Source: Favolaschia claudopus (taxonomy: Eukaryota; Basidiomycota; Agaricomycetes; Agaricales; Mycenaceae). Taken from it: a DNA stretch of 64,000 nt. The translations under genes were made by a program, and so were the position numbers. Of the stretch, positions 1-64,000 are shown one piece after another. The notes under the pieces are model-generated. The model was given only the letters and a program-made list of their open reading frames with translations. It searched no databases and had not been told where the DNA came from. The stretch spans positions 248,001 through 312,000 of the forward strand of contig JAWWNJ010000183.1 in the NCBI GenBank assembly GCA_037176885.1, given 5' to 3'. How positions within the stretch are numbered: position 1 is the first letter of the stretch; each line of letters begins with the position of its first letter.

Positions 1-131
1 CTTTGTTCGTCGCCCACGACTCTCAAAGCCGTGGGTGTCAATGGTTTTGAATCTGCGGCCTTCGGTCTTTCTTGGACAACATTGTGAGCCTGATAACATT
101 TAGTTTATACTCATGAAGCCTCAAATATTCT

Positions 132-422
132 TCAGAATCTCACCGGCGGCAGAGCTGGTAGAAGTTGAGCTTCGACAAGCTCCGTATCCCGTTTACGATG
201 TTTTGGTATCGTAGTCTTGTGGACCCATTTTCCTTTCTTGACTAATCCATCCTTTGTTTCCCAGGTTTGTGCCCCGCAATCATGGGAACGACAATGACAC
301 AATCTGTAGTCCTTCTTGCCTTCTGGATGTTCTTCTTGCATGTAGTTTGGTGGGAAGGAGAGGGAGGCAAGCTTACGCGCCGACCTCTGCTTTAGAAAGA
401 ACAATAAGGATGATGGAATCAA
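132..422 (-). CDS. Transposon-type zinc-cluster exon, probable fragment
   Basis: A 96-residue open frame with its own Met and stop. Its middle holds a C-x-C-x4-C cluster (CHCRSHDCG) followed by a G-x-W-V-x3-T-x5-H block. This pattern is typical of the N-terminus of transposase-type proteins (Plavaka and similar) in Agaricomycetes, where a small zinc-binding segment precedes the catalytic part. Nothing resembling a catalytic domain is visible between here and the left edge, so this is either a first exon whose continuation lies outside the window or a relic. The family assignment rests on pattern memory only. Confidence 0.4.
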   Translation of the reverse strand: MIPSSLLFFLKQRSARKLASLSFPPNYMQEEHPEGKKDYRLCHCRSHDCGAQTWETKDGLVKKGKWVHKTTIPKHRKRDTELVEAQLLPALPPVRF

Positions 423-748
423 TTTTAGATTAGATACAGGACGGTTGATAAAGCAATAACAAGTATTTAGTTTTTGTCCCGGCTATGCTCAAATGACTTA
501 TCAGGCCTTAGGCCTTATACCTACATAGTGGGACAAATGATTTATTTTTCCTTTGCTAAGGGACTTCGGCGGTCGCTATGTGACTTTGTGACTTCCCGAA
601 GCCAAGCGGCGCGGACTTAGCAAGATGACAGTTCAAATGACAACTCGGCCAACAAATGACAGTGTCGTCCGAAATCGCAAATGACAAGTGATTGCCCGCC
701 GTGTAACTTTACCGAAGTTTTGGACCGATCAAATCTAATCAATTCGAT
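423..748. other. Intergenic, repeated CAAATGA motif
   Basis: No gene is seen. The stretch holds five copies of CAAATGA (near 491, 535, 635, 653 and 678), most of them followed by C, and a short palindrome around AGGCCTTAGGCCT near 504. Such motif clustering is common in subterminal parts of DNA transposons, but no inverted ends were found. Confidence 0.4.
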
Positions 749-1517
749 TCACGCTTTGGGTTTTGGGTCGTACTGGCAGTACCTAAAGATGTACGTGCCC
801 CAGTCCTGCTCCTTGCCATCCTTCACCCACTTCACACCATCCGCGTAGTCGTCCAAATTCACCTCCAGCCTCCCAATTTCCTTGAATCCCGCCTTCTGGA
901 AAACCGGAAACCCTGCCATGCTCGAATGCACCCAAGCAGAACACTGATGCTCGTCGCACATGTCCGTCCCGAACTTCAAAAGCGCCTTGCCTACACCTTT
1001 ACCCTGCTCGGCCGGATCGACGGAGATGCCAAAGATGTACATGTTCTTCTGGCCGTATTGGTTGAGCTTGAGCTGCCACTCGTTCATCGAATCGGCGCCG
1101 ATTTTTTTGAGCACGTCGACGGGTTTGTGGTTCTCGGGAAGGGGTTGTGGTTGAGAGCTCGCTGCTCGCGGATCTTCCTGACCTTCAGCCTGAACATCGA
1201 CAACTCAGGATGAAAAAATGGATTTTTGGGGTATGACATACGAGCGCAGGTTTCGAGCCATCGAAGTTCCATTTCCCCCAAGCACACATTCCGAGAATCT
1301 TCCCCGACTCATCGTCCACCGCCTTGACAATCGCAGCCTTTTCTGGGAGATCGATGAAGTCCGCCCACCAGTCGTTGCTCATTTCGACTGTCCCCATCGG
1401 AAGGCCATCGGCTTGCGCTTTCAGGAGGGTATGAGAGTCGGTGGTGAAGGCTGCGGTGGATATCTCTGAGAAGCGGGGGATATCCTCTTTCACTGCGGGG
1501 AGGATGCTGAAGGGCAT
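749..1517 (-). CDS. GNAT-family N-acetyltransferase
   Basis: Two exons, 1517-1242 and 1189-749, joined over a 52-nt intron (GTATGT donor, TTCAG acceptor) give 238 residues. The C-terminal exon carries the acetyl-CoA-binding motif A (VDPAEQGKGVGKALL, roughly residues 148-162), followed by the beta-alpha-beta of motif B ending in FPVFQKAGFKEIGR. This is the usual layout of fungal GNAT enzymes, which transfer an acetyl group from acetyl-CoA to a small molecule or protein amine. The start at MPFSILPA is preferred over an upstream in-frame Met because the first beta strand begins there. The substrate cannot be read from sequence. It is a stand-alone gene with no obvious partner among its neighbours. 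Confidence 0.9.
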
Positions 1518-1759
1518 GGTGGTTTCTGGTGAGTCTCGGGCCCGCATTGAATCAATGATCGACTGGTGCAGCTGAGTCAAACTCAATTCGTCAAATCACG
1601 GAAAATCAATGCATGCCGAACGACGAGTCCGAGTCGAGAAGGTATGCCTACCGTACGAAGTGATGGATTTTCACTCAAATGCGAATTAGGTTCGTGGAAA
1701 TCATGAATGTATTTTGTGAAGTAAATTTAAAGGACGTCAAGAATAACACGCTGCTCCGA

Positions 1760-3094
1760 TTAACTACCCGGTGTCTCGCTCATGACCGAAGCCATGATAC
1801 GTCCCAGATGAATCTCCATCCCTTGCTTGGCGAGCTGGTGGAATATCCGTTTATCCTCGTCGCCCGGAAGCGCAGGAGGAGTAGTATCATGATAGTGTAC
1901 GTGGTAAGGGGATGCCTGTAAGTCGAGCTCGAAAGACTTCAACAGCCCAGCGCGTTGGGTCAACAGTGCTGTGAGGGTCGTATACCACGCTGGTTGGGGC
2001 CACGGATGGGATAAGGTAATGGTGAGCTTCGTGAGCGTCGGGAGATATTCGGGGTGCATCAGGACGGCTAAAATTGCGGGATCCGGCGTGATGCGTAGCG
2101 TCAATAGGCCTGGGATGGTCTCGAACAAATGCTCGAAAGCCTCCATCAGCAAGTCGCGATCTTTCGGGATGTTCAAAGCCAGCGATGTAAGCGGGGCGCG
2201 CGAGCGGATGAGGAAGCTTCTTAGCTCGCGAATGGCATCTGTATTCCCGCTGCTGACGTGGAGACATGTCGCGAGGTGGGTAAGAGACGGTAATGTGAGA
2301 AACCGGAGAAGGCGCGGCATTATTCCATACAGTTTATCGATCTGGAGATCAGTGAGAGCAGCATGGCGGGTTTGTACAATATTTTCGATGGGCCAGTTGA
2401 AATATGTGGGATCAACCACCAAAGTCCTGAGACGCGGGGCCGCGTCGAGGACATCGCAGATGCGGGTCGCATCTACGCGGTGAGCCCACCGCTGGTCCGT
2501 CATCGTCGTTTCGTGAATGCGCAATGACTCGAGAATCGGAAAGCTATTGCCAACATTGGGAGTGAATATGGCGAGGTAGCAATGGGGCTTGATTTCTAGA
2601 TCGCGGATACGATAAGCGTGGAGGGCGACAATGCGCAGAATCTCTGGATTTGTGAGAGGTTCGTCATGGGGAGACTTGTTCCGTGGACCAGCGAATGACA
2701 AAGATAACGGATAGTCTTTGCCGCGCGCGAGCCAACCAACAAGGAAGGCGATGAATTCGGCGGTGGGTTCCAATGGGATGTTGATATGTAGATTTGACCA
2801 GAGGTTTTGGGTGGACAACGCAATTTCGGTCCAGAGGGTGCAGATTCGCAGAAGAAGAAACGGATAGCAGAGGCTGCAGGATATTCCGCGTGGGGGGACG
2901 CAGTGAGTGAATATTTTGGAGGAAATTTCGAGAGGGAGACGGGCGATGGGATCGGTGCGATTATTGAGAGCACGTTGGATATCGCTCTTGGAAGATTCAA
3001 GAGCACGGAGAGCCACGCAGTTTTGGTCAATATCCGATTGAACTTGAGCAATGCGCGCATGAAGCTCTGCGTCTGATTCGATGTCGCATGTCAT
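1760..3094 (-). CDS. F-box-like protein, subfamily A
   Basis: Single exon, 444 residues. A short N-terminal coiled stretch (ELHARIAQVQSDID) leads into an F-box-like helix pair around residues 48-66 (DPIARLPLEISSKIFTHC). The remainder is leucine-rich and irregular, as in F-box/LRR proteins. Proteins of this kind recruit targets to SCF ubiquitin ligases through Skp1; the family is greatly expanded in agarics and individual targets are unknown. The closest relative in the window is the gene at 16317-17648, which shares the N-terminal block (AELHARIAQVQ) and the downstream RICTLWTEIALST motif. No frame breaks are visible. Confidence 0.85.
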   Translation of the reverse strand: MTCDIESDAELHARIAQVQSDIDQNCVALRALESSKSDIQRALNNRTDPIARLPLEISSKIFTHCVPPRGISCSLCYPFLLLRICTLWTEIALSTQNLWSNLHINIPLEPTAEFIAFLVGWLARGKDYPLSLSFAGPRNKSPHDEPLTNPEILRIVALHAYRIRDLEIKPHCYLAIFTPNVGNSFPILESLRIHETTMTDQRWAHRVDATRICDVLDAAPRLRTLVVDPTYFNWPIENIVQTRHAALTDLQIDKLYGIMPRLLRFLTLPSLTHLATCLHVSSGNTDAIRELRSFLIRSRAPLTSLALNIPKDRDLLMEAFEHLFETIPGLLTLRITPDPAILAVLMHPEYLPTLTKLTITLSHPWPQPAWYTTLTALLTQRAGLLKSFELDLQASPYHVHYHDTTPPALPGDEDKRIFHQLAKQGMEIHLGRIMASVMSETPGS

Positions 3095-3204
3095 GGTGGG
3101 AGAAAAAGAAAACTGTAAGTTCGTGGGAAATCAGTCGGGGCGTTCCGGTTAGGTGTTTGCCAGGTTCAATCGGCAAGGAGCAGATTCCGCTAGTCTGAAA
3201 TTAC

Positions 3205-3589
3205 TGGCACCTGTCAACCCGGACCTCGGGAAAACGTGACTTTTCCCACGTCCAAATTGGGACATGAGGCTTCGTTTACCCACTTCGACTCACTATATGG
3301 CTCTGTACCGGTACTCAGTGCATTTCAAATAGTTCCCTTATGTAGCTTTTTCCGATAATCTTGGGTTAAAATTGGAGGATTTGGCGGGTCCCATCAAAAT
3401 TGGTTGAACATGCATTTGCCGTCCATCCTCAGCTCTGTTAAAGATAGGGACTGCTCTGGCACTGTTTAATACATTCCAGCTACCGTTATATGCTCCACCT
3501 ATAGCCCTACCACCTTTGCAATAGTTGAATCGACCCAATTAGGACGTGGGAAAGGTCACGTTTTCCGAGGTCCTGGATGACAGGTGCCA
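3205..3589. mobile_element. MITE-like element with 58-bp inverted ends
   Basis: The left arm (3205-3263) and right arm (3532-3589) are inverted copies. Both begin TGGCACCTGTC and continue through GGACCTCGG, AAAACGTGAC and CCCACGTCC with few mismatches. The 270-bp interior holds no convincing gene. Size and structure fit a miniature inverted-repeat element. A clear target-site duplication was not found, so superfamily is open. It lies just upstream of the F-box-like gene at 1760-3094. Confidence 0.75.
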
Positions 3590-4807
3590 TCAAGTTCTAG
3601 TCTCTTGTAAACAGACGGAACAACACAAAGGTCCTCGTACCTGCGGTGTGTTGTGGTCTGTCAGTTTCCTTTGATCCGCGGTTGGAGGGTCCGCTTATTA
3701 CATAATCATAAAATCACGGTGCATCGATACTGCTTTTAGCATGCGTCAATTGAGATTTTGAGCTTCTTACCATATTTTTGGTCATCCAGTCATCGGTCTA
3801 CGCGCTTGAAACGAGGAAAATGGTGAAGAAATGGGGAAGATCAAACTTTGCTCGGTTAACGCCGGTTGGCCGCAAACCAGCACAGACGTCGAGGTTGAGT
3901 CTCTCCTCAGCCATAAAATGCTAATCTGAGCTCACCAGCGTGCTAATACAGCCTCCTGCGACTGTTTATGTGATTAACTGAGGGCAGAGGCCACGGTGCC
4001 CCTGGAATATAGCGGAAATTGGGTGTGGGAAACTCCTTCCATTTCAAAATGTTTACATAATAACCGGACCCTCCTGACAGCTGTCGCGCGGTAAACTACA
4101 GACTAATCAAGTTCAGACTCTATATAAAAAGATTTATCGACTATCATAAATCTCATAGAGTCTGACTTGGTGAGACTAAGATTCCGCGAACAAATTAAAT
4201 CTGGAAAATAAACTGATGAATAGGTCAGCTTGAAAGGCAAGGTTTTGGCCAAAGCATTGTACGATTTCTGAGGTGAATTAACCGTTCTTTAACGAGATGG
4301 CGAGTCGGCGGTGCAAGATCCCCTTTTGTTCATCCTATTTTTCCTTTGCTCTCTTTCAGTGCCTGTCTTGCCAAAGGGAACCAATGAGCTTCATTTACAG
4401 TGCTGAACAGCGTGAGTTTTTTAACGGTTCCTCCTGAACCGGCCTAATCTGGAGTTCATTTCCGTTCATTGCTGTAAACTGCGCATTTACTGGCGAATGC
4501 TCTTATATATGGAGCATTCCCAAGCCGCTGCTCGCCTTCATTCACGCGGTCTACTTCTGCTGCCCCGGCTTCAACACTTGCCTTCAAATCTTGGTTCAAA
4601 TCATGATCTAAATTTTACTACCTCAATCTCGATTCCCAAGTCGCAATGCTTTTCCGTATTCTGTGCGGTGGACTAGAGGCTCCTCAACGCTCCTGCGCTT
4701 CCGAGAACTGTGCATCCGACAATACTCCCCTCATATTATCAAAATTGGATCCAAATTCTGATTATAACTTAATTCGAAGGATTACACCTTCAAGTTGTTG
4801 AACACCA
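3590..4807. other. Intergenic with a short open frame
   Basis: No recognisable gene. A TATATAT sequence near 4505 is followed by a pyrimidine-rich leader and a 51-codon frame (ATG at 4646, stop at 4799), ending just before the LTR element insertion. This may be the remnant of a promoter and first exon cut by that insertion, but no continuation was found beyond 9166. Confidence 0.35.
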
Positions 4808-4811
4808 TCAT

Positions 4812-5738
4812 TGATGAGCCGGGATTTGGTTCACTATTGAAAACCTCGGAAATCGCGGCATTTGTGATCTTTTGATGGCGGCAGAGAAACGCGGTCACGA
4901 CACCGCGTCGCGTTGACTCGTTTCGACTCGACTTGACTACGGACTGCCTTGAGGCTTAGTTCTGACTCAGATTATGATTCGATACACTGGATTGTGGCTT
5001 GAGAGGGACAACGGTAGCTACGGATTGACTGCGGCTTGACTACGGGAGGCTATGGCATGACTACGGAACGGCTGCGGCATGACTCGGAAGCACAGCCACA
5101 GTAGGGTATATAAGGAGCGCGGTTTTGCGCTGTAGAGTAGAGAACTTTCACCCCATGTAAACCCACCATAATCTATCTATCTATCTTTCTGCTCTTAATT
5201 GTTCGTTAAAATATTCGACTTGATCTGAACATCCGTAAATCAAACGCTCGTTGACCACCCACAACCCCAACTCACCTACGGATCGCTTGTTCGCCGTCGT
5301 GCGCTCAAACCCGAGATGGGACCGCTGTGGACCTTTGAGGTATTGTTGGATTTGTTGCTTTTATTCGGTTTGTTTTGTTGGACGATGAAGGGAGATGTAC
5401 GGTTCGGTTTAGGGTTATCGGTTTTATCAGTTGTGTTGAGGTTGAGAGTGACGAGGAGGAGGATTCAACGTTGGACGGTACGGTGGTGGGAAGGAATTCC
5501 GCAGGTCGGGACAACTGCGCGCTCGCAGGCGAGTGCACCTCATCATTATCGCCGCCATCCTATTTCTACAATACTATCAATACTACTTCTCCGTCTTTCG
5601 CCATCGATCATCTGGATTGCATTATGCGTATACTTCGCATCGAGCCCCGAACTTGCGCGTGTTGGATTGGTTGTGTGGTGGTTGGTTGGGTTGTTGTTCA
5701 GTTCAGCTTTCACCCACGCTCCCGAACCCCGCGCTTCA
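4812..5738 (+). repeat. 5' LTR of the Gag-only element
   Basis: This 927-bp direct repeat begins TGATGAGCC and ends GCGCTTCA. It contains a TATA box at 5107-5113 and, unusually, the ATG and first 141 codons of the Gag-like frame. Confidence 0.93.
5107..5113 (+). promoter_or_regulatory. LTR TATA box
   Basis: GGTATATAAGG lies about 205 bp upstream of the Gag-like ATG, with a TAG-rich initiator-like stretch some 30 bp downstream. It probably sets the U3/R border. The same box is in the 3' LTR at 8535-8541. Confidence 0.6.
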
Positions 5739-7691
5739 TATGGAGCCCACCGCGAGGGGCTCATCCAAATGATTGATGACGTTGACGATGAAGACAAGCC
5801 GGCGCAGGCGCCGCACACTACACATTTATCCCGCAATTCTGCAGGCGGAGTTGACGGAAAACCTATATTTATTGACTCGAATGGATACGTTACAAATAAT
5901 TTTAATGACGATGAAGATACCCAACGACGCGCTCGAGTTGCACCATTTCGCATTCCACGATCTTGGGAGACAGACGGACCAACATTCGTTACCGGGGAGA
6001 TTGACGATCTTCTTGATTTTCTCGAGAACGTGGATACGATTATCGAACTCGGCGGGATTTACGACGAAGAGGAGAGGAAAGAGTTGTTGACAAGTTATTT
6101 GCCGACGAAGGAACGAGAAAGTTGGCGAAGTTTGGAGACGTACGGCGTTGGGCACACATACATCAATTTCCGGAAGGAGATCTTGCGCATATATCCAGAG
6201 GTTGAAGAACGTCGGTACGGGACGTTGGGGAACTTGGATGAGCTTTGCCAGGAGTTTGCTGGTATTGAAAGGAATGAAGAGGGACGATTACGAAGGTTTG
6301 GGATGCAGTTCGTCGGCTTGACGAAGAGGTTGATGTCGCCAACGGCGTTGATTACGAACCGAGAGGCTTGCAAGAAGTATATTGGAGCGCTGGATAACGA
6401 GTTCGCGAGCCGAGTGTGTCGTGCTGTCGACGAACGAGAGGTTGCGCGAGTTATATTGCGGCAGCTTGGCGCTGGGTGCAACAGCGGCGAGACTGATGGA
6501 CGTACTCGTAGGAAGGAGGATATAATCAATCTGCGAGATCTGGTTGAGATTGCGGAGGCGATTTCTGAACGCGATACGACGTACCTCAAGGACAGACGAG
6601 ACCTCGAAGCATACAAGACAGTGCACATCGAAGGACCGGGAGGCCCGGCGCAAAATTTATCAGCAAACAATGGAATGCTGACGGAGAAAACAATGGAGTG
6701 GCGCACTGTACGAAACGAGCCGGTGCAGGTTTTTGTGCAGAACAGGACGGAACGTCTCGGATCGATTGTGGATGTACTGGAGAGGGATGCGATCGTCGAG
6801 ATGAAGGAGGAAATCAATCGACTTACCGAATCGGTGCGAAACATGGAGCGAGAGAGTAGAGAGCAATACAAAGAGATGGCTGCATGGTGTTGGAACGAAG
6901 TCAGTGGAATCTGGGAGGAGAATAGAGCATTAAAAGACGAACTCGGGGGCGTCTCCATCGAGTTGGGTGCGGTTAAAGAGCAGCCGAGTAACTCAGAAGT
7001 GCTGAAGGAGCGGCGCAGAGATCAAGTCGATGATCTGCGTGACGAGATGTATCATAACTTCGACGCTATTGAAAGCAAAATATGTACCATTCAAACTGGA
7101 CTACAACATACACGGATGTGCGAGACTGCGCGCACACGGGATTCAATTGAGAGCGGTGGAATGGAGGATGAGATTTTGGCATTGAAAGATGGGCTTGAAG
7201 ACATGTCGAATGGTTTGAGTTGGATCGGCGAGCGGTTGTTGAACTTGGAAGAGTCGGTTGAACGAGACGGGCGCGGCCTTCAAGCTCTTCGAGACAAGAT
7301 GATGAACAACACTGAGAAGGTTCAAGACGAACTACTCACGATCCAGACACGATTACGTCGAGCGGGATTATCTGCGATGGCGCCGGTACAAGTTTCTGGC
7401 GATGCGGAGGCATTCTTGATGAATAGGATGAGAGCGGAGATGCGAGGGAACAATAACAACGTACCAACGAGGGATCAACGAGCCTCTGTGCCGCTTTTAT
7501 CAAAGAAACAGAGAAGACATCTAAAGCGCATTGAAAAACAGAGGGCGGCGAAGACGGCACCGGAACCGCACCATGAAATGATTGCAGACGGGGTTTTGAA
7601 GGAAAAGAATGGCGAGATCCATTGCGGGCAGCACAATGAACTCGATCCCGACGGGAAAAAGTCGCAGTTGTGTTCAAACGAGTCGATCTAG
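5316..7691 (+). CDS. Gag-like protein with LTR-encoded hydrophobic N-terminus
   Basis: 791 residues in one frame. Residues 1-141 are encoded by the 5' LTR and contain two or three strongly hydrophobic runs (VLLDLLLLFGLFCW near residue 10; IIWIALCVYFASS and VGLVVWWLVGLLFSS near residues 98-133). An acidic linker follows. A capsid-like helical region spans about residues 205-360 (FVTGEIDDLLDFLENVD), similar in style to Gag of basidiomycete Ty3/gypsy elements. The last 300 residues are mostly coiled coil and end in a basic tail (KKQRRHLKRIEKQR). No zinc knuckle, protease or polymerase is present. Whether translation really starts in the LTR or at an internal Met near residue 152 is undecided; the frame is open throughout. 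Confidence 0.75.
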   Translation: MGPLWTFEVLLDLLLLFGLFCWTMKGDVRFGLGLSVLSVVLRLRVTRRRIQRWTVRWWEGIPQVGTTARSQASAPHHYRRHPISTILSILLLRLSPSIIWIALCVYFASSPELARVGLVVWWLVGLLFSSAFTHAPEPRASYGAHREGLIQMIDDVDDEDKPAQAPHTTHLSRNSAGGVDGKPIFIDSNGYVTNNFNDDEDTQRRARVAPFRIPRSWETDGPTFVTGEIDDLLDFLENVDTIIELGGIYDEEERKELLTSYLPTKERESWRSLETYGVGHTYINFRKEILRIYPEVEERRYGTLGNLDELCQEFAGIERNEEGRLRRFGMQFVGLTKRLMSPTALITNREACKKYIGALDNEFASRVCRAVDEREVARVILRQLGAGCNSGETDGRTRRKEDIINLRDLVEIAEAISERDTTYLKDRRDLEAYKTVHIEGPGGPAQNLSANNGMLTEKTMEWRTVRNEPVQVFVQNRTERLGSIVDVLERDAIVEMKEEINRLTESVRNMERESREQYKEMAAWCWNEVSGIWEENRALKDELGGVSIELGAVKEQPSNSEVLKERRRDQVDDLRDEMYHNFDAIESKICTIQTGLQHTRMCETARTRDSIESGGMEDEILALKDGLEDMSNGLSWIGERLLNLEESVERDGRGLQALRDKMMNNTEKVQDELLTIQTRLRRAGLSAMAPVQVSGDAEAFLMNRMRAEMRGNNNNVPTRDQRASVPLLSKKQRRHLKRIEKQRAAKTAPEPHHEMIADGVLKEKNGEIHCGQHNELDPDGKKSQLCSNESI
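5741..5758 (+). promoter_or_regulatory. Primer-binding-like site
   Basis: TGGAGCCCACCGCGAGGG begins two bases inside the 5' LTR. Its leading TGG is complementary to a tRNA CCA end and the remainder could pair with an acceptor and T-stem. The cognate tRNA was not identified. Confidence 0.5.
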
Positions 7692-8225
7692 CGCTTGAGA
7701 TCTGTCAAAAAGGGACGAAGATGGCGGAGAGTTGGTTGTGGTTCAAGTCAACAGAGATAAAAGCTGTGAGAAATAGGGACAGCTATGTGGAAGAAGAAGA
7801 TTTGAGCAAAACACGTCGAGTCAACGTTGTATTTGCGTCGCGAGAACACAGTCGACATTCGTCAAAAAGGGAGTTGCCGAGTAGGGGAGAATCCGAGAGA
7901 CAGAGGAGATTGGTGTAAAACAGTCCATGTGCACGCAGACGGCAGCCATCGAGGTGGTGAATACAGGAATGCTTGAAAATCGCGTCGTCGACGAAGATGA
8001 TCGTGGTTAGAGTGAAAGAATGGGAGAGTGGGAATTTTGACTTTGACATGAGAAGGCTGCGCTGGAAACGGCATCGGGCCGGCACATCATTGATGGGCAC
8101 AGAGGAGGCCGATTTCAACCAGGGTCCAGGAACATGGTGTTGAATTGGACAAGGAATACAATGTTGATGAAGAGGTGTAAAATGGTTGTTTGAGATGTCG
8201 AGCTGACTGGGGACAGTCAGATTTT

Positions 8226-8239
8226 GTCAAAAAGGGAGA
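8226..8239 (+). promoter_or_regulatory. Polypurine tract
   Basis: GTCAAAAAGGGAGA abuts the first base of the 3' LTR, the position of the plus-strand primer. The core GTCAAAAAGGGA also occurs at 7704-7715 and 7861-7872 inside the element. Confidence 0.75.
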
Positions 8240-9166
8240 TGATGAGCCGGGATTTGGTTCACTATTGAAAACCTCGGAAATCGCGGCATTTGTGATCTTT
8301 TGATGGCGGCAGAGAAACGCGGTCACGACACCGCGTCGCGTTGACTCGTTTCGACTCGACTTGACTACGGACTGCCTTGAGGCTTAGTTCTGACTCAGAT
8401 TATGATTCGATACACTGGATTGTGGCTTGAGAGGGACAACGGTAGCTACGGATTGACTGCGGCTTGACTACGGGAGGCTATGGCATGACTACGGAACGGC
8501 TGCGGCATGACTCGGAAGCACAGCCACAGTAGGGTATATAAGGAGCGCGGTTTTGCGCTGTAGAGTAGAGAACTTTCACCCCATGTAAACCCACCATAAT
8601 CTATCTATCTATCTTTCTGCTCTTAATTGTTCGTTAAAATATTCGACTTGATCTGAACATCCGTAAATCAAACGCTCGTTGACCACCCACAACCCCAACT
8701 CACCTACGGATCGCTTGTTCGCCGTCGTGCGCTCAAACCCGAGATGGGACCGCTGTGGACCTTTGAGGTATTGTTGGATTTGTTGCTTTTATTCGGTTTG
8801 TTTTGTTGGACGATGAAGGGAGATGTACGGTTCGGTTTAGGGTTATCGGTTTTATCAGTTGTGTTGAGGTTGAGAGTGACGAGGAGGAGGATTCAACGTT
8901 GGACGGTACGGTGGTGGGAAGGAATTCCGCAGGTCGGGACAACTGCGCGCTCGCAGGCGAGTGCACCTCATCATTATCGCCGCCATCCTATTTCTACAAT
9001 ACTATCAATACTACTTCTCCGTCTTTCGCCATCGATCATCTGGATTGCATTATGCGTATACTTCGCATCGAGCCCCGAACTTGCGCGTGTTGGATTGGTT
9101 GTGTGGTGGTTGGTTGGGTTGTTGTTCAGTTCAGCTTTCACCCACGCTCCCGAACCCCGCGCTTCA
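8240..9166 (+). repeat. 3' LTR of the Gag-only element
   Basis: This 927-bp copy matches the 5' LTR with no difference noticed. Because the coding frame starts inside the LTR, this copy also carries a truncated frame that runs out in flanking DNA at 9202. Confidence 0.93.
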
Positions 9167-9170
9167 TCAT

Positions 9171-9752
9171 CTATCTTCTTCCTCGCCTTAACGCTGCAAT
9201 AAGCCTGCAACACATTCAACCGTCGTGCGAATTCAGTCCATCAAACTTGCCGGAGCTTCAACTCGGGAAGGAGCTTCAACTCGGCGGTGATCAAACCCAT
9301 ATTCACTTTCGCGACGGTTATTGGGTGGTTCGGTGGTCGTGTACACTGGAACAAAGCGCAGGTGAGTCGTTTTACTTTCCGCATCTCGACCTTTTCAGTG
9401 CTTGAATTCCTTTTCCGTTAGCCCAGATCGATTCCTGCCGCAATTGAATGAAGAAAAAAATCACTTCGCAACGTTCATTATGATCAGCGATCGATCTCTC
9501 AAGTCCAACATTTAATTCAAACTCGGGTTGCCACTCCAGGCAATTTTTTCTGTTCGATTTTCCCCGTCGCCTCCGAGACCGCTGTGCGTAAACGCAACCA
9601 TACGACACGTATGCATTAATCGTTCTGTCAGATTGAACCCCTTCTCCCGCCAGTTTTATCTCTGAATGGACTGATGTTTGATTGGCGGCCGGAGCGAAGC
9701 GGAGGCTTGACTTGTTATATTATAATGAATTACTATATTCTTGATCTATTCT
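9171..9752. other. Intergenic
   Basis: No gene is recognised. There is a small tandem duplication of GAGCTTCAACTCGG near 9254-9286. The stretch lies between the LTR element and the stop codon of the NB-ARC gene. Confidence 0.4.
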
Positions 9753-12700
9753 TCAAAGCGCTCCCTTTTCCATCCCTCGTTTCTCAATATTTGCGATTCC
9801 GCCCATACATTCTGCCTCGAGACGGTGAATTCTCATCCCGGCTGCGCCTTCCATTCCAACTTGAAATAAACATAGCGCAGTCTCTTCCTCGCCAAAATCA
9901 AGGAGCGTATCAGCGAGACGCCTCAGAGAGTTCAGGCTCCCAACGGGATCTTTTTTCTTGGCGAAGAACGCCAACGAAACAACGGCCCACCGAAAGGTCT
10001 CTGTCGAACCGAAGAGTTTTTGCTTCGGATCGCTAAGGTATTCCAGGCAATATCCGTGAATGTCTTGATAAATCCGTCGAGTCTTCATCAAACAATTCAA
10101 AAAATCTGTTCGTGCTCCATCTTTCTCCCCATGCTGGAGCCGAAGGCAAGCCTTCACGAAAGAACATAACAGGATTCTCATCCCTCCAAGAGCGGTATAA
10201 ACCGCCTCAGCGGCGTCCAAATTCCGCTGAATCTCTTCCTCTGATCCCCCAAGTAGGATGTCCAGATACGCCACAAAAGCAAGCGAGGCAGCATAATGCC
10301 GCCGATCTGTCGTCGCAGAGGTCGCCTGAACGATCTTCCAATGCTGGCTTCTCGCGTCTTCGTACTCGGTCTTGCGATAATGCACTTCTGCCCGAATGTC
10401 CAGCAGCGCCAAGTACCTGTCAGACCCCTGCATCTCGCACGCCACGAGAAGCTCATCAATCTGCACGCAGAGCTCCTCCGCACGCGACAGGTCCCCCATA
10501 TAAATGCACACCACCGCTTCATTTTGCAACCAATCGCATTGCACGAAGTTCAGGTTGTGCTCTCCGACCTGAAGACCAAAATTGGCGAACGCGACGCGTT
10601 TGGCTTTCTGTATAATTTTGAGCTGCATAGAGCGATCGCCGCTGCGATGAGCGATATCGAATTCCGTGTCGAGGCTCATCAGCTGAAGCGCCGCGTCACC
10701 GGATTTTTCGGCGGCTGCCATTCCGAGGGTGTTGAACTTGGTGGCCTTCGGGATATCGAGGTACCTCGGGTCAGTGTGGTGCAACGCAACTGTGTTGTAG
10801 AATTTGACAGCTAAAAAGGGCGCGATAATGAATCAATCATTAGGAAGTGGAATGAAGATAGCAATTCCAAATACCTTCTTCTACCGAACGAGTGCCCGTT
10901 TCGAAATATCTCGCCCCGTCCGCGATCCAAATATCCGGCTCCTCGTTGAACTTGTGGAAACAATCCGAATTACTGAGACATCTTCGACCATATTTCCATC
11001 GTAGCTCTTGATCACCCGTCGCCTGCACGAGATGCGGGAGCCTCGGGAACAGCGGTGTATTCCCCCGATTCATCACCATCGAGAAACTATCCAACGTGAT
11101 GATACTGTCTCCGATAGTCTGGAGTTGAGATTTGTCCTCCGTTATTAACCCCTCGAGGAACAGCTGGGTGATATTCCCCAGGTGACCAGCGAGCGTTGAA
11201 GCGAGGTTGCCTGCAGAGAGCTGCACGCCTGAGCGAGTGAGCTTCCATAATACGAGTAGATCTTGGAAGTATCGGCGAAGCGGAACGCAAACAGCCGGAG
11301 AGGGCGGGTGCGCGCGTCGGATGAATTCGCGAATGGGACTCAGAGCTGCGAGTCTGCCTTGAGGCGTGAGGTACGCGAGCGAGGTCCGCAGCAGCAGCGT
11401 TTGAGATTGGCGAACATCCGGAATCGGAACGTGGCTCGCGAGGATGTCTTCAGCGCGGATACCGTCGGGAAGAATGGAGAGCAACCCGAGGAGATCCTTC
11501 GCCTGCTTGGACGATGCGATTCGCGGGCTCGTTAACGAGAGAGTGATGGACTTCTCGAGATTGGATCGTTTGTCGGTTCCGTCGGAGAGAAGGGAGATGT
11601 TTTCGATCTGCCACCGGGAAAGCGTTCCGGAATATCCTTCAAGCGAAACGATGCTCGCCATGAGTGAGATGGCGAGGGGGAGGTTACCAGAGAGGTCAAG
11701 TAGGTCTCTGAGAGCAGAATCTTCTTCTTCATCGTCGGGGTCGTCGGCGATGTCTAAGAATATTTGGCGCGCAGCTGACGAGGGCAATGGTTGAAGTTGG
11801 GGGAAGAATGGCCTGGTCCATTTGACCTTTCCTGGTCTTTCTGCTCCTCGCATCGTTACCTGACAGAACCAATGAGATAAAGCCATAAACCTGCGACCAA
11901 GGCTTGGATTAACTCACCAAGAGCGCGACATTCGGAATTCCAGCCACCAACGAAAGAAACTCTTCAACTTCATCCCGCGATTCAGCCGCCTCCCACGGAG
12001 TCTCGAAATTATCTAGAACAATCAAACACGACGCCAGCTGCTTCAGATGTTGCACAATAGCATTCGAAAGCTGCCGTGACGGCGCAAGTCCCAGATGCAA
12101 CGCGATAGCAGCCACCAGATCTCCACAGCTGTTGGCCGACTCGCAGGGGATGAATTGTCTGACGCCGAATTTGTCTATGATGCGGGGATGGTGCAGCGTA
12201 GCCATAGCGAGCGTGGTTTTGCCCATCCCGCCGGGACCCAAGACCGCGATTCGCGCAAATGACTTATCGTGATCATCCTGAGTAGAAAGAGCATGAACGA
12301 GGCTATCTAGTTCGGATTCCCTGCCGTAGAAGAGCTTGGGGGACGCTGGGAGCAGAGAGAAGGATTCGGAACTGTGGCAAAAAAAAATGTCAGTCTTACG
12401 CAGCTCGTAGAAACATTGAACTTACCTGAGATTCGCTGCACTGCGATGGAGCTGAGGGTTAAATTGAGCAACCAACATTATTTTTGCTGCCAGATGAGAG
12501 TTCACGCACCGTAGAAGCCTCATCTGAATAAATACTTTGCGCGGAAATTAACTCCAAAAGCTCCTGGTGCATAGTTTCTGCGTCGACGCCAAGTTCCTCA
12601 AGCGCGTTGGTAGCTCCAAGTCTGGATTTCATCTGGTGACTATTGGTAAAATCATCTCATTGCGGGATTAACGATGACTCACCATAAAGTTCTGCGACGC

Positions 12701-13252
12701 GACCTTCAACGCCTGCTCACACTGATCCAACTGTGCCGTTATTTCGCTTTGTTTGAAGAGACGTTTGAGCGTTCCCAGCTCCCGTTGAGCTCGGAGACAC
12801 GATTGAAGCTTTTCGAGCGTTCTACAAAAGTACATACATTCATAACGAGCCAGAGCGGATAGTGAGATAATGAGAACGAGAATAATCGAACTCACCCAGC
12901 GTATTGAGCAATCTCCTCCAACATCCTCGGTGATCGAACATCCCCGCCATCGACGCATACGCTGGTCAAGGTACAAAGCACTTGATGGATCCATTCAACA
13001 ATGCGGAGGTATCGTTCTCGTTGAATCTTGATATTCTACCAGACACGAAATTGTCAACGAACATCCAAGCCAAGACATGGGGGAAAGAAAGCTTACCTGG
13101 ACCAGTGAAACGATCTTCAAAGTCAGCGCGCTGACGGAGATGAGGAACGGTGTCTCAGTAGCGATCGACGCTTCGCGCAGGGCATTAGCCGCGACGCTTG
13201 TATACTGGAGAATTTGTTCGAGTGAGGTGGTTGCAGCAGAGCTCGGGTGCAT
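9753..13252 (-). CDS. NB-ARC/TPR STAND ATPase (NLR-like)
   Basis: Exons read as 13252-13097, 13035-12896, 12821-12683, 12632-12510, a probable 10-nt exon 12435-12426, then 12372-11918, 11859-10875 and 10810-9753, giving about 1021 residues. A helical N-terminal domain (about residues 1-180) precedes a P-loop near residue 234 (GPGGMGKTTL), a Walker B (CLIVLDNFET) and a sensor-like TMRGAERP, the signature of NB-ARC-type STAND NTPases. The C-terminal 600 residues are helical repeats of TPR type (for example GDLSRAEELCVQIDELLVA). Such proteins act as fungal NLR-like switches in non-self recognition or cell death; the ligand is unknown. The last repeat ends abruptly (EKRGMEKGAL), so the C-terminus may be shortened. 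Splicing between 12510 and 12372 is the weak point of the model. Confidence 0.85.
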
Positions 13253-13814
13253 AGCGCGATGGAGGACAAATGAGGAGTGTATTGTGGGAGGAATGAAGGA
13301 AGAAACGTCGAACGAGAAAAGGAAGCAAAAGAAAAACGTTCGGCAACTAAAATAACGTCAATCCTCTTGGCAACAGAGTAATTTCGGCTGGATGTTTCAG
13401 CGGCGATCCTATGTTGATCCGGGAACTCGGAGGAAGCAAAGCGGTGACTTGACTCACTATCGAAGACACTGGTGCCTTGAAGACTGTGGCAGGCTGGGCG
13501 TCTAGAATCTAGACGCTGAAGCTAGCGGCTGAGCTCGGATATGATCGAGCTTGAACGTTCGAACAGGCTTGAACTCATCTTTCCATGTTCGTACGAATCT
13601 ATGTTCACACGAATGATACAGAGAGAGTCCAAACAAACTCAAATCCAATCCGCTTCCCAGAGGCTGTATGCTTTGTTGGTTTGAATTTACGCATCGCCCT
13701 CGTTGATCGGTATACAGTGTCGGAGTTGGTTCTGCGGAGATACCACTGAACCGGCGAATAGATGAGTGAGAAGGAAAGACGAAACGAATAATACATCAAA
13801 CAACATACCTTGGA
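13253..13814. other. Intergenic, promoter side of the NB-ARC gene
   Basis: No gene is seen. The interval separates the start of the NB-ARC gene (13252) from the end of the next F-box-like gene (13815); both are on the minus strand. It contains only short palindromes such as TCTAGAATCTAGA near 13500. Confidence 0.4.
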
Positions 13815-15152
13815 TTAGGACGGCTGCACCGCTGGTGTCTGAGGCGAAGACTCTTCGAGACAATTCGTTACCGGCCCAAGATCAATCTCCATCCCCTTCC
13901 CAATTAACTCCTTGAAGATCCGCTTATCCTCGTCCGCCGGCAGAGCAGGCTCGAAGTATGGCGTATCTTCTTCCCACTCGTAGAAATCCAAACTCACGTA
14001 CTTCATGTTCTCCGCCCGCGCACTCAGCAGCCCTGCAAGCTTTGTGTACCATTCCGGCTCGGGCCACGATGCGTATACAGTAAGCAAAAGCTCCGTTAGC
14101 TCTGGCAAATACCGATGCCGCCCAGCGGAATCGAGGATTCGCAATAAGTCCAAGAAAGCGTCTCGCACTTCATAAGCGTTCCAAAGCGAGAAGGTCTCGA
14201 GCCCCGGTACGACGTCGAGTAAACGCTCCAGAACGTCTTGCTGCCACGCCGACTGGCAAGCGTTGAGGTAGAGTGCTTTGAGAGGCGGCGAAGAGCGAGT
14301 GAGGAATGAGATAACTCCGCTAATGCGATCTATAGTCTCCCTGTCTTCCACGATGATTTCGAGTTCGACGAGTGAAGGAAGGGTGAGAAATGGGAGGAGG
14401 ACACTCCCCGCGTCGCCCATCTCCTCAATTCGAAGTGTCGTGAGCGCGGTATGCCGGGCATGTGCCTGGACCTGGAATGCCAGGTGGTTCGAGATTGACT
14501 TTGTGCATATGGACAGGGTTTTAAGCAGTGGCGCCGATTTTAGCGTCTGGACGATGGTATTGGCGTCCATGGGGTGACGCCAGTCGTTGCCCGTGGGATG
14601 CACAAAGAGGGCTTCGAGTATTGGGAACACCGTCCCATCCTCATCCGGCAAGAAAACCGTCAAGTATGGGTGGGGCTGTACTTCGAGCTCCCGCAGGCGA
14701 TGTGCATGCGCGACGATGATGCGCTTGATCTCTATTTTGGAAGCGGAAGTGCCGCCGAGAGAGAGGAGCAGCGGATAGTCGTTTCCGCGTGCGAGCCACC
14801 CAGCGAGAAAGGCAACCCATTCTTCTGTCACTTCGTCCGGGATGTTGACGTGCAGATTAGCCCAAAGACTGGGTGTGAAAAGCGCGATTTCCGTCCAAAG
14901 AGTGCATATGCGAAGGGGCAGGATCGCAGCCGAAAGCGTGCCATATTCATCCCGAGATGCAACGCAATGGGTGAAAATTGCCGAGGATATCTCGAGGGGA
15001 AGCCGTGCGATGGGATCGTGGCGGTCGTTGAGCTGCCGCTGGATGCCGCTCTTGATTCGAGCTAGATTTCGAAGGATTTCTATGCGGTTGTCGATTTTGA
15101 ATTGAACGCCAGCCAGACGATTGCGGAGAACTTCGTCCGGTTCAGCTGCCAT
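13815..15152 (-). CDS. F-box-like protein, subfamily B
   Basis: Single exon, about 445 residues from the Met at 15152 (MAAEPDEVLRNRLAG). This start is preferred over an upstream in-frame Met at 15281 because the paralogue at 63274 begins the same way (MAAESDETLHERL). A coiled N-terminal 45 residues lead into the F-box-like segment (DPIARLPLEISSAIFTHC). The remainder is an irregular leucine-rich region ending in a conserved acidic tail (ALPADEDKRIFKELIGKGMEIDLG). The role is probably substrate adaptor of an SCF-type ubiquitin ligase, by family analogy. The 812-bp foldback element sits about 225 bp upstream of the start and may affect its promoter. Confidence 0.85.
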   Translation of the reverse strand: MAAEPDEVLRNRLAGVQFKIDNRIEILRNLARIKSGIQRQLNDRHDPIARLPLEISSAIFTHCVASRDEYGTLSAAILPLRICTLWTEIALFTPSLWANLHVNIPDEVTEEWVAFLAGWLARGNDYPLLLSLGGTSASKIEIKRIIVAHAHRLRELEVQPHPYLTVFLPDEDGTVFPILEALFVHPTGNDWRHPMDANTIVQTLKSAPLLKTLSICTKSISNHLAFQVQAHARHTALTTLRIEEMGDAGSVLLPFLTLPSLVELEIIVEDRETIDRISGVISFLTRSSPPLKALYLNACQSAWQQDVLERLLDVVPGLETFSLWNAYEVRDAFLDLLRILDSAGRHRYLPELTELLLTVYASWPEPEWYTKLAGLLSARAENMKYVSLDFYEWEEDTPYFEPALPADEDKRIFKELIGKGMEIDLGPVTNCLEESSPQTPAVQPS

Positions 15153-15376
15153 CAGGGAGGAAGATAGGAAATTTTTTGTTTGTTTCAGACGGGGGTGACA
15201 AAGTTGCCCTCCGGCTATCGGGGAAGTTGAAAGCCGGAGTTGAAAGGACGTCCTGGACGGAGTAGGCAGAGAACATACCAAGATGATATGTATTCATTTC
15301 TTTCCAATTGCCAATCAAAACTCTCAAAAGCAAGGCTTTCGCACCGCACAAAAATGATAGACTTTTATAGTAGGTA

Positions 15377-16188
15377 TTTACAGCTGTTTGCAAAATTGAT
15401 GACAGTTGCCGAAAAAAAATAAATATAAACAGTCTTTTGATGCCGGCGGTCCCCCGCCGCGTTTGAGCTCCGCTGAACCGTTTTTCGAGCGGCTTGAAGG
15501 TACAGAACGGGTTTTTAGACCCTAAACTACGTTACCAGCGCTTTGAATCAAGGCAATTGAGCCATTAGAAGGCTCAGAGAGCTCATTTGACCAGAGAACA
15601 AGTGGATTTCAGCAGTTATGTGTAACTGCTGCTCAACCCAAGCTCAACCGGGCTGTTCCGTCGTTTCGGCGCAAGAAACAGATTCTACATTCAACCCTTC
15701 TTGATTCTGCACCGCCTCGGCAGCTGTACCGGCCAAAACGGCCGCTGAGCGGCCGGCATTGGTGGATGATTATTGTCACCAATCAGTGATTGATTTCCCC
15801 GTTCCCGGGCCGCTGATGCCGTCGGCCTGGCGACCAGTTTGGCCGGTGTAGGTGCCGAATAGGCGCCAGAAAGGGATTGGACTGAGTGTAGAAGCCGTTT
15901 CTTGCGCCGAAACGATGAAATCAACGAACTGAGTAGGAGTTGTTGATAACTGCTGAAATCAACGGATTTTTCGGTCAATTCCACTCAGCCAGCCTTCAAC
16001 TGGCTCAATTTCCATGATTCAAAGTGCTGGTACCGTAGCTTAGGGTCCAAAAACCCGTTCTGTACCTTCAAGCCGCTCGAAAAACGGTTCAGCGGAGCTC
16101 GAACGCGGCGGGGGACCGCCGGCATCAAAAGACTGTTTATATTTATTTTTTTTCGGCAACTGTCATCAATTTTGCAAACAGCTGTAAA
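15377..16188. mobile_element. Foldback element, 812-bp near-perfect palindrome
   Basis: The outer ends are TTTACAGCTGTTTGC and its reverse complement, flanked on both sides by TA (15375-15376 and 16189-16190), which fits a TA target duplication. The arms (about 15377-15757 and 15815-16188) pair through long blocks, for example GCCGAAAAAAAATAAATATA, GGTCCCCCGCCGCG and GTTTCGGCGCAAGAAAC, leaving a loop of roughly 60 nt around 15785. No coding sequence is seen. A TA duplication with terminal inverted repeats suggests a Tc1/mariner-type derivative; a transcript would form one giant hairpin. Confidence 0.85.
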
Positions 16189-16316
16189 TATATTCAAAAA
16201 AAAAACTAAATACCTGATGGATGGATGTGAGTGAAAGCGAGAAGATTGAGAGAGTACCATGGCTTACCGCTGACTGCAAACCATCTAGTATTTTGCAACC
16301 TTCGCTCACTCTCCAC

Positions 16317-17648
16317 CTAAGCCTCCGGCTCCTCAACAAATGTTGCAATACGTCCCAAATCCAACTGCATTCCCTGCTTCATGAGGCGACGGAAGACCTC
16401 TTTGTCTCCATCGAAAGGCGGCTCTGGATTAATCTGAGGAAGATACGGGTCCCGAACCGGCTTGAAGTCCAGGACAAAAGACTTCAGCCCGCCAGAACGT
16501 ACACCGAGGAATTCTGCGAGGGTTGTATACCACGTCCGATCGGGCCAGGGATGGGATAAGGTGATTGTGAGCTCCGCCAGAGACGGAAGGAAATGAGGGT
16601 GCATGAGGATGGCCATGGTCAGGTCCCGAACGGCGGGGAGCAGGGTAACGTGCAGAGCTATTAGATGGGGAGTAGTCGCGAATAGACGCTCAATGGCGTC
16701 TCGACGCCAGATGTCATTCCCCCGTTGGACAATGGAGAGTCTCTCGAGTGGCGCAGAAGAGCGACGGAGAAATTCTGTGAGCCCTCCCAGCGGGTCTTGA
16801 TTGCGCTCCCGATAAAGGGCTACCGAGAGGTGCGTAAGAGCCGGCAATGTGAGGAGTGGGAGGAGATGCATTGTTGGCCTTTCGAGGTTGTCGAGTTGAC
16901 AATGAGTGAGAGCCGGGTGATGCGTATGCGCGCGAGCAGCGGCGCTCAACGGATTGAAGTGTGCGGGATCGACAACCAACTTCTTGAGACGCGGGGCGGC
17001 GTCGAGGAGGTCGCAAATGAGGGTGAGGTTCACATGGTGACCCCACCGCTCGTCAGTGATCAGCGTTTCGTGCACACGAAATGACTCCAGGATAGGAAAT
17101 GTGGTGCCGTTGGGAGCGAATATCGAAAGATAGCAGTGAGGCTGGATTTCGAGGTTGCGCATACGATAAGCGTGGAGGGCGACGATGCGCAGAATCTCCG
17201 GATCCGTCAGAGGTTCGTCGTGGGGAGAATTCTTGGGGGGACCGGCAAATGATAGCGAGAGCGGATAGTCCTTTCCCCTCGCGAGCCACCCCGCGAGAAA
17301 CTCGATGAATTCGGCAGTGGGCTCCTGTGGAATATCGATGTGTAGATTCGACCATAGTCGATGCGTAGACAGTGCGATTTCTGTCCAGAGAGTGCAGATC
17401 CGAAGAAACAGAAGCGGCTGAGACAGCTTCCCAAACGTTCCGAGCGGGGGGACGCAATGCAGGAATATTTTGGATGAAATTTCGGAAGGAAGAAGGGCGA
17501 TGGGATCGGTACGGTTATTAAGATGGCGTTGGATATCGCTCTTGGACCATTCAAGAGCGCGCAGAGCCTCTGTGTGTTGGTCTATTTCATCTTGGACTTG
17601 GGCAATTCGCGCGTGAAGCTCTGCGTCTGCTTCGATGTCGTCAGCCAT
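16317..17648 (-). CDS. F-box-like protein, subfamily A
   Basis: Single exon, 443 residues from the Met at 17648 (MADDIEADAELHARIAQVQ), chosen by match to the paralogue at 1760-3094; the frame is open for 31 codons further upstream. It has a coiled N-terminus, an F-box-like segment (DPIALLPSEISSKIFLHC), then conserved RICTLWTEIALST and LARGKDYPLSLSFAGP blocks and leucine-rich repeats. It likely acts as a target-recognition subunit of an SCF-type ligase, by family only. The clear similarity to the gene 14 kb away, with the subfamily-B gene in between, points to a dispersed local expansion. Confidence 0.85.
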   Translation of the reverse strand: MADDIEADAELHARIAQVQDEIDQHTEALRALEWSKSDIQRHLNNRTDPIALLPSEISSKIFLHCVPPLGTFGKLSQPLLFLRICTLWTEIALSTHRLWSNLHIDIPQEPTAEFIEFLAGWLARGKDYPLSLSFAGPPKNSPHDEPLTDPEILRIVALHAYRMRNLEIQPHCYLSIFAPNGTTFPILESFRVHETLITDERWGHHVNLTLICDLLDAAPRLKKLVVDPAHFNPLSAAARAHTHHPALTHCQLDNLERPTMHLLPLLTLPALTHLSVALYRERNQDPLGGLTEFLRRSSAPLERLSIVQRGNDIWRRDAIERLFATTPHLIALHVTLLPAVRDLTMAILMHPHFLPSLAELTITLSHPWPDRTWYTTLAEFLGVRSGGLKSFVLDFKPVRDPYLPQINPEPPFDGDKEVFRRLMKQGMQLDLGRIATFVEEPEA

Positions 17649-18258
17649 GGCGGTGGGAAGGAGAAGTTTTCCGTGGGAAACGTTTCGGAGTGTTCCGCTT
17701 TGACAGCTTCTTCGATCCCAACACGAGACGTCACGCGTCACAGATCACCAGCGCCGTGACGTTTCGCGTCTCTCTTTCCCATTTTGTTCCCATTTGCTTT
17801 GCTTCGCTGTCAACCATGACCGCCGCTCATTCCTTCAATTCCTTGTCCGCGATAGCTTTTTGGCATTCTAACCTTCCGCAACGAGTATGACTTGAGTATG
17901 ACCTTCACAGGGCATGTCACAGGTCCGACCTAAATCAGGATTCAGCTACTGGATACTTGATCTAACTACGTCAAACGGACTTCGCGTCAAACTCAAGTCA
18001 AATTGGGACACCTCTACGATTGGTTCAAACTATATCCCACGAAGATACACAACATGGGGCAGTCACTGAATGGTAACGAGTTACCGAGTGGAAGTCTATA
18101 CAAGAGACTATATTGAATGTACGCCACGCATCTCACTTCCGTTCATAGGTCGTGTATTGTACGACGAAACTGTCCACATTCTATCACCGCTCATCTACTT
18201 CCCGAGAGGATTCGCTGCATCGAAGAACTTTGGCATTCTTTCTTCTTGCTGAATGGGC
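17649..18258. other. Intergenic, divergent promoter region
   Basis: No gene is recognised. This lies between the divergently transcribed F-box-like gene (start 17648, -) and thaumatin-like gene (start 18328, +). A pyrimidine-rich stretch at about 17765-17840 contains only short open frames. Confidence 0.45.
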
Positions 18259-18294
18259 GTCCGCGGTCAGCGGCACTTTGCAAAGCATAAAAGG
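18259..18294 (+). promoter_or_regulatory. Thaumatin-like gene promoter motif and TATA box
   Basis: GTCCGCGGTCAGCGGC (18259-18274) is followed 12 nt later by ATAAAAGG (18287-18294), 33 bp before the ATG. The same 16-mer and the same ATAAAAGG, 11 nt apart, precede the intact paralogue (62552-62567 and 62533-62540, minus strand), while surrounding bases differ. Conservation at matched spacing suggests a real regulatory site. Confidence 0.65.
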
Positions 18295-18327
18295 GAAGCT
18301 TTTTGTCCCTGTAACCAACAGCCCACC

Positions 18328-20950
18328 ATGCACCAACAGCTCGCGTTCTTGGCTACTCTCGTTCTCTCCCTTTCCTTAACCATGGTCTTTGCCGATCCGT
18401 TTGCTCCTCGGCAGATCACGGTCGTCAACAACTGCCCCTTCACTGTCTGGTATGTACACAAAGCCTTTAATATCGCCCCCCTTTTCAACCTTCCTCGTAG
18501 GCCAGCGGTACGCCTGTTGAGTTGATTTCATTCTATCGTGAATAACGTCTCAGCTTTCTGGTAGTCCTTCACAGCGGGCAGTCATGCCGGCGATCCTGCA
18601 GGGTGCGCCCGGCTTCAGTTCCATCTGATTTTTACGTTCGTAATGAAAATCCCTATCGATCCGATATTTCTACAGATGGGAAGCCAAGCCGAATACTAGT
18701 CTGATATTCAGCACGCCAGCTACCTGGGTTAGCCGCATATCTTCTACAACTCTTGATTCATTTCTGAGTTAGCCCGTAGAACGGCCGTCTCTGGGTATTG
18801 AGACTATTTTGTGATCTTCAAGTCATTTCTAAATCCTGACTTCGTCAATTAGGGCCGCCGCCTTTGCAATTTTTCCAAAGGTCCGAATAACTGTGTGAGT
18901 GGAGGCTGCAATGGAGGTTTGGTATGCCATCATATGTGTTTCCGAGGGAACGTAAGCGGAGCTGAATCATGAATCTAAGATTTGCGATCCTGCAACTGGA
19001 ACGGTATGACCCAAGTTCTGTCTCGCCAAGTCTGAGGAAATTTTATTCACCCGCCGCATCAGTAAAATGACAGGTTTGTCTTTCGTATCTTTTATCTTTG
19101 AAGCACATCTTTTGTCTTGGGAAGGCCGTCTTTCAGCTTGCGGAGGCGTCTTTCGTCTTGATACAACAGCTTTGGTCTTTGACACATTTTCTTTCCATTG
19201 TACTAGGAATTTCGGAAAACTCTGTCATAGTCATATTCTTCAAAAGTCTTGATCGTTTTGTGGATGTTCATTGGAATGAATTCGCATCCGCGGCACTTGG
19301 GAGCGGTGAAGCCGCTTGCAAGGTCAAGAACTTTCCTGTGAGAGTCTGGAGATTGATCGCAATCTCAACGGTTCGCCAGATGCCAGGCTGATCACAGCTA
19401 AGCTCGGAGCTCCCGAGTATGGCGGGAAGGACATGACGGGGCACAGCAGGAGCGAGCAAAGCCGCCTGCCAAAGCGTCAAAATCTTGAAAAACTACAAGT
19501 CATTCAAAGTCCGACACCCGCATCATGATCTGATGGTTTCCACAGCAAATGACGTGACATGGCGTGATTTTGGTTCGTCGCTTTTCTCTTCCTCCCACCA
19601 TCTTCTCTCCTCCCCCTTCCTCCTCCCCGAGTCCTCTGTGCTTCATATCCCCCAATCATCCTTTCAAATCATCTCAGTCGTCAAGTCTACAGTGCTCCTC
19701 AAGCTACATATGGAGCATTCAAGCTCCCAAATTACGGAACGCAAGCCCCCCATCCGGTGTCCCCTCCGACGTGTCAGCGACTTCAAGCTTCAAGTCTTGA
19801 CTATACCAAGCTGCTTTTCACTCGTCAAACCCGCTAAAGGTCTGAAACTACCTTGAGTCGCCCGTTTCGTCAAGTCGTATGGAGCCCATGCCCACCTCTC
19901 TTCACGTCAATCACCTCGTCAAGCCCTCGAAACTTCAAGTCCAAGAGCTCTCCATCCTCCTTTTCAAGGCCGTCAAGATTCTCTTCAACAGCTCTGCCTC
20001 GGACCCTCAAGATAACCACCCTACACGATCAAGAGAATCCAATGCCTTCGACTCTGCCTTCAAATCACGGGCGAGAGATGCGGAACATGGTGTGGAATGT
20101 CATATCACGGGTATGTGCTCCAATTTCCCTTCCTGCTGTTCCTCTACTCATTTGTCGCTTCATTCTGCCAGGCACTGCAAGCGCGGCTCTGCGTCGTCCG
20201 AGTCTGAGGATATGTCGATGCGGGAAGGAGGATGATGATGACATGGGCAATATCGGACTAGTTATATCATGTTTCTCGTAGTCTTTATAAATTCTTTTCC
20301 CGTCTTTCTGTCCCAGTTGAGTGTCTTGAATGTGCGTCTTGAGAAAGATATTGATGGTCTTTGGCATCTTTCCAAAGACGATTTGTCTTGAAACAGCAAT
20401 GTACCCTACCGGTCCCAAGACGTCGCGTCTTTGACAAAAATCCGTCTTTCACGTCTTTCGCGTCTTGGCCAAGACGTGAAAGACGCGAAAGACGAACTTG
20501 TTATTTTACTGATGCGCTTGTTTTCAAGGGTGTTCCGCCCGCTACCCTTGCCACTTTCACCTTCGATGCTTTCGCGGTGAAAGATATCTACACAGGTAAA
20601 ATGCGCAATATCGGCTCTCTCTGGCCTCTTATCCCTTCCTTCTTGCAGTCTCTGTGGTTGATGGATATAGTTTACCGTACGCAGCATTGGTTCATCGATT
20701 TTTACAGGGTAACATCATGCGTTGTGAAGGATGGCTATTCAGAACAACGGTGGATGTTCCGTTGCGTCGTGTCCCGTTGACCTGGCCACAAGCTGTAAGT
20801 TTGGAACTAGCGATGATCAAATTCGTCCCAGCTCAAATCGATTTCCACCTCCTCATTGAGGCCCCTTGAGTCTTGCAGGACCTTTCGATTCCGATGGCGT
20901 TCCCGTGGGTTGCAAAAGCGCATGTTTGTGGGATGCATTGCAAGGCAAGA
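18328..20950 (+). pseudogene. Thaumatin-like protein gene, 5' part, split by the KDZ element
   Basis: Eleven exons can be read, all with GT-AG borders and keeping frame: 18328-18449, 18501-18507 (7 nt), 18565-18602, 18676-18727, 18780-18794, 18853-18921, 18980-19003, 20529-20595, 20649-20676, 20730-20794 and 20861 onward. The product has a signal peptide (LAFLATLVLSLSLTMVFA), then thaumatin/PR-5 landmarks: VVNNCPFTVW, GGCNGGL, GVPPATLATF, VVDGYSLP, NNGGCSVASCPVDL and GPFDSDGVPVGCKSAC. Thaumatin-like proteins are secreted, disulfide-rich beta proteins, often active on beta-glucans. The frame is broken after codons for DALQG by the element at 20951; the rest lies at 51362-51845. A second mobile element sits in the intron 19004-20528. 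No other damage was seen, so inactivation looks recent. Confidence 0.9.
19055..20516. mobile_element. TIR element in a thaumatin-like gene intron
   Basis: The left end reads CGCATCAGTAAAATGACAG and the right end, reverse complemented, CGCATCAGTAAAATAACAA; both continue into GTCTTTCG repeats. The element fills an intron that is about 52 nt in the paralogue. Its interior is rich in CGTCTT/AAGACG motifs, including a 40-bp palindrome near 20445-20495, and has no transposase. Target duplication is unclear. A plausible donor (19004) and acceptor (ending 20528) remain outside it, so splicing could in principle remove it. Confidence 0.7.
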
Positions 20951-21010
20951 GCCCTAGTCCTAATATATAGTGTAAAAACGATGGTACTAGCCGTGGGATA
21001 TGGTTTCAAA
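20951..21010 (+). repeat. Left terminal inverted repeat of the KDZ element
   Basis: TATATAG lies at 20966-20972 and TAGCCGT at 20990-20996, i.e. 15 and 39 bases from the tip. The reverse complement of the right end has the same blocks 15 and 38 bases from its tip. Confidence 0.75.
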
Positions 21011-21249
21011 AGTGATGTTGGTGGACAACCAGTTGGCTATGTTCAAGTGCGGGCCCCTCACTCAAATTTCACGCTTTGCCGGCTGTTCATCACCTTTGGA
21101 TGTATTTGCCCTTTGATCCTGACCAGCAAAATTGTCGGAAACGGTCCTTGCAAAATTTTCTGCCTTGATTCGCCTGATGATGGTGCGTACAAAAATCCTT
21201 TATCCCCGAATGAGGGTGTAGTGATGATGCACTGATTTTTTTGTTTCCG
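21011..21249. other. Subterminal region of the KDZ element
   Basis: No gene is seen between the left end of the element and the GC-rich array. Confidence 0.4.
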
Positions 21250-22080
21250 GGAAGTCTGTTTGCCCGTGATTTTGCGCGCTTCCCCGACCCCCGCGCCCGC
21301 CCCGCCTCACGCTTAAAAACGGCAATTCCCGGGGTTTCTCCCACGCTCACTGACCCGTTTTTTTTCCCTTCCGTTCCCTTTGGCTCGTGATTCTGCGCGC
21401 CTCCCCGACCACCGCCCGCCCGCGCCTCGCTTCGAAACGGCAATTCCCTTGACTCTCCCACCCCCCTCGACCCGCATTTCTTTCCGTTCGCACCCGCCTC
21501 ACGCTTAAAAACGGCAATTCCCGGGGTTTCTCCCACGCTCACTGACCCGTTTTTTTTTCCTTCTGTTCCCTTTGGCTCGTGATTCTGCGCGCCTCCCCGA
21601 CCACCGCCCGCCCGCGCCTCGCTTCGAAACGGCAATTCCCTTGACTCTCCCACCCCCCTCGACCCGCATTTCTTCCCGTTCGTTCCGGCACTCGCTTTGG
21701 CACTTGATTTCTGTTTCACGCTTGGAAACGGCAATCCCCTCGACTCTCCCACCCTCTTCGCCAGCCAGCATTCGCTTGGCGCGTGGTTGTGCGCGCCTCC
21801 TCGACCCGCGCCCGCCGCCCCGCCCTTCGCTTCGAAACGGCAATTTCCGGGGGCCCTCGATACACATTTTTTCCCGTTCGTTCCGGCGCTTGCTTTGGCA
21901 CTTGATTTCCGTTTCACGCTTGGAAACGGAAATCCCCTCGACTCTCCCACCCTCTTCGCCAGCCAGCATTCGCTTGGCGCGTGATTGTGCGCGCCTCCTC
22001 GACCCGCGCCCGCCCAAAATTTCCGGGGGTTGTCCCGCCCTCCTCGACCCGCATTTCTTTGCATTCCCTCAAGCTCTTGG
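21250..22080. repeat. GC-rich tandem array
   Basis: Four related units occur in tandem, two with a period of 192 bp (from about 21301 and 21493) and two with 198 bp (from about 21683 and 21881). Each unit contains sub-blocks such as AAACGGCAATTCC, GCGCGCCTCC and TCGACCCGCATTTC. Both strands stay open for long distances because the periods are multiples of three and the array lacks A/T-rich stops. It lies near the left end of the KDZ element. Confidence 0.8.
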
Positions 22081-22765
22081 CTCTCTATGTGCCTACTTTT
22101 CACGCATTTTGCGGTTGACCGTGTCCCGCAGTGTCCGTTCGTCAAAGAAACGGATAAATTTGTCTTCCTCCCGCGATTCGTGTCATTTTTGTGCCTGGCA
22201 ACAACAGATTCTCAAATCACGCCACTATATTTCCCGTTACCCGTTGCAGTTGATAGCAGTAGCCCATTCGCCGCTGCCCCATGCCCCTTTGCCCCACTCA
22301 CTCTGCATCTCTGTTAATTCAGCCCATGCCTGAGCGTCGTCTGCCGCTTCATCTGGTATAATTCACAGGTTAGATATCACGGTCTTGGGATGGGAATGTG
22401 ACTGACGATAACTTAGACGCAAACCGGCGCCTTTCTCCCAGTGACGACGATCTTGTCGTAGGTATGCGTGGTAGCGAACGCGGCGAGGACGGGTGGTAGA
22501 GTAGGCAGAATATAAATTCACTAGACGTTGTTTGAATGGATGAGACAATACGTCTTGAATTTTCCTTACTATATTGGCGCTTGCCCATAATCGAGGAGGA
22601 AGAGTACCTCTTCTCACGTTCCCGCCCTATATCTGTAATTTACATTTGGCGCAATCTATCAACTCTTCAATTACAAGTCTTATCGTGTTCGACGGAACAT
22701 GCAATTCATTGATATCAAGTAAGAACAAGATGAAGACGTATTTAGAGTGTACACTGTACAACCTA
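22081..22765. other. Interval with an unassigned minus-strand frame
   Basis: A minus-strand frame at 22363-22617 (about 84 codons, starting GTG) contains a basic segment LPPRLWASANIVRKIQDV followed by LVNLYSAYSTTRPRR. It looks coding, but the gene is not recognised and no flanking exons could be fixed. Otherwise nothing is seen. Confidence 0.3.
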
Positions 22766-25700
22766 TCAGAATTTACCCTTGAACAGTTCATAGTAGGTAG
22801 CCATTCCCTCTAAAATCCATGTAACATCAACGACGGCCGCATCCCACACGCATTGAAGCTCCGGGTTCCCCCGCACAGCGCGTCCCCAAAACAGCAAAGA
22901 GGCGACGATACTCAAGACACCATTTACACCCCATTGATAAAGGGGTCCCCATTCTCTCCCCCCTGCGCCGTACCGTTCAGTAATTGCCCAGCATCCATCG
23001 TTACCTCTAGTTCTCCACTCCGGCTGAAGCGAATCCCACCATGCCTTCCACTGCGCGGCAAACGCAATCGGATCATCCACCACGGGCTCGTTGCGACGTG
23101 ATGAGCTGATCCAAGCTCCAACTGCCTTGGGGCGCAACTTCGCCGTAAGATTCGACGGCCCGTGCTCAAAACGCGAGGCCGCCTCCATTCGGGTCCATGC
23201 TGCGATCAGTGCTTGATAATTGCTTCCGAAATCGGCGTTGGTCATGGCCCTGTATGCCTCAACAAACCACGGGGCGGCTTTGGGAGGGCAAGGCTGGAAT
23301 CCCGATTCGAGAGGGGAGTGGGACGGCAGTGGAATGATAGGAAGATTGGATGATATGGCAACTTGAGCGGCTTGCGACATAGGCGGGAGCTGAGGCGGTT
23401 CGGCAGCCACGTCATGCAAATGCGGCTCCGAAGTCGAGTCATGAAGATGATTACCGCCGGAGGAGTCATCACGGAAGCCGTCGGGGAAGCTGGAGGATGG
23501 GATAGAGGAAGGAGACGAAGAAGAGGATGGATCATCGGGAGACGAAGACGAGGACGAGGCGGGGGCAGGGGCATCAGGAGACGAAGATGGGGACGGGGAC
23601 GGGGTAGAAGCATCGGGAGACGAAGACGAGGTATTGAGAGATGAAGAAAAGGACGGGACGCCGGGCGCAGATGGGTTGTCAGACGCAGACTGAATCGGCG
23701 CTGCATGGCGCTGAGACTTGCGGGTAGCTTCGGTTGGTGGTCTCGCCGTTCGCTTGGCCCTCGGCTTCTTTCCCATGGAAGTCTTCAAACCCTCCATGTC
23801 GGCTGAAATTTCTGTCTGTAGCTGCGCAAGTAATAACTTGTTCCGAATGATATTTTGCTGGCGCTCTTCCTCGGTGATGCCTTGATACGGGATGGAAGTG
23901 CGGGGAGGAGGCTGGTTTTCAGCATCCGAACCGGCTAGTGCCACATAAACCGTCAGACCAAAAGAAGGTAGGAAAGGCAGATGCTCACCTGAAGTTTTCG
24001 TCCTGGCTCGGCGTGGCGTCGTCTTCTCTTTACTTCCACCGACTTTCCGTTTCTTACGGGCACGCGTTGCCTCCTCCTCATCCTCCTCCTCATCGGACGA
24101 AGAGTCCGACGACGATGAATCCGAAGACGAATCCGACGACGAGTCGCTGTCGGACCCATCATCCCCATCGTGAGGGTTTGCAGCGATCGTGTATGGTGCT
24201 CCCGCGAGGTCGGGGGCCGTCAGCCCTGACTGGGCACAATCCTGAGCCGCTGGATTGGTTCCGATGTAAGTTTAGGTCGTAATTTTGTTAAGCAGGCCAC
24301 ACTCACTAAACGCGGTATGCAGATACTCTGTCATAAATTTGCTCACATTCTCAGAGAAGCGGGGCTTGTCCCATTGCGGCCAGTGCTGCGCGAGAGCTGT
24401 GCGATTACGGCCGTATGAAAGGCTGGTAGATTGAGTCAGACGACTGAGATAGAAAAGAAGAAAAAGATTGCATACTGGATTGTGCGTATATCGCCTCCGA
24501 ATTGTGGAATGGGTCCTCCTACGATAAGCGTTACATGGGGCACAATGGTGGAGTGGTCCATTGTGCGGCGTTTCAACACGTCAACTGTTGACGGAGTTTT
24601 TGGGCAGCAGTTCGAACCCCCCACCCTCCTGGGAGATAACACTTTTGACACTCCTCGGCTTCACCACCACCGATTTTCCGGCCATCTGATCATCTTTCCA
24701 ACTTTGTCACTGTGTGACCAACGCCAAAAACAGTCATTCTTTCCCACTTCCCACCATCACTCAGAAATCCTCGGATCACAGCTGGCAATCACCCGGCGGC
24801 CAGCACATTTCAATTTCACAGTATTGCGGTCATACTCAAACCCCCCGGACTGGGAATCCGGGCTGGTTTATCCCAGGAAGCGGGCCTGGGAGTTTCGATG
24901 GGGGCCACCAAGAGAACAGAAACATCACTGCATTGTGCCGAGAAAGGGAATTCCATCAGTCTGGATACAGGACTATGATGATGGATCAGAAGGAGGATCG
25001 GGTGGCTGGGGTGTTGGCCATCAGGAAGTTAGATTGCGCATCAGAGGCTGGGAATGATCATCAGTTCTCATCATACTTTACTCACCAGTGCCCCCTTTGT
25101 GAGGCCTAGACCCCCAGCTATCATTACTCACGCACATCATGTGCATACGTTCATCACTGCCTAATGTGGGCGTGATTTGCAGACTGCCGCAGATTACCAA
25201 ATTATGCACGATTACCAAATAGCTATGTAACCTCGAGTACAGAGTATGCCTACCATGTCTTAAGGGACGAAGGGCAAATAACACGGATTAAAAAAAAAAA
25301 AAAAAAAAAATAAGCGTTACATGAAGCCCTGTGTGCTGGTTGATGCCTTGAAGAATTGGTGCGACAAAGTCTGGGAGGTCGTCGATACACCTCACCAAAA
25401 AGTCAAGTCTACGAAGCAAAGATCACGATGGCAACTCACTTTTGACGAGCCGCAGGACTCTCCGACGGAGGCGATTTGAGTGAAGCTGTGTATGCTGCCT
25501 TTGCGTCGGCGGCCTCTTGTTTTGCACGATTGGCGATGGCCGCACGCTCAGACTCTGGCAGCTGGCTGAATACCTGACGAGCCACCTGAGCGCGAAACCC
25601 GGCCTTTGGCTCCTTCGTCCTTTCCGCGACGGTAGTGTTCTGTGATCTCTCCTCCTCCCAGCGCTCAGTTACGACCGGTGCGACTTTGTCTTCGTAGGAC

Positions 25701-26242
25701 TCATGCATGAATTGCTGATATGCTTGTCGAGCTTTTGGAGGTGCTGATAAGCCCGAGAGTTTGCCTAAAAGAACAGCATAGGGGTCTTTGGTGGGATCGA
25801 GGCCGGATGAAGGTTTCTGTTTGCGAAGTTTTCTGAGGCGGTAGGTAAACCAACGGCGAATTCGCTACGAGAAGGGAGAATGAGGAGAAGTGTTACATGT
25901 CACGCTGTGACTTACCTTATTGAGCTCATCGACGCGCGCAGCGCGCACTCGCTCGTCCTCTTCGCTCAGCGTCTCAACAACCTCCATAGCAGTCGGGTCC
26001 CAGTCCAATACAACTGGCTCTTCATGATCTTGGGTCCTCCGGTGCGCTCGGGCGTGGAATTCACGACAGACACTTTTCAGGTACTTTCTTTCCTGACGAC
26101 GTCCTTGGTCCAGTGCAGCTTGGTATTTATCAAGATGCGGCTTGAGAATAGACTCGCGAGCTCCTTCAGCCCAAAGGCGGAGATTTTTTCGGTCCTCTCT
26201 GGCGACCCGTTTTCGTTGACGTTTCTTGCCTTTTTTTGCCAT
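22766..26242 (-). pseudogene. Agaricomycete-specific cargo protein, broken by a SINE
   Basis: Exons read as 26242-25916, 25864-25440, 25408 into the SINE, resuming at 24537-24476, then 24422-24307, 24249-23989 and 23934-22766. All splice sites and phases agree except where the SINE interrupts the codons for HVTLI. Features in order: a basic N-terminus (MAKKGKKRQRKR); charged helices; an RIRRWFTYRLRKLRKQ block; a conserved core (CIDDLPDFVAPIL, then VGGPIPQFGGDIRT and QHWPQWDKPRFSENV); an Asp/Ser/Glu tract and basic segment; a Ser/Pro-rich linker; and a Trp-rich C-terminal domain (WKAWWDSLQPEWR). I recall uncharacterised agaric proteins with this layout. The function is unknown. Antisense poly-T and early stops from the SINE make a full product unlikely. 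Confidence 0.82.
24538..25309 (+). mobile_element. tRNA-like SINE with poly-A tail
   Basis: This 772-bp insertion is flanked by a perfect 14-bp duplication ATAAGCGTTACATG (24524-24537 and 25310-25323) and ends in about 20 A residues. The head carries pol III promoter-like boxes: TGGTGGAGTGG (A box, near 24545) and AGTTCGAACCC (B box, near 24609). No protein-coding capacity is evident. Poly-A plus a long duplication is the mark of LINE-machinery retrotransposition; the partner LINE is not in this window. It lies antisense to the cargo gene it interrupts. Confidence 0.88.
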
Positions 26243-26503
26243 CTGCTGAGCGTTGAGAATATTGCTTTGTGAATCAAGCTCATCGCATACCGCGTAAATG
26301 CAACCGGGGGGTTTTTTTTTGGCAAGGATATCTGTCCACGAGTGAAGAGGAAAGGTTTGTTGTTCGATGTTTGTAGGTTTGCGGTTTGTTGATTCAATGA
26401 TCTGTGTGTCGCATGGTTTCCCTCTACCCTTCTCGAGACGTGGACCTATCAGATTGAGATCAGGGTCACCGGTGACTGGCGGAGTTTGGATCTCAACCGA
26501 GAG

Positions 26504-26509
26504 TATAAA
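26504..26509 (+). promoter_or_regulatory. TATA box of the cargo gene at 26560
   Basis: GAGTATAAAGG lies 51 bp before the ATG at 26560. The 317-bp interval 26243-26559 separates two divergent cargo genes and probably serves as a shared promoter. Confidence 0.5.
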
Positions 26510-26559
26510 GGGCTTGACCGATATTTGATCCCTTCTCAACCTCTTTCCTTCGTACCACT

Positions 26560-27563
26560 ATGACCCAATTCCCAGACACCCCTACTGGAACAGAGACTGC
26601 TGTTCCAGTAGCACTTCAATCGGCAAACGGTGAGCTCTACTTATCTTCGTTTCAAGCGACTCTTTGTTAATTTCATTCTTTCATTCCTTTCTTCATGCAG
26701 CCACTATCGCTGGCCTGCGAGCCCTCCTCGCCGGCCTGCACGTGGACAATCAAGGTAATTCTCGTCCCTCAGTCGTCCAGCATTGACATTAATCCACAAT
26801 TCTAGCCCCTGCTGGCGCCACGGCAACTGCGACCCGTCAATCGGATGGTGAGTTCGGTTTGTTCATTTTCCCTTGATCAATCAATGACTCATTTCTTCCC
26901 CTCCTCTCTAGCCGAGATCCTTGCCGCCATGTCCGCAATCCTAGCCCCTGCTGGCGCCACGGCAACCGCAACTGGTCAATCGGATGGTGAGTTTGGTTCG
27001 TTCATCTTCCCTTGATCAATCAACCACTCATTTCTTTCACTCCTCTCTAGCCGCGATCCTTGCCACCATGCGAGCCTTGCTCGCGGATGTAGAGTCGAGA
27101 GGTAAGTTCCTTGCATCCCTTTTACTTGACACTGTGATTCCGACCTTTCTCAGTCTCTACTCCGGCCGCTGCTCCAACTCCTGCTCCCCCCGCTCCAGGT
27201 CCCGCCATCACTGCCTCTCCCGCCCTCGCCATTCCTGCTCCAATGGTCACCGCTGCCCCCGCTCCAGGTGCCCTAGTATTTCGTACCAGCGCTCCCTGGA
27301 TTGCAGGATTCGTATACATTGTCATTCCCCTCGCCAATCTTTCGGCTGTTGCTGAGCCAGCATACGAGAACGAGGAAGATTCGCCCACATGGTACTGTAT
27401 CACCAGGGGGAAGTATGTTGGGGTAATCATGAACCACACTTTGGCGCATGGAGCGGTTGCGGGCGTTTCGGGCAACAGATGGAAAAGCCACAAGACCCAA
27501 GCCCTGGCCTTGCAAGATTTCAATGATGCCTTGACCTGTGGACTGGTCGCCGTTGTTCCCTAA
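26560..27563 (+). CDS. RNase H1 N-terminal-domain protein, cargo 1
   Basis: Six exons (26560-26629, 26701-26754, 26806-26847, 26912-26986, 27051-27101, 27154-27563), all joined in phase 1, give 233 residues. The N-terminal half consists of short Ala-rich repeats, two of them from a 139-bp exon-plus-intron tandem duplication. An Ala/Pro linker follows. The C-terminus carries a Cauli_VI / RNase H1 N-terminal type fold (WYCITRGKYVGVI, then VSGNRWKSHKTQALALQDF), a small module that in other proteins binds RNA:DNA hybrids or dsRNA. No catalytic RNase H domain follows. A role in handling transposon nucleic acid is speculation. Confidence 0.8.
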
Positions 27564-28030
27564 ATTGGTAAGTTCATTCACTTGATTTTGATTTTCTGCG
27601 GCTATTTCGTCTTACTTCTTTCTTAGTTCGTATTAATCCGTCCAACCGCATGGCTCTTACATAGTTACATGGTTTTTGTCGCGTAGTTGTACTTGTTTCA
27701 GAAATAAACCCGAGGCGTGCTCTCGAACATGTGAACATGTGCGACGTTCGACTGTGTATTCGTTTTGGGCAATTTTGCCGTAAATATCCCACAAAGGAAA
27801 GTCTCCGCTTCCCGCTTCCGACCCTGGCCTGAGGTGAGTGAAATGCAAAAATCTGAAACTTGTGCGTCCACGCGTTCATACAAAAAATATATCCTTCAGG
27901 GTGCCATGCATGCGGTTCTCTCTTGAGTCTTGGTCTTCTCAAGACGATTACTCTAATTACCATAAAGGTACAATCACATTGACATCAGAACGGTCTCTTC
28001 TGATTCTGATAACGGTGACTTCTACCACAT
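27564..28030. other. Intergenic inside the KDZ element
   Basis: No gene is recognised between the two RNase H1 N-terminal-domain genes. Confidence 0.4.
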
Positions 28031-29138
28031 ATGACTCACCAGTTTTGCTCTATGTCTCTTTCTACTCCAACCTCCATGTCTACGCCGACGGAACTCAGTT
28101 CGCTGGACTCTGACGATGCGGAGCTCTTGTCAATGCTGGATAGCCTCAATCTCAGTCCCGGCAGATCGCCTCCAAATCGACTTCTCTCTTCTCCCCATCG
28201 CTCGATTCGCTCCCCTCCAGTATTTTCTCCCTCTCGGCGATTTCCGATTAAAGAAGATTCCGACGGCGACGAATTGCCGCAAAACGCACCACCCACCACC
28301 CCAGCTCGACACCCACTTCCCATCTCCTCTCATACATTCCCGAATGTTCAACCACGATCTTCAAAACCGGTCGGCGCCGTGCGCCCGGTCTACAATTATA
28401 CCTCACCTACTCGAAGTGGGGTCACGGATGATTGGTGAGTTTTTATTTTGGCCTTGAACTCTGATTAATCCGTTCACAAAGGGGATTGGCGGGACCTGCT
28501 ACTCAAAGCGTAAAGGGTGCACACGTTCGTAAAATAGTTCAAGGGTCTCCCAAGAAAGGTAAGACTAAAAAGGCGGCGTTTGTTGTCTTTACGGGTCTTG
28601 AGTGTGGGGTGTACACATCCTGGTGCGATTTCTCTCACTCCCAATGATTTCATGCCGGCTCAAGCGATATTTATTGTGCAGGGACATTGTCAAACCGTTG
28701 GTCACCGGCGTTTCAAGTGCCATTTTCCGTGGCTACCGGACTTTGGCCGAGGCCGAGGCAGCGTATGAGTACGCGCTTGATCGCGGATGGGTTGGCGACA
28801 CCACCACTCAACCGGAATTCATACCAGCCCCTCGCCCTCTCCACCTTGGTCGCAGTCTCGACACCAACCCGCTTCATGGCTCTGATCCTGGCGATGATCG
28901 TTGGTTTGTTGTTTATCGGGGAATCGTTCCTGGTGTCTATCGGTCGCAGTTGAGTTGCCCAGTTTAATTCTTATTCGCTTGCTGAGTACTAGCTGATAGC
29001 CTCGAGTGTCAACTCAATACTGTGGGGGTCTCTGGCGCCACCCATGAGTCGGTTGTTAGTAAGGCCGAGGCTCTCGTTAAATACTCGGATGCTGTTCAGC
29101 GTGGGGATGTTGCAAGGCTACCGCCTCGTCAAATCTGA
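28031..29138 (+). CDS. Protein with two RNase H1 N-terminal domains, cargo 2
   Basis: Exons 28031-28434, 28482-28622, 28682-28948 and 29000-29138 keep frame and give about 316 residues. The N-terminal 135 residues are Ser/Pro-rich with an acidic start (ELSSLDSDDAELLSML), probably disordered. Two copies of the RNase H1 N-terminal / Cauli_VI module follow: AFVVFTGLECGVYTSW through AIFRGYRTLAEAEAAYEYAL, and RWFVVYRGIVPGVYRS through KAEALVKYSDAVQRGDV. The second Met at 28052 is an alternative start. Together with the gene just upstream this makes a tandem pair of hybrid-binding-type proteins within the element. Single-module or tandem-module binding without nuclease is the expected biochemistry by family. 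Confidence 0.82.
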
Positions 29139-30244
29139 TGTAAATACCATACAAACGAACCGTCTCATTATGAATATCCTGTTCTTGTGGCTTCGCGAAT
29201 GGCTTGATGAGTGCAACACGGTTATAAATGTACTTGTACTTGTATTGATGAGAGCTCAATTTTACTCTCATAGCATCTAACATAAGATATATATTCTACC
29301 ACTGTCAGGAACAGAGCGCAGAGGCTCCAGAGCGCTGAGTTGTTAATCAGAACGCTCGAATACCGCACTCACATTGGGCGCTTATTTGGGCGCTTCACGT
29401 GGGAAGGACCGAACTCCCCATTCCCCGAATTGACCGATGCGTGCAATTATCAACTAATGATTTCATGTGCACTCATATTAAAGAGAGGAATATGATAATT
29501 TTGGGTCGTTCCCTCTAATGTACAAATCTCACAATGCAGCGATTTTTCTCAGAATTGCAATGATTTGTTTTATTTCCGACCACCGTGGGAACTGCAGAAC
29601 TCCCCATTCCCCGAGTCGGCCGACTTGCTCAATTACTAACTACCAGCGTTCTCTGCAGTCATTTTGAATCGAGGAATATTTAGTTCTAAGGTATCTCTTC
29701 TTCATATCCAAAGTTTAGGGCAACCATAACTTTCTGTGAATTTCTATGATTTTCTTTGTTTCCGACAGTCCCGAACTCGTCACAAAAGAGCATTTGAACC
29801 GTTGAACAAAGTATCCAACACCCGCCTGACCCACCTTTTGCGACATTTCGGTACCTCGACTTTTACATTCAGCAAAAATGGTCGTAATATGAACAACACA
29901 TATCCCCTCTTCCCTTCTCATGACTTTTAACCGCTCCATTTATTATTCTACGCCCTAGAGCATCCTTATAACTTGCAACTGGCAATTCAACCTCCTTTGA
30001 TGGTAAGATAAAACTGCTCTACCACACGCCAAAACTGTTCGATCAGTCCGGTTCACGCAACTTTGAATATTCATTGCTAATATGGTGTATGCCAGGACTC
30101 AGAACCTCAAATCTACTGCCCTCTGTCTGCAAATCGTCGTATTCTAGCTTGAGAGACGCGAGGTTGATGACATCATCGCGATTTCACCTCGGTTATGTTG
30201 TTTGACTGTATTTGATTGCTTTTGATTCCTACCCTCACCTCCTC
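29139..30244. other. Intergenic with degenerate direct repeats
   Basis: No gene. Two related segments of about 60 bp share GAACTCCCCATTCCCCGA (near 29411 and 29600) followed by GACCGA/GGCCGA and CAATTA. A weaker third piece with GTTTCCGACAGTCC lies near 29758. These may be remnants of repeated DNA. Confidence 0.4.
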
Positions 30245-30873
30245 ATGCCGACAAAGTCTACTCCCCGGGGTGCCGCTTGTTATAACACTGAAATGTTGTC
30301 TTTTCCGCCAATGAATTTCAAGCATGCCGACCCACCCACAAGCTTTCAAGCGAAGTTCGACCGCGTTCTTTCGTATTTGACAACGCTCAACGACTCGTCC
30401 ATCTCAGTGCTCAGCGGGAATTGGAGGAACGGGAGAAGGCGAGGCTGAGGATGGCAAGGCAAGATTTCGTTGCATCTCTCTTCCAGGTTGATTCACTCTC
30501 TGATATGACAGGCGCCGCGCAGAGCTGAAATCTCGCCCCTTAGCAGAACAGGCTGCCGCGGCCGAACGCGAGAGGAAATATCATGCAGTGTACCGCGCGA
30601 GGTGCGTAAAAACCGATCTCAGTTCTTGACGTCGCTTACACTCGACCGTTCTAGGCACCGGGAGAAATTACGAACGCAGGAAGCCCAACGTCGCCTTGAG
30701 TAAGTTTTCCTTTCCATATTCTTGCTCTTGTCTCTGTAATATTCACCTTGCGCAGTATCTACGAGGCGAAGCACGGGCCAGACGTACTGGAAGCGTATCT
30801 CGATTCCTTGCGGGACCGTCGGCGGGAGAGAATCCTCAAACATTTTGACACGCGTGGTCGCAAGAGGGGTTGA
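30245..30873 (+). pseudogene. Arg/Glu-rich coiled-coil cargo protein, probably frameshifted
   Basis: The ATG at 30245 opens a frame containing FQAKFDRVLSYLTTLN. Near 30396 the coding signal jumps one frame to REKARLRMARQDFVASLFQ, so one base seems gained or lost. Later exons read RRAELKSRPLAEQAAAAERE, HREKLRTQEAQRRL (30655-30697) and YEAKHGPDVLEAYLDSLRDR to the stop at 30873. The product would be a highly charged helical protein. The second intron is unusually short in this model, so exon borders are uncertain. The function is unknown. Confidence 0.5.
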
Positions 30874-31396
30874 TGTTGGTTGCCATTCATTTCGGTCCGT
30901 TGCTCTCGGTCTTCTTTCTCAAGTATTTGCTATCCTACTGCTCTCTCGTTGCTTTCCATGTATCACAGCTCACAGTCCGTACAATTGAACTCGTCGCATA
31001 TCTAATACATGAATTCTCAAAGCTTGACTCGCGGGTGAATATGACTGCAACGCGCAATTTCTGCTTCGTCCTCCACAAGGTCCGGGATCTCATCATCAGC
31101 ATCATCTTTGCCTGTCACCGCCTCATCGGAGTCTTGGCTTTGAGGTCGTTCAGCACTAAAAAGCAAAGGTCAGCTTACCCGTGAGCGCGGAAACAAGAAA
31201 ATACCTCAAAATAGCTGCGAATGCTTTCCAGAACTGCAAACTTAGATGAAATTCACCGCGGTGAAGGTCGGCGGGACCTTGACAAGAAATTAGCCAGTCA
31301 ACTGTGGAAGATAATTGTTCGTACGCCTGAAAGTCATTCGGGAAGGCACAAAGAAGAATGTGATTTGTTTCACAACTCGCTGAATTTAAGCAATTT
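30874..31396. other. Intergenic inside the KDZ element
   Basis: No gene is recognised; only short open frames without family features. Confidence 0.4.
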
Positions 31397-31852
31397 TTAG
31401 AACTCCGCATAGTGGTAACCCGGCAAATCCTTCCAGCCCGAATATGACTCGTTGTTCACCGTCCCACGAGGCTCCCAAAAATCCGGCTGCTCAGTCACCC
31501 ACTCTTCCATCTGATTTTCATGCGCCGGCGGTCTGGCAATGAATGAGTTTTCAAGCAAATAGGCGAAGACCGGGCACCTACCCTAATTCTCCATTGAACC
31601 ATCGCTCCAGAACACGGAATATTTCCCCCATGGTTGCCTGCCATCTTTCCTGTGCTTCCGGCGAGAACGTATGAAGTCGTTCTCGCTCCTCTTGCATTTT
31701 GATCGCCTGAATTCGAGCCCGAGCTCGAGCTCGGCGTTCTGAAACTGGGTCGGTGGGAATTGGAGGCGGTCCTTTGCGAGGAAGCACTGTAAATGAGTGG
31801 TAAGTCTCACTCTAATAGCACTCCCAGAAAACTCACGGGAGCGTTTGGCCAT
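31397..31852 (-). CDS. Small basic cargo protein, unknown
   Basis: Three exons (31852-31837, 31786-31582, 31532-31397) with clean GT-AG borders and matching phases give 118 residues. The sequence begins MAKRS, has a proline-rich PRKGPPPIPTDP block, an arginine-rich helix (ERRARARARIQAIKMQEERE), an amphipathic helix (RWQATMGEIFRVLERWF) and a short Trp/Tyr-rich tail (KDLPGYHYAEF). Upstream codons could add a few N-terminal residues. I do not recognise the family. It lies head-to-tail with the beta-helix protein gene on the same strand. Confidence 0.6.
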
Positions 31853-32072
31853 GAGCGCAAAGAAGAGAAAGGTCTCTTCTTTTTTGATCGTGATATTATT
31901 ACTGATGTTCGTCGGTTCCATGAACAGGGTGGTATGTATATTCAGTGCCGTTGTACAATTCTTACAAGCATTTCATGTGAATAAAAATCTTGAGGCTCAC
32001 TCCGTACTACTCAGAATAATTATCGTTGCATTTTTGCGGTGTACCAAACAGCTATTCTAGCGAGAAACATTT

Positions 32073-34946
32073 TCAAACAGTATACACCTCATCCAGACGA
32101 CTAAAGAGCTTGATCGTGTTTCGGCCGCGCTCCTTCACCAGTGACTCCCACGCTGCAATTTCCCCCAACGACGCGGTCTCCTCAAATTCTTTATCCTTCC
32201 GACCACCCTTTTCCATCCAACGAAAGACTCCTGCATGACAAAACTGACGGAAAATGTATATTCTCTCACCCTTGCCCACCGGCGTCACACGGTACCTCTT
32301 GATGGAGCTTGGGATGAGGAAAGTATATCCCGGGCGCAACTGCACCTCTGCGTCTTCGTCGCCGAGGGCAAGACGTCCACCACGCCGGAAGTCGCCGCAA
32401 ACAGTCACCGCCTCGAATGTGCCGAAGGCAACATCGGGGTTTCTGTGGAGGACCGAAGGCGCGTCGCAAAATCCTATTTCCGCGCTGGTGAAAACAGACT
32501 TGATGAAAGGCGTAGAACCAAGGCGTCGAGCGACGATTTGATCGGTTTGGCCGGCGGCGTGAGCAAATGAGCGAGCGGCGAAAACCTGGTAGGCTTCTAT
32601 TGAAAGTAAGTACGGAGCAGTTGAGTGAAATAGACCCTCGACTGACCGTTTTGCAAGTTTGATATCTGTTGAAAGACGGCCGAGGACATGATGCGATTCA
32701 TCTCCGGAGCGATCGCTGGGTCGGGGGTAATATTGTAGATACGCTGACTCGATGATTAGTGAATGAAATCCGACGGAGAAATTTGAGACTCACATTGCGA
32801 AGAGGGCCGATAGTGAGCCCCCACGAGACGCATGACTCGTAGAGTCCGACAGAGGAAACATCAGCATCACGATGCAGCCGGGCAAAAAATTGATTTGCGA
32901 AAGTGACGTTAAGAGCCCAACAAATAGGACTGCTCTTCGGGGGAGGAAGAACGACCGTCATGACGATATCACGAGAGTCCAGCACAGGGCAAGGGTTGCT
33001 AGGCAAAATTGTCAATGATATGCACGAACATATGAAGTAGGACCTACTTGTCGTTCAGCTCGTACACTTTGTTGCGAGAAATCACGGCTCCGGCGTCCGG
33101 TTGCGATCGAGGTGGAGGTGTCGGTTTTTTGATCGCGCGCAGGATTTTGCGGCGTGGAGCGGCTGCCTGGCGTGCAGCCATAGCCTTTTTGGTGTTGATG
33201 ACTTCTCGCCCGTAGCGCTTGCGATGGCGCTTGGCGTATGTGATAAGTCGACGAGGGGGACGGTCGTAATCCGAAACGGTCGGGCTGGAATGCCGCGCAT
33301 GGAGAACGGGCTGCGAGGGGGAGGAGGTTGGCGAGCTGGTGTCAATGATGCTGTCCGCAGACTCAGGGGAAGATGAGCGCGTCGCGGCTGCCGAGGAGTG
33401 AGAGTGATCAGGGCGGGTATGATCGCCGGAAGGTTTTTGTAAAAGCAATGACGGGAGCGGAGGAGAGGACTCGAGTTGCGCTAATTCAACGTCGGTGTCG
33501 GTATAGTCCTGATACCGATAGTGAAGAGTCGGTCGCGGGCCTCGCGGCAAAAGGTCGATAGGTGGAGGAAAGTCGGTCTCATCGCTCCAGTCTGACGGTG
33601 AGAGATTGGGCGATCCAGGCCCTGATGCCGGATTCATAGTGGGTGTTCCAGGCGCCAATGCCGGATTCATGTCAGTGTCGGCATCCCCACCGTGTTCGTT
33701 GGAAAGGGACCTGAACGGAGGCGGCGGTGCTGACAGTGCGAAGGATGGATGTGCGAAGGATGGATGTATCCCGACGCCTGAAATGCGCTCGAACGGAGAC
33801 CCCAATGTCGCAATCTCGGGGAAGTCGTCCTGGCGGTTGGGCGCGACTGGCGAGGTTTTCTGAAGCTGGTCAACTTGGGCGTCCGGATCATCGCTAGCAA
33901 AGGACAGTTCCGACTCGGAATCTGACATCGACGCATCGCCATCTGAGTTGGTGTCAATTATGCGAAACCACCGGCAGTAGGTGAGACATCACCTTCAAGA
34001 TTGTTCAAAGCTCCGGCTGGTGAAACGTTCTCAATATCGGAGTCCACGGCATTGACAGTGGTGGCAGGAACGACGGGTGACGGAGGGTACAGAAGTTGAA
34101 GCTCCGCGTCGAGCATGGCCGCGTCAGCATCTGAGTTTGTTGAAGTTTGGATGAACGGACAAATCAAACAAGGATAATTATTAGTAATGAACGGACAAAT
34201 AAGGAAAAGATAATAATTACCGTCGGGATCTTCCGCGTGGTCCGATAGGGAAGTCGCTGGAGCATCGTCAAGACCTGTAATTGGTTCTGATGTCAATAGC
34301 AGCAGCGGTGAAAGGTTGTATGTACGCTACCTGGATTATCGGCTGAGTCGACCGCAGGGGCAGGAGGGGAAGTGGCGTCATTATCTGGAATTGAAATTAG
34401 AAACATTCGGTTGTTGATATTCATGGTTCTTACCGTCGTCATCATCCGCCATAGGTGTGAGTGGGCCGTTGAAGAGTTCGTAAAGGAGGTCGGAACCCGA
34501 GATATCTTCGCTTTGATGATCCGACAAGTCCCCGGAAGAACCCGAATGAGCTTGGGCGGTGTAGACAGCGAGTTGCGCGAGACGCTGAGCTTCGGTTGGC
34601 TCTTCACCATCCCAGGTTTGAGCGGCATAGGCAGCAAGCTGCCTGCGATCGTCCTCGAGGGAAATCTAAGATGTAAATGAAAACAAAAATCAGCCATGAA
34701 ACCAACGAGAGACATCAAGGTAAATTTACTGACCTCACCGCGGTAAAGCGGGTCAGTCTCCTCCAAGTCAATTCGCAACTGATTGATTTTGGTGACAAGA
34801 TTTTCGAAAGTATATGGGACAGCGCTCCGAATGGGGGTGCCGAGAGAAGGAGGAGGGAGCAATTTTGCGGTCGTTGGAACACGACGGGCAGAAGGGGGAA
34901 CAGGGAGGACAGGCCACCAAATGTTGAGCAAACGGAGAGAGATCAT
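32073..34946 (-). CDS. Double-stranded beta-helix protein, degenerate 2OG-Fe oxygenase-like
   Basis: About nine exons join in frame. The N-terminal half is low-complexity, acidic and Ser/Pro-rich, ending in a basic patch (YAKRHRKRYG). The C-terminal 250 residues resemble an agaric family with the jelly-roll fold of 2-oxoglutarate/iron dioxygenases, the fold also used by fungal TET/JBP enzymes that are reported to travel with KDZ transposons. Recognisable blocks are VFTSAEIGF, then GTFEAVTVCGDFRRGGRLAL, then LRPGYTFLIPSSIKRYRV and HAGVFRWMEKGG. In active relatives as I remember them, an HxD motif and a distal His bind iron. Here the first site reads HRN and the distal site reads KRYRV, so metal binding is probably lost. 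Family placement is moderate confidence. Confidence 0.65.
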
Positions 34947-35010
34947 TGTGAAGCGGGGGGTATTCTCGAGGGCAGAAGTTTCTTGTGTTTGCGATTGAGA
35001 ATTTCTGGGA

Positions 35011-35300
35011 TGTATATAAGCAAGCGGTTGGCTAGTATCATATGGAATTCGTTACCGTGTGACGAGTTTGAAGCGCTTGCTTTGCCCCAGAAAAAAGACC
35101 TGGTGAAAAGACACGAGATTAATGGGGTTGTACAACGAATTTACCGAAAGAACGGTTTCCATTCGTTGTCCAGGTGAGTATGTACGCGGTCTTCGAGCCC
35201 GCCCGCTTAAAGTCTATCAAAAGATTCAGGAACCCATTACGAGGAAAGTTAGAACCTAAAACGGGAATCAGGGTCGTACGAATGATGCGTTGTTTCAATC
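35011..35300 (+). pseudogene. Unassigned coding remnant, frameshifted
   Basis: The frame from ATG 35011 reads through IWNSLPCDEFEALALPQKKD and VVQRIYRKNGFHSLS, then meets a stop at 35175. A one-base shift at that point restores a similar basic reading (EYVRGLRARPLKVYQKIQ) to about 35260. The family is not recognised. It is either a frameshifted relic or an exon whose donor lies at the GTGAGT there. Confidence 0.35.
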
Positions 35301-36221
35301 CTCACCTAACCGGCTGTGATACTGACATTGACGGCGGAGTTTCGAGCTGCAATGAGCAGAAAAAGTGAGGGCCTGTGGGCGTGCTATAAAGGGTTCATTA
35401 ATTCCAGTATAATAATTATTTGCTTCGTTCCAATTGAAAAAACGCCCCCGCGGGTGGTTAAAGATTGTAACCTGAAGATTATTAGGTTCCATGGGTGGTT
35501 TTGCGGAGAAACCGATCGTTTCGGCCTTTCAGGGTCCACAATCCGAGGGACGGACGAGCACGCAAGATTTTCGGGCCAGATGGATGTATCCATGGCGCAG
35601 AGAAGTGCAATTCAGGGGGGAGTGGTGTTTCAGGAGAGTGAAAATGTGATATTCTTTGACTTACCCCGGTATTTTTGAGGAAATGCGCCAGGTAATGGGT
35701 TCCATGACGGCGGCCGCGCATTATGCCGAGTTACGCGGCCTTATTTGACCACATGGACAAGGAAAAAGCCAAGTCTGATCCCCATCTACATATAGCAAAG
35801 AAGGTTCGTGCAAAATATGACGAGTTCTAAGCGAGCAGCGGGTGACCGGAAATTTTGATGGAAAAACTGTAACCGGGTCTTGACTTCACCGAATCGACCA
35901 ACTCTATGCAACCGAAAAAGACCGAGTGTTTGAAATTTCGGCAATCGTCTCCGTCTCTAAGGAAGCTGCGTGCAAATGTCAAGTTCGGGTGGAAATACGA
36001 ATATGGCAGTTATTTGGAGGTGCTTACCATGAGCCTTCAATCATGTCGTACCGTTGATTCCAGCCATTGAAATTTGTACAAAGACCTCCTCTTCTAACTT
36101 CAGAGAGAGAAAGAAAAACTTACTTCCCCTCGCCCCAAAAAAAATTCGCTTTCCTACGCTGGCCGCCGTTCGAAAGCAGAAGAATCGCTTCCGCCCCGGG
36201 AAAGAAAACATCGCTCCTAGA
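35301..36221. other. Interval with one unassigned frame
   Basis: A plus-strand frame of about 120 codons (35316-35678) contains KIIRFHGWFCGETDRFGL but matches no family I know. The remainder to the RING gene shows nothing. Confidence 0.3.
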
Positions 36222-36894
36222 ATGTCGCAACCCGAGCCTGAGACAGGCCGCCAAAGACGAGGTTAGTCTTCATAACACCGATGCAAGGTTAAGAATTGAA
36301 AAAATCACCTTAGGCGCTTCAAACATGGGTGCATCGTATCGTGCCGCCACCAACCCAATTGCCCGGACCGCGTATTTTGCTCGACTTTACCGTCAAGAAC
36401 AAATTGAGCAAGCCCGCGAGCAAAGGTCAGAGGAGACGGAACTTTACCTAAACGGCTGGCGCCAGACACGCGAAGAGCCTCTGGAGCATGCCGACTTGTG
36501 GGTATCGGGGGAGGGACCAACTGAGCATGAACCTCGCCTTGAGCTTCATAAATGTGGGATATGCCTTTCTGTAAAATCTCACCCGGTCTCGTAAGGACTG
36601 AAGCTTTGGTTCTTGCATCGGAACTGATATGTTCGCAGGTATGTCTGTGGACACAGCCATTGTTATGTTTGCATCCGACTTTGGTTGGAGCGAAAATGGA
36701 CTTGCCCAAATTGTAGGGCACAGATGTGTCGACCGCCGTTTCGTCATTGGGGGGAGGAAGCCTCGGTGCGACTGTTTTATCCAGAGTGGAAGGACACGAG
36801 TGTTGTGGACTATAGTTGGGAGGGATTGATTTTTCCTGAGGAGCCTGCTGTCATTTCCGATAAGCCTGTCGTACTTGTGCCAGCGACGCCGTAG
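36222..36894 (+). CDS. RING-finger protein, cargo
   Basis: Exons 36222-36261, 36314-36590 and 36639-36894 give about 190 residues. After an N-terminal helical segment (YFARLYRQEQIEQAREQRSE) comes a C3HC4-type RING: CGICLSVKSHPVS, YVCGHSHCYVCIRLWL and WTCPNCRAQM, with all eight zinc ligands present and an intron inside the finger. RING domains recruit E2 enzymes, so a ubiquitin ligase role is likely; the target is unknown. It lies 264 bp upstream of the KDZ transposase gene on the same strand. The Met at 36222 (MSQPEPETG) is chosen because upstream codons in frame lack another ATG close by. Confidence 0.8.
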
Positions 36895-37158
36895 TTAGAG
36901 ATCGGAGGGAGAGTCGCGTCGATAAAGTAGATTAGATCGCGGAGAGAGTCAGTCGAAGCCACGTCAGGTGGCGGTGACCGGATCAATGTGCTGTTGATTA
37001 TCAATTTTATCTTGCTCCCGTCTTTCACGACGCTATTTTGCTCAAAATTATACACTATCCCGCTCCTCTTATGTGATTTGGCAGATGTCTACATCTACTT
37101 AAATGAGTCTACTGAGCTGTGAAACTTTCTCTCTGTCTCTCCCCTCAACCAACAAATC
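36895..37158. promoter_or_regulatory. Leader and promoter of the KDZ transposase gene
   Basis: This 264-bp interval lies between the RING gene stop and the transposase ATG. It ends in a pyrimidine-rich CTCTCTGTCTCTCCCC leader typical of basidiomycete genes. No clear TATA box is seen. Confidence 0.35.
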
Positions 37159-40100
37159 ATGCAACGTCGAGGACGCTCGCGCGCAGAAGATCACTTCGAT
37201 TTAGATGAAGACACTGGCGGGGATCAGTTCACTGCTACCGGGGATCGAGGCATCTACTTCAATACCGTATTCGATGGGCACCATCGGCAGGAAGAGCTCC
37301 TGAATATCTCACACAAGAAACGGCGACTGGACCCCAGCAATCTTGTCGACAACTTTGCTCGATGGGTCCCGGTTCCCGACTCCGGCTTCTCTGAGGAGGA
37401 CGCGCAGCTGCCAGTGTCGAATTCCGACAATACAACTTTGGGCAAACGAAAAGAATATACCAGCACGGTAAGAGGTGCTCTTTGAACGGGTAAAGTTGTG
37501 CAAGCTGACATCATCCGTAGAAGGATCCCATGTCTCTTTGGAGACCGCTGAAAGGCGATTTTTTAGCCGAACTCCTGCGGCACGAGGGTCTAGGCGACGA
37601 CACAAATCACCCGACCTGTGCGCTTTGCGGCAATGAGTTCCCTCCGACTCCTCGTTCGTCAGGATCAATGCGGATGCTTAAATGCTGTGACTGCGGGGAA
37701 TACCTCCAGTGTCGCGATTGTTGCTTGCAACATCATCAACGAACTCCGTTGCATTCTATTAAGGTGCGTGCTTTGCGTGATTGAGTTGCTTAGCGGTTTC
37801 ATGAACTTGCCATAGGAGTGGAATGGAAATTTCTGGTTCCCTTGTACTCTCGACCACATCGGTCTCATTTATCAAATCGGGCATGGGGGATTCCCCTGCC
37901 CTTATCCTGATACGATTGTACGGAAGCTAACCGTGATTGACGCACCAATTATTCACCAAATCTCCGTGACGTACTGCAAATGCTCAAAATCCGACAATGC
38001 CGACAATCTTGAACAATTGCTCAGAAATGCCTGGTATCCCGCCACGGTCACCGACCCTGGCACATGCGCGACTTTCCGCAGTCTCAAGGCGTATAATCTG
38101 TATGCGGTTGTCGGCAATATGAATGTCCGAGACTATGTCACATCGATGGAGCGCATGACCGATGCCAGCGCGAGTTCCGGGCTGACTTGGCTGCCGGTTT
38201 GTTGTCTCATTTTCTCGTCTTTGGATAATTCATGCTTATCTATTGCGTGTACAGGACCGCTACAAACAGTTTGGACGTATGGCCCGCCAGTGGGCGTTTT
38301 TGATACGCTTGATGAGGGCGGGCCGGGGACACGATCCAAAAGGGGTTGAGAACACGGCATTGGGCGAGTGCGCCGTGCGATGTTGGGCTTGTCCCCACGA
38401 TGGAAGAAACTTGCCTGAAGGATGGCGTGAAGTTGACCCTAAATACCAGTAAGTTCGACGTTCCTCAGACATGGTTCCCATCTTCTCATCTACGACGGCA
38501 GATTCCTTTACATGTTGATACTTGCGGTTGATGCCAATTTTCGGCTCCGCAATCGGATCCGAGTTAACGAGTTGGATGACCCGTCGCTAGGTCCGGGGTG
38601 GGGGTATTGGGTAGAGCCAACACGCTATCGAGACCATCTCAAGAATTATGTTGGCGAGAAGGAGGTTTGTTTCTTCTTCTAACTGGAATATTTGATTAAT
38701 CGTCGATGAACAAGTAGATCAGCACTTGTATTGCCTTTGCTGCTCTCTTGCAAAAAGACTCGCGAATGACAACCGGATTGCGTGTGACGGGAGTAGGGGG
38801 ATGTGTCTGTGCTCGACATGAATGTATGCGCCCGAATGGGCTTGGAGATCTCCAAGTGGGAGAGAGGTATTTCAATATTTCGCGTCATGTTGAAGGATCT
38901 GAGAATTTGCTAGGTATTCCAATATGGATTTCATAGTATTGGCGGCTTTAGCGGGGTTCACCCTTCTGTGCTTGACGATATCATACGACATCGCGTGTCA
39001 ATGGAAGATCCATTTGACAGAACGCGTCAAACATCTTCCACCGGACATGCGGCATACACTGGACGACACACAAATTCAATTTGGTCTCCCGGTTTGGCAT
39101 GCAGCGTCGCATAACGAGGATTGCCAAAACGAAAACAGTTTGAGTTTTAAAGTCGGCATTGGCAAAACTGATGGGGAGGGCATCGAAAGGACCTGGTCGC
39201 GATTAAATACGGCATCATTCTCTACCAAAGACACCGCGTTGGGGGTGAGAGCGGATACTATAGAGGGAAAGATAGATGATCATAATTATCTGAAGAATGT
39301 GGGACAAGGTAAGTTTGCGTCCGCTACAGTGCCCCAAATACTCAAGTTGTAGATGAAGGAACGACACTACAACGAAAACTGGTCGTCGCTATCGCCGAAC
39401 GTGATCGACAGATTGCAGCATTCAAAGATGTCAGCAAAACTGTGGAGAAGGAGGTTAAAGCGGAGTGGAAGAAAAGTATTGCCGAATGGCTTGAGGACAA
39501 TCATAAGCCGAACCCATATGTGATCTCTCGAAAGGGTGGGTTGTTTTACTCCCTGTTGAACCGTTACTCATCTCTGTATGTGAACAGACTGCCCCACAGA
39601 GGCGCAGGTTCGACTTGAAGTACGGCGTGATGAGGAGGCGCTTACAACGGCAGGCAACGCTCCACTCCATGGTCGGAGCGCGACGGCCTTCCTTGTTGCC
39701 GGCATTCAGCTTGAAGACGCACAGTAAGCTCCAGACCCTCTCATAAATCATGCTGACGGGATGTACTAGGCGACGTATCTTGACGCAATCAAAGGGAACC
39801 GCTTTAGTTGCGGCAGATCGTGAAAACAAAATTCAAGAATGGCGTCATTCTCTACTTGTCAAAATTTCAAAATTCCGTGCGTTACAAAAAGTCTATATGC
39901 CTGGGGCCAGTGCGATGCTGGAGGCGATGGAGAGGGAGCGGGATTTGGAGTTGCCGCCCGTCAAGGCGGAATTGGTGACACTTCTGATGCCAAGCCAGGC
40001 GGTCGATGCGTGTATTCCCGGTCTGGCCGAAATGGAGGGGAAGTTGAGAATCGCTCAATGCGAAAACTCACTCCACTCCCTTCGTGCCCGTCTCCACGCA

Positions 40101-40838
40101 AAGCGGCACCTCATCGGCTTTCGCAATACTCACATCGTTGGTCAAGCCCCAAGTACGAAGGCGCGCACGTTGATCGAGGAGGTAGGCGAGCGTGTTCAAG
40201 CTTACGCGGAACGCTACCGCCGCGGACGGCAAGCATTGATTGATTTGAAAATTGCGGATGCTCACCCACATTTGCGAGTCTTGAAGCCGGAGGACGTTCA
40301 ACTAGACGGGGACGACGGGGAAAGCGATGCAGCATCTCGAAAGAAGCTATCAATGATTGGGGCGGGTCGAGGAGCGCGCGCGCCCCGTAACGCGCCCGGA
40401 ACATCGAAGCGGGTTTTATCTTGGATCTGGACTGCTCCAGGCTCGCTTGACGAGCACACCATGCATGAGTGTACGTCGCTTTGACAACGGCATCAAATAC
40501 TGATTTCTGACTCAAATTGGATAGCCGTACGTGTCGAATGGTCGAGGGCTCTTGCGAGGAAGACAAGATGGTGTGAGGAGGTAATGCTGCTGCGGGAAGA
40601 AATGCGCAGAGTTCTTCGTTATTTAAGCTGGCAGGCAGAATGGTGGCGGGAACGGGTTGGGAGTAGAGGGGATTTAACTTTGGAAGGCGGCGCGGGAGTC
40701 AATGCCTATGCGCTCAAGCAGGCGGGGTGGCATGACAGGTTGGCGGAGTATTTCCGCACGAAGTGGAACGTGCCGGCGGTGACAGTAGCACAGCATATAT
40801 TGGCTGAGGGTGAGCTGGATCAAGTTTCGCTTGAATAG
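37159..40838 (+). CDS. KDZ-family DDE transposase
   Basis: Eleven exons (37159-37467, 37521-37763, 37816-38196, 38255-38448, 38502-38664, 38718-38866, 38914-39308, 39353-39535, 39588-39723, 39770-40470, 40525-40838) join with consistent phases to about 1055 residues and no stop. A CxC2-type cysteine cluster (CALCGNEF, then LKCCDCGEYLQCRDCC, residues about 135-165) is the zinc module typical of KDZ transposases. Catalytic-core landmarks are VDANFRLRN (Asp, near 382), SYDIACQW (Asp, near 505) and GEGIERTWS (Glu, near 569), an RNase H-fold DDE triad. A long helical C-terminus follows. It cuts and rejoins transposon ends in the nucleus. It sits about 300 bp (excluding the nested element) from the right terminus and appears complete. 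Confidence 0.93.
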
Positions 40839-41034
40839 GATGTACAAATATGATGCTCTACTAAATAGGAAATCGTCTTTTTTTTGTCTCCAATTTGGTC
40901 CTTGTCCAACGCTCGCGATCACGACAACAATAATGATTTGCACGGAATTGATGCGAGACTGATTGAACAACAACGACGGGATCGAAAGCACGGCAAATAG
41001 ATGACCAAAGGCCCAGTGTAAGCAGAAAGTAAGC
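40839..41034. other. 3' flank of the transposase gene
   Basis: This short untranslated flank ends with the 8-bp AAGTAAGC duplication (41027-41034) of the nested TIR element. Confidence 0.5.
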
Positions 41035-44000
41035 CAGCTAAGGTACCAACGTTTTGATGACAAATCGACCTTCAAGGTGGGGTTAATCGGGTCAACTAAA
41101 CCTAGCCTCAAGCTCGAGCAACGACGTCGAGCATCACATAATGAGCCTTACCTCCGAGGCCTTACGCTATTCTAGGACCGCGTCGACGTTGGCGGCGGCG
41201 TCTTCGTTGTGGGCGGGTTGTTTGATCGTGTTATGATTAGATCAAACCCTCCGTCGTCACTCCCTCCTCGCTACTCTGTCTATCCCTCTCTGATCCCTCT
41301 ACTCTTTCGTGCTTAGGCGCATGTCGGGGCTCTGGGCTATTCATATGGCACCTTTCTGGGTCTTTTGGGAGGAGATAGAGGTGTTGGGACTGTGGTAACA
41401 TTCGGCCTACGGTACGCCTTTCCACCCTCCGCGTTGAATGACGGTGAATCTAATCGATTCAAGTATTCTACAGCAAGCTTCTGTCCATGTAAGAAGTCTA
41501 CATGCAAAGTCTCAGACCACGACCATGGCCCTAGCATCCGCCTCCGTCGATTACCACCCAGCGTACTTTGCGCCCCCTTCGCGCTTCTGCTTACCCTACG
41601 CCCCTCAACATGTACCAACATCCTCTAACGCCTCACTGCCATCTACCTCTCGGCTTGAGGTTCTTGTATTCCACCTCGCATCGTCGCTTCCGCCCCGCCG
41701 CCGTCGGCTCCGTCCCACCGCCGCCAGTTTCACCTTCACCGTTCACGCAGTTCTGTCTTGTGGAGCTCGGCATTGCTGTACATATACCTCTAGTGTTCTT
41801 CGTCGCTGCGGTCTCCCCCCCTTGTACCGCCGGTTCCGTGTCTGCGTTCTGTAATCCGCGAGCTATGCCTGCCCTGCGCCTTCCAGAAATACGCCGCCTG
41901 CCCCATTACATTCCAACACATTGCCTTCAGTTCCTTGGCGGCAGGTCGCCTTCCGCCGCCGCACGATTGATTTCTTGCACCTTCCTCCTTGCGGTCTGAA
42001 AAGATAGCACAGCACCACCACCTTCAGCATGCCGTCCTCGCGCTCTCCTAGATTCTCTCGCTCTTCTCACGCCTCCAACCTTGCACCGCCGTCGCCGGCG
42101 TCGCTCACACCGCCGGTTCCCCCTGCTGCCGTCGCTTCGCCTTCCTTTCGGTCTACCACACTCCAAACACGACACCAGAACTTTCGGCGCACCACCCCTG
42201 ATCTTGGTGGCTGCCACGAGCCTGCTCCCCCTCGCACTGGCGATTTCACCTACGTTCGGTGTTCGACCTCTCCCGCCCTCAATCGCCCGAGCAATCCCAG
42301 ACGCCTCCGACGCCGTCTCCGTCTTGTATATTGCACCTTCCACCTTTGTGCCTTTGGCTACCTGTGCGTTCCTCAACCGCACCCGCTACATATACATCTG
42401 TGCCTCTATAGCCGTCGCCATCGATGTCCCCCATTCGCTCCCGTCATGTCGATCCGTACTGTTACTTTACACTTAGCCTCCAAATAGCTTCCGCACCATC
42501 CGCCCTTAGCACCTGTTCATCTACGGCCGCCGTCGTCGATGTTGCCGCCGTCGTCGACGTTCATTCCTCGTCAATTACTGTGACCTGCTGTGTTGTGATC
42601 GAATACATCAATATATTATCATCCTTCTCGCATATTGTATTGAAATGAACAGACTGGAGCTTTGTTTTCACCGTCGGAGTCCCTTTCCGTCATTTGCGCC
42701 TCCGTTGCCGTCGCCTAGATTTTGTGCTGAAATGAGAATGATTGGATTTCATCTATATTTCAACAGACAACAGACATTACAAGCTGTCTGTATAGTCTCT
42801 CAGCATGTATTCCTGCTGTGTTTTTGCCAAGAAGTAGGCTGCTCATGATACTTGTACTGTGAGGGTAAGCCAGAGCATTATCAGCACTAAGAACTAGAGT
42901 GCCTTTCAGGCCATTTTGTGCAAGCGAGACAAGAATTCGGAAACTTAACGAAATTTTTACATAGAAAGTTTCGGGCGTGCTACAGAAACAATTTCCGATG
43001 GTTATTGGAGGCACTTCCTTGAGGAAAAAAAGCACGGTAAGCAAAATCGGAAGCGGTCAGATTTATTCAGCTCACCATTGGCTGGCCTTAGAGCGGCCTT
43101 TTACGTCTGTGGCGGCTGGTGCGATAATTACCGCGGGTGTTGTGCGGCGAGACGTCGGGATCGACATGCCGTCACCCGCCCGCCCTGTACGGTAACATGA
43201 GTGCACCGTGTTTCCAGTTGAATCACAGCAGTTTCTGGTCTCTCAATCTTCTGTTCATTCTCAGCTGTTCGCCGCAAAGTCCCTCAACCGCTTCCTAACT
43301 GGTACACTCTCGAACCCGACGCCGTTGCCTGTGAATCATTGCCGACGTCGACGCTTCTCACTGCGCCTCAAGCCTCTTGTACCTACAAGTGACATAATTG
43401 CTCAGCACTTTCTTTCTGCTACACGGATGTTCAATCTTGTTTTTGCTTTGAGGTGAGTATAAACTACGTGCTAAAACTGTTTTCCTCGATAATGATGCCC
43501 CACTTGTTCGTTGCGTTTGATTCTGGGCCAGATACACCTCGCAACTCAGCCATCGATCCGAGGTTCTTGGCTATCCCGCAACGAAATCACCACGCCTCGC
43601 CACGCCCGTCGTTGCATCACATCTACCGCCGCCGTTGTCGTCACACCCACCGCCGGCGTCGAATGCCTAGCGATATAAAAAACGTCTCTAGCCCTGCTCC
43701 GGCTACCTCAAATCCTACCGCATCATCACGCTCGTAGTCACAACGCCATACCACAAAACCGTCACTATCCACCGCTCCCAAACCCCGCCTCCGTCGTCTC
43801 CACAACGACGGAGGGCGCCGCTGGTGGGGATTACCAACATCGACGGCGGCGGGAGAATCGGGGCTTATGGTGATGACTGCGCGCAACAAGTACATGGATG
43901 TTTGAGGGTGCTTGCACGACATTGAGGGCTCTTTCCCAGCAATTTATTACGATTTTCGCGACGGTGTCGACGGAGGTGGCGGCGAAGGGAAGTCAAAAGC

Positions 44001-44636
44001 GAAGCAGATGAGCAAGTTGATGGAACAAGAGAAGATAAACATTGTTGGGGGTGGCATGGCCTGCGCATTTTTCACGATTGGCGGGAAATTTCGATTTGTA
44101 CCGGCGTCGCCGGAGGTGAACGCCGTGTCAGAAGCGAGATGTAGGTGTGCAGAGATAGAGCTGTGGTCTGACACGAAATTTGAAGTATATCGGCCGTCAG
44201 AGACGATGGAGTCGACAAAATCCAACACCGACGAGAACGGTAGCCGACAGCGACGGAGGCGCAGATACATGAAGAGGACGACAACAGTGGGCGAGAACCG
44301 AGACTCCAAGTAGCGGAACGATTGTGCAAAGCGCCGCAATAGATTTGTGAATGGGACGAAGGTGGATGCGAGAGTCGAGGACGACGACGGCGGCGCGGTA
44401 ACGCGGTTAACGACAAGAGTGATCAAACAGATCAAGCTGCCAAACAAGGATCAAAGAATGCACTAGACACGGCATCCCCGGCACTAGCCCCGTGCCGGGG
44501 CATCGCTTGTGATGCCGAACACTTAAATTCGACCAATGCTGGTTCAATCGACGACGACGACGACGAGCCCCCGACGTCGACGCTCAACCGCCGTACCCCA
44601 ACGTCCCAATTAGGCTTAATACCTCATTTTACGTGA

Positions 44637-44964
44637 TGTAAGGGCGGAGTCCCAATATCAATGATCCGTATTTTGTTCCACTTCGGCATTCGCCGAAGTT
44701 CAAGTCGTCGTGTTCGATTTCGTGTCTCTTCGTGTCCCCACGTAGAGACACGTCCTTTTGACTCATTCCTTACTCCATTCAGTATGTAGTATCAAGTATA
44801 TAAGCTAGATAGGTTGTACAAGTAAGTAGCATTCTTCGAATCGAGACTCTTCACTACGTATATCAGCGAACCCTCAAGAATCTCGACTCACAACAACTCT
44901 CAATCTCTCGTGTGTCGCTGACCATTCTAGTCTTCAAGTAAGCAAGAATCTAGGCGACCTCACA
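44637..44964 (+). repeat. 5' LTR of the gypsy element
   Basis: This 328-bp LTR carries AGTATATAAGC near 44796 as probable promoter. It was inserted into the right inverted repeat of the TIR element. Confidence 0.93.
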
Positions 44965-45070
44965 TTTTTTTACGTACATCTCTTTATCTCGTTTCACCCT
45001 ACGCTCTCGGACTGATCACCCGGTGCGTTTATTTCTCTAAATTTTTGCTAATAAATTTTCTCTGTTAGAC

Positions 45071-48000
45071 ATGTCTCTTAAATACCGTACGGAAGGGAAA
45101 CGGACCGCTTCAGAGGGTGCTCAAGGTAACAAGAGGACCCTATCCGATGAAGTGGCGGCCGTCGGCGCGGCCTTCGACACGTCTGTCGGGGACGCCAACC
45201 AATTAGAAGCCTCGGTGAGCAGCAAATCTCACCATAAATCCTCAGAACACCACGCTTCCGAGTCCACTCTGGCAGGGAAGTGGGGATTGCCTGTTGATGA
45301 AGTGGCGGCTTCTACGGGCGCGAAGTTGACGCGAAGCACGCGGTCAAACTTGCCCAAGCGCCTTGAGCTCTCCGGCACTTCTGGTGTCGTGCATGACTCG
45401 GCTGCTCGTATTAATCAGCGCTTAGAGCTCTCGGGTTCCGCAGGAACCGCGAACGACTCAGCTGCTAAGCGCCTTGAGCTCTCCGGCACCTCTGGTGCTG
45501 CGAATGACTCGGCTGCTTCAATTCTCGCTGCGAGCGGAGAACTACAGCCAGGGAGCCTCCCTGGTGTAGACCAGAACGCGTTAACGACGCATTCCTCTCC
45601 GCGCATTCGCCGGTCAGAGCTGGAAGAATATCTTGAGGACTTCCACAATAGAATTGGAGATGAAAGCAGTTTGTCAGAATTATCTGAGTCCGAGTCAGAG
45701 GCCGAGGAAATCTTCGCACCTGCTGTGGTTCAAACCAAGGAATGGACTGTGGTTGGAAATAAGGCAGATTTTGCGGCGGAGGGCGGGAAGAAAGCTAAGG
45801 AATATGTTCCGTTGAATAACATGAACACGGACAATAAGTTCTTCCCCACCTGGTTTGATTTAGACTTTGAATCAACTCGGGAGTTTGAGACGGCGCCATT
45901 TATCCCTGAGTTTCCAGTTCTTGATACGAAACTCTTTGGGAATATCTTCGAAGAATTGAGTGACAATGAAGATGTAATTGGACTATTCGTTAATGACTCA
46001 CCTTCGGATGATTCGGACTCTGAACTTTCCGAGAACGAGTTGAATGCCGCAGTACAGGCGGCTCTTCTCGATCATTATAAGAACTCGAAGGTCACTGACC
46101 TGGGAATGGGTCGGAGGGCGGGTTCTTCAAAGGTTAAACTCGGTGCAACCACGTTTGCAAAAACCGAGTATAAGGCACCTTCAGATAAACCTAAGGCAAC
46201 CTTCGTTCAAGGTTCTTCCAAAGGTAAAGGTGTGGATCAAGGGGAGAAAGGCCCCGACTACGAAAGGCTTCGTAAGCTCGCTAAGAAAGGATTAAATACC
46301 GGAAATAAGGCTGGAAAGAAAGCGCACAAGAATGTTCAGGAAAATCATCTTAAACCTGAACACTTCAAACGCGATCAGTCCGAAATTCCGAACGGCGGAT
46401 GGTTTAGGGCACGCACCGAGGAACCACAGATTCCACCGAGTCCCCCAACCTCGCCTCCGTCCTCTTCCAGCGATACCGGCAGCTCTTCGTCTTCTGACAG
46501 TTCCGACGATTCGAGTGACGAGTCGAGCTCATCTGACTCTGATTCGAGCTCTTCAAACTCGTTGTCTTCATCGGCAAAGCGTCGTAAAAGAACCCCGTCA
46601 GCGAAGCGAAAGCAGTCTACAAAGGAGCATAAGAAATTGCAGAAGGTATTCCGCTCGGTCAAAATTAAGGAACCCTTCGTATATGACGGAAAACCTGACC
46701 TTGATACATTTGACCACTGGATCTATGAAATTGACACTTGGGCAGAATGGCACGAAATTAGCGATGCCATGGCCGTGAAAGTGATGGTGAATTTCATGAC
46801 TGGCAAGGCTAGCAAGTTCTTCATGAAACATGTAGCGTTGCGGCGCAAAGACTGGACAATGAAATTAGTATATGAAGGCTTATTCAACTACTGTTTCCCA
46901 CCGGATTTCAAACTGCGCCTGCGACAAAGGTTGATGAATGCAACACAAGGCACTTATAAAGTGCGAGACTTCTTACGCGATATTGAATCTCTAGCCGTTC
47001 GCTTCCCTGACATCACGGAGCGTCAGCTTATTCAAATCTTCTGGGGAGGATTACATCAAGACCTACGTTTGCATTTAATTGGTAAAGGATTGAACCCAGA
47101 GAGTTCATCTCTGAAGAAATTAGCCAAGCACGCTACCAGGCAGGAAAGCGTCCTTGATGCGTTCAAACGCGAACAACAGGAGCTTGGAAAGCAGAATCAG
47201 CAACGGCAGTACAAGGCAAATAACACCTACAATGGGCCCAAACAGAATCAAGGGCAGTCACAGCCCAGCGCCGATCAATCTAGCAACAAGCAGAATAATG
47301 CTAAGGGCAAAGGGCCTCAGAAAGGAAATAACAACGGTGAAAAGAAGGGAAAATATACCGATCGAATTTCCAAAGAAGAACGAGACCGGTTGCGAGCGGA
47401 AGGCCGTTGTTTTACCTGCAAGGATACTGGGCATGAGAGCCGCAACTGTCCGGAAAGACAAACGGCTAAAGCCCCCAACCTTAAAGCGGGATCAGTCCAC
47501 TTTTCTGCGGTTGAAAACCGTGCGTCGGCAGCCCGAGAAGCAAATCTCCGTGTGGGTGCGATGGAAATATTGACCGAGGCACCTGTAATGGAGGGCGAGA
47601 AATTTCAGGAGCACCCAAGCGATGCAGCAGCGTACCTGATTGCGCTTTTCAAAAGCTTCTACGGTTCCGACGACGAGGAAAGGTTCACTACAATTGATTA
47701 TGGTAATTCCATCGAAATTACAGATTGGGAAAAACCAGAACAACCATACCTTGTACACCGCGGAAAACTCGAGAACCCAAAATTTGGTGTCGCAGACGTA
47801 CTCGCTGAAGCGGAGGAAATTGAACCGCCGAAGCGAAACGGCGCATTTCCGAGCATGGGCGAACCTGATGACGAGTACCCTGCCATCGATTGGCTTCGTA
47901 TTCGTCTCGCTTTCGCGATGGATGAACGACGATGGGCCGAATTTACACCTATTGAACGGGTTCGCGTCGAACCGCACGAACAAGGCTATCTGGTTGTTGT

Positions 48001-50959
48001 ATTGAACACTGACATCGAATTTATAGTGACTCACCATGAAATCAAGAGCCCCGAATTTGATTGTGGGTTGGTGTTGGATCGCGAATGGGAACTATTCGGT
48101 TTAGAGGCTGAATTTTCGAGTCCGGAATGGGAGACGAACAATCTTGTCCTTGGATTATGCGCAGCTCAGCCTGTAAAAGATAAGGTACCTGGATTTCGTC
48201 GCAAACAGCAGAGAAAAGGGTCCACTTACCGAGAACAATTAGATGCAATAGAACGAAATGCAATGGCACCTCGCGACTTCAAACGCAGATCTCCAAAGCC
48301 AATTGTTGTAGAGATCGTGATCAACGGACAGCGCGCGCGGGCATTGCTGGATACCGGTTCAATGGCGGACTTTATTTCGACTAAATTGGTTGATCAGTTA
48401 AGGTTGCGGAAAGATATATTAGCCAAACCCGTAACGGTTCAACTTGCTGTACATGGTTCCCGTTCACAAATCAACGCGTCAACTGTTGTAAATATGAAAT
48501 ATCAGGATATTGACGGTGAAAGGCGGTTCGATATAGCGAACCTAGATAGCTACGACGTTATCTTGGGCACGCCTTTTATCTTTCAACACAAGCTGGCAAT
48601 CGGGATGAATCCAACACGGATAACCGTCGGTTCAAATGTTCCAACCGAGATGCGGGGCCCTGAAATCTCGACGGTTGAGTCTGCAGCGGCCGATATATTT
48701 GCGGAGGATCTGGAGAGAATCAGACAATCTCTTCGAGAGGAAGCAGCAGATTTGTGCCCAGATACAGCGGATACGGACTTACCTCCATTCCGTGCGGTAA
48801 ACCATTCCATCCCGTTGAAAGACGAATCCTTGGTGCATAAATGGCGACCTTCTAAATGTCCTGAAGCATTGAAAAATGTTTGGCGCAAGAAGAAGGAAAC
48901 TTACATGAAATCGGGGCGATGGCGTATGGCATCTGGCGGGAACGCGTCGGCAATGTTGATTCTTCCCAAGCCAGTAAAGGAAGACGGCGTCGTCCGGATT
49001 AGGACTGTGGTCGATAAGCGTGCGCAAAATGATAATACTGTTAAAATTGCGGCACCTTTACCCGACATTCACGCCATCTTGCGGAACGTCGTAAGACATC
49101 CTTATCGGACCCTAGTTGATGGCAAGGACTTCTATGAGCAAATTCGGGTCGTTCCAGAGCACGTCTCACGCACCTTGTTCAATACACCCGATGGAACCAT
49201 GGAAAGTTTAGTTCTTCAGCAAGGAGACTGCAACGGGCCGGCAACTTGCCAAACTCTGATGAACCATATCTTCAGTGCATACATCGGTGTTTTTATGGAT
49301 GTTTACCTGGATGATATCATCATTTATTCGGACACTGTCGAGGAGCACATCAAACATATCAGAATGGTCTTCGACGTGTTAAGGAAGGAGAAATTGTACC
49401 TGTCCGCGGATAAAATGCAATTTTTCGCAGAGAAATTGAAGATCTTGGGACATGTCATCGACGAACATGGGATATTAATGGACCCCCATAAGGTTGATGC
49501 TATCGCGAACTGGAAAACTCCGACGAACAAAGACTTACTTGGAAGTTTTCTCGGTGCCGTCGGTTACTTGGCCGATGATTGTCCTGGAATCCGTATTCCT
49601 ATGGGAATTCTCACACCATTAACAGGTGAGAAACGATGGAATTGGGGACATACCGAGCAGCGTGCCTTCGAAGAAGTCAAGCAGATTGTTCAAAGTTGGC
49701 GAGATCACCACCGAGTATCTCTTGATTATTCCGACACCGCCGAAGCTATCAATTTGGTGACGGATGCTTGTTGTACGGGGGCTAGCGGGTATGTAAGCCA
49801 AGGAAACGACTTAAAAGCCGCTAAGATTGTCGCATTTTGGTCAGGGAAATTCAATTCGGCACAGCAGAATTATCCCGTACATGAACAGGAATTATTGGCT
49901 ATTGTTGAATCATTGAAAAGATTCCGGGGACTGTTGCACGGTGCAAAATTCCGCATATCGACAGACCATAGAGCTCTTGAACACTTGATGCAGCAGAGAA
50001 ATTTGTCGCCCAGGCAGCACAGATGGCTCGATATACTCAATGAGTTCAATTTCACGATACATTATATTCCGGGAGAAACAAATATATTCGCGGATGCTTT
50101 ATCGAGAATATACAGTGCTGAACCAGCCGGAGTAGTACGAGCTCCAAGTGAGTATGTGGGAAATGACCAGGGAGACTCGGAGCCAGAGACTGTCGACTCA
50201 GATTTAGATGATGAGGTGGCACTGTCGGCACCGATCTATACCGGGGCGACAGCTGTTCTGGAGGGCGCGCCACGTAGGTCTTCACGATTGGCGAAACTAT
50301 CGGCGGGTAATCGAACGTATGGCGGACCAAGGAGACGTCAGAAAGTTGATCCTGCGGACGCAGCGGTAGAGGAAGAGCCAGAATATCCACGTGTCGATGA
50401 TGTGGAAGACCTGTCACTTCCTATTTTGGTTCCGGAACGAGAAACCGATCAGTCGGAGACAACGGAAGCAAATCCCGTCCAGCCAAAGAAGCAAAAGGCT
50501 GTGCAGACGGAATTACAAGGTGTTCTTACCGCTGGCGACCTCGGATTGCCCTTACCTCACGGATTGAAGTACAGATATAACGAGGACTCTTTCTTTCGAG
50601 ATATTCTCAAAGCTCCAAATGAGTACAGAGATTTTCAGGAACGAGACGGCCTTGTATTCAAAAATAGGGACGGAATCGAGGTGCTATGTGTACCCGATGT
50701 CAAAATTGGCGCCCGCAGCGTACGAGAAATTTTGATCAAGCACGCTCATTCCCTTTTGGCACATCTGGGATCACGAAAAACCCTGGAATTTCTCCGTCAA
50801 GAGGAATGTAAGGGCGGAGTCCCAATATCAATGATCCGTATTTTGTTCCACTTCGGCATTCGCCGAAGTTCAAGTCGTCGTGTTCGATTTCGTGTCTCTT
50901 CGTGTCCCCACGTAGAGACACGTCCTTTTGACTCATTCCTTACTCCATTCAGTATGTAG
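45071..50959 (+). CDS. Gag-Pol polyprotein lacking integrase core
   Basis: 1962 codons in one frame. Order: a Ser/Asp-rich N-terminus with a repeated LELSG-type motif (residues about 95-150); a capsid-like segment (residues 535-690); a CCHC zinc knuckle near residue 780 (CFTCKDTGHESRNC); an aspartic protease with LLDTGSMADFIS near 1094; reverse transcriptase with VDKRAQND, GDCNGPATCQ and the YLDD active site near 1412; RNase H with VTDACCTGASGY near 1563 and TDHRALEHL; and a chromovirus-style linker. It ends with only the HHCC start of integrase (HAHSLLAHLG, near 1890) before entering the 3' LTR, so the last 50 residues are LTR-derived. Gag and Pol share one frame, as in several fungal gypsy lineages. 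Confidence 0.92.
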   Translation: MSLKYRTEGKRTASEGAQGNKRTLSDEVAAVGAAFDTSVGDANQLEASVSSKSHHKSSEHHASESTLAGKWGLPVDEVAASTGAKLTRSTRSNLPKRLELSGTSGVVHDSAARINQRLELSGSAGTANDSAAKRLELSGTSGAANDSAASILAASGELQPGSLPGVDQNALTTHSSPRIRRSELEEYLEDFHNRIGDESSLSELSESESEAEEIFAPAVVQTKEWTVVGNKADFAAEGGKKAKEYVPLNNMNTDNKFFPTWFDLDFESTREFETAPFIPEFPVLDTKLFGNIFEELSDNEDVIGLFVNDSPSDDSDSELSENELNAAVQAALLDHYKNSKVTDLGMGRRAGSSKVKLGATTFAKTEYKAPSDKPKATFVQGSSKGKGVDQGEKGPDYERLRKLAKKGLNTGNKAGKKAHKNVQENHLKPEHFKRDQSEIPNGGWFRARTEEPQIPPSPPTSPPSSSSDTGSSSSSDSSDDSSDESSSSDSDSSSSNSLSSSAKRRKRTPSAKRKQSTKEHKKLQKVFRSVKIKEPFVYDGKPDLDTFDHWIYEIDTWAEWHEISDAMAVKVMVNFMTGKASKFFMKHVALRRKDWTMKLVYEGLFNYCFPPDFKLRLRQRLMNATQGTYKVRDFLRDIESLAVRFPDITERQLIQIFWGGLHQDLRLHLIGKGLNPESSSLKKLAKHATRQESVLDAFKREQQELGKQNQQRQYKANNTYNGPKQNQGQSQPSADQSSNKQNNAKGKGPQKGNNNGEKKGKYTDRISKEERDRLRAEGRCFTCKDTGHESRNCPERQTAKAPNLKAGSVHFSAVENRASAAREANLRVGAMEILTEAPVMEGEKFQEHPSDAAAYLIALFKSFYGSDDEERFTTIDYGNSIEITDWEKPEQPYLVHRGKLENPKFGVADVLAEAEEIEPPKRNGAFPSMGEPDDEYPAIDWLRIRLAFAMDERRWAEFTPIERVRVEPHEQGYLVVVLNTDIEFIVTHHEIKSPEFDCGLVLDREWELFGLEAEFSSPEWETNNLVLGLCAAQPVKDKVPGFRRKQQRKGSTYREQLDAIERNAMAPRDFKRRSPKPIVVEIVINGQRARALLDTGSMADFISTKLVDQLRLRKDILAKPVTVQLAVHGSRSQINASTVVNMKYQDIDGERRFDIANLDSYDVILGTPFIFQHKLAIGMNPTRITVGSNVPTEMRGPEISTVESAAADIFAEDLERIRQSLREEAADLCPDTADTDLPPFRAVNHSIPLKDESLVHKWRPSKCPEALKNVWRKKKETYMKSGRWRMASGGNASAMLILPKPVKEDGVVRIRTVVDKRAQNDNTVKIAAPLPDIHAILRNVVRHPYRTLVDGKDFYEQIRVVPEHVSRTLFNTPDGTMESLVLQQGDCNGPATCQTLMNHIFSAYIGVFMDVYLDDIIIYSDTVEEHIKHIRMVFDVLRKEKLYLSADKMQFFAEKLKILGHVIDEHGILMDPHKVDAIANWKTPTNKDLLGSFLGAVGYLADDCPGIRIPMGILTPLTGEKRWNWGHTEQRAFEEVKQIVQSWRDHHRVSLDYSDTAEAINLVTDACCTGASGYVSQGNDLKAAKIVAFWSGKFNSAQQNYPVHEQELLAIVESLKRFRGLLHGAKFRISTDHRALEHLMQQRNLSPRQHRWLDILNEFNFTIHYIPGETNIFADALSRIYSAEPAGVVRAPSEYVGNDQGDSEPETVDSDLDDEVALSAPIYTGATAVLEGAPRRSSRLAKLSAGNRTYGGPRRRQKVDPADAAVEEEPEYPRVDDVEDLSLPILVPERETDQSETTEANPVQPKKQKAVQTELQGVLTAGDLGLPLPHGLKYRYNEDSFFRDILKAPNEYRDFQERDGLVFKNRDGIEVLCVPDVKIGARSVREILIKHAHSLLAHLGSRKTLEFLRQEECKGGVPISMIRILFHFGIRRSSSRRVRFRVSSCPHVETRPFDSFLTPFSM

Positions 50960-51134
50960 TATCAAGTATATAAGCTAGATAGGTTGTACAAGTAAGTAGC
51001 ATTCTTCGAATCGAGACTCTTCACTACGTATATCAGCGAACCCTCAAGAATCTCGACTCACAACAACTCTCAATCTCTCGTGTGTCGCTGACCATTCTAG
51101 TCTTCAAGTAAGCAAGAATCTAGGCGACCTCACA
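50807..51134 (+). repeat. 3' LTR of the gypsy element
   Basis: This copy equals the 5' LTR. It directly abuts truncated integrase codons, marking an internal deletion that removed the catalytic integrase region and the usual polypurine tract. Confidence 0.93.
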
Positions 51135-51300
51135 CGTGATACCCGCTTCCGTTGCCTGGAGCTTGAGGTAGGCTTTTACGCACCCTCAAAACCCGACCTT
51201 GAAGGTCGATTTGTCAGCAAAACGTATGTACCTCAGGTGAAGTAAGCACGAAATAGCCTTAAAACGACGGTTGTAGCCAGGTATGGCTGGCATCGTGGAT

Positions 51301-51361
51301 ATTGAAAATAATTCCAACGGCTACATACAAGACATGAGACTATATACCAGCACCAGGGGTG
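51301..51361 (-). repeat. Right terminal inverted repeat of the KDZ element
   Basis: Read on the minus strand from 51361 it begins CACCCCTGGTGCTGG, then TATATAG (51346-51340) and TAGCCGT (51323-51317), matching the left end in order and spacing. Confidence 0.75.
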
Positions 51362-51845
51362 AAGGCAAAGCTGGTGAGGCGATTCTCGAAACATCATGCG
51401 TCTGAACGAAACCTGCTCACGTTCTTAGGCAATTCCTCGAACTGCTGCACCGGTAAGGCTTTTCTCTCCCGGAGATTGGAATCTTCACCGAAACGCGACA
51501 GGTTCTTTCAGCTCTCAAGCATCCTGCCCAACCTCAGGTAGATTTCATCCATTGATCCTCATTTTGTTTTCTAAATTTCCCGACGTATAGGTGTTGACCA
51601 TTACAATTACTTCAGTGAGTTACAATCATTCACCGGCACCATTGAAGGTGACCATTCATGCTCAATCGCTCACCATCCTTCATCTTCATCTTCTTTTTTC
51701 TTAAGAAAAAAGCTGTCCAAACTGCTTTGCCTATGCGTTTGACGAGCCAAGCGGCAACACTGTTTTTCAATGCTCCAAAGACATGGAGAACGGTACACTG
51801 GTTGAATATACCTTGACTTTTTGCCCCGATCCCTCCGCTTTGTAG
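51362..51845 (+). pseudogene. Thaumatin-like protein gene, 3' part
   Basis: This continues the gene that starts at 18328. After the target duplication the interrupted exon ends at 51373 (donor GTGAGG). Further exons are 51429-51452 (GNSSNCC), 51503-51538 (SSQASCPTS), 51591-51614 (VDHYNYF) and 51706-51845 (SCPNCFAYAFDEPSG to CPDPSAL and stop). Exon sizes and phases match the intact paralogue, for example the 36-nt exon. All splice sites look functional. Cys residues of the thaumatin fold are retained, so only the insertion disrupts the gene. Confidence 0.9.
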
Positions 51846-52187
51846 AAATATTTGGCAGACATTTTTTTTCTGGGTTGAAATGACGGGGTAGAAGGATGTC
51901 TGTATCAAGGGTGTAACCCAGTATCTTAAATCAAATTTTCTGTCTATGACGGGCGACGCGACCGTGTTGCTATGTTCTGTTGACGCGATTTCGTGACTAA
52001 TTTGATCCGCCAGTGAGATCCGTGATGCGCGTTGATGCGCATCGATTGCCGTGTTCGATTCTTGGTGTCGTGATTCAAAGCGATTCAATAATGCTCAATT
52101 CTGTTCAGTTGAATGACATGACTGTAGCACTCATTAAGTTTTTGAATCTAACCAGGCAGACCGTGACGCAGTAGTATCTAACTCCTT
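51846..52187. other. Convergent intergenic interval
   Basis: Separates the stop codons of the thaumatin-like gene (+) and the isochorismatase-family gene (-). Nothing else is recognised. Confidence 0.5.
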
Positions 52188-53442
52188 TCAAGGGACAGAC
52201 AATGCTGGGATGATATCGGTGGAATTGGTTCTCCATCCATTCAACGCCGCGTTGAAGTCAACCATTCCCGTTGCAGCCGTTGGACTGGTCGTCGCTGAGA
52301 TATCGTCCACCAAAATGACATCGTAGCCTTTGTAGTACGAGCTGCGCCGGCGCAGGTGAGTAAAATGTTGGACTCTATATGCAAAGACTCACTCCAATAG
52401 TGTTCCCCAGACGCATTGATCGATGTTCACGCCGCCAAAGAATAATGTTGTGATCATATTATCTTGAAGAAAAGTTTGCATCGGGGTGGAGGTTCCTCAC
52501 ATTCCGGAAAGACGATCTAAATATTCGTCAGCCCATCATTTACGGTGAGAGAAACAGTCAACGAAACATACTTTTGTTGAAGTAGAAGTCAGTTCCATTT
52601 GCAACGCCGCCAACCTGTTCATCAAGAAGGTCTCCAAACGGTTGTGCGTTCCAGCTACCACGCATCAACTTTCTGCCAACGCTGATATTCCCTTGAATCG
52701 TTCCCATATCTGAGCCGAATGAGGTCGCGGAGGTGCCGTCGCTGGAGAAGCCTCTCTGTCATGAACAAAGTTTACCGAAAAGAGACCTAAATAATGGGAA
52801 TGACGACGCATACAAAAAACGCCGGCGGCATAGTGGTCACTGGCGCACCGAGTTAGTCATTTCATCCAATTTGAACCTACCGACCAGCCGAAATGAGGAA
52901 AACTCACAATCAAAGTCAGTCAGCCCCCAGTTCGTCCATAAAACCTTAATTCCGTTAGCACGGAAAGCGTGAATCATATTGATAGTCGTTGCTGCCAGTC
53001 TCTCAGTATCATTCTCAGAACTCCAAGATATACATACGAACGAGCGCTCGACCAAGCGGATCACCACCCAATTCGGGATGCTGTGGAAATAGATTTATCG
53101 AGTAAAATTTTTCTTTCATAGACTGTGGACGTACGAGGAAGAAATTCTGCATATCAATAATCACCATTGCGCTCGCAGCAGGCTGAATCGTAACGTTTCC
53201 AGCGGGATGTGGCAACGGTAGTGTTATCGTATTGGTATGGTTTCCTCGAGTGAGCTGAATTATCTGTCGTGAATTCCAGGCAGCATAAGTTGAAATTATG
53301 TAACTCTCACATCCCACCCATCTTGCGTTTTAGTCCAGAAATTGAACGGGTTTCCGAAGGTGATGTTATTAGGGTTAATCAACTGAGCGTTTGCGCAGCC
53401 GTACGAGACGGCAAAGGGCAGGAGATATCGGCGCAATTTCAT
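52188..53442 (-). CDS. Isochorismatase-family cysteine hydrolase
   Basis: A multi-exon gene starting at 53442 with a likely signal peptide (MKLRRYLLPFAVSYGCANAQ). The catalytic fold is clear: the Asp strand (AMVIIDMQNFFL), HPELGGDPLGRALVR, HAFRANGIKVLWTNWG, a basic residue in FYFNKNRLSG and the nucleophile Cys in FFGGVNIDQCVWGT, followed by YDVILVDDISATTSP. Asp-Lys-Cys is the triad of isochorismatase-like amidohydrolases; fungal members act on varied amides or pyruvyl ethers, so the substrate is open. Short introns interrupt it about six times and the exons join without frame loss where checked. The start codon faces away from the thaumatin-like gene; the two genes converge. Confidence 0.85.
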
Positions 53443-53967
53443 TTTTGACGTAGATGGGATGACACGGGAGCAACGTCAACCCGCGTTCGAAAGTGCTTAC
53501 TTATATACCTATCTCGCTGGAAGTCTTATCTGTGTAAGAAGCGTAAAACGTCTTCTCTCTGCGGTGAGACTCCACATGCGGGTCAGATGAGCACGGTGAA
53601 TGCGGGAGAAAGGAGAGCCGCACGCACTATTTAAAGAGAGACTGCATTTCATTGGAAAGGGCGACAGTGTGCGGGAGAAAGTCAGAAGTCGAGGTATTCC
53701 AGTCTAGATGTAACAAAAAAGACCGTTGGCAGGAATGCTGTACCCGCCGAGCTGAAAATTGAACTGCAAAGCCAAATGCTACAGAGCTGCAGCGCTGGTT
53801 GTAACTTGTACGGGCTGTACCTGCGAATTCTGTGGAGACATCTCCTAGACCAAGGTCATCGTTTATATGCTGAAATTGAGAGAATTGTCTGAAACTGTGG
53901 ATATTAATCACTGGAGCATATTCGCTCGATGCCAAAAAAATGTTAAACTAGCCTCCAAGACTCTAGA
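53443..53967. other. Intergenic, promoter side of the hydrolase gene
   Basis: No gene is recognised between the isochorismatase-family start (53442) and the MYND gene stop (53968). Confidence 0.45.
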
Positions 53968-56117
53968 TTAGTGCACCATACGCCCATCAAAATTCATCAA
54001 ATCATCGGCTGAGTCGATAACCTCTCCTGCCATATAGTTGCTGTTTGATGCCCCAGCCGACGCGCCGACCGATTCAATCGCAATACACCGCAGAGGAAAA
54101 GCCCAAATCCGACTCGATCGCTCCTTCTTCGCCTCTCCCAGGTCGACGCCATTTCTTCCGCTCGCTATCTTCATCAGATGTAGTTGAACTTTCCTGGGAT
54201 TGGATGCCGCCCTCTCCGCATCGTATCTCAAACCCCGCAACTTGGGATCAAACACATCGAGTGCTTCCAGCGGTTTCACCTCAACTCGACATGCGCCTTG
54301 AGTGTAGTCGAAGAGAACGTACATGCGCGGAGACCGTGTCGGATTGTTTTGTATAAACAAAGCTGTTTCCGCTGCAATTTGTTCGCGGTGTAGGAGGTAG
54401 TCGTGGTGGGTGAGTACTCGTAGGAAGGATCGGTCTCTCGTAGTGAGATGAGATTGTTCTGCAATAAAGTAGAGGGTTAGAAAAGAGATAAAGACAGAAA
54501 TTGGTCTTACATACCATCTCGACGCGTTGAAACATAGGCACACCCCCAACGATGTCCCGATAGCCAGTCAGCTAGTTGACATGTTTGCGAGCAATACAGG
54601 ACGCTCAGACATGCACTGCATCGTTTTAGATCGGCTTTCTGGAACAGTTTGTTGCACTGTACGTCAGGAAATTCATCCAAGGGTGGATTAGGCTACGGGT
54701 CTGGAAGGAGAGAGAGAGCGGACATCTTACTTACCTCCAGATTATCGCAGGTGCGTTCGGCCTTGATGGAGCCAAACTCTGGGTTGTAGCAAGATTTGTG
54801 CATCGTCTGGATCCGGTCTTCGGCGAGGGCTCGAAACGACTTCCAGAGTTCATGCACTTCTGTGTCGTCCGTATTGAATGTGAGATTTTCGTCGATTTCA
54901 TACAAAGCAGCTGAGAGCCACCCGAGTACAGAGGCATAGATCGTCGAAGATGGGAGTACATGCTGTAGTAGTTCCACCAAGTATTCCCGCGTAACTGGGA
55001 TAAGCCGCGCCTCTGCGCACACGATCATCGCTGGGAACAAGGAACCGCATTCGATGATTCGGCGGGGAGACGGGTCTGCTGAAAGGTAATCCGTTACCGC
55101 GCCAAGGACGCTTTTGAGTTGGATATCAGCGATTGGTTGAGTGCTGAAACAAAGTCCAATTATTAGAGTGGTTAACATCGCGACGAGACCTTGTGAAAAC
55201 AAGGCGTCCCGAAACGCGGTATCATGCTGGCCGCGGATGTTAATGCTTGCCACGACGAAAGAGACGACGCCGACAAGTTTGAGGATTTTATCCTGTGTGA
55301 TATCTGTTTCCGGCGAGGGGACAATGTATTGAAGATGGTCAATGACGAGTGAAGCGAGCTGGGTCCGTGAGCCGCCGGCACCCACGAGGAGCTCGTCAAA
55401 GGCGGCGGCATTCCAAGTCTTTTTCCGGAACCAGAAGCCGACCAACTGTGAGATATCCCGCAATCCTTCTTCGATGACCTCGACCTTGTCCTTTGCTGCC
55501 AGAATGTGACCCCACGCTCTTCCAACTACGACACACAATCCGAACGAAGAGTCGATTGATTTGTCGATGGCTTCGTGTTTACGGAAGAAGCGAATCAAAT
55601 AAAGCCAGAGTGAATAACGCACGTCCTGCGGAAGCTTCTCGACACCTGTTAAATGCTCTCTGTATTCGTCGAGAAATTGCATCCAAGGAACGACACGATC
55701 CCAGAGATCCGGGAGAGCTTCGGTGGCGATCATATCTCTTAGAGCAAGGAAGGAGATTCCGCGCAGACTAAACAGAGCCTGGACAACGTAGAGCTGGAGG
55801 ATGCTCTGGGATGCAAAGTTATTGACATGCGTTTGTGCATTGACCTGCGCCAGAAGCCTGGGGATTCCGGATGGGTTGAGGGTGGCATAGAAAACGGGTA
55901 CGAGGAAGGGTAGGTCTTTTTTAGCCATTCCATAGAGACCGTTGACAAGTTCTAGCGTATCATTTGGTGAGTCTCCAGAGGCGGCAGCTCTCGCCCGTCT
56001 CTTCCAGTGATCGAAGAGATGTATAAGTGGAGTTTTGGGTGCAAGAACTTTGTAACATACCTGAAAGGATAGAGCAAGATTATTCACGTTGGAAAGGTTC
56101 AAAGAAGGATGTGGCAT
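53968..56117 (-). CDS. MYND-type zinc-finger protein
   Basis: Exons 56117-56061, 56000-54735, 54656-54515 and 54458-53968 give about 651 residues. The first 440 residues are helical, resembling the scaffold of a large agaric MYND family. The finger begins at the end of exon 2 (TCDNLE) and continues in exon 3 (KRCSACLSVLYCSQTC, then DWLSGHRWGC), giving the C/H pattern of MYND domains split by an intron. A C-terminal domain follows (RSFLRVLTHHDYLLHR, MYVLFDYTQGACRVEV). MYND fingers bind proline-rich peptides in chromatin regulators; targets here are unknown. The gene looks intact. Confidence 0.88.
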
Positions 56118-58986
56118 TCTTGCACTGGCAATCTCAAGTGGCGAACACGGAAGCGAAGGACAAAAGGAACATTGTGACAGTCACGCTCATGTGATCTCAT
56201 CACGTCACATTGCTTTCTCTTCCCACCACCACCACCCTGGAGTCTCCGAGTCAAGTACCTTGCTCGTGGCCTTGTTAAAACCACTCGGGTAACAACGTAG
56301 GCAGATCTGACTGAAGTGCTAGGACTGGATCCGTAGTAAGGCATGGCTCGCTTTGCTGGGCAACTTCCGCGAATTCTGTTTCCTTCGATTGAGCCTTGCC
56401 GCCGAGCTCGGGCGTTGTACGAGTCGTCGAGAGGATCCATAGAATTCCTCTGACCTCAAAAGATATCTGATTCATCGTAAATCTTCTTCGGCTCGGGAAA
56501 ACTTCCGCTCTTTGTTCTCCCAAAACGACGAATCACTACTAGACTACCCTCGAATTTATCTCGCTGAATCTAATAGCGATCCATATCCTCGCGCCTTCAA
56601 CCTGGGCTCAAAGGACAGCTTATGAACGCTGTCCATCGGCCATGACATCCTTCACTGGACGTCATATACGCTGGAAATAGTCTCAGGTCTTATTCTGTGT
56701 GACTTTGGACACGATGTCTACTCTAATATTGCTCTCACTCCGCAGAATAAACTACCGAAGAAACCTCACCGGACTTTCTGTCATTTCGGGCGTCCCGGAC
56801 ATCGTCGAAGTGGCTGCTGCCACATCTTTTACATTTCGAAGCAACTTGAACACTGTCTTGCATCGTGTCCAGATTATGCTACCCGGAATCCTCCGTTCGG
56901 AGCACCGTAGGCGACAGACCTCCTGCGTTCCCGGTTGAACCCACGCAACGCAGCCACCTATTTCTGGGCTCCCCGGCACCGGTCTGACAATCCGACCGCA
57001 TTAACGAACTCCGCCCCCTGGGCGGAGCGATCTGGCCCGGTAACGACTGCCGTATGTGTACAAGCTTTCAGAACTTGTATGCCAGCAAAGCAGAACATTT
57101 CTGTCGAACCAACATTTTCATAATCCCGTATACTGCAGCATCGGCGGAACACCACTCCCCTTCATATTTGTCGAGACGAGATATTTTCGCTCAGCCTCGG
57201 CTCTAGAATATTCGAGCTGGGAGGATTTCAATACCTCAACCACCGCGGGCTTGCGCACAATAATCTCACGTAGGTATGTTATTCCGCGTTCTTCTCCGTT
57301 TTACAGTCAAGATCATCTTACTTCCTTTCTTCTCGGTTGCGGATTATCTACAGAACCAAGACCTCCATCGTTGATCCCCGTTTGGCGTGTGTGCGAACAG
57401 CCTATTCCTGTGGGTCCCGACCGCGCCCCCACAGAATCCACATGCAAACCGCCTGGTGCGACTGTGCTTCTGCCAATCTTTTAATTGTTTTCGACGCTAG
57501 ACATTCGGACGTCGCACTGCCAGCCAAGGTGCTGACTAGTGCCAGTGTACTTGTCCGTAACTACGAACGGTACGTCCATCTGTTCAATATCTGCATAGTT
57601 TTGATTGAATTTTTCCGCGACCGCCAGCCATCAATCCTGTCGGTGCCAAAACTTGACCGACCGCTTGTTGTGTGTAAATTTAAAATATGTTTTCTCGAAC
57701 GTCTTCACAAGAGATCCTCGGCGTTGTTCGGCTGTGTCTTTGGTCGTCCTTCTTGGCTGGACCTGGAATTACTCAGTGTAACTCTGTAAGTCAATAATGG
57801 CCTCGGTCGCGTGCGCCAAGATATGTAGAGGGGCCAGTCATTAGACGAATTTTAATTGAACTGAAGCTTGTGTTTGTTTGTAGGCGCCGACGCAAATTCT
57901 GGAGAAGATCGGCAGGGGCAACCGCTTTGGAACAAATGTCGCGAAAATCGTGGAGGGAGCGACAAAAGAGGTTTAGCCTATTTTCAGGGCAATTCACGAC
58001 ATTTATTTCATAACGCCAACAGCTCCCGCGATGAGTTTGGCAGCCCGGTCCGTTCGCTTGCTTGTTATCTAGACGCGATAAGCCAGATTCCAGCGTACAA
58101 GCTACCACGATTGGAGAAGTAAGTGCTCTATAACCTTGCTAGTTTCCTCTTGTCATTTATTCTAGATTTGTCTTCTAGTAGGAAAACTCTTGCGCTAGGA
58201 AAACTGACGGACATTGCCCAGCGTATAACCGGTAATGATACCTTCCGAATAGCCGGTGCCTGTGTTTTTCTAATTGTTCTTTTTTACCAGCTGTAGATTT
58301 CCGAGTCTCTGTAGAGACCGCGGCTCATCTTCTCCCTGTTCGGCTCGTCCCATCTATGCTGTTGGTATGAAACTTCTTGGGATCCAAGTAACTGGCCAAC
58401 TATGTACGCCTTCCCGCTACTTATCGTTCCGGATCTATGAAAAGTTGAAAACCGCTTTTTTGCGCAGCTGGGCCAACGTCATCGCTGGGCGAAGGGCGCG
58501 ACTTTGCCGAAGGGGTAACGGGTCTCCCACAGTCTACTGGGCGGACGCCGGTGATATGGAGGGGCGTCAACATCGCCAAAGAAAAGGATCAATCAAATGT
58601 AATGCTCAAAAACAGCCGCCTGGGTCTTCGCATCGGCGGCTAGCGACGTCGCTTCGTTGACTCCGCCTTCTTAAAACCCAGCTGGTCCAGCTCTTACGAT
58701 GATTTGATCCCCCTCCCTCTCTCCCTCCCTCCGCCCTTGCCCCCACCGTTAAGGATACCGCTGAGGTACATGCTTTATTCTACTCGACAAAGAGTCTTTC
58801 TCAAAGTCTTTTGTTATAGCTACTCGCGACCCTTCTCGGACTCTTCCCTCCCGACACACACCAAACTCGACTCCTTGGTCCCGAGTCTAACCGCACGATT
58901 CGCAACTACATCCCCGCATTCGTGACCCGGCCATCTATCGACGCCACACCACCTATCCAAACCGGCATCCCCTCTTGTACATAACC
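56118..58986. other. 2.9-kb interval without recognised gene
   Basis: Several plus-strand frames of 60-150 codons occur (for example 57056-57484, 57868-58122, 58274-58660), some adjoining GT-AG-like sites, but none shows a family motif and no consistent exon chain could be built. A decayed gene is possible. A pyrimidine-rich leader precedes the bHLH gene (58707-58750). Confidence 0.4.
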
Positions 58987-59999
58987 ATGCCCGCGTCAGA
59001 CTACTCGCCGCCTTCACCAGCAGCGTCCGATGGTTCTTCCAACTCGGTGTCTACTGGACCACCTGCTACCCCAGTCATCGCCGCACCAATGCCGACCTTC
59101 ATGAACTTCACCGGGGAAGACACGATCACCGGGATTCCCAGTCTCGGAGGTGCCAAGCGCACTGCCAAAGCCACCCGTCGCGTTAACACGGCCGAGCGCC
59201 GCGCAACACACAATGCCGTAGAACGTCAGCGCAGAGAGACCTTGAATGGCAGGTTCCTGGTGAGTCTCATTCACGCTGTCAATGCGACAGAAGTCTTAAT
59301 TCCTCGTAGGACCTTGCGGCGATGCTCTCAAACCTCAGCCAGATCCGCCGACCAAGCAAGTCCGCTATCGTCAACTCCTCTATTGCCCACCTCAACGCGT
59401 CGCGCCGGCATCGCATCCTCGCGGCGCAGCAACTACGCATGATGAAGAACGAGTCAGACGCTCTGCGGCACGAGCTCAACGAGTGGCGCGCTCGCGCTGG
59501 CGTCACTACCTTCCTCGAGGAGCCCGTCCGCGGCGACGCGTTCGGCATCGTCCTCAGCGGTGAGCTCGAGTTCGACGCCACCGACATGCTCGAGGTCGGC
59601 GACTCGGGCGAAGACGAGGAAGACGCCGGGGCATACCCTCCTCCACAGCAATACCCACCGGCGCACACGGACGACTACGCTCGTCAGATGCATCTCCAGC
59701 GCCAGCAAGAAGACATGCTCGCTGCGCAGGCTGCGCACATGCATCACCCAGCGCCTTATACCGCCCATGGCGTCCCTCCTCTCGCTCCAGTACACGCTCA
59801 CCCCCAAGCATCCGCCGCGTATCCCATCTCCCCCTCCTCCCCTCACTACTACACCACCTCACCGACCATCGCCGATCCCACCCTCGCTGCGTTTGACAAT
59901 CCCGCGATGGGCTACGAATCCGCGACGCAGGCAGAGCTGTGGGCGCAGCAGCAGCAAATGATGCACTCGCACCCTCAGCACCGGCAGCAACGCTGGTGA
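58987..59999 (+). CDS. bHLH transcription factor
   Basis: Two exons (58987-59259, 59310-59999) give 320 residues. A Ser/Pro-rich N-terminus precedes the basic region and helix 1 (RRATHNAVERQRRETLNGRF). The intron falls inside helix 1, then loop and helix 2 follow (LAAMLSNLSQ, SKSAIVNSSIAHL). The H-x3-E-R-x-R pattern predicts E-box (CANNTG) binding. A leucine-containing coiled helix follows (MMKNESDALRHELNEW), then an acidic stretch and a Gln/His/Pro-rich tail, likely an activation region. It is a nuclear regulator similar in layout to fungal bHLH proteins of the agaric type. The target genes are not evident. Confidence 0.92.
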
Positions 60000-60843
60000 A
60001 TGTGCTCCTTCCTCCCCCCTCCATCTATCTCTCCTCCCATCACATCGACCTCACGTCCCCCTCGCACCCCTCCCCCCCCACGCTCCTTAAGAAAGCCTCA
60101 TAGCGAACATTGCTTGCTATCCAAATCAAGGCGAAACTCGTCGTCGAACTCCCGCTGCTTCTAATGAAGCCGTTGTTCTTGTTGTACACTGTATCCACAC
60201 AATCGAATGACATTGTCATCTCACACGGAATGAAAAAGTCGTGCTGTTCTGCTCGAATTGTATTTTTAATCTTACGCTCTTGACGAAATACGTGGCTACT
60301 GGCTCGAAACTTTTGATCACAGGCCAGAGTAAGAAGTCATAAGCCTCGATAGTGTAGTAAGCATAAACCGACGCCTTGAAGCCAATTCTATCTATTACAG
60401 AGACGGAGCACCGTGTAAGCATCTGCGCCTGTTCTTTGTCCATGCCACAATCCGCCACATCCTTCATCTGCTCCGTGGACCTAATTTCTGCGTCTGTCAT
60501 CGACTGATTCTTCTGTGGCGTGTTTTATAACATCCTCGCCCTATTTCTCGAGCTATGAGGCGAAGTCTGCGGCGAACGTGCTAGCATGACACAGAGATCG
60601 GAAATCAATCTCCAGTCAAAACTTGAAGTGCCTCGAGAATTTTTGCCATCGCCACGGCTATTCTTGTCGACGGTCAAAGCGAGGCTCGCACGCAAAATCT
60701 AACGATGAGATCTACATCATTTTACGCATTCTGCTTGCTGTGACTACTCAAAGCGCGTCAACCAAAGAGAGCAACGCTGTTGCGCGGTAACAAACTCGAG
60801 GAGGTAAAGACACTAGAGCTAATAAAACCCTTGCAAAACCGCT
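60000..60843. other. Intergenic with an unassigned minus-strand frame
   Basis: It begins with a C/T-rich 3' flank of the bHLH gene. A 94-codon minus frame (60216-60500; MTDAEIRSTEQMKDVADCGM, then AYYTIEAYDFLLWPVI) has a plausible coding look but no recognised family; it could be a small gene. Confidence 0.35.
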
Positions 60844-62499
60844 CTACAAGTTGAATGGATCGGGACAGAAGGTGACCGTATATTCAACATCTTCGTCGAA
60901 TTTAACCGCCTTGGGGCATTGGAAAATGGCCGTACCGCTCGGCTCGTCGAAAGCGTACGCGAAGGAGTCGGGGCAGCTTTGTTCTGAAAAGGATACAAAA
61001 GTCATTAATATCTGCAAAGAATGAGATGGTGTGGGTAGGGTACGCACTGAAGTAGTTGTAATGCTCTACACCTGGAAATCATCAAGTGAGAATTCAATAC
61101 TACCCCGAGCCTAGAACGAAGCTGGATATTTACCTGAAGTTGGGCATGCCGCCTGGGATCCGAATGCACCTATCGCGCCTCAATGAATATGCAAAGGATA
61201 GCGGGAAAAAATGACGCTACCGGTGCAGCAGTTTGAGGAATTGCCTACGATGACAAGTAATAAGTACTCATGACGCTTCGGAACAATACTCAGAAGTAAC
61301 TCTTACCCGCATTGCCTGCCAGTGCATCTCTCAAACAAGCACTCTTGCAGCCCACAGGTTGTCCGTCACGATCAAACGGTCCTGCAAGATCCTCGGGACC
61401 TAGATGAGATGTAAGATTAGGGCCCTATGAATTCGAATATCATAAATGTTGAACGTACAGCTGGTAGCAAGATCAACAGGGCACGAGGCAAATGAACATC
61501 CGCCGTTGTTGACAAAGGCCATTCTAAGGAAAGTCAAAGGTGAGTTCAGTACTACATAACTGATAATTACTTGAACCATACGGTAGATTATATCCGTCAA
61601 CCACAGACACTGAAAGGAAGTTTAGGACGCTAGGTGAGAGTTCCGATGTCTGGTGAGGTCGAGAATACTGCTCACCGGTGTAGATATCTTTTGAAGTTCC
61701 AGAAAAGTCGATGGTCGCGAGAGTGGCTGGGGGTACGCCCTAACAAGGCGCAGGGGAATCAGTTAATTTCAGCGAATACTTGAAAACGTACTGTTCCGGT
61801 GGTGGTATTGCAGATCTTCATAATAGGACGTGGATTCTGTTCGGGGCGACTCGGATACAAAATAAAGTGGAACGGCGAACCAAGCCTCCATTGCAGCCTC
61901 CTGAAAGACAGGTATCCGGGCCCGTCGAGCCCGTGGAGAAATCGCAGACGCGGCGGCCCTGAGTGATTGAATCGTGATTGAAAAGGAGTTCAGGCAGTAG
62001 GAACATATTTACTTACCCAGATACGGCCGCTCTACAACAAAGAAAAATCGATGAAATCAAATCGAGGTCCGACTGGCAAGAAGGTGAGGTACTGACCCAA
62101 TTAGTCGCGGTGGCAAAAGTTAGACCGGTATTCGGCTTGGCTTCCCAGCTAGAATAATGATTAGTATTGTTTTGAGTATGAGTTGAGATGCAATGTAGAC
62201 GTACCCCGGAGGTTGGATGGGCTGAGGTCCACTCGCCGTAAAGAACTAAAGCCAATCGCGAACCATGAAAAAGATGATCAGACTCGAAAAGAATTGAGCT
62301 CCAGACAGCGTACGGCTGGCCTACAAGAATGGGTAAGCTTGTGCCGCATATCGAATAAAAGGCGTAGAACATACCAAATGGTAAATGGACAGTCGTTGAG
62401 GACCGTGATGAACCGAACGGACGACGGTTCAGCGGAAACCATGGCAGCCAGAGGCACAGAGATGAGGGCCAGAGTCGTCAACAAGGAAAACTGCTGCAT
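60844..62499 (-). CDS. Thaumatin-like protein, intact paralogue
   Basis: About fifteen short exons, the first two 62499-62375 and a 7-nt exon 62320-62314, encode a secreted thaumatin/PR-5 protein. A signal peptide (LLTTLALISVPLAAMVSA) is followed by ITVLNDCPFTIW, then WEAKPNTGLTF, RVCDFS with LSGGCNGGL, GVPPATLAT, NNGGCSFASCPVDLAT, DGQPVGCKSAC, GNSSNCCTG, QAACPTS and SCPDSFAYAFDEPSG, ending CPDPFNL. The conserved Cys residues of the fold are retained. Members are small extracellular proteins, some with beta-1,3-glucan hydrolysing or binding activity. Its exon layout and phases are the template that shows the gene at 18328 is split rather than rearranged. Confidence 0.9.
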
Positions 62500-62532
62500 T
62501 GCTGACTGTAGCGAGTACCTCAGAAACGTCCG

Positions 62533-62567
62533 CCTTTTATCCTCTCGAAGCGCCGCTGACCGCGGAC
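62533..62567 (-). promoter_or_regulatory. Promoter motif and TATA box of the intact thaumatin-like gene
   Basis: On the minus strand GTCCGCGGTCAGCGGC (62567-62552) precedes ATAAAAGG (62540-62533), 33 bp before the ATG, the same arrangement as in the split paralogue. Confidence 0.65.
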
Positions 62568-62573
62568 GGGCTC

Positions 62574-63273
62574 GCCGACCTCGACCCATGCATCGCAGTC
62601 ATTGTCAGCGATATTTCTAGACTTGGACTGATTGTCCCTTACGCCGTTCAATGCGATGAGGGAGAGAGGCTTCGGCCCGTCCAGGAACTCGAGGTTGACG
62701 ATGGATTGTGTATACTCCTAGGAGGTGAACGGTGATTAAGAGACAGGTAAGCATTCATCATGCTCTGAAGACAAGGGTTAGACAATTAACGTTCGACGTG
62801 TTTGACAGTAGCGTACCTGACCGCGACGTCCTGACGCGCACATTACATACTTCACCATGTACTCCAAGTTACTTCCTGGAGTCCGACACCGAAGTTGAGA
62901 TGAGACCAAAGTGCCATTCCAATGTTGTCTCTCAGTCAATAACGACAAAGTGGGTCCGTTTGGGAAACATCCCAAACAATGTCAGGTGAAGCCAGTGGGT
63001 CCGTAAACGAGTCCGTTCATTCGAATCAAAGCCCCCCAAGGTCATACTAGTCCTCTTGTGTGCGCTGCGGGGGAATCATAGGTCATTGTGCTGGGAGTTA
63101 CACGAGGCTCGTCGTGGTAAGAGCAAAGATGTGGACACGTGGGACACGCGGTGAGTCACAGTCCCGTGTCGTGTGACGACTCGTGCAACAGATGACATGT
63201 CGACATTGATTGCCGGCTGCCCGGATCGGATGATCACAGCCAAACAAACCACTCTTACTTACCTTCTCCTATC
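62574..63273. other. Divergent intergenic interval
   Basis: No gene is recognised between the thaumatin-like gene (-) and the F-box-like gene (+). Confidence 0.45.
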
Positions 63274-64000
63274 ATGGCAGCTGAATCCGACGAAACCCTC
63301 CATGAACGTCTCAATGCGATTCAGGCTAGAATCGGTCAACGCATAGAATTCGCGTATAATCTAGCTCGTATCAAGAGTGGCATCCAGCGGCAGCTCAATG
63401 ATCGGCACGATCCCATCGCACGGCTACCTATAGAGCTCTCCTCGAAAATATTCACTCATTGCGTCCCATCTCGCAATGAGTATGGGACATTATCTGCCGC
63501 AATTCTCCTCATGCGTATCTGCTCTTCTTGGAGCGAAATTGCGCTCTTCACGCCGAGTCTCTGGGCGAATCCAAGGCGAATCTGCATTCCCGACGAATTG
63601 ACCTCGGAATGGACTGCCTATCTTGCTGCATGGCTCGCACGCGGAAGAGAGTATCCTTTGCTCCTCTCCGTATCCGGTCCCTCCACTATCTCCCACACCG
63701 AAATCATGCGGCTCATTATTGTGCACGCCCACCGCATACGGGTGCTCCAAGTACAGCCCCAAACTTATCTGGGAGTCTTTCTACCGTATGAACATGGAGC
63801 TGTCGCGGTATTCCCAATCCTCGAATTCGTCGACGTATACCTGCCGAATCACGCTTGGCGGACGTTGGAGGTGAATAGGGTTGTACATGCGCTGAAAGCC
63901 TCGCCGATGCTTCAATGTTTTTCTATGGGCACGGGGGATGTGACGGATGGCGTGTTTTCCGAGGCTCCTGTGCCTTTTCGGCACCGCGGCCTCACGACTC
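63274..64000 (+). CDS. F-box-like protein, subfamily B, cut by window end
   Basis: The frame opens at ATG 63274 (MAAESDETLHERLNA) and stays open for 242 codons to the edge. A coiled N-terminus leads to DPIARLPIELSSKIFTHC, the F-box-like segment, then RICSSWSEIALFTPSLW and leucine-rich sequence. It is clearly a paralogue of the gene at 13815-15152, sharing ARIKSGIQRQLNDRHDPIAR almost unchanged. It probably acts as an SCF-type adaptor by family. Confidence 0.85.
   Translation, partial: MAAESDETLHERLNAIQARIGQRIEFAYNLARIKSGIQRQLNDRHDPIARLPIELSSKIFTHCVPSRNEYGTLSAAILLMRICSSWSEIALFTPSLWANPRRICIPDELTSEWTAYLAAWLARGREYPLLLSVSGPSTISHTEIMRLIIVHAHRIRVLQVQPQTYLGVFLPYEHGAVAVFPILEFVDVYLPNHAWRTLEVNRVVHALKASPMLQCFSMGTGDVTDGVFSEAPVPFRHRGLTT

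Follow-up and report, generated by a model that had tools for sequence, protein, structure and literature searches.

A probable Kyakuja-like KDZ transposon family with its own recurring gene set in Favolaschia claudopus

The window analysed here, a 64,000-nucleotide stretch of the Favolaschia claudopus genome, carries a thaumatin-like gene with an exon interrupted by an insert of 30,413 bp (20949-51361, plus strand). The 7-bp repeat AAGGCAA stands on either side, at 20942-20948 and 51362-51368 (both unstranded), and the borders proposed in the initial annotation, 20944-51368, were correct to within a few bases. Rejoining the flanks restores the exon, as had been claimed: the joined sequence aligns without a gap across the junction to a minus-strand paralogue at 61.3 kb, and the junction lies directly 5' of GT donor-like bases. 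For the 44-aa downstream exon there is a weak match to the end of Pfam Thaumatin (E 0.0057), which does not reach the curated cut-off. The ends of the insert are imperfect terminal inverted repeats (TIRs), GAGCCCTAGTCCTAATATATAGTG on the left (20949-20972, plus strand) and, on the right, a repeat ending in CTATATACCAGCACCAGGGGTG (51338-51361, minus strand). Counted without gaps from the terminal bases they agree at 17 of 24 positions, or at 18 of 24 when shifted one base inward on the same diagonal; among 3.88 million register pairs within 1 kb the best reaches 19, so the score is not unique by itself. With gaps allowed, the match extends over about 60 bp and includes the TATATAG and TAGCCGT blocks that had been noted earlier.

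The insert had been taken for a single KDZ transposon of 30 kb, a length ruled out by comparison with other copies. The KDZ element proper consists of 20949-41034 and 51248-51361, 20,200 bp in all, about 20 kb and not 30. Of the 30.4 kb, 10.2 kb belongs to a nested TIR element with an LTR retrotransposon inside it, and a further 0.77 kb is SINE-like. The SINE-like insertion (24538-25312, plus strand) has a poly-A tail, a duplication of about 14 bp (ATAAGCGTTACATG) and, as judged by eye, tRNA-like A and B boxes; two full copies elsewhere, C13 and C70, lack it. The nested TIR element (41035-51239, plus strand, high copy) has termini beginning CAGCTAAGG and an 8-bp duplication, AAGTAAGC, at 41027-41034 and again at 51240-51247 (unstranded), and measures 3,702 bp after removal of the retrotransposon and the duplication of the latter. 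The retrotransposon itself (44637-51134, plus strand, 6.5 kb) shows a 5-bp duplication, CGTGA, identical 328-bp LTRs and a single 1972-aa frame encoding protease, RT and RNase H. The inverted pair 41035-41123 / 51150-51239, considered as a second KDZ end, proved to be the TIRs of the separate high-copy element. Positions 51140-51240 are matched at no fewer than 37 other places (40 matches minus the window and two KDZ right ends), a lower bound because 40 of 77 candidates were scored.

The initial annotation had suggested looking in the same genome for copies with both ends, and such copies exist. C13 and C70 are full, divergent copies of 19,730 and 19,293 bp, collinear with the window element and sharing its terminal bases. 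Similarity to them starts at 20949 and stops at 51361 (at 51363 for C70, by two chance bases), and each has a 7-bp duplication of its own, TTTATTC in C13 and AAAAATG in C70. Left ends were sought in six further copies and found in four, completing both ends of C88, C28, C12 and C43, all with 7-bp duplications. Exact duplications thus flank seven of the nine copies checked at both ends; the remaining two were searched over 4 kb each. GAG opens each of the seven left ends found, GGTG closes the right ends, and the imperfect TIR spans about 22 bp. The right terminus is present in 25 of 27 regions downstream of transposases; it was not seen in L112, where the fetched region stops short, or in L113. 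One of the 25, C104, has flanks in common with C26 and may be the same insertion.

The last 600 bp are identical in C12 and C47, which lie in unrelated flanks; the same segment is identical in C11 and C83 and 99.8% identical in C26, again with unrelated flanks. Such ends in unrelated surroundings argue for recent movement, and the near-identical copies, compared as sequences, point to a family that was recently active. Separate closest relatives for the two halves had been named in advance as evidence against a single insert. They were not found for the core, and they were found for 41035-51239, the separate high-copy element.

As first proposed, the insert contains a full KDZ transposase (37159-40838, plus strand; 11 exons, 1055 aa). 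The gene is intact, being stop-free and full-length after excision of ten GT..AG introns of 44-58 bp. Its product matches the KDZ family (PF18758) over positions 1-217 with an E value of 4.8e-55, and CxC2 (PF18803) with an E value of 2.8e-29, so that it has both the full-length core domain and the CxC cluster of the KDZ superfamily. Four further genes accompany it: G1 (22769-26206, minus strand; the C13 homologue P0121 has 834 aa); a gene with an RNase H1 N-terminal domain (Cauli_VI, E 2.6e-06; approximately 28019-29277, plus strand); a gene of TET/JBP-like dioxygenase fold, here called pseudo-TET (32076-34946, minus strand, start and exons approximate); and a RING-finger gene immediately 5' of the transposase (approximately 36340-36891, plus strand). 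All five are collinear in the three full copies (window, C13 and C70). In the window G1 is interrupted by the SINE-like insert, and this copy may therefore no longer be autonomous.

The five genes are under purifying selection in the exons tested, with dN/dS of 0.02-0.27 throughout and dS of about 0.7-2.2. The ratio is 0.02-0.09 for the transposase (four exons), 0.06-0.27 for G1, 0.21-0.24 for RNase H1-N (one exon), 0.18 for RING and 0.14-0.15 for pseudo-TET (last exon); transposase exons read out of frame, as a control, give 4-11. A stop is present in some of the copies aligned for G1, RNase H1-N and RING. A periodicity scan gave signal in frames of both strands and was left out of the evidence. 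In Mycena, contigs with close transposases also carry G1 and pseudo-TET, and two proteins, P0083 and P0110, combine RING and KDZ domains; genome-wide, the linkage of G1 is based on shared contigs and five copies. Because the same genes are collinear and under selection, they form a fixed gene set, unlike Starship-style cargo. The cargo genes of the initial annotation are thus present as several genes, but as a recurring conserved set and not as acquired passengers.

The pairing of transposase and TET-like gene extends beyond the full copies. Of the 41 transposase loci that score highest, 33 have a divergently placed TET-like gene within 20 kb, at a median of 8.0 kb; the other 8 have no match in the expected geometry within that distance, and at 4 of the 41 a TET-like match lies within 20 kb in the wrong geometry. 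At more distant KDZ loci the gene stands alongside in 22 of 58. These counts set the first 99 of 150 listed transposase matches against nearly all of 150 listed TET-like matches, with a few second pieces or weak TET-like hits omitted; C58 (71% over part, rank 42) falls outside the top 41.

None of 15 aligned family copies has a complete HxD..H iron site, two of the three ligands being lost. The near-clade sample came from 20 regions fetched from about 38 near hits, with L067, L069, L079 and L080 dropped for a broken frame or shortness and L074 and L076 as near-duplicates. Of 20 distant regions fetched, 6 were dropped as near-duplicates, and all six have HxD..H by eye. The pseudo-TET nevertheless folds like CcTET in a fold comparison, although vitamin-K carboxylase chains took ranks 1 and 2 there, with an rmsd of 15. 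A single-sequence search of PDB with pseudo-TET gave nothing useful, and a profile built from canonical relatives retrieved no match; a mixed profile retrieved Tet-like dioxygenases at E values of 0.23-0.35, ranked behind a PKHD-type hydroxylase at 0.032. From its residues, this TET/JBP homologue is seemingly disabled, without a complete iron site.

Could the 30-kb block be a stack of independent insertions that merely resembles one element? The 10.2 kb of 41035-51239 and the 0.77 kb of 24538-25312 are indeed separate nested elements, missing from C13 and C70, but the remaining 19.4-20.2 kb is collinear throughout with both, each bearing its own 7-bp duplication and the same terminal bases. 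For the core, these two full copies already refute such a stack, and as an account of the whole block it is very improbable. An assembly artefact or chimaera is less credible still, to the point of being negligible: the assembly is repeat-rich (264.6 Mb), and the flanks shared by C26 and C104 may reflect an allelic or assembly duplicate, yet the exon is restored, the duplications are precise and seven separately placed copies have distinct duplications. We also consider it unlikely, if somewhat less so than a stack, that the accessory genes are host-derived passengers serving the host in Starship fashion. Host benefit could also account for the purifying selection, and the close loci lacking a TET-like match in the expected geometry fit this reading. 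Against it, gene order is the same in every full copy, the TET-like gene keeps its geometry beside most close transposases and accompanies a share of the distant ones, and G1 and pseudo-TET recur on the Mycena contigs; multiplication in step with a transposase is not expected of host genes.

The closest known system is the Kyakuja transposons, on which the 2014 work of Iyer et al. is said to be a further source. The parts of the account by Kojima 2025 (PMC12730594) drawn on here describe Kyakuja as KDZ elements of Agaricomycetes with 7-bp target-site duplications, as against 8 bp in Zisupton and Dileera; two Laccaria families have 5'-CA..TG-3' termini with no TIRs reported, and the TET/JBP gene is of the AG type with HxD..H. 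The F. claudopus element shares the KDZ transposase, the exact 7-bp duplications, a TET/JBP-type dioxygenase gene and an agaric host, but differs from what is described there in its GA..TG termini with imperfect TIRs, its incomplete iron site, its several further conserved genes and its length of ~20 kb. Cryptococcus neoformans KDZ1-3 are, in the portions consulted of PMC12810828, about 9.2-11 kb long, with TIRs of 139-241 bp, CxC1, and duplications of 8 bp (KDZ1) or 4-8 bp (KDZ2 and KDZ3). They have in common with our element a cysteine-cluster KDZ transposase, TIRs and insertion into genes, whereas ours has CxC2 and extra genes, which those portions do not mention for KDZ1-3. Starships, as far as the sections used of PMC12134995 go, are likewise large, multi-gene and fungal, but belong to Pezizomycotina and use a tyrosine recombinase and accessory-gene cargo in place of a KDZ transposase, TIRs and a recurring gene set. 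No tyrosine recombinase Pfam family was found in 130 of 187 frames (of at least 62 aa, 20949-44636) plus the other frames searched, a search that intron-split exons could escape. The initial annotation's picture of a DDE-driven giant thus stands in its DDE-type enzyme, defined ends, several genes and host exon; it does not amount to an entirely separate system, since agaric KDZ transposons with an extra TET/JBP gene are already known. New are the defined imperfect TIRs, the gene set and the altered TET and, probably, the size.

We conclude that the insert is very probably a member of a Kyakuja-like KDZ DNA transposon family of ~19-20 kb in F. claudopus, with its own recurring gene set. We propose a model where the DDE-type transposase, whose gene sits at the right end, would recognise the imperfect TIRs (GAGCC...TATATAG / CACCCCTGGTGCTGGTATATAG), excise the unit and reinsert it through a 7-bp staggered cut, the target in the window being the thaumatin-like exon; such cut-and-paste mobilisation of the unit by its own transposase is our inference. 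Three smaller elements later entered the copy in the window, interrupting G1 and displacing the right end by 10 kb. The accessory genes may serve the element itself: RING and G1 could be factors in transposition or host control, and pseudo-TET a protein without catalytic activity that binds DNA or methyl-DNA and counters silencing. It is tempting to speculate, tentatively and with the odds somewhat against it, that a giant Kyakuja-like lineage of Mycenaceae converted a TET/JBP 5mC oxidase into a non-catalytic reader of DNA or methyl-DNA, or a decoy, kept by selection, that would shield the element or direct its transposase, and fixed it in an anti-silencing and transposition module with G1, RING and RNase H1-N.

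Beyond this locus, a large basidiomycete family of DDE transposons now has exactly defined ends, a series of copies and a described gene content, and its near-identical copies, which point to recent activity, make excision and insertion testable. Large fungal transposons need not be Starships, and genes that look like cargo can be integral to the element as a set. That the complete TET site is lost in all aligned family copies under selection raises a testable question: of what use is a dead TET to a transposon?

The insert in the thaumatin-like exon occupies 20949-51361 and lies between two copies of AAGGCAA (20942-20948 and 51362-51368). Its termini are imperfect inverted repeats, matching at 17 of 24 positions when counted from the terminal bases and at 18 of 24 when the comparison starts one base inward. 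With gaps allowed, the match covers about 60 bp and includes the TATATAG and TAGCCGT blocks. Both the flanking repeat and the inverted ends reported in the initial annotation are seen at these borders. The register of the terminal repeats is not unique by score alone (19 is the best among 3.88 million pairs); what fixes it is its agreement with the target-site duplication, the interrupted exon and the further copies. Joining the flanks restores the exon, and the alignment to the intact paralogue at 61.3 kb is gapless over the junction, bearing out the claim that bridging the gap recovers the exon layout of that paralogue. The name thaumatin-like comes from the initial annotation and from the last exon, which weakly matches the end of the Pfam profile (E 0.0057). 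A near-palindrome of 52 bp (20443-20494, 92% self-complementary) lies upstream of the interrupted exons, and GC-rich direct repeats of 161-192 bp (21259-22014) adjoin the left end of the KDZ element, with similar ones in the copy on contig C13.

The 30-kb transposon originally claimed is smaller once nested insertions are recognized. A high-copy TIR element of 3.7 kb (41035-51239, termini CAGCTAAGG..AGGTG, 8-bp duplications AAGTAAGC) encloses an LTR retrotransposon (44637-51134); the ends of the TIR element are repeated at 37 or more further sites, and among the matches listed three of these form inverted pairs spaced by 3.6-3.7 kb. The retrotransposon has LTRs identical over their length and CGTGA duplications, and is a recent insertion. 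It is complete, with a single 1972-aa frame matching gag, protease, RT and RNase H, in which Pfam reported no integrase family. A SINE-like insert with a poly-A tail and, by eye, tRNA-like boxes (24538-25312) interrupts an exon of G1, an 834-aa gene of the KDZ element. None of the three is present in the C13 or C70 copies, and the KDZ element proper therefore measures 20,200 bp here, or about 19.4 kb minus the SINE-like insert.

Other copies with both ends, which the initial annotation proposed to search for, exist in the same genome. Two further places match the left 342 bp (all three candidates scored) and also the right 121 bp (40 of 77 candidates scored): contig C13 (355887-375616; 19,730 bp; duplication TTTATTC) and contig C70 (979491-998783; 19,293 bp; duplication AAAAATG). 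Both copies begin with GAGCC and end with GGGGTG; the window copy is 73% identical to C13 and 72% to C70, which are 80% identical to each other. A transposase-exon query returned 41 top-scoring loci, window included, that are 67-100% identical (150 of 298 candidates scored) and may include allelic or assembly duplicates. Of 27 regions taken from downstream of these transposases, 25 contain ..TAGCACCAGGGGTG or a terminus much like it. The left ends of six copies were sought in one 4-kb stretch per copy. In four of them the 7 bases after the right end reappeared immediately ahead of a left end of the form GAG(C/G)C..TAATATATA, which puts these copies at 19,648, 19,959, 19,933 and 18,826 bp. For C178, one of the two misses, the searched stretch contains a different KDZ transposase (28-45% similar). 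The last 600 bp are identical between C12 and C47, and between C11 and C83, with C26 at 99.8%; beyond the terminus the flanks are unrelated. Such near-identity within unrelated flanks points to recent movement of the family.

Ten introns, each 44-58 bp long, GT..AG and frame-keeping, interrupt the transposase gene (37159-40838), which encodes 1055 aa without stops, with CxC2 and KDZ domains both full-length, in agreement with the full transposase first described. Candidate catalytic residues are those we take to lie in VDANF, YDIAC and GEGIER. Its closest database relative is 89% identical and also from Favolaschia claudopus, the window's own protein being absent among the matches listed. Across 130 of 187 further frames of at least 62 aa, RING and RNase H1-N were the only domains of note (Pfam, E up to 0.01). 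Comparing the three copies, and likewise database proteins, revealed G1 and a TET/JBP-like gene, whose product on C13 (P0150) is 838 aa long. An SR-25 match in G1 was disregarded as weak and falling on a low-complexity stretch.

These genes recur with the transposase. Of the 41 loci, 33 have a divergent TET-like gene at most 20 kb away and 37 have one at most 45 kb away (median 8.0 kb), and four show the wrong geometry within 20 kb; for 58 more distant KDZ loci the 20-kb counts are 22 and seven. G1 homologues number at least 15 proteins on 14 contigs in F. claudopus (candidates sharing most words scored), and all 12 contigs compared also carry a transposase at least 67% identical. The distance from the left end to G1 is 1.2 kb in C88 and 1.8 kb in both C12 and the window. 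If contigs of equal length are taken to be the same one, G1 and a transposase occur together on Mycena olivaceomarginata contigs of 172,060 and 103,176 bases and on a 576,733-base contig of M. crocata; in the latter species a further contig (289,902 bases) carries the TET-like gene and a transposase. Against C13 and C70, dN/dS is 0.02-0.09 for the transposase, 0.06-0.27 for G1, 0.21-0.24 for RNase H1-N, 0.14-0.15 for the TET-like gene and 0.18 for RING, computed at partly saturated dS of 0.7-2.2. For G1, RNase H1-N and RING the copies compared contain 0-2 stops, which means that some copies may be defective.

The TET-like protein is an altered one. Eight of 29 aligned members match Pfam Tet_JBP (E up to 0.1; best 3e-05). 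For a canonical relative, the structure prediction (pLDDT 85.7) has the Coprinopsis dioxygenase CcTet as its best match (E 8e-05, TM 0.50 on query, rmsd 4.6). With the model of the window protein (pLDDT 75.4), CcTet hits begin at rank 3 (E 7e-05, rmsd 3.4-3.9); ranks 1 and 2 are vitamin-K carboxylase chains with an rmsd of 15. All 14 distant relatives aligned have the full HxD..H iron site, and none of the 15 aligned members of the family does: N replaces the D in 14 and T in one, Y, F or I replaces the distal H throughout, and the first H is kept in two, including the window protein. We infer that the family's protein is non-catalytic. Selection on the gene persists despite this loss, which is probably old, as M. 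crocata P0151, judged by eye, likewise misses the site.

Elsewhere in the window, 928-bp direct repeats (4812-5739 and 8240-9167, 100% identical) flank an 820-aa open frame with no Pfam match and look like another recent retroelement or duplication. Frames at 1760-3130, 13815-15293, 16317-17744 and 63196-63999 form a gene family (67-78% mutual DNA similarity), also with no Pfam match. An inverted repeat (15363-16202) has 273-bp arms that are 87% complementary, and a fragment of a STAND/NB-ARC-type NTPase lies at 11912-12421 on the minus strand.

One account describes Kyakuja elements with 7-bp duplications and AG-type TET/JBP genes, Laccaria Kyakuja families with CA..TG termini and no TIRs, and 8-bp duplications for Zisupton and Dileera (PMC12730594, Kojima 2025). 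Our family shares with Kyakuja the 7-bp duplication and, in changed form, the TET/JBP gene, but differs in its termini; it therefore works like Kyakuja and is probably allied to it. Cryptococcus KDZ elements are about 9-11 kb with duplications of 8 bp or 4-8 bp (PMC12810828). Titles and abstract openings of the papers listed describe no giant or cargo-bearing KDZ element of agarics, and, published Kyakuja lengths left aside, a size of about 20 kb may tentatively be new. F. claudopus harbors a real, recently active family of KDZ transposons, approximately 20 kb in size and with a recurring set of genes, which is a variant of an already known kind of element.
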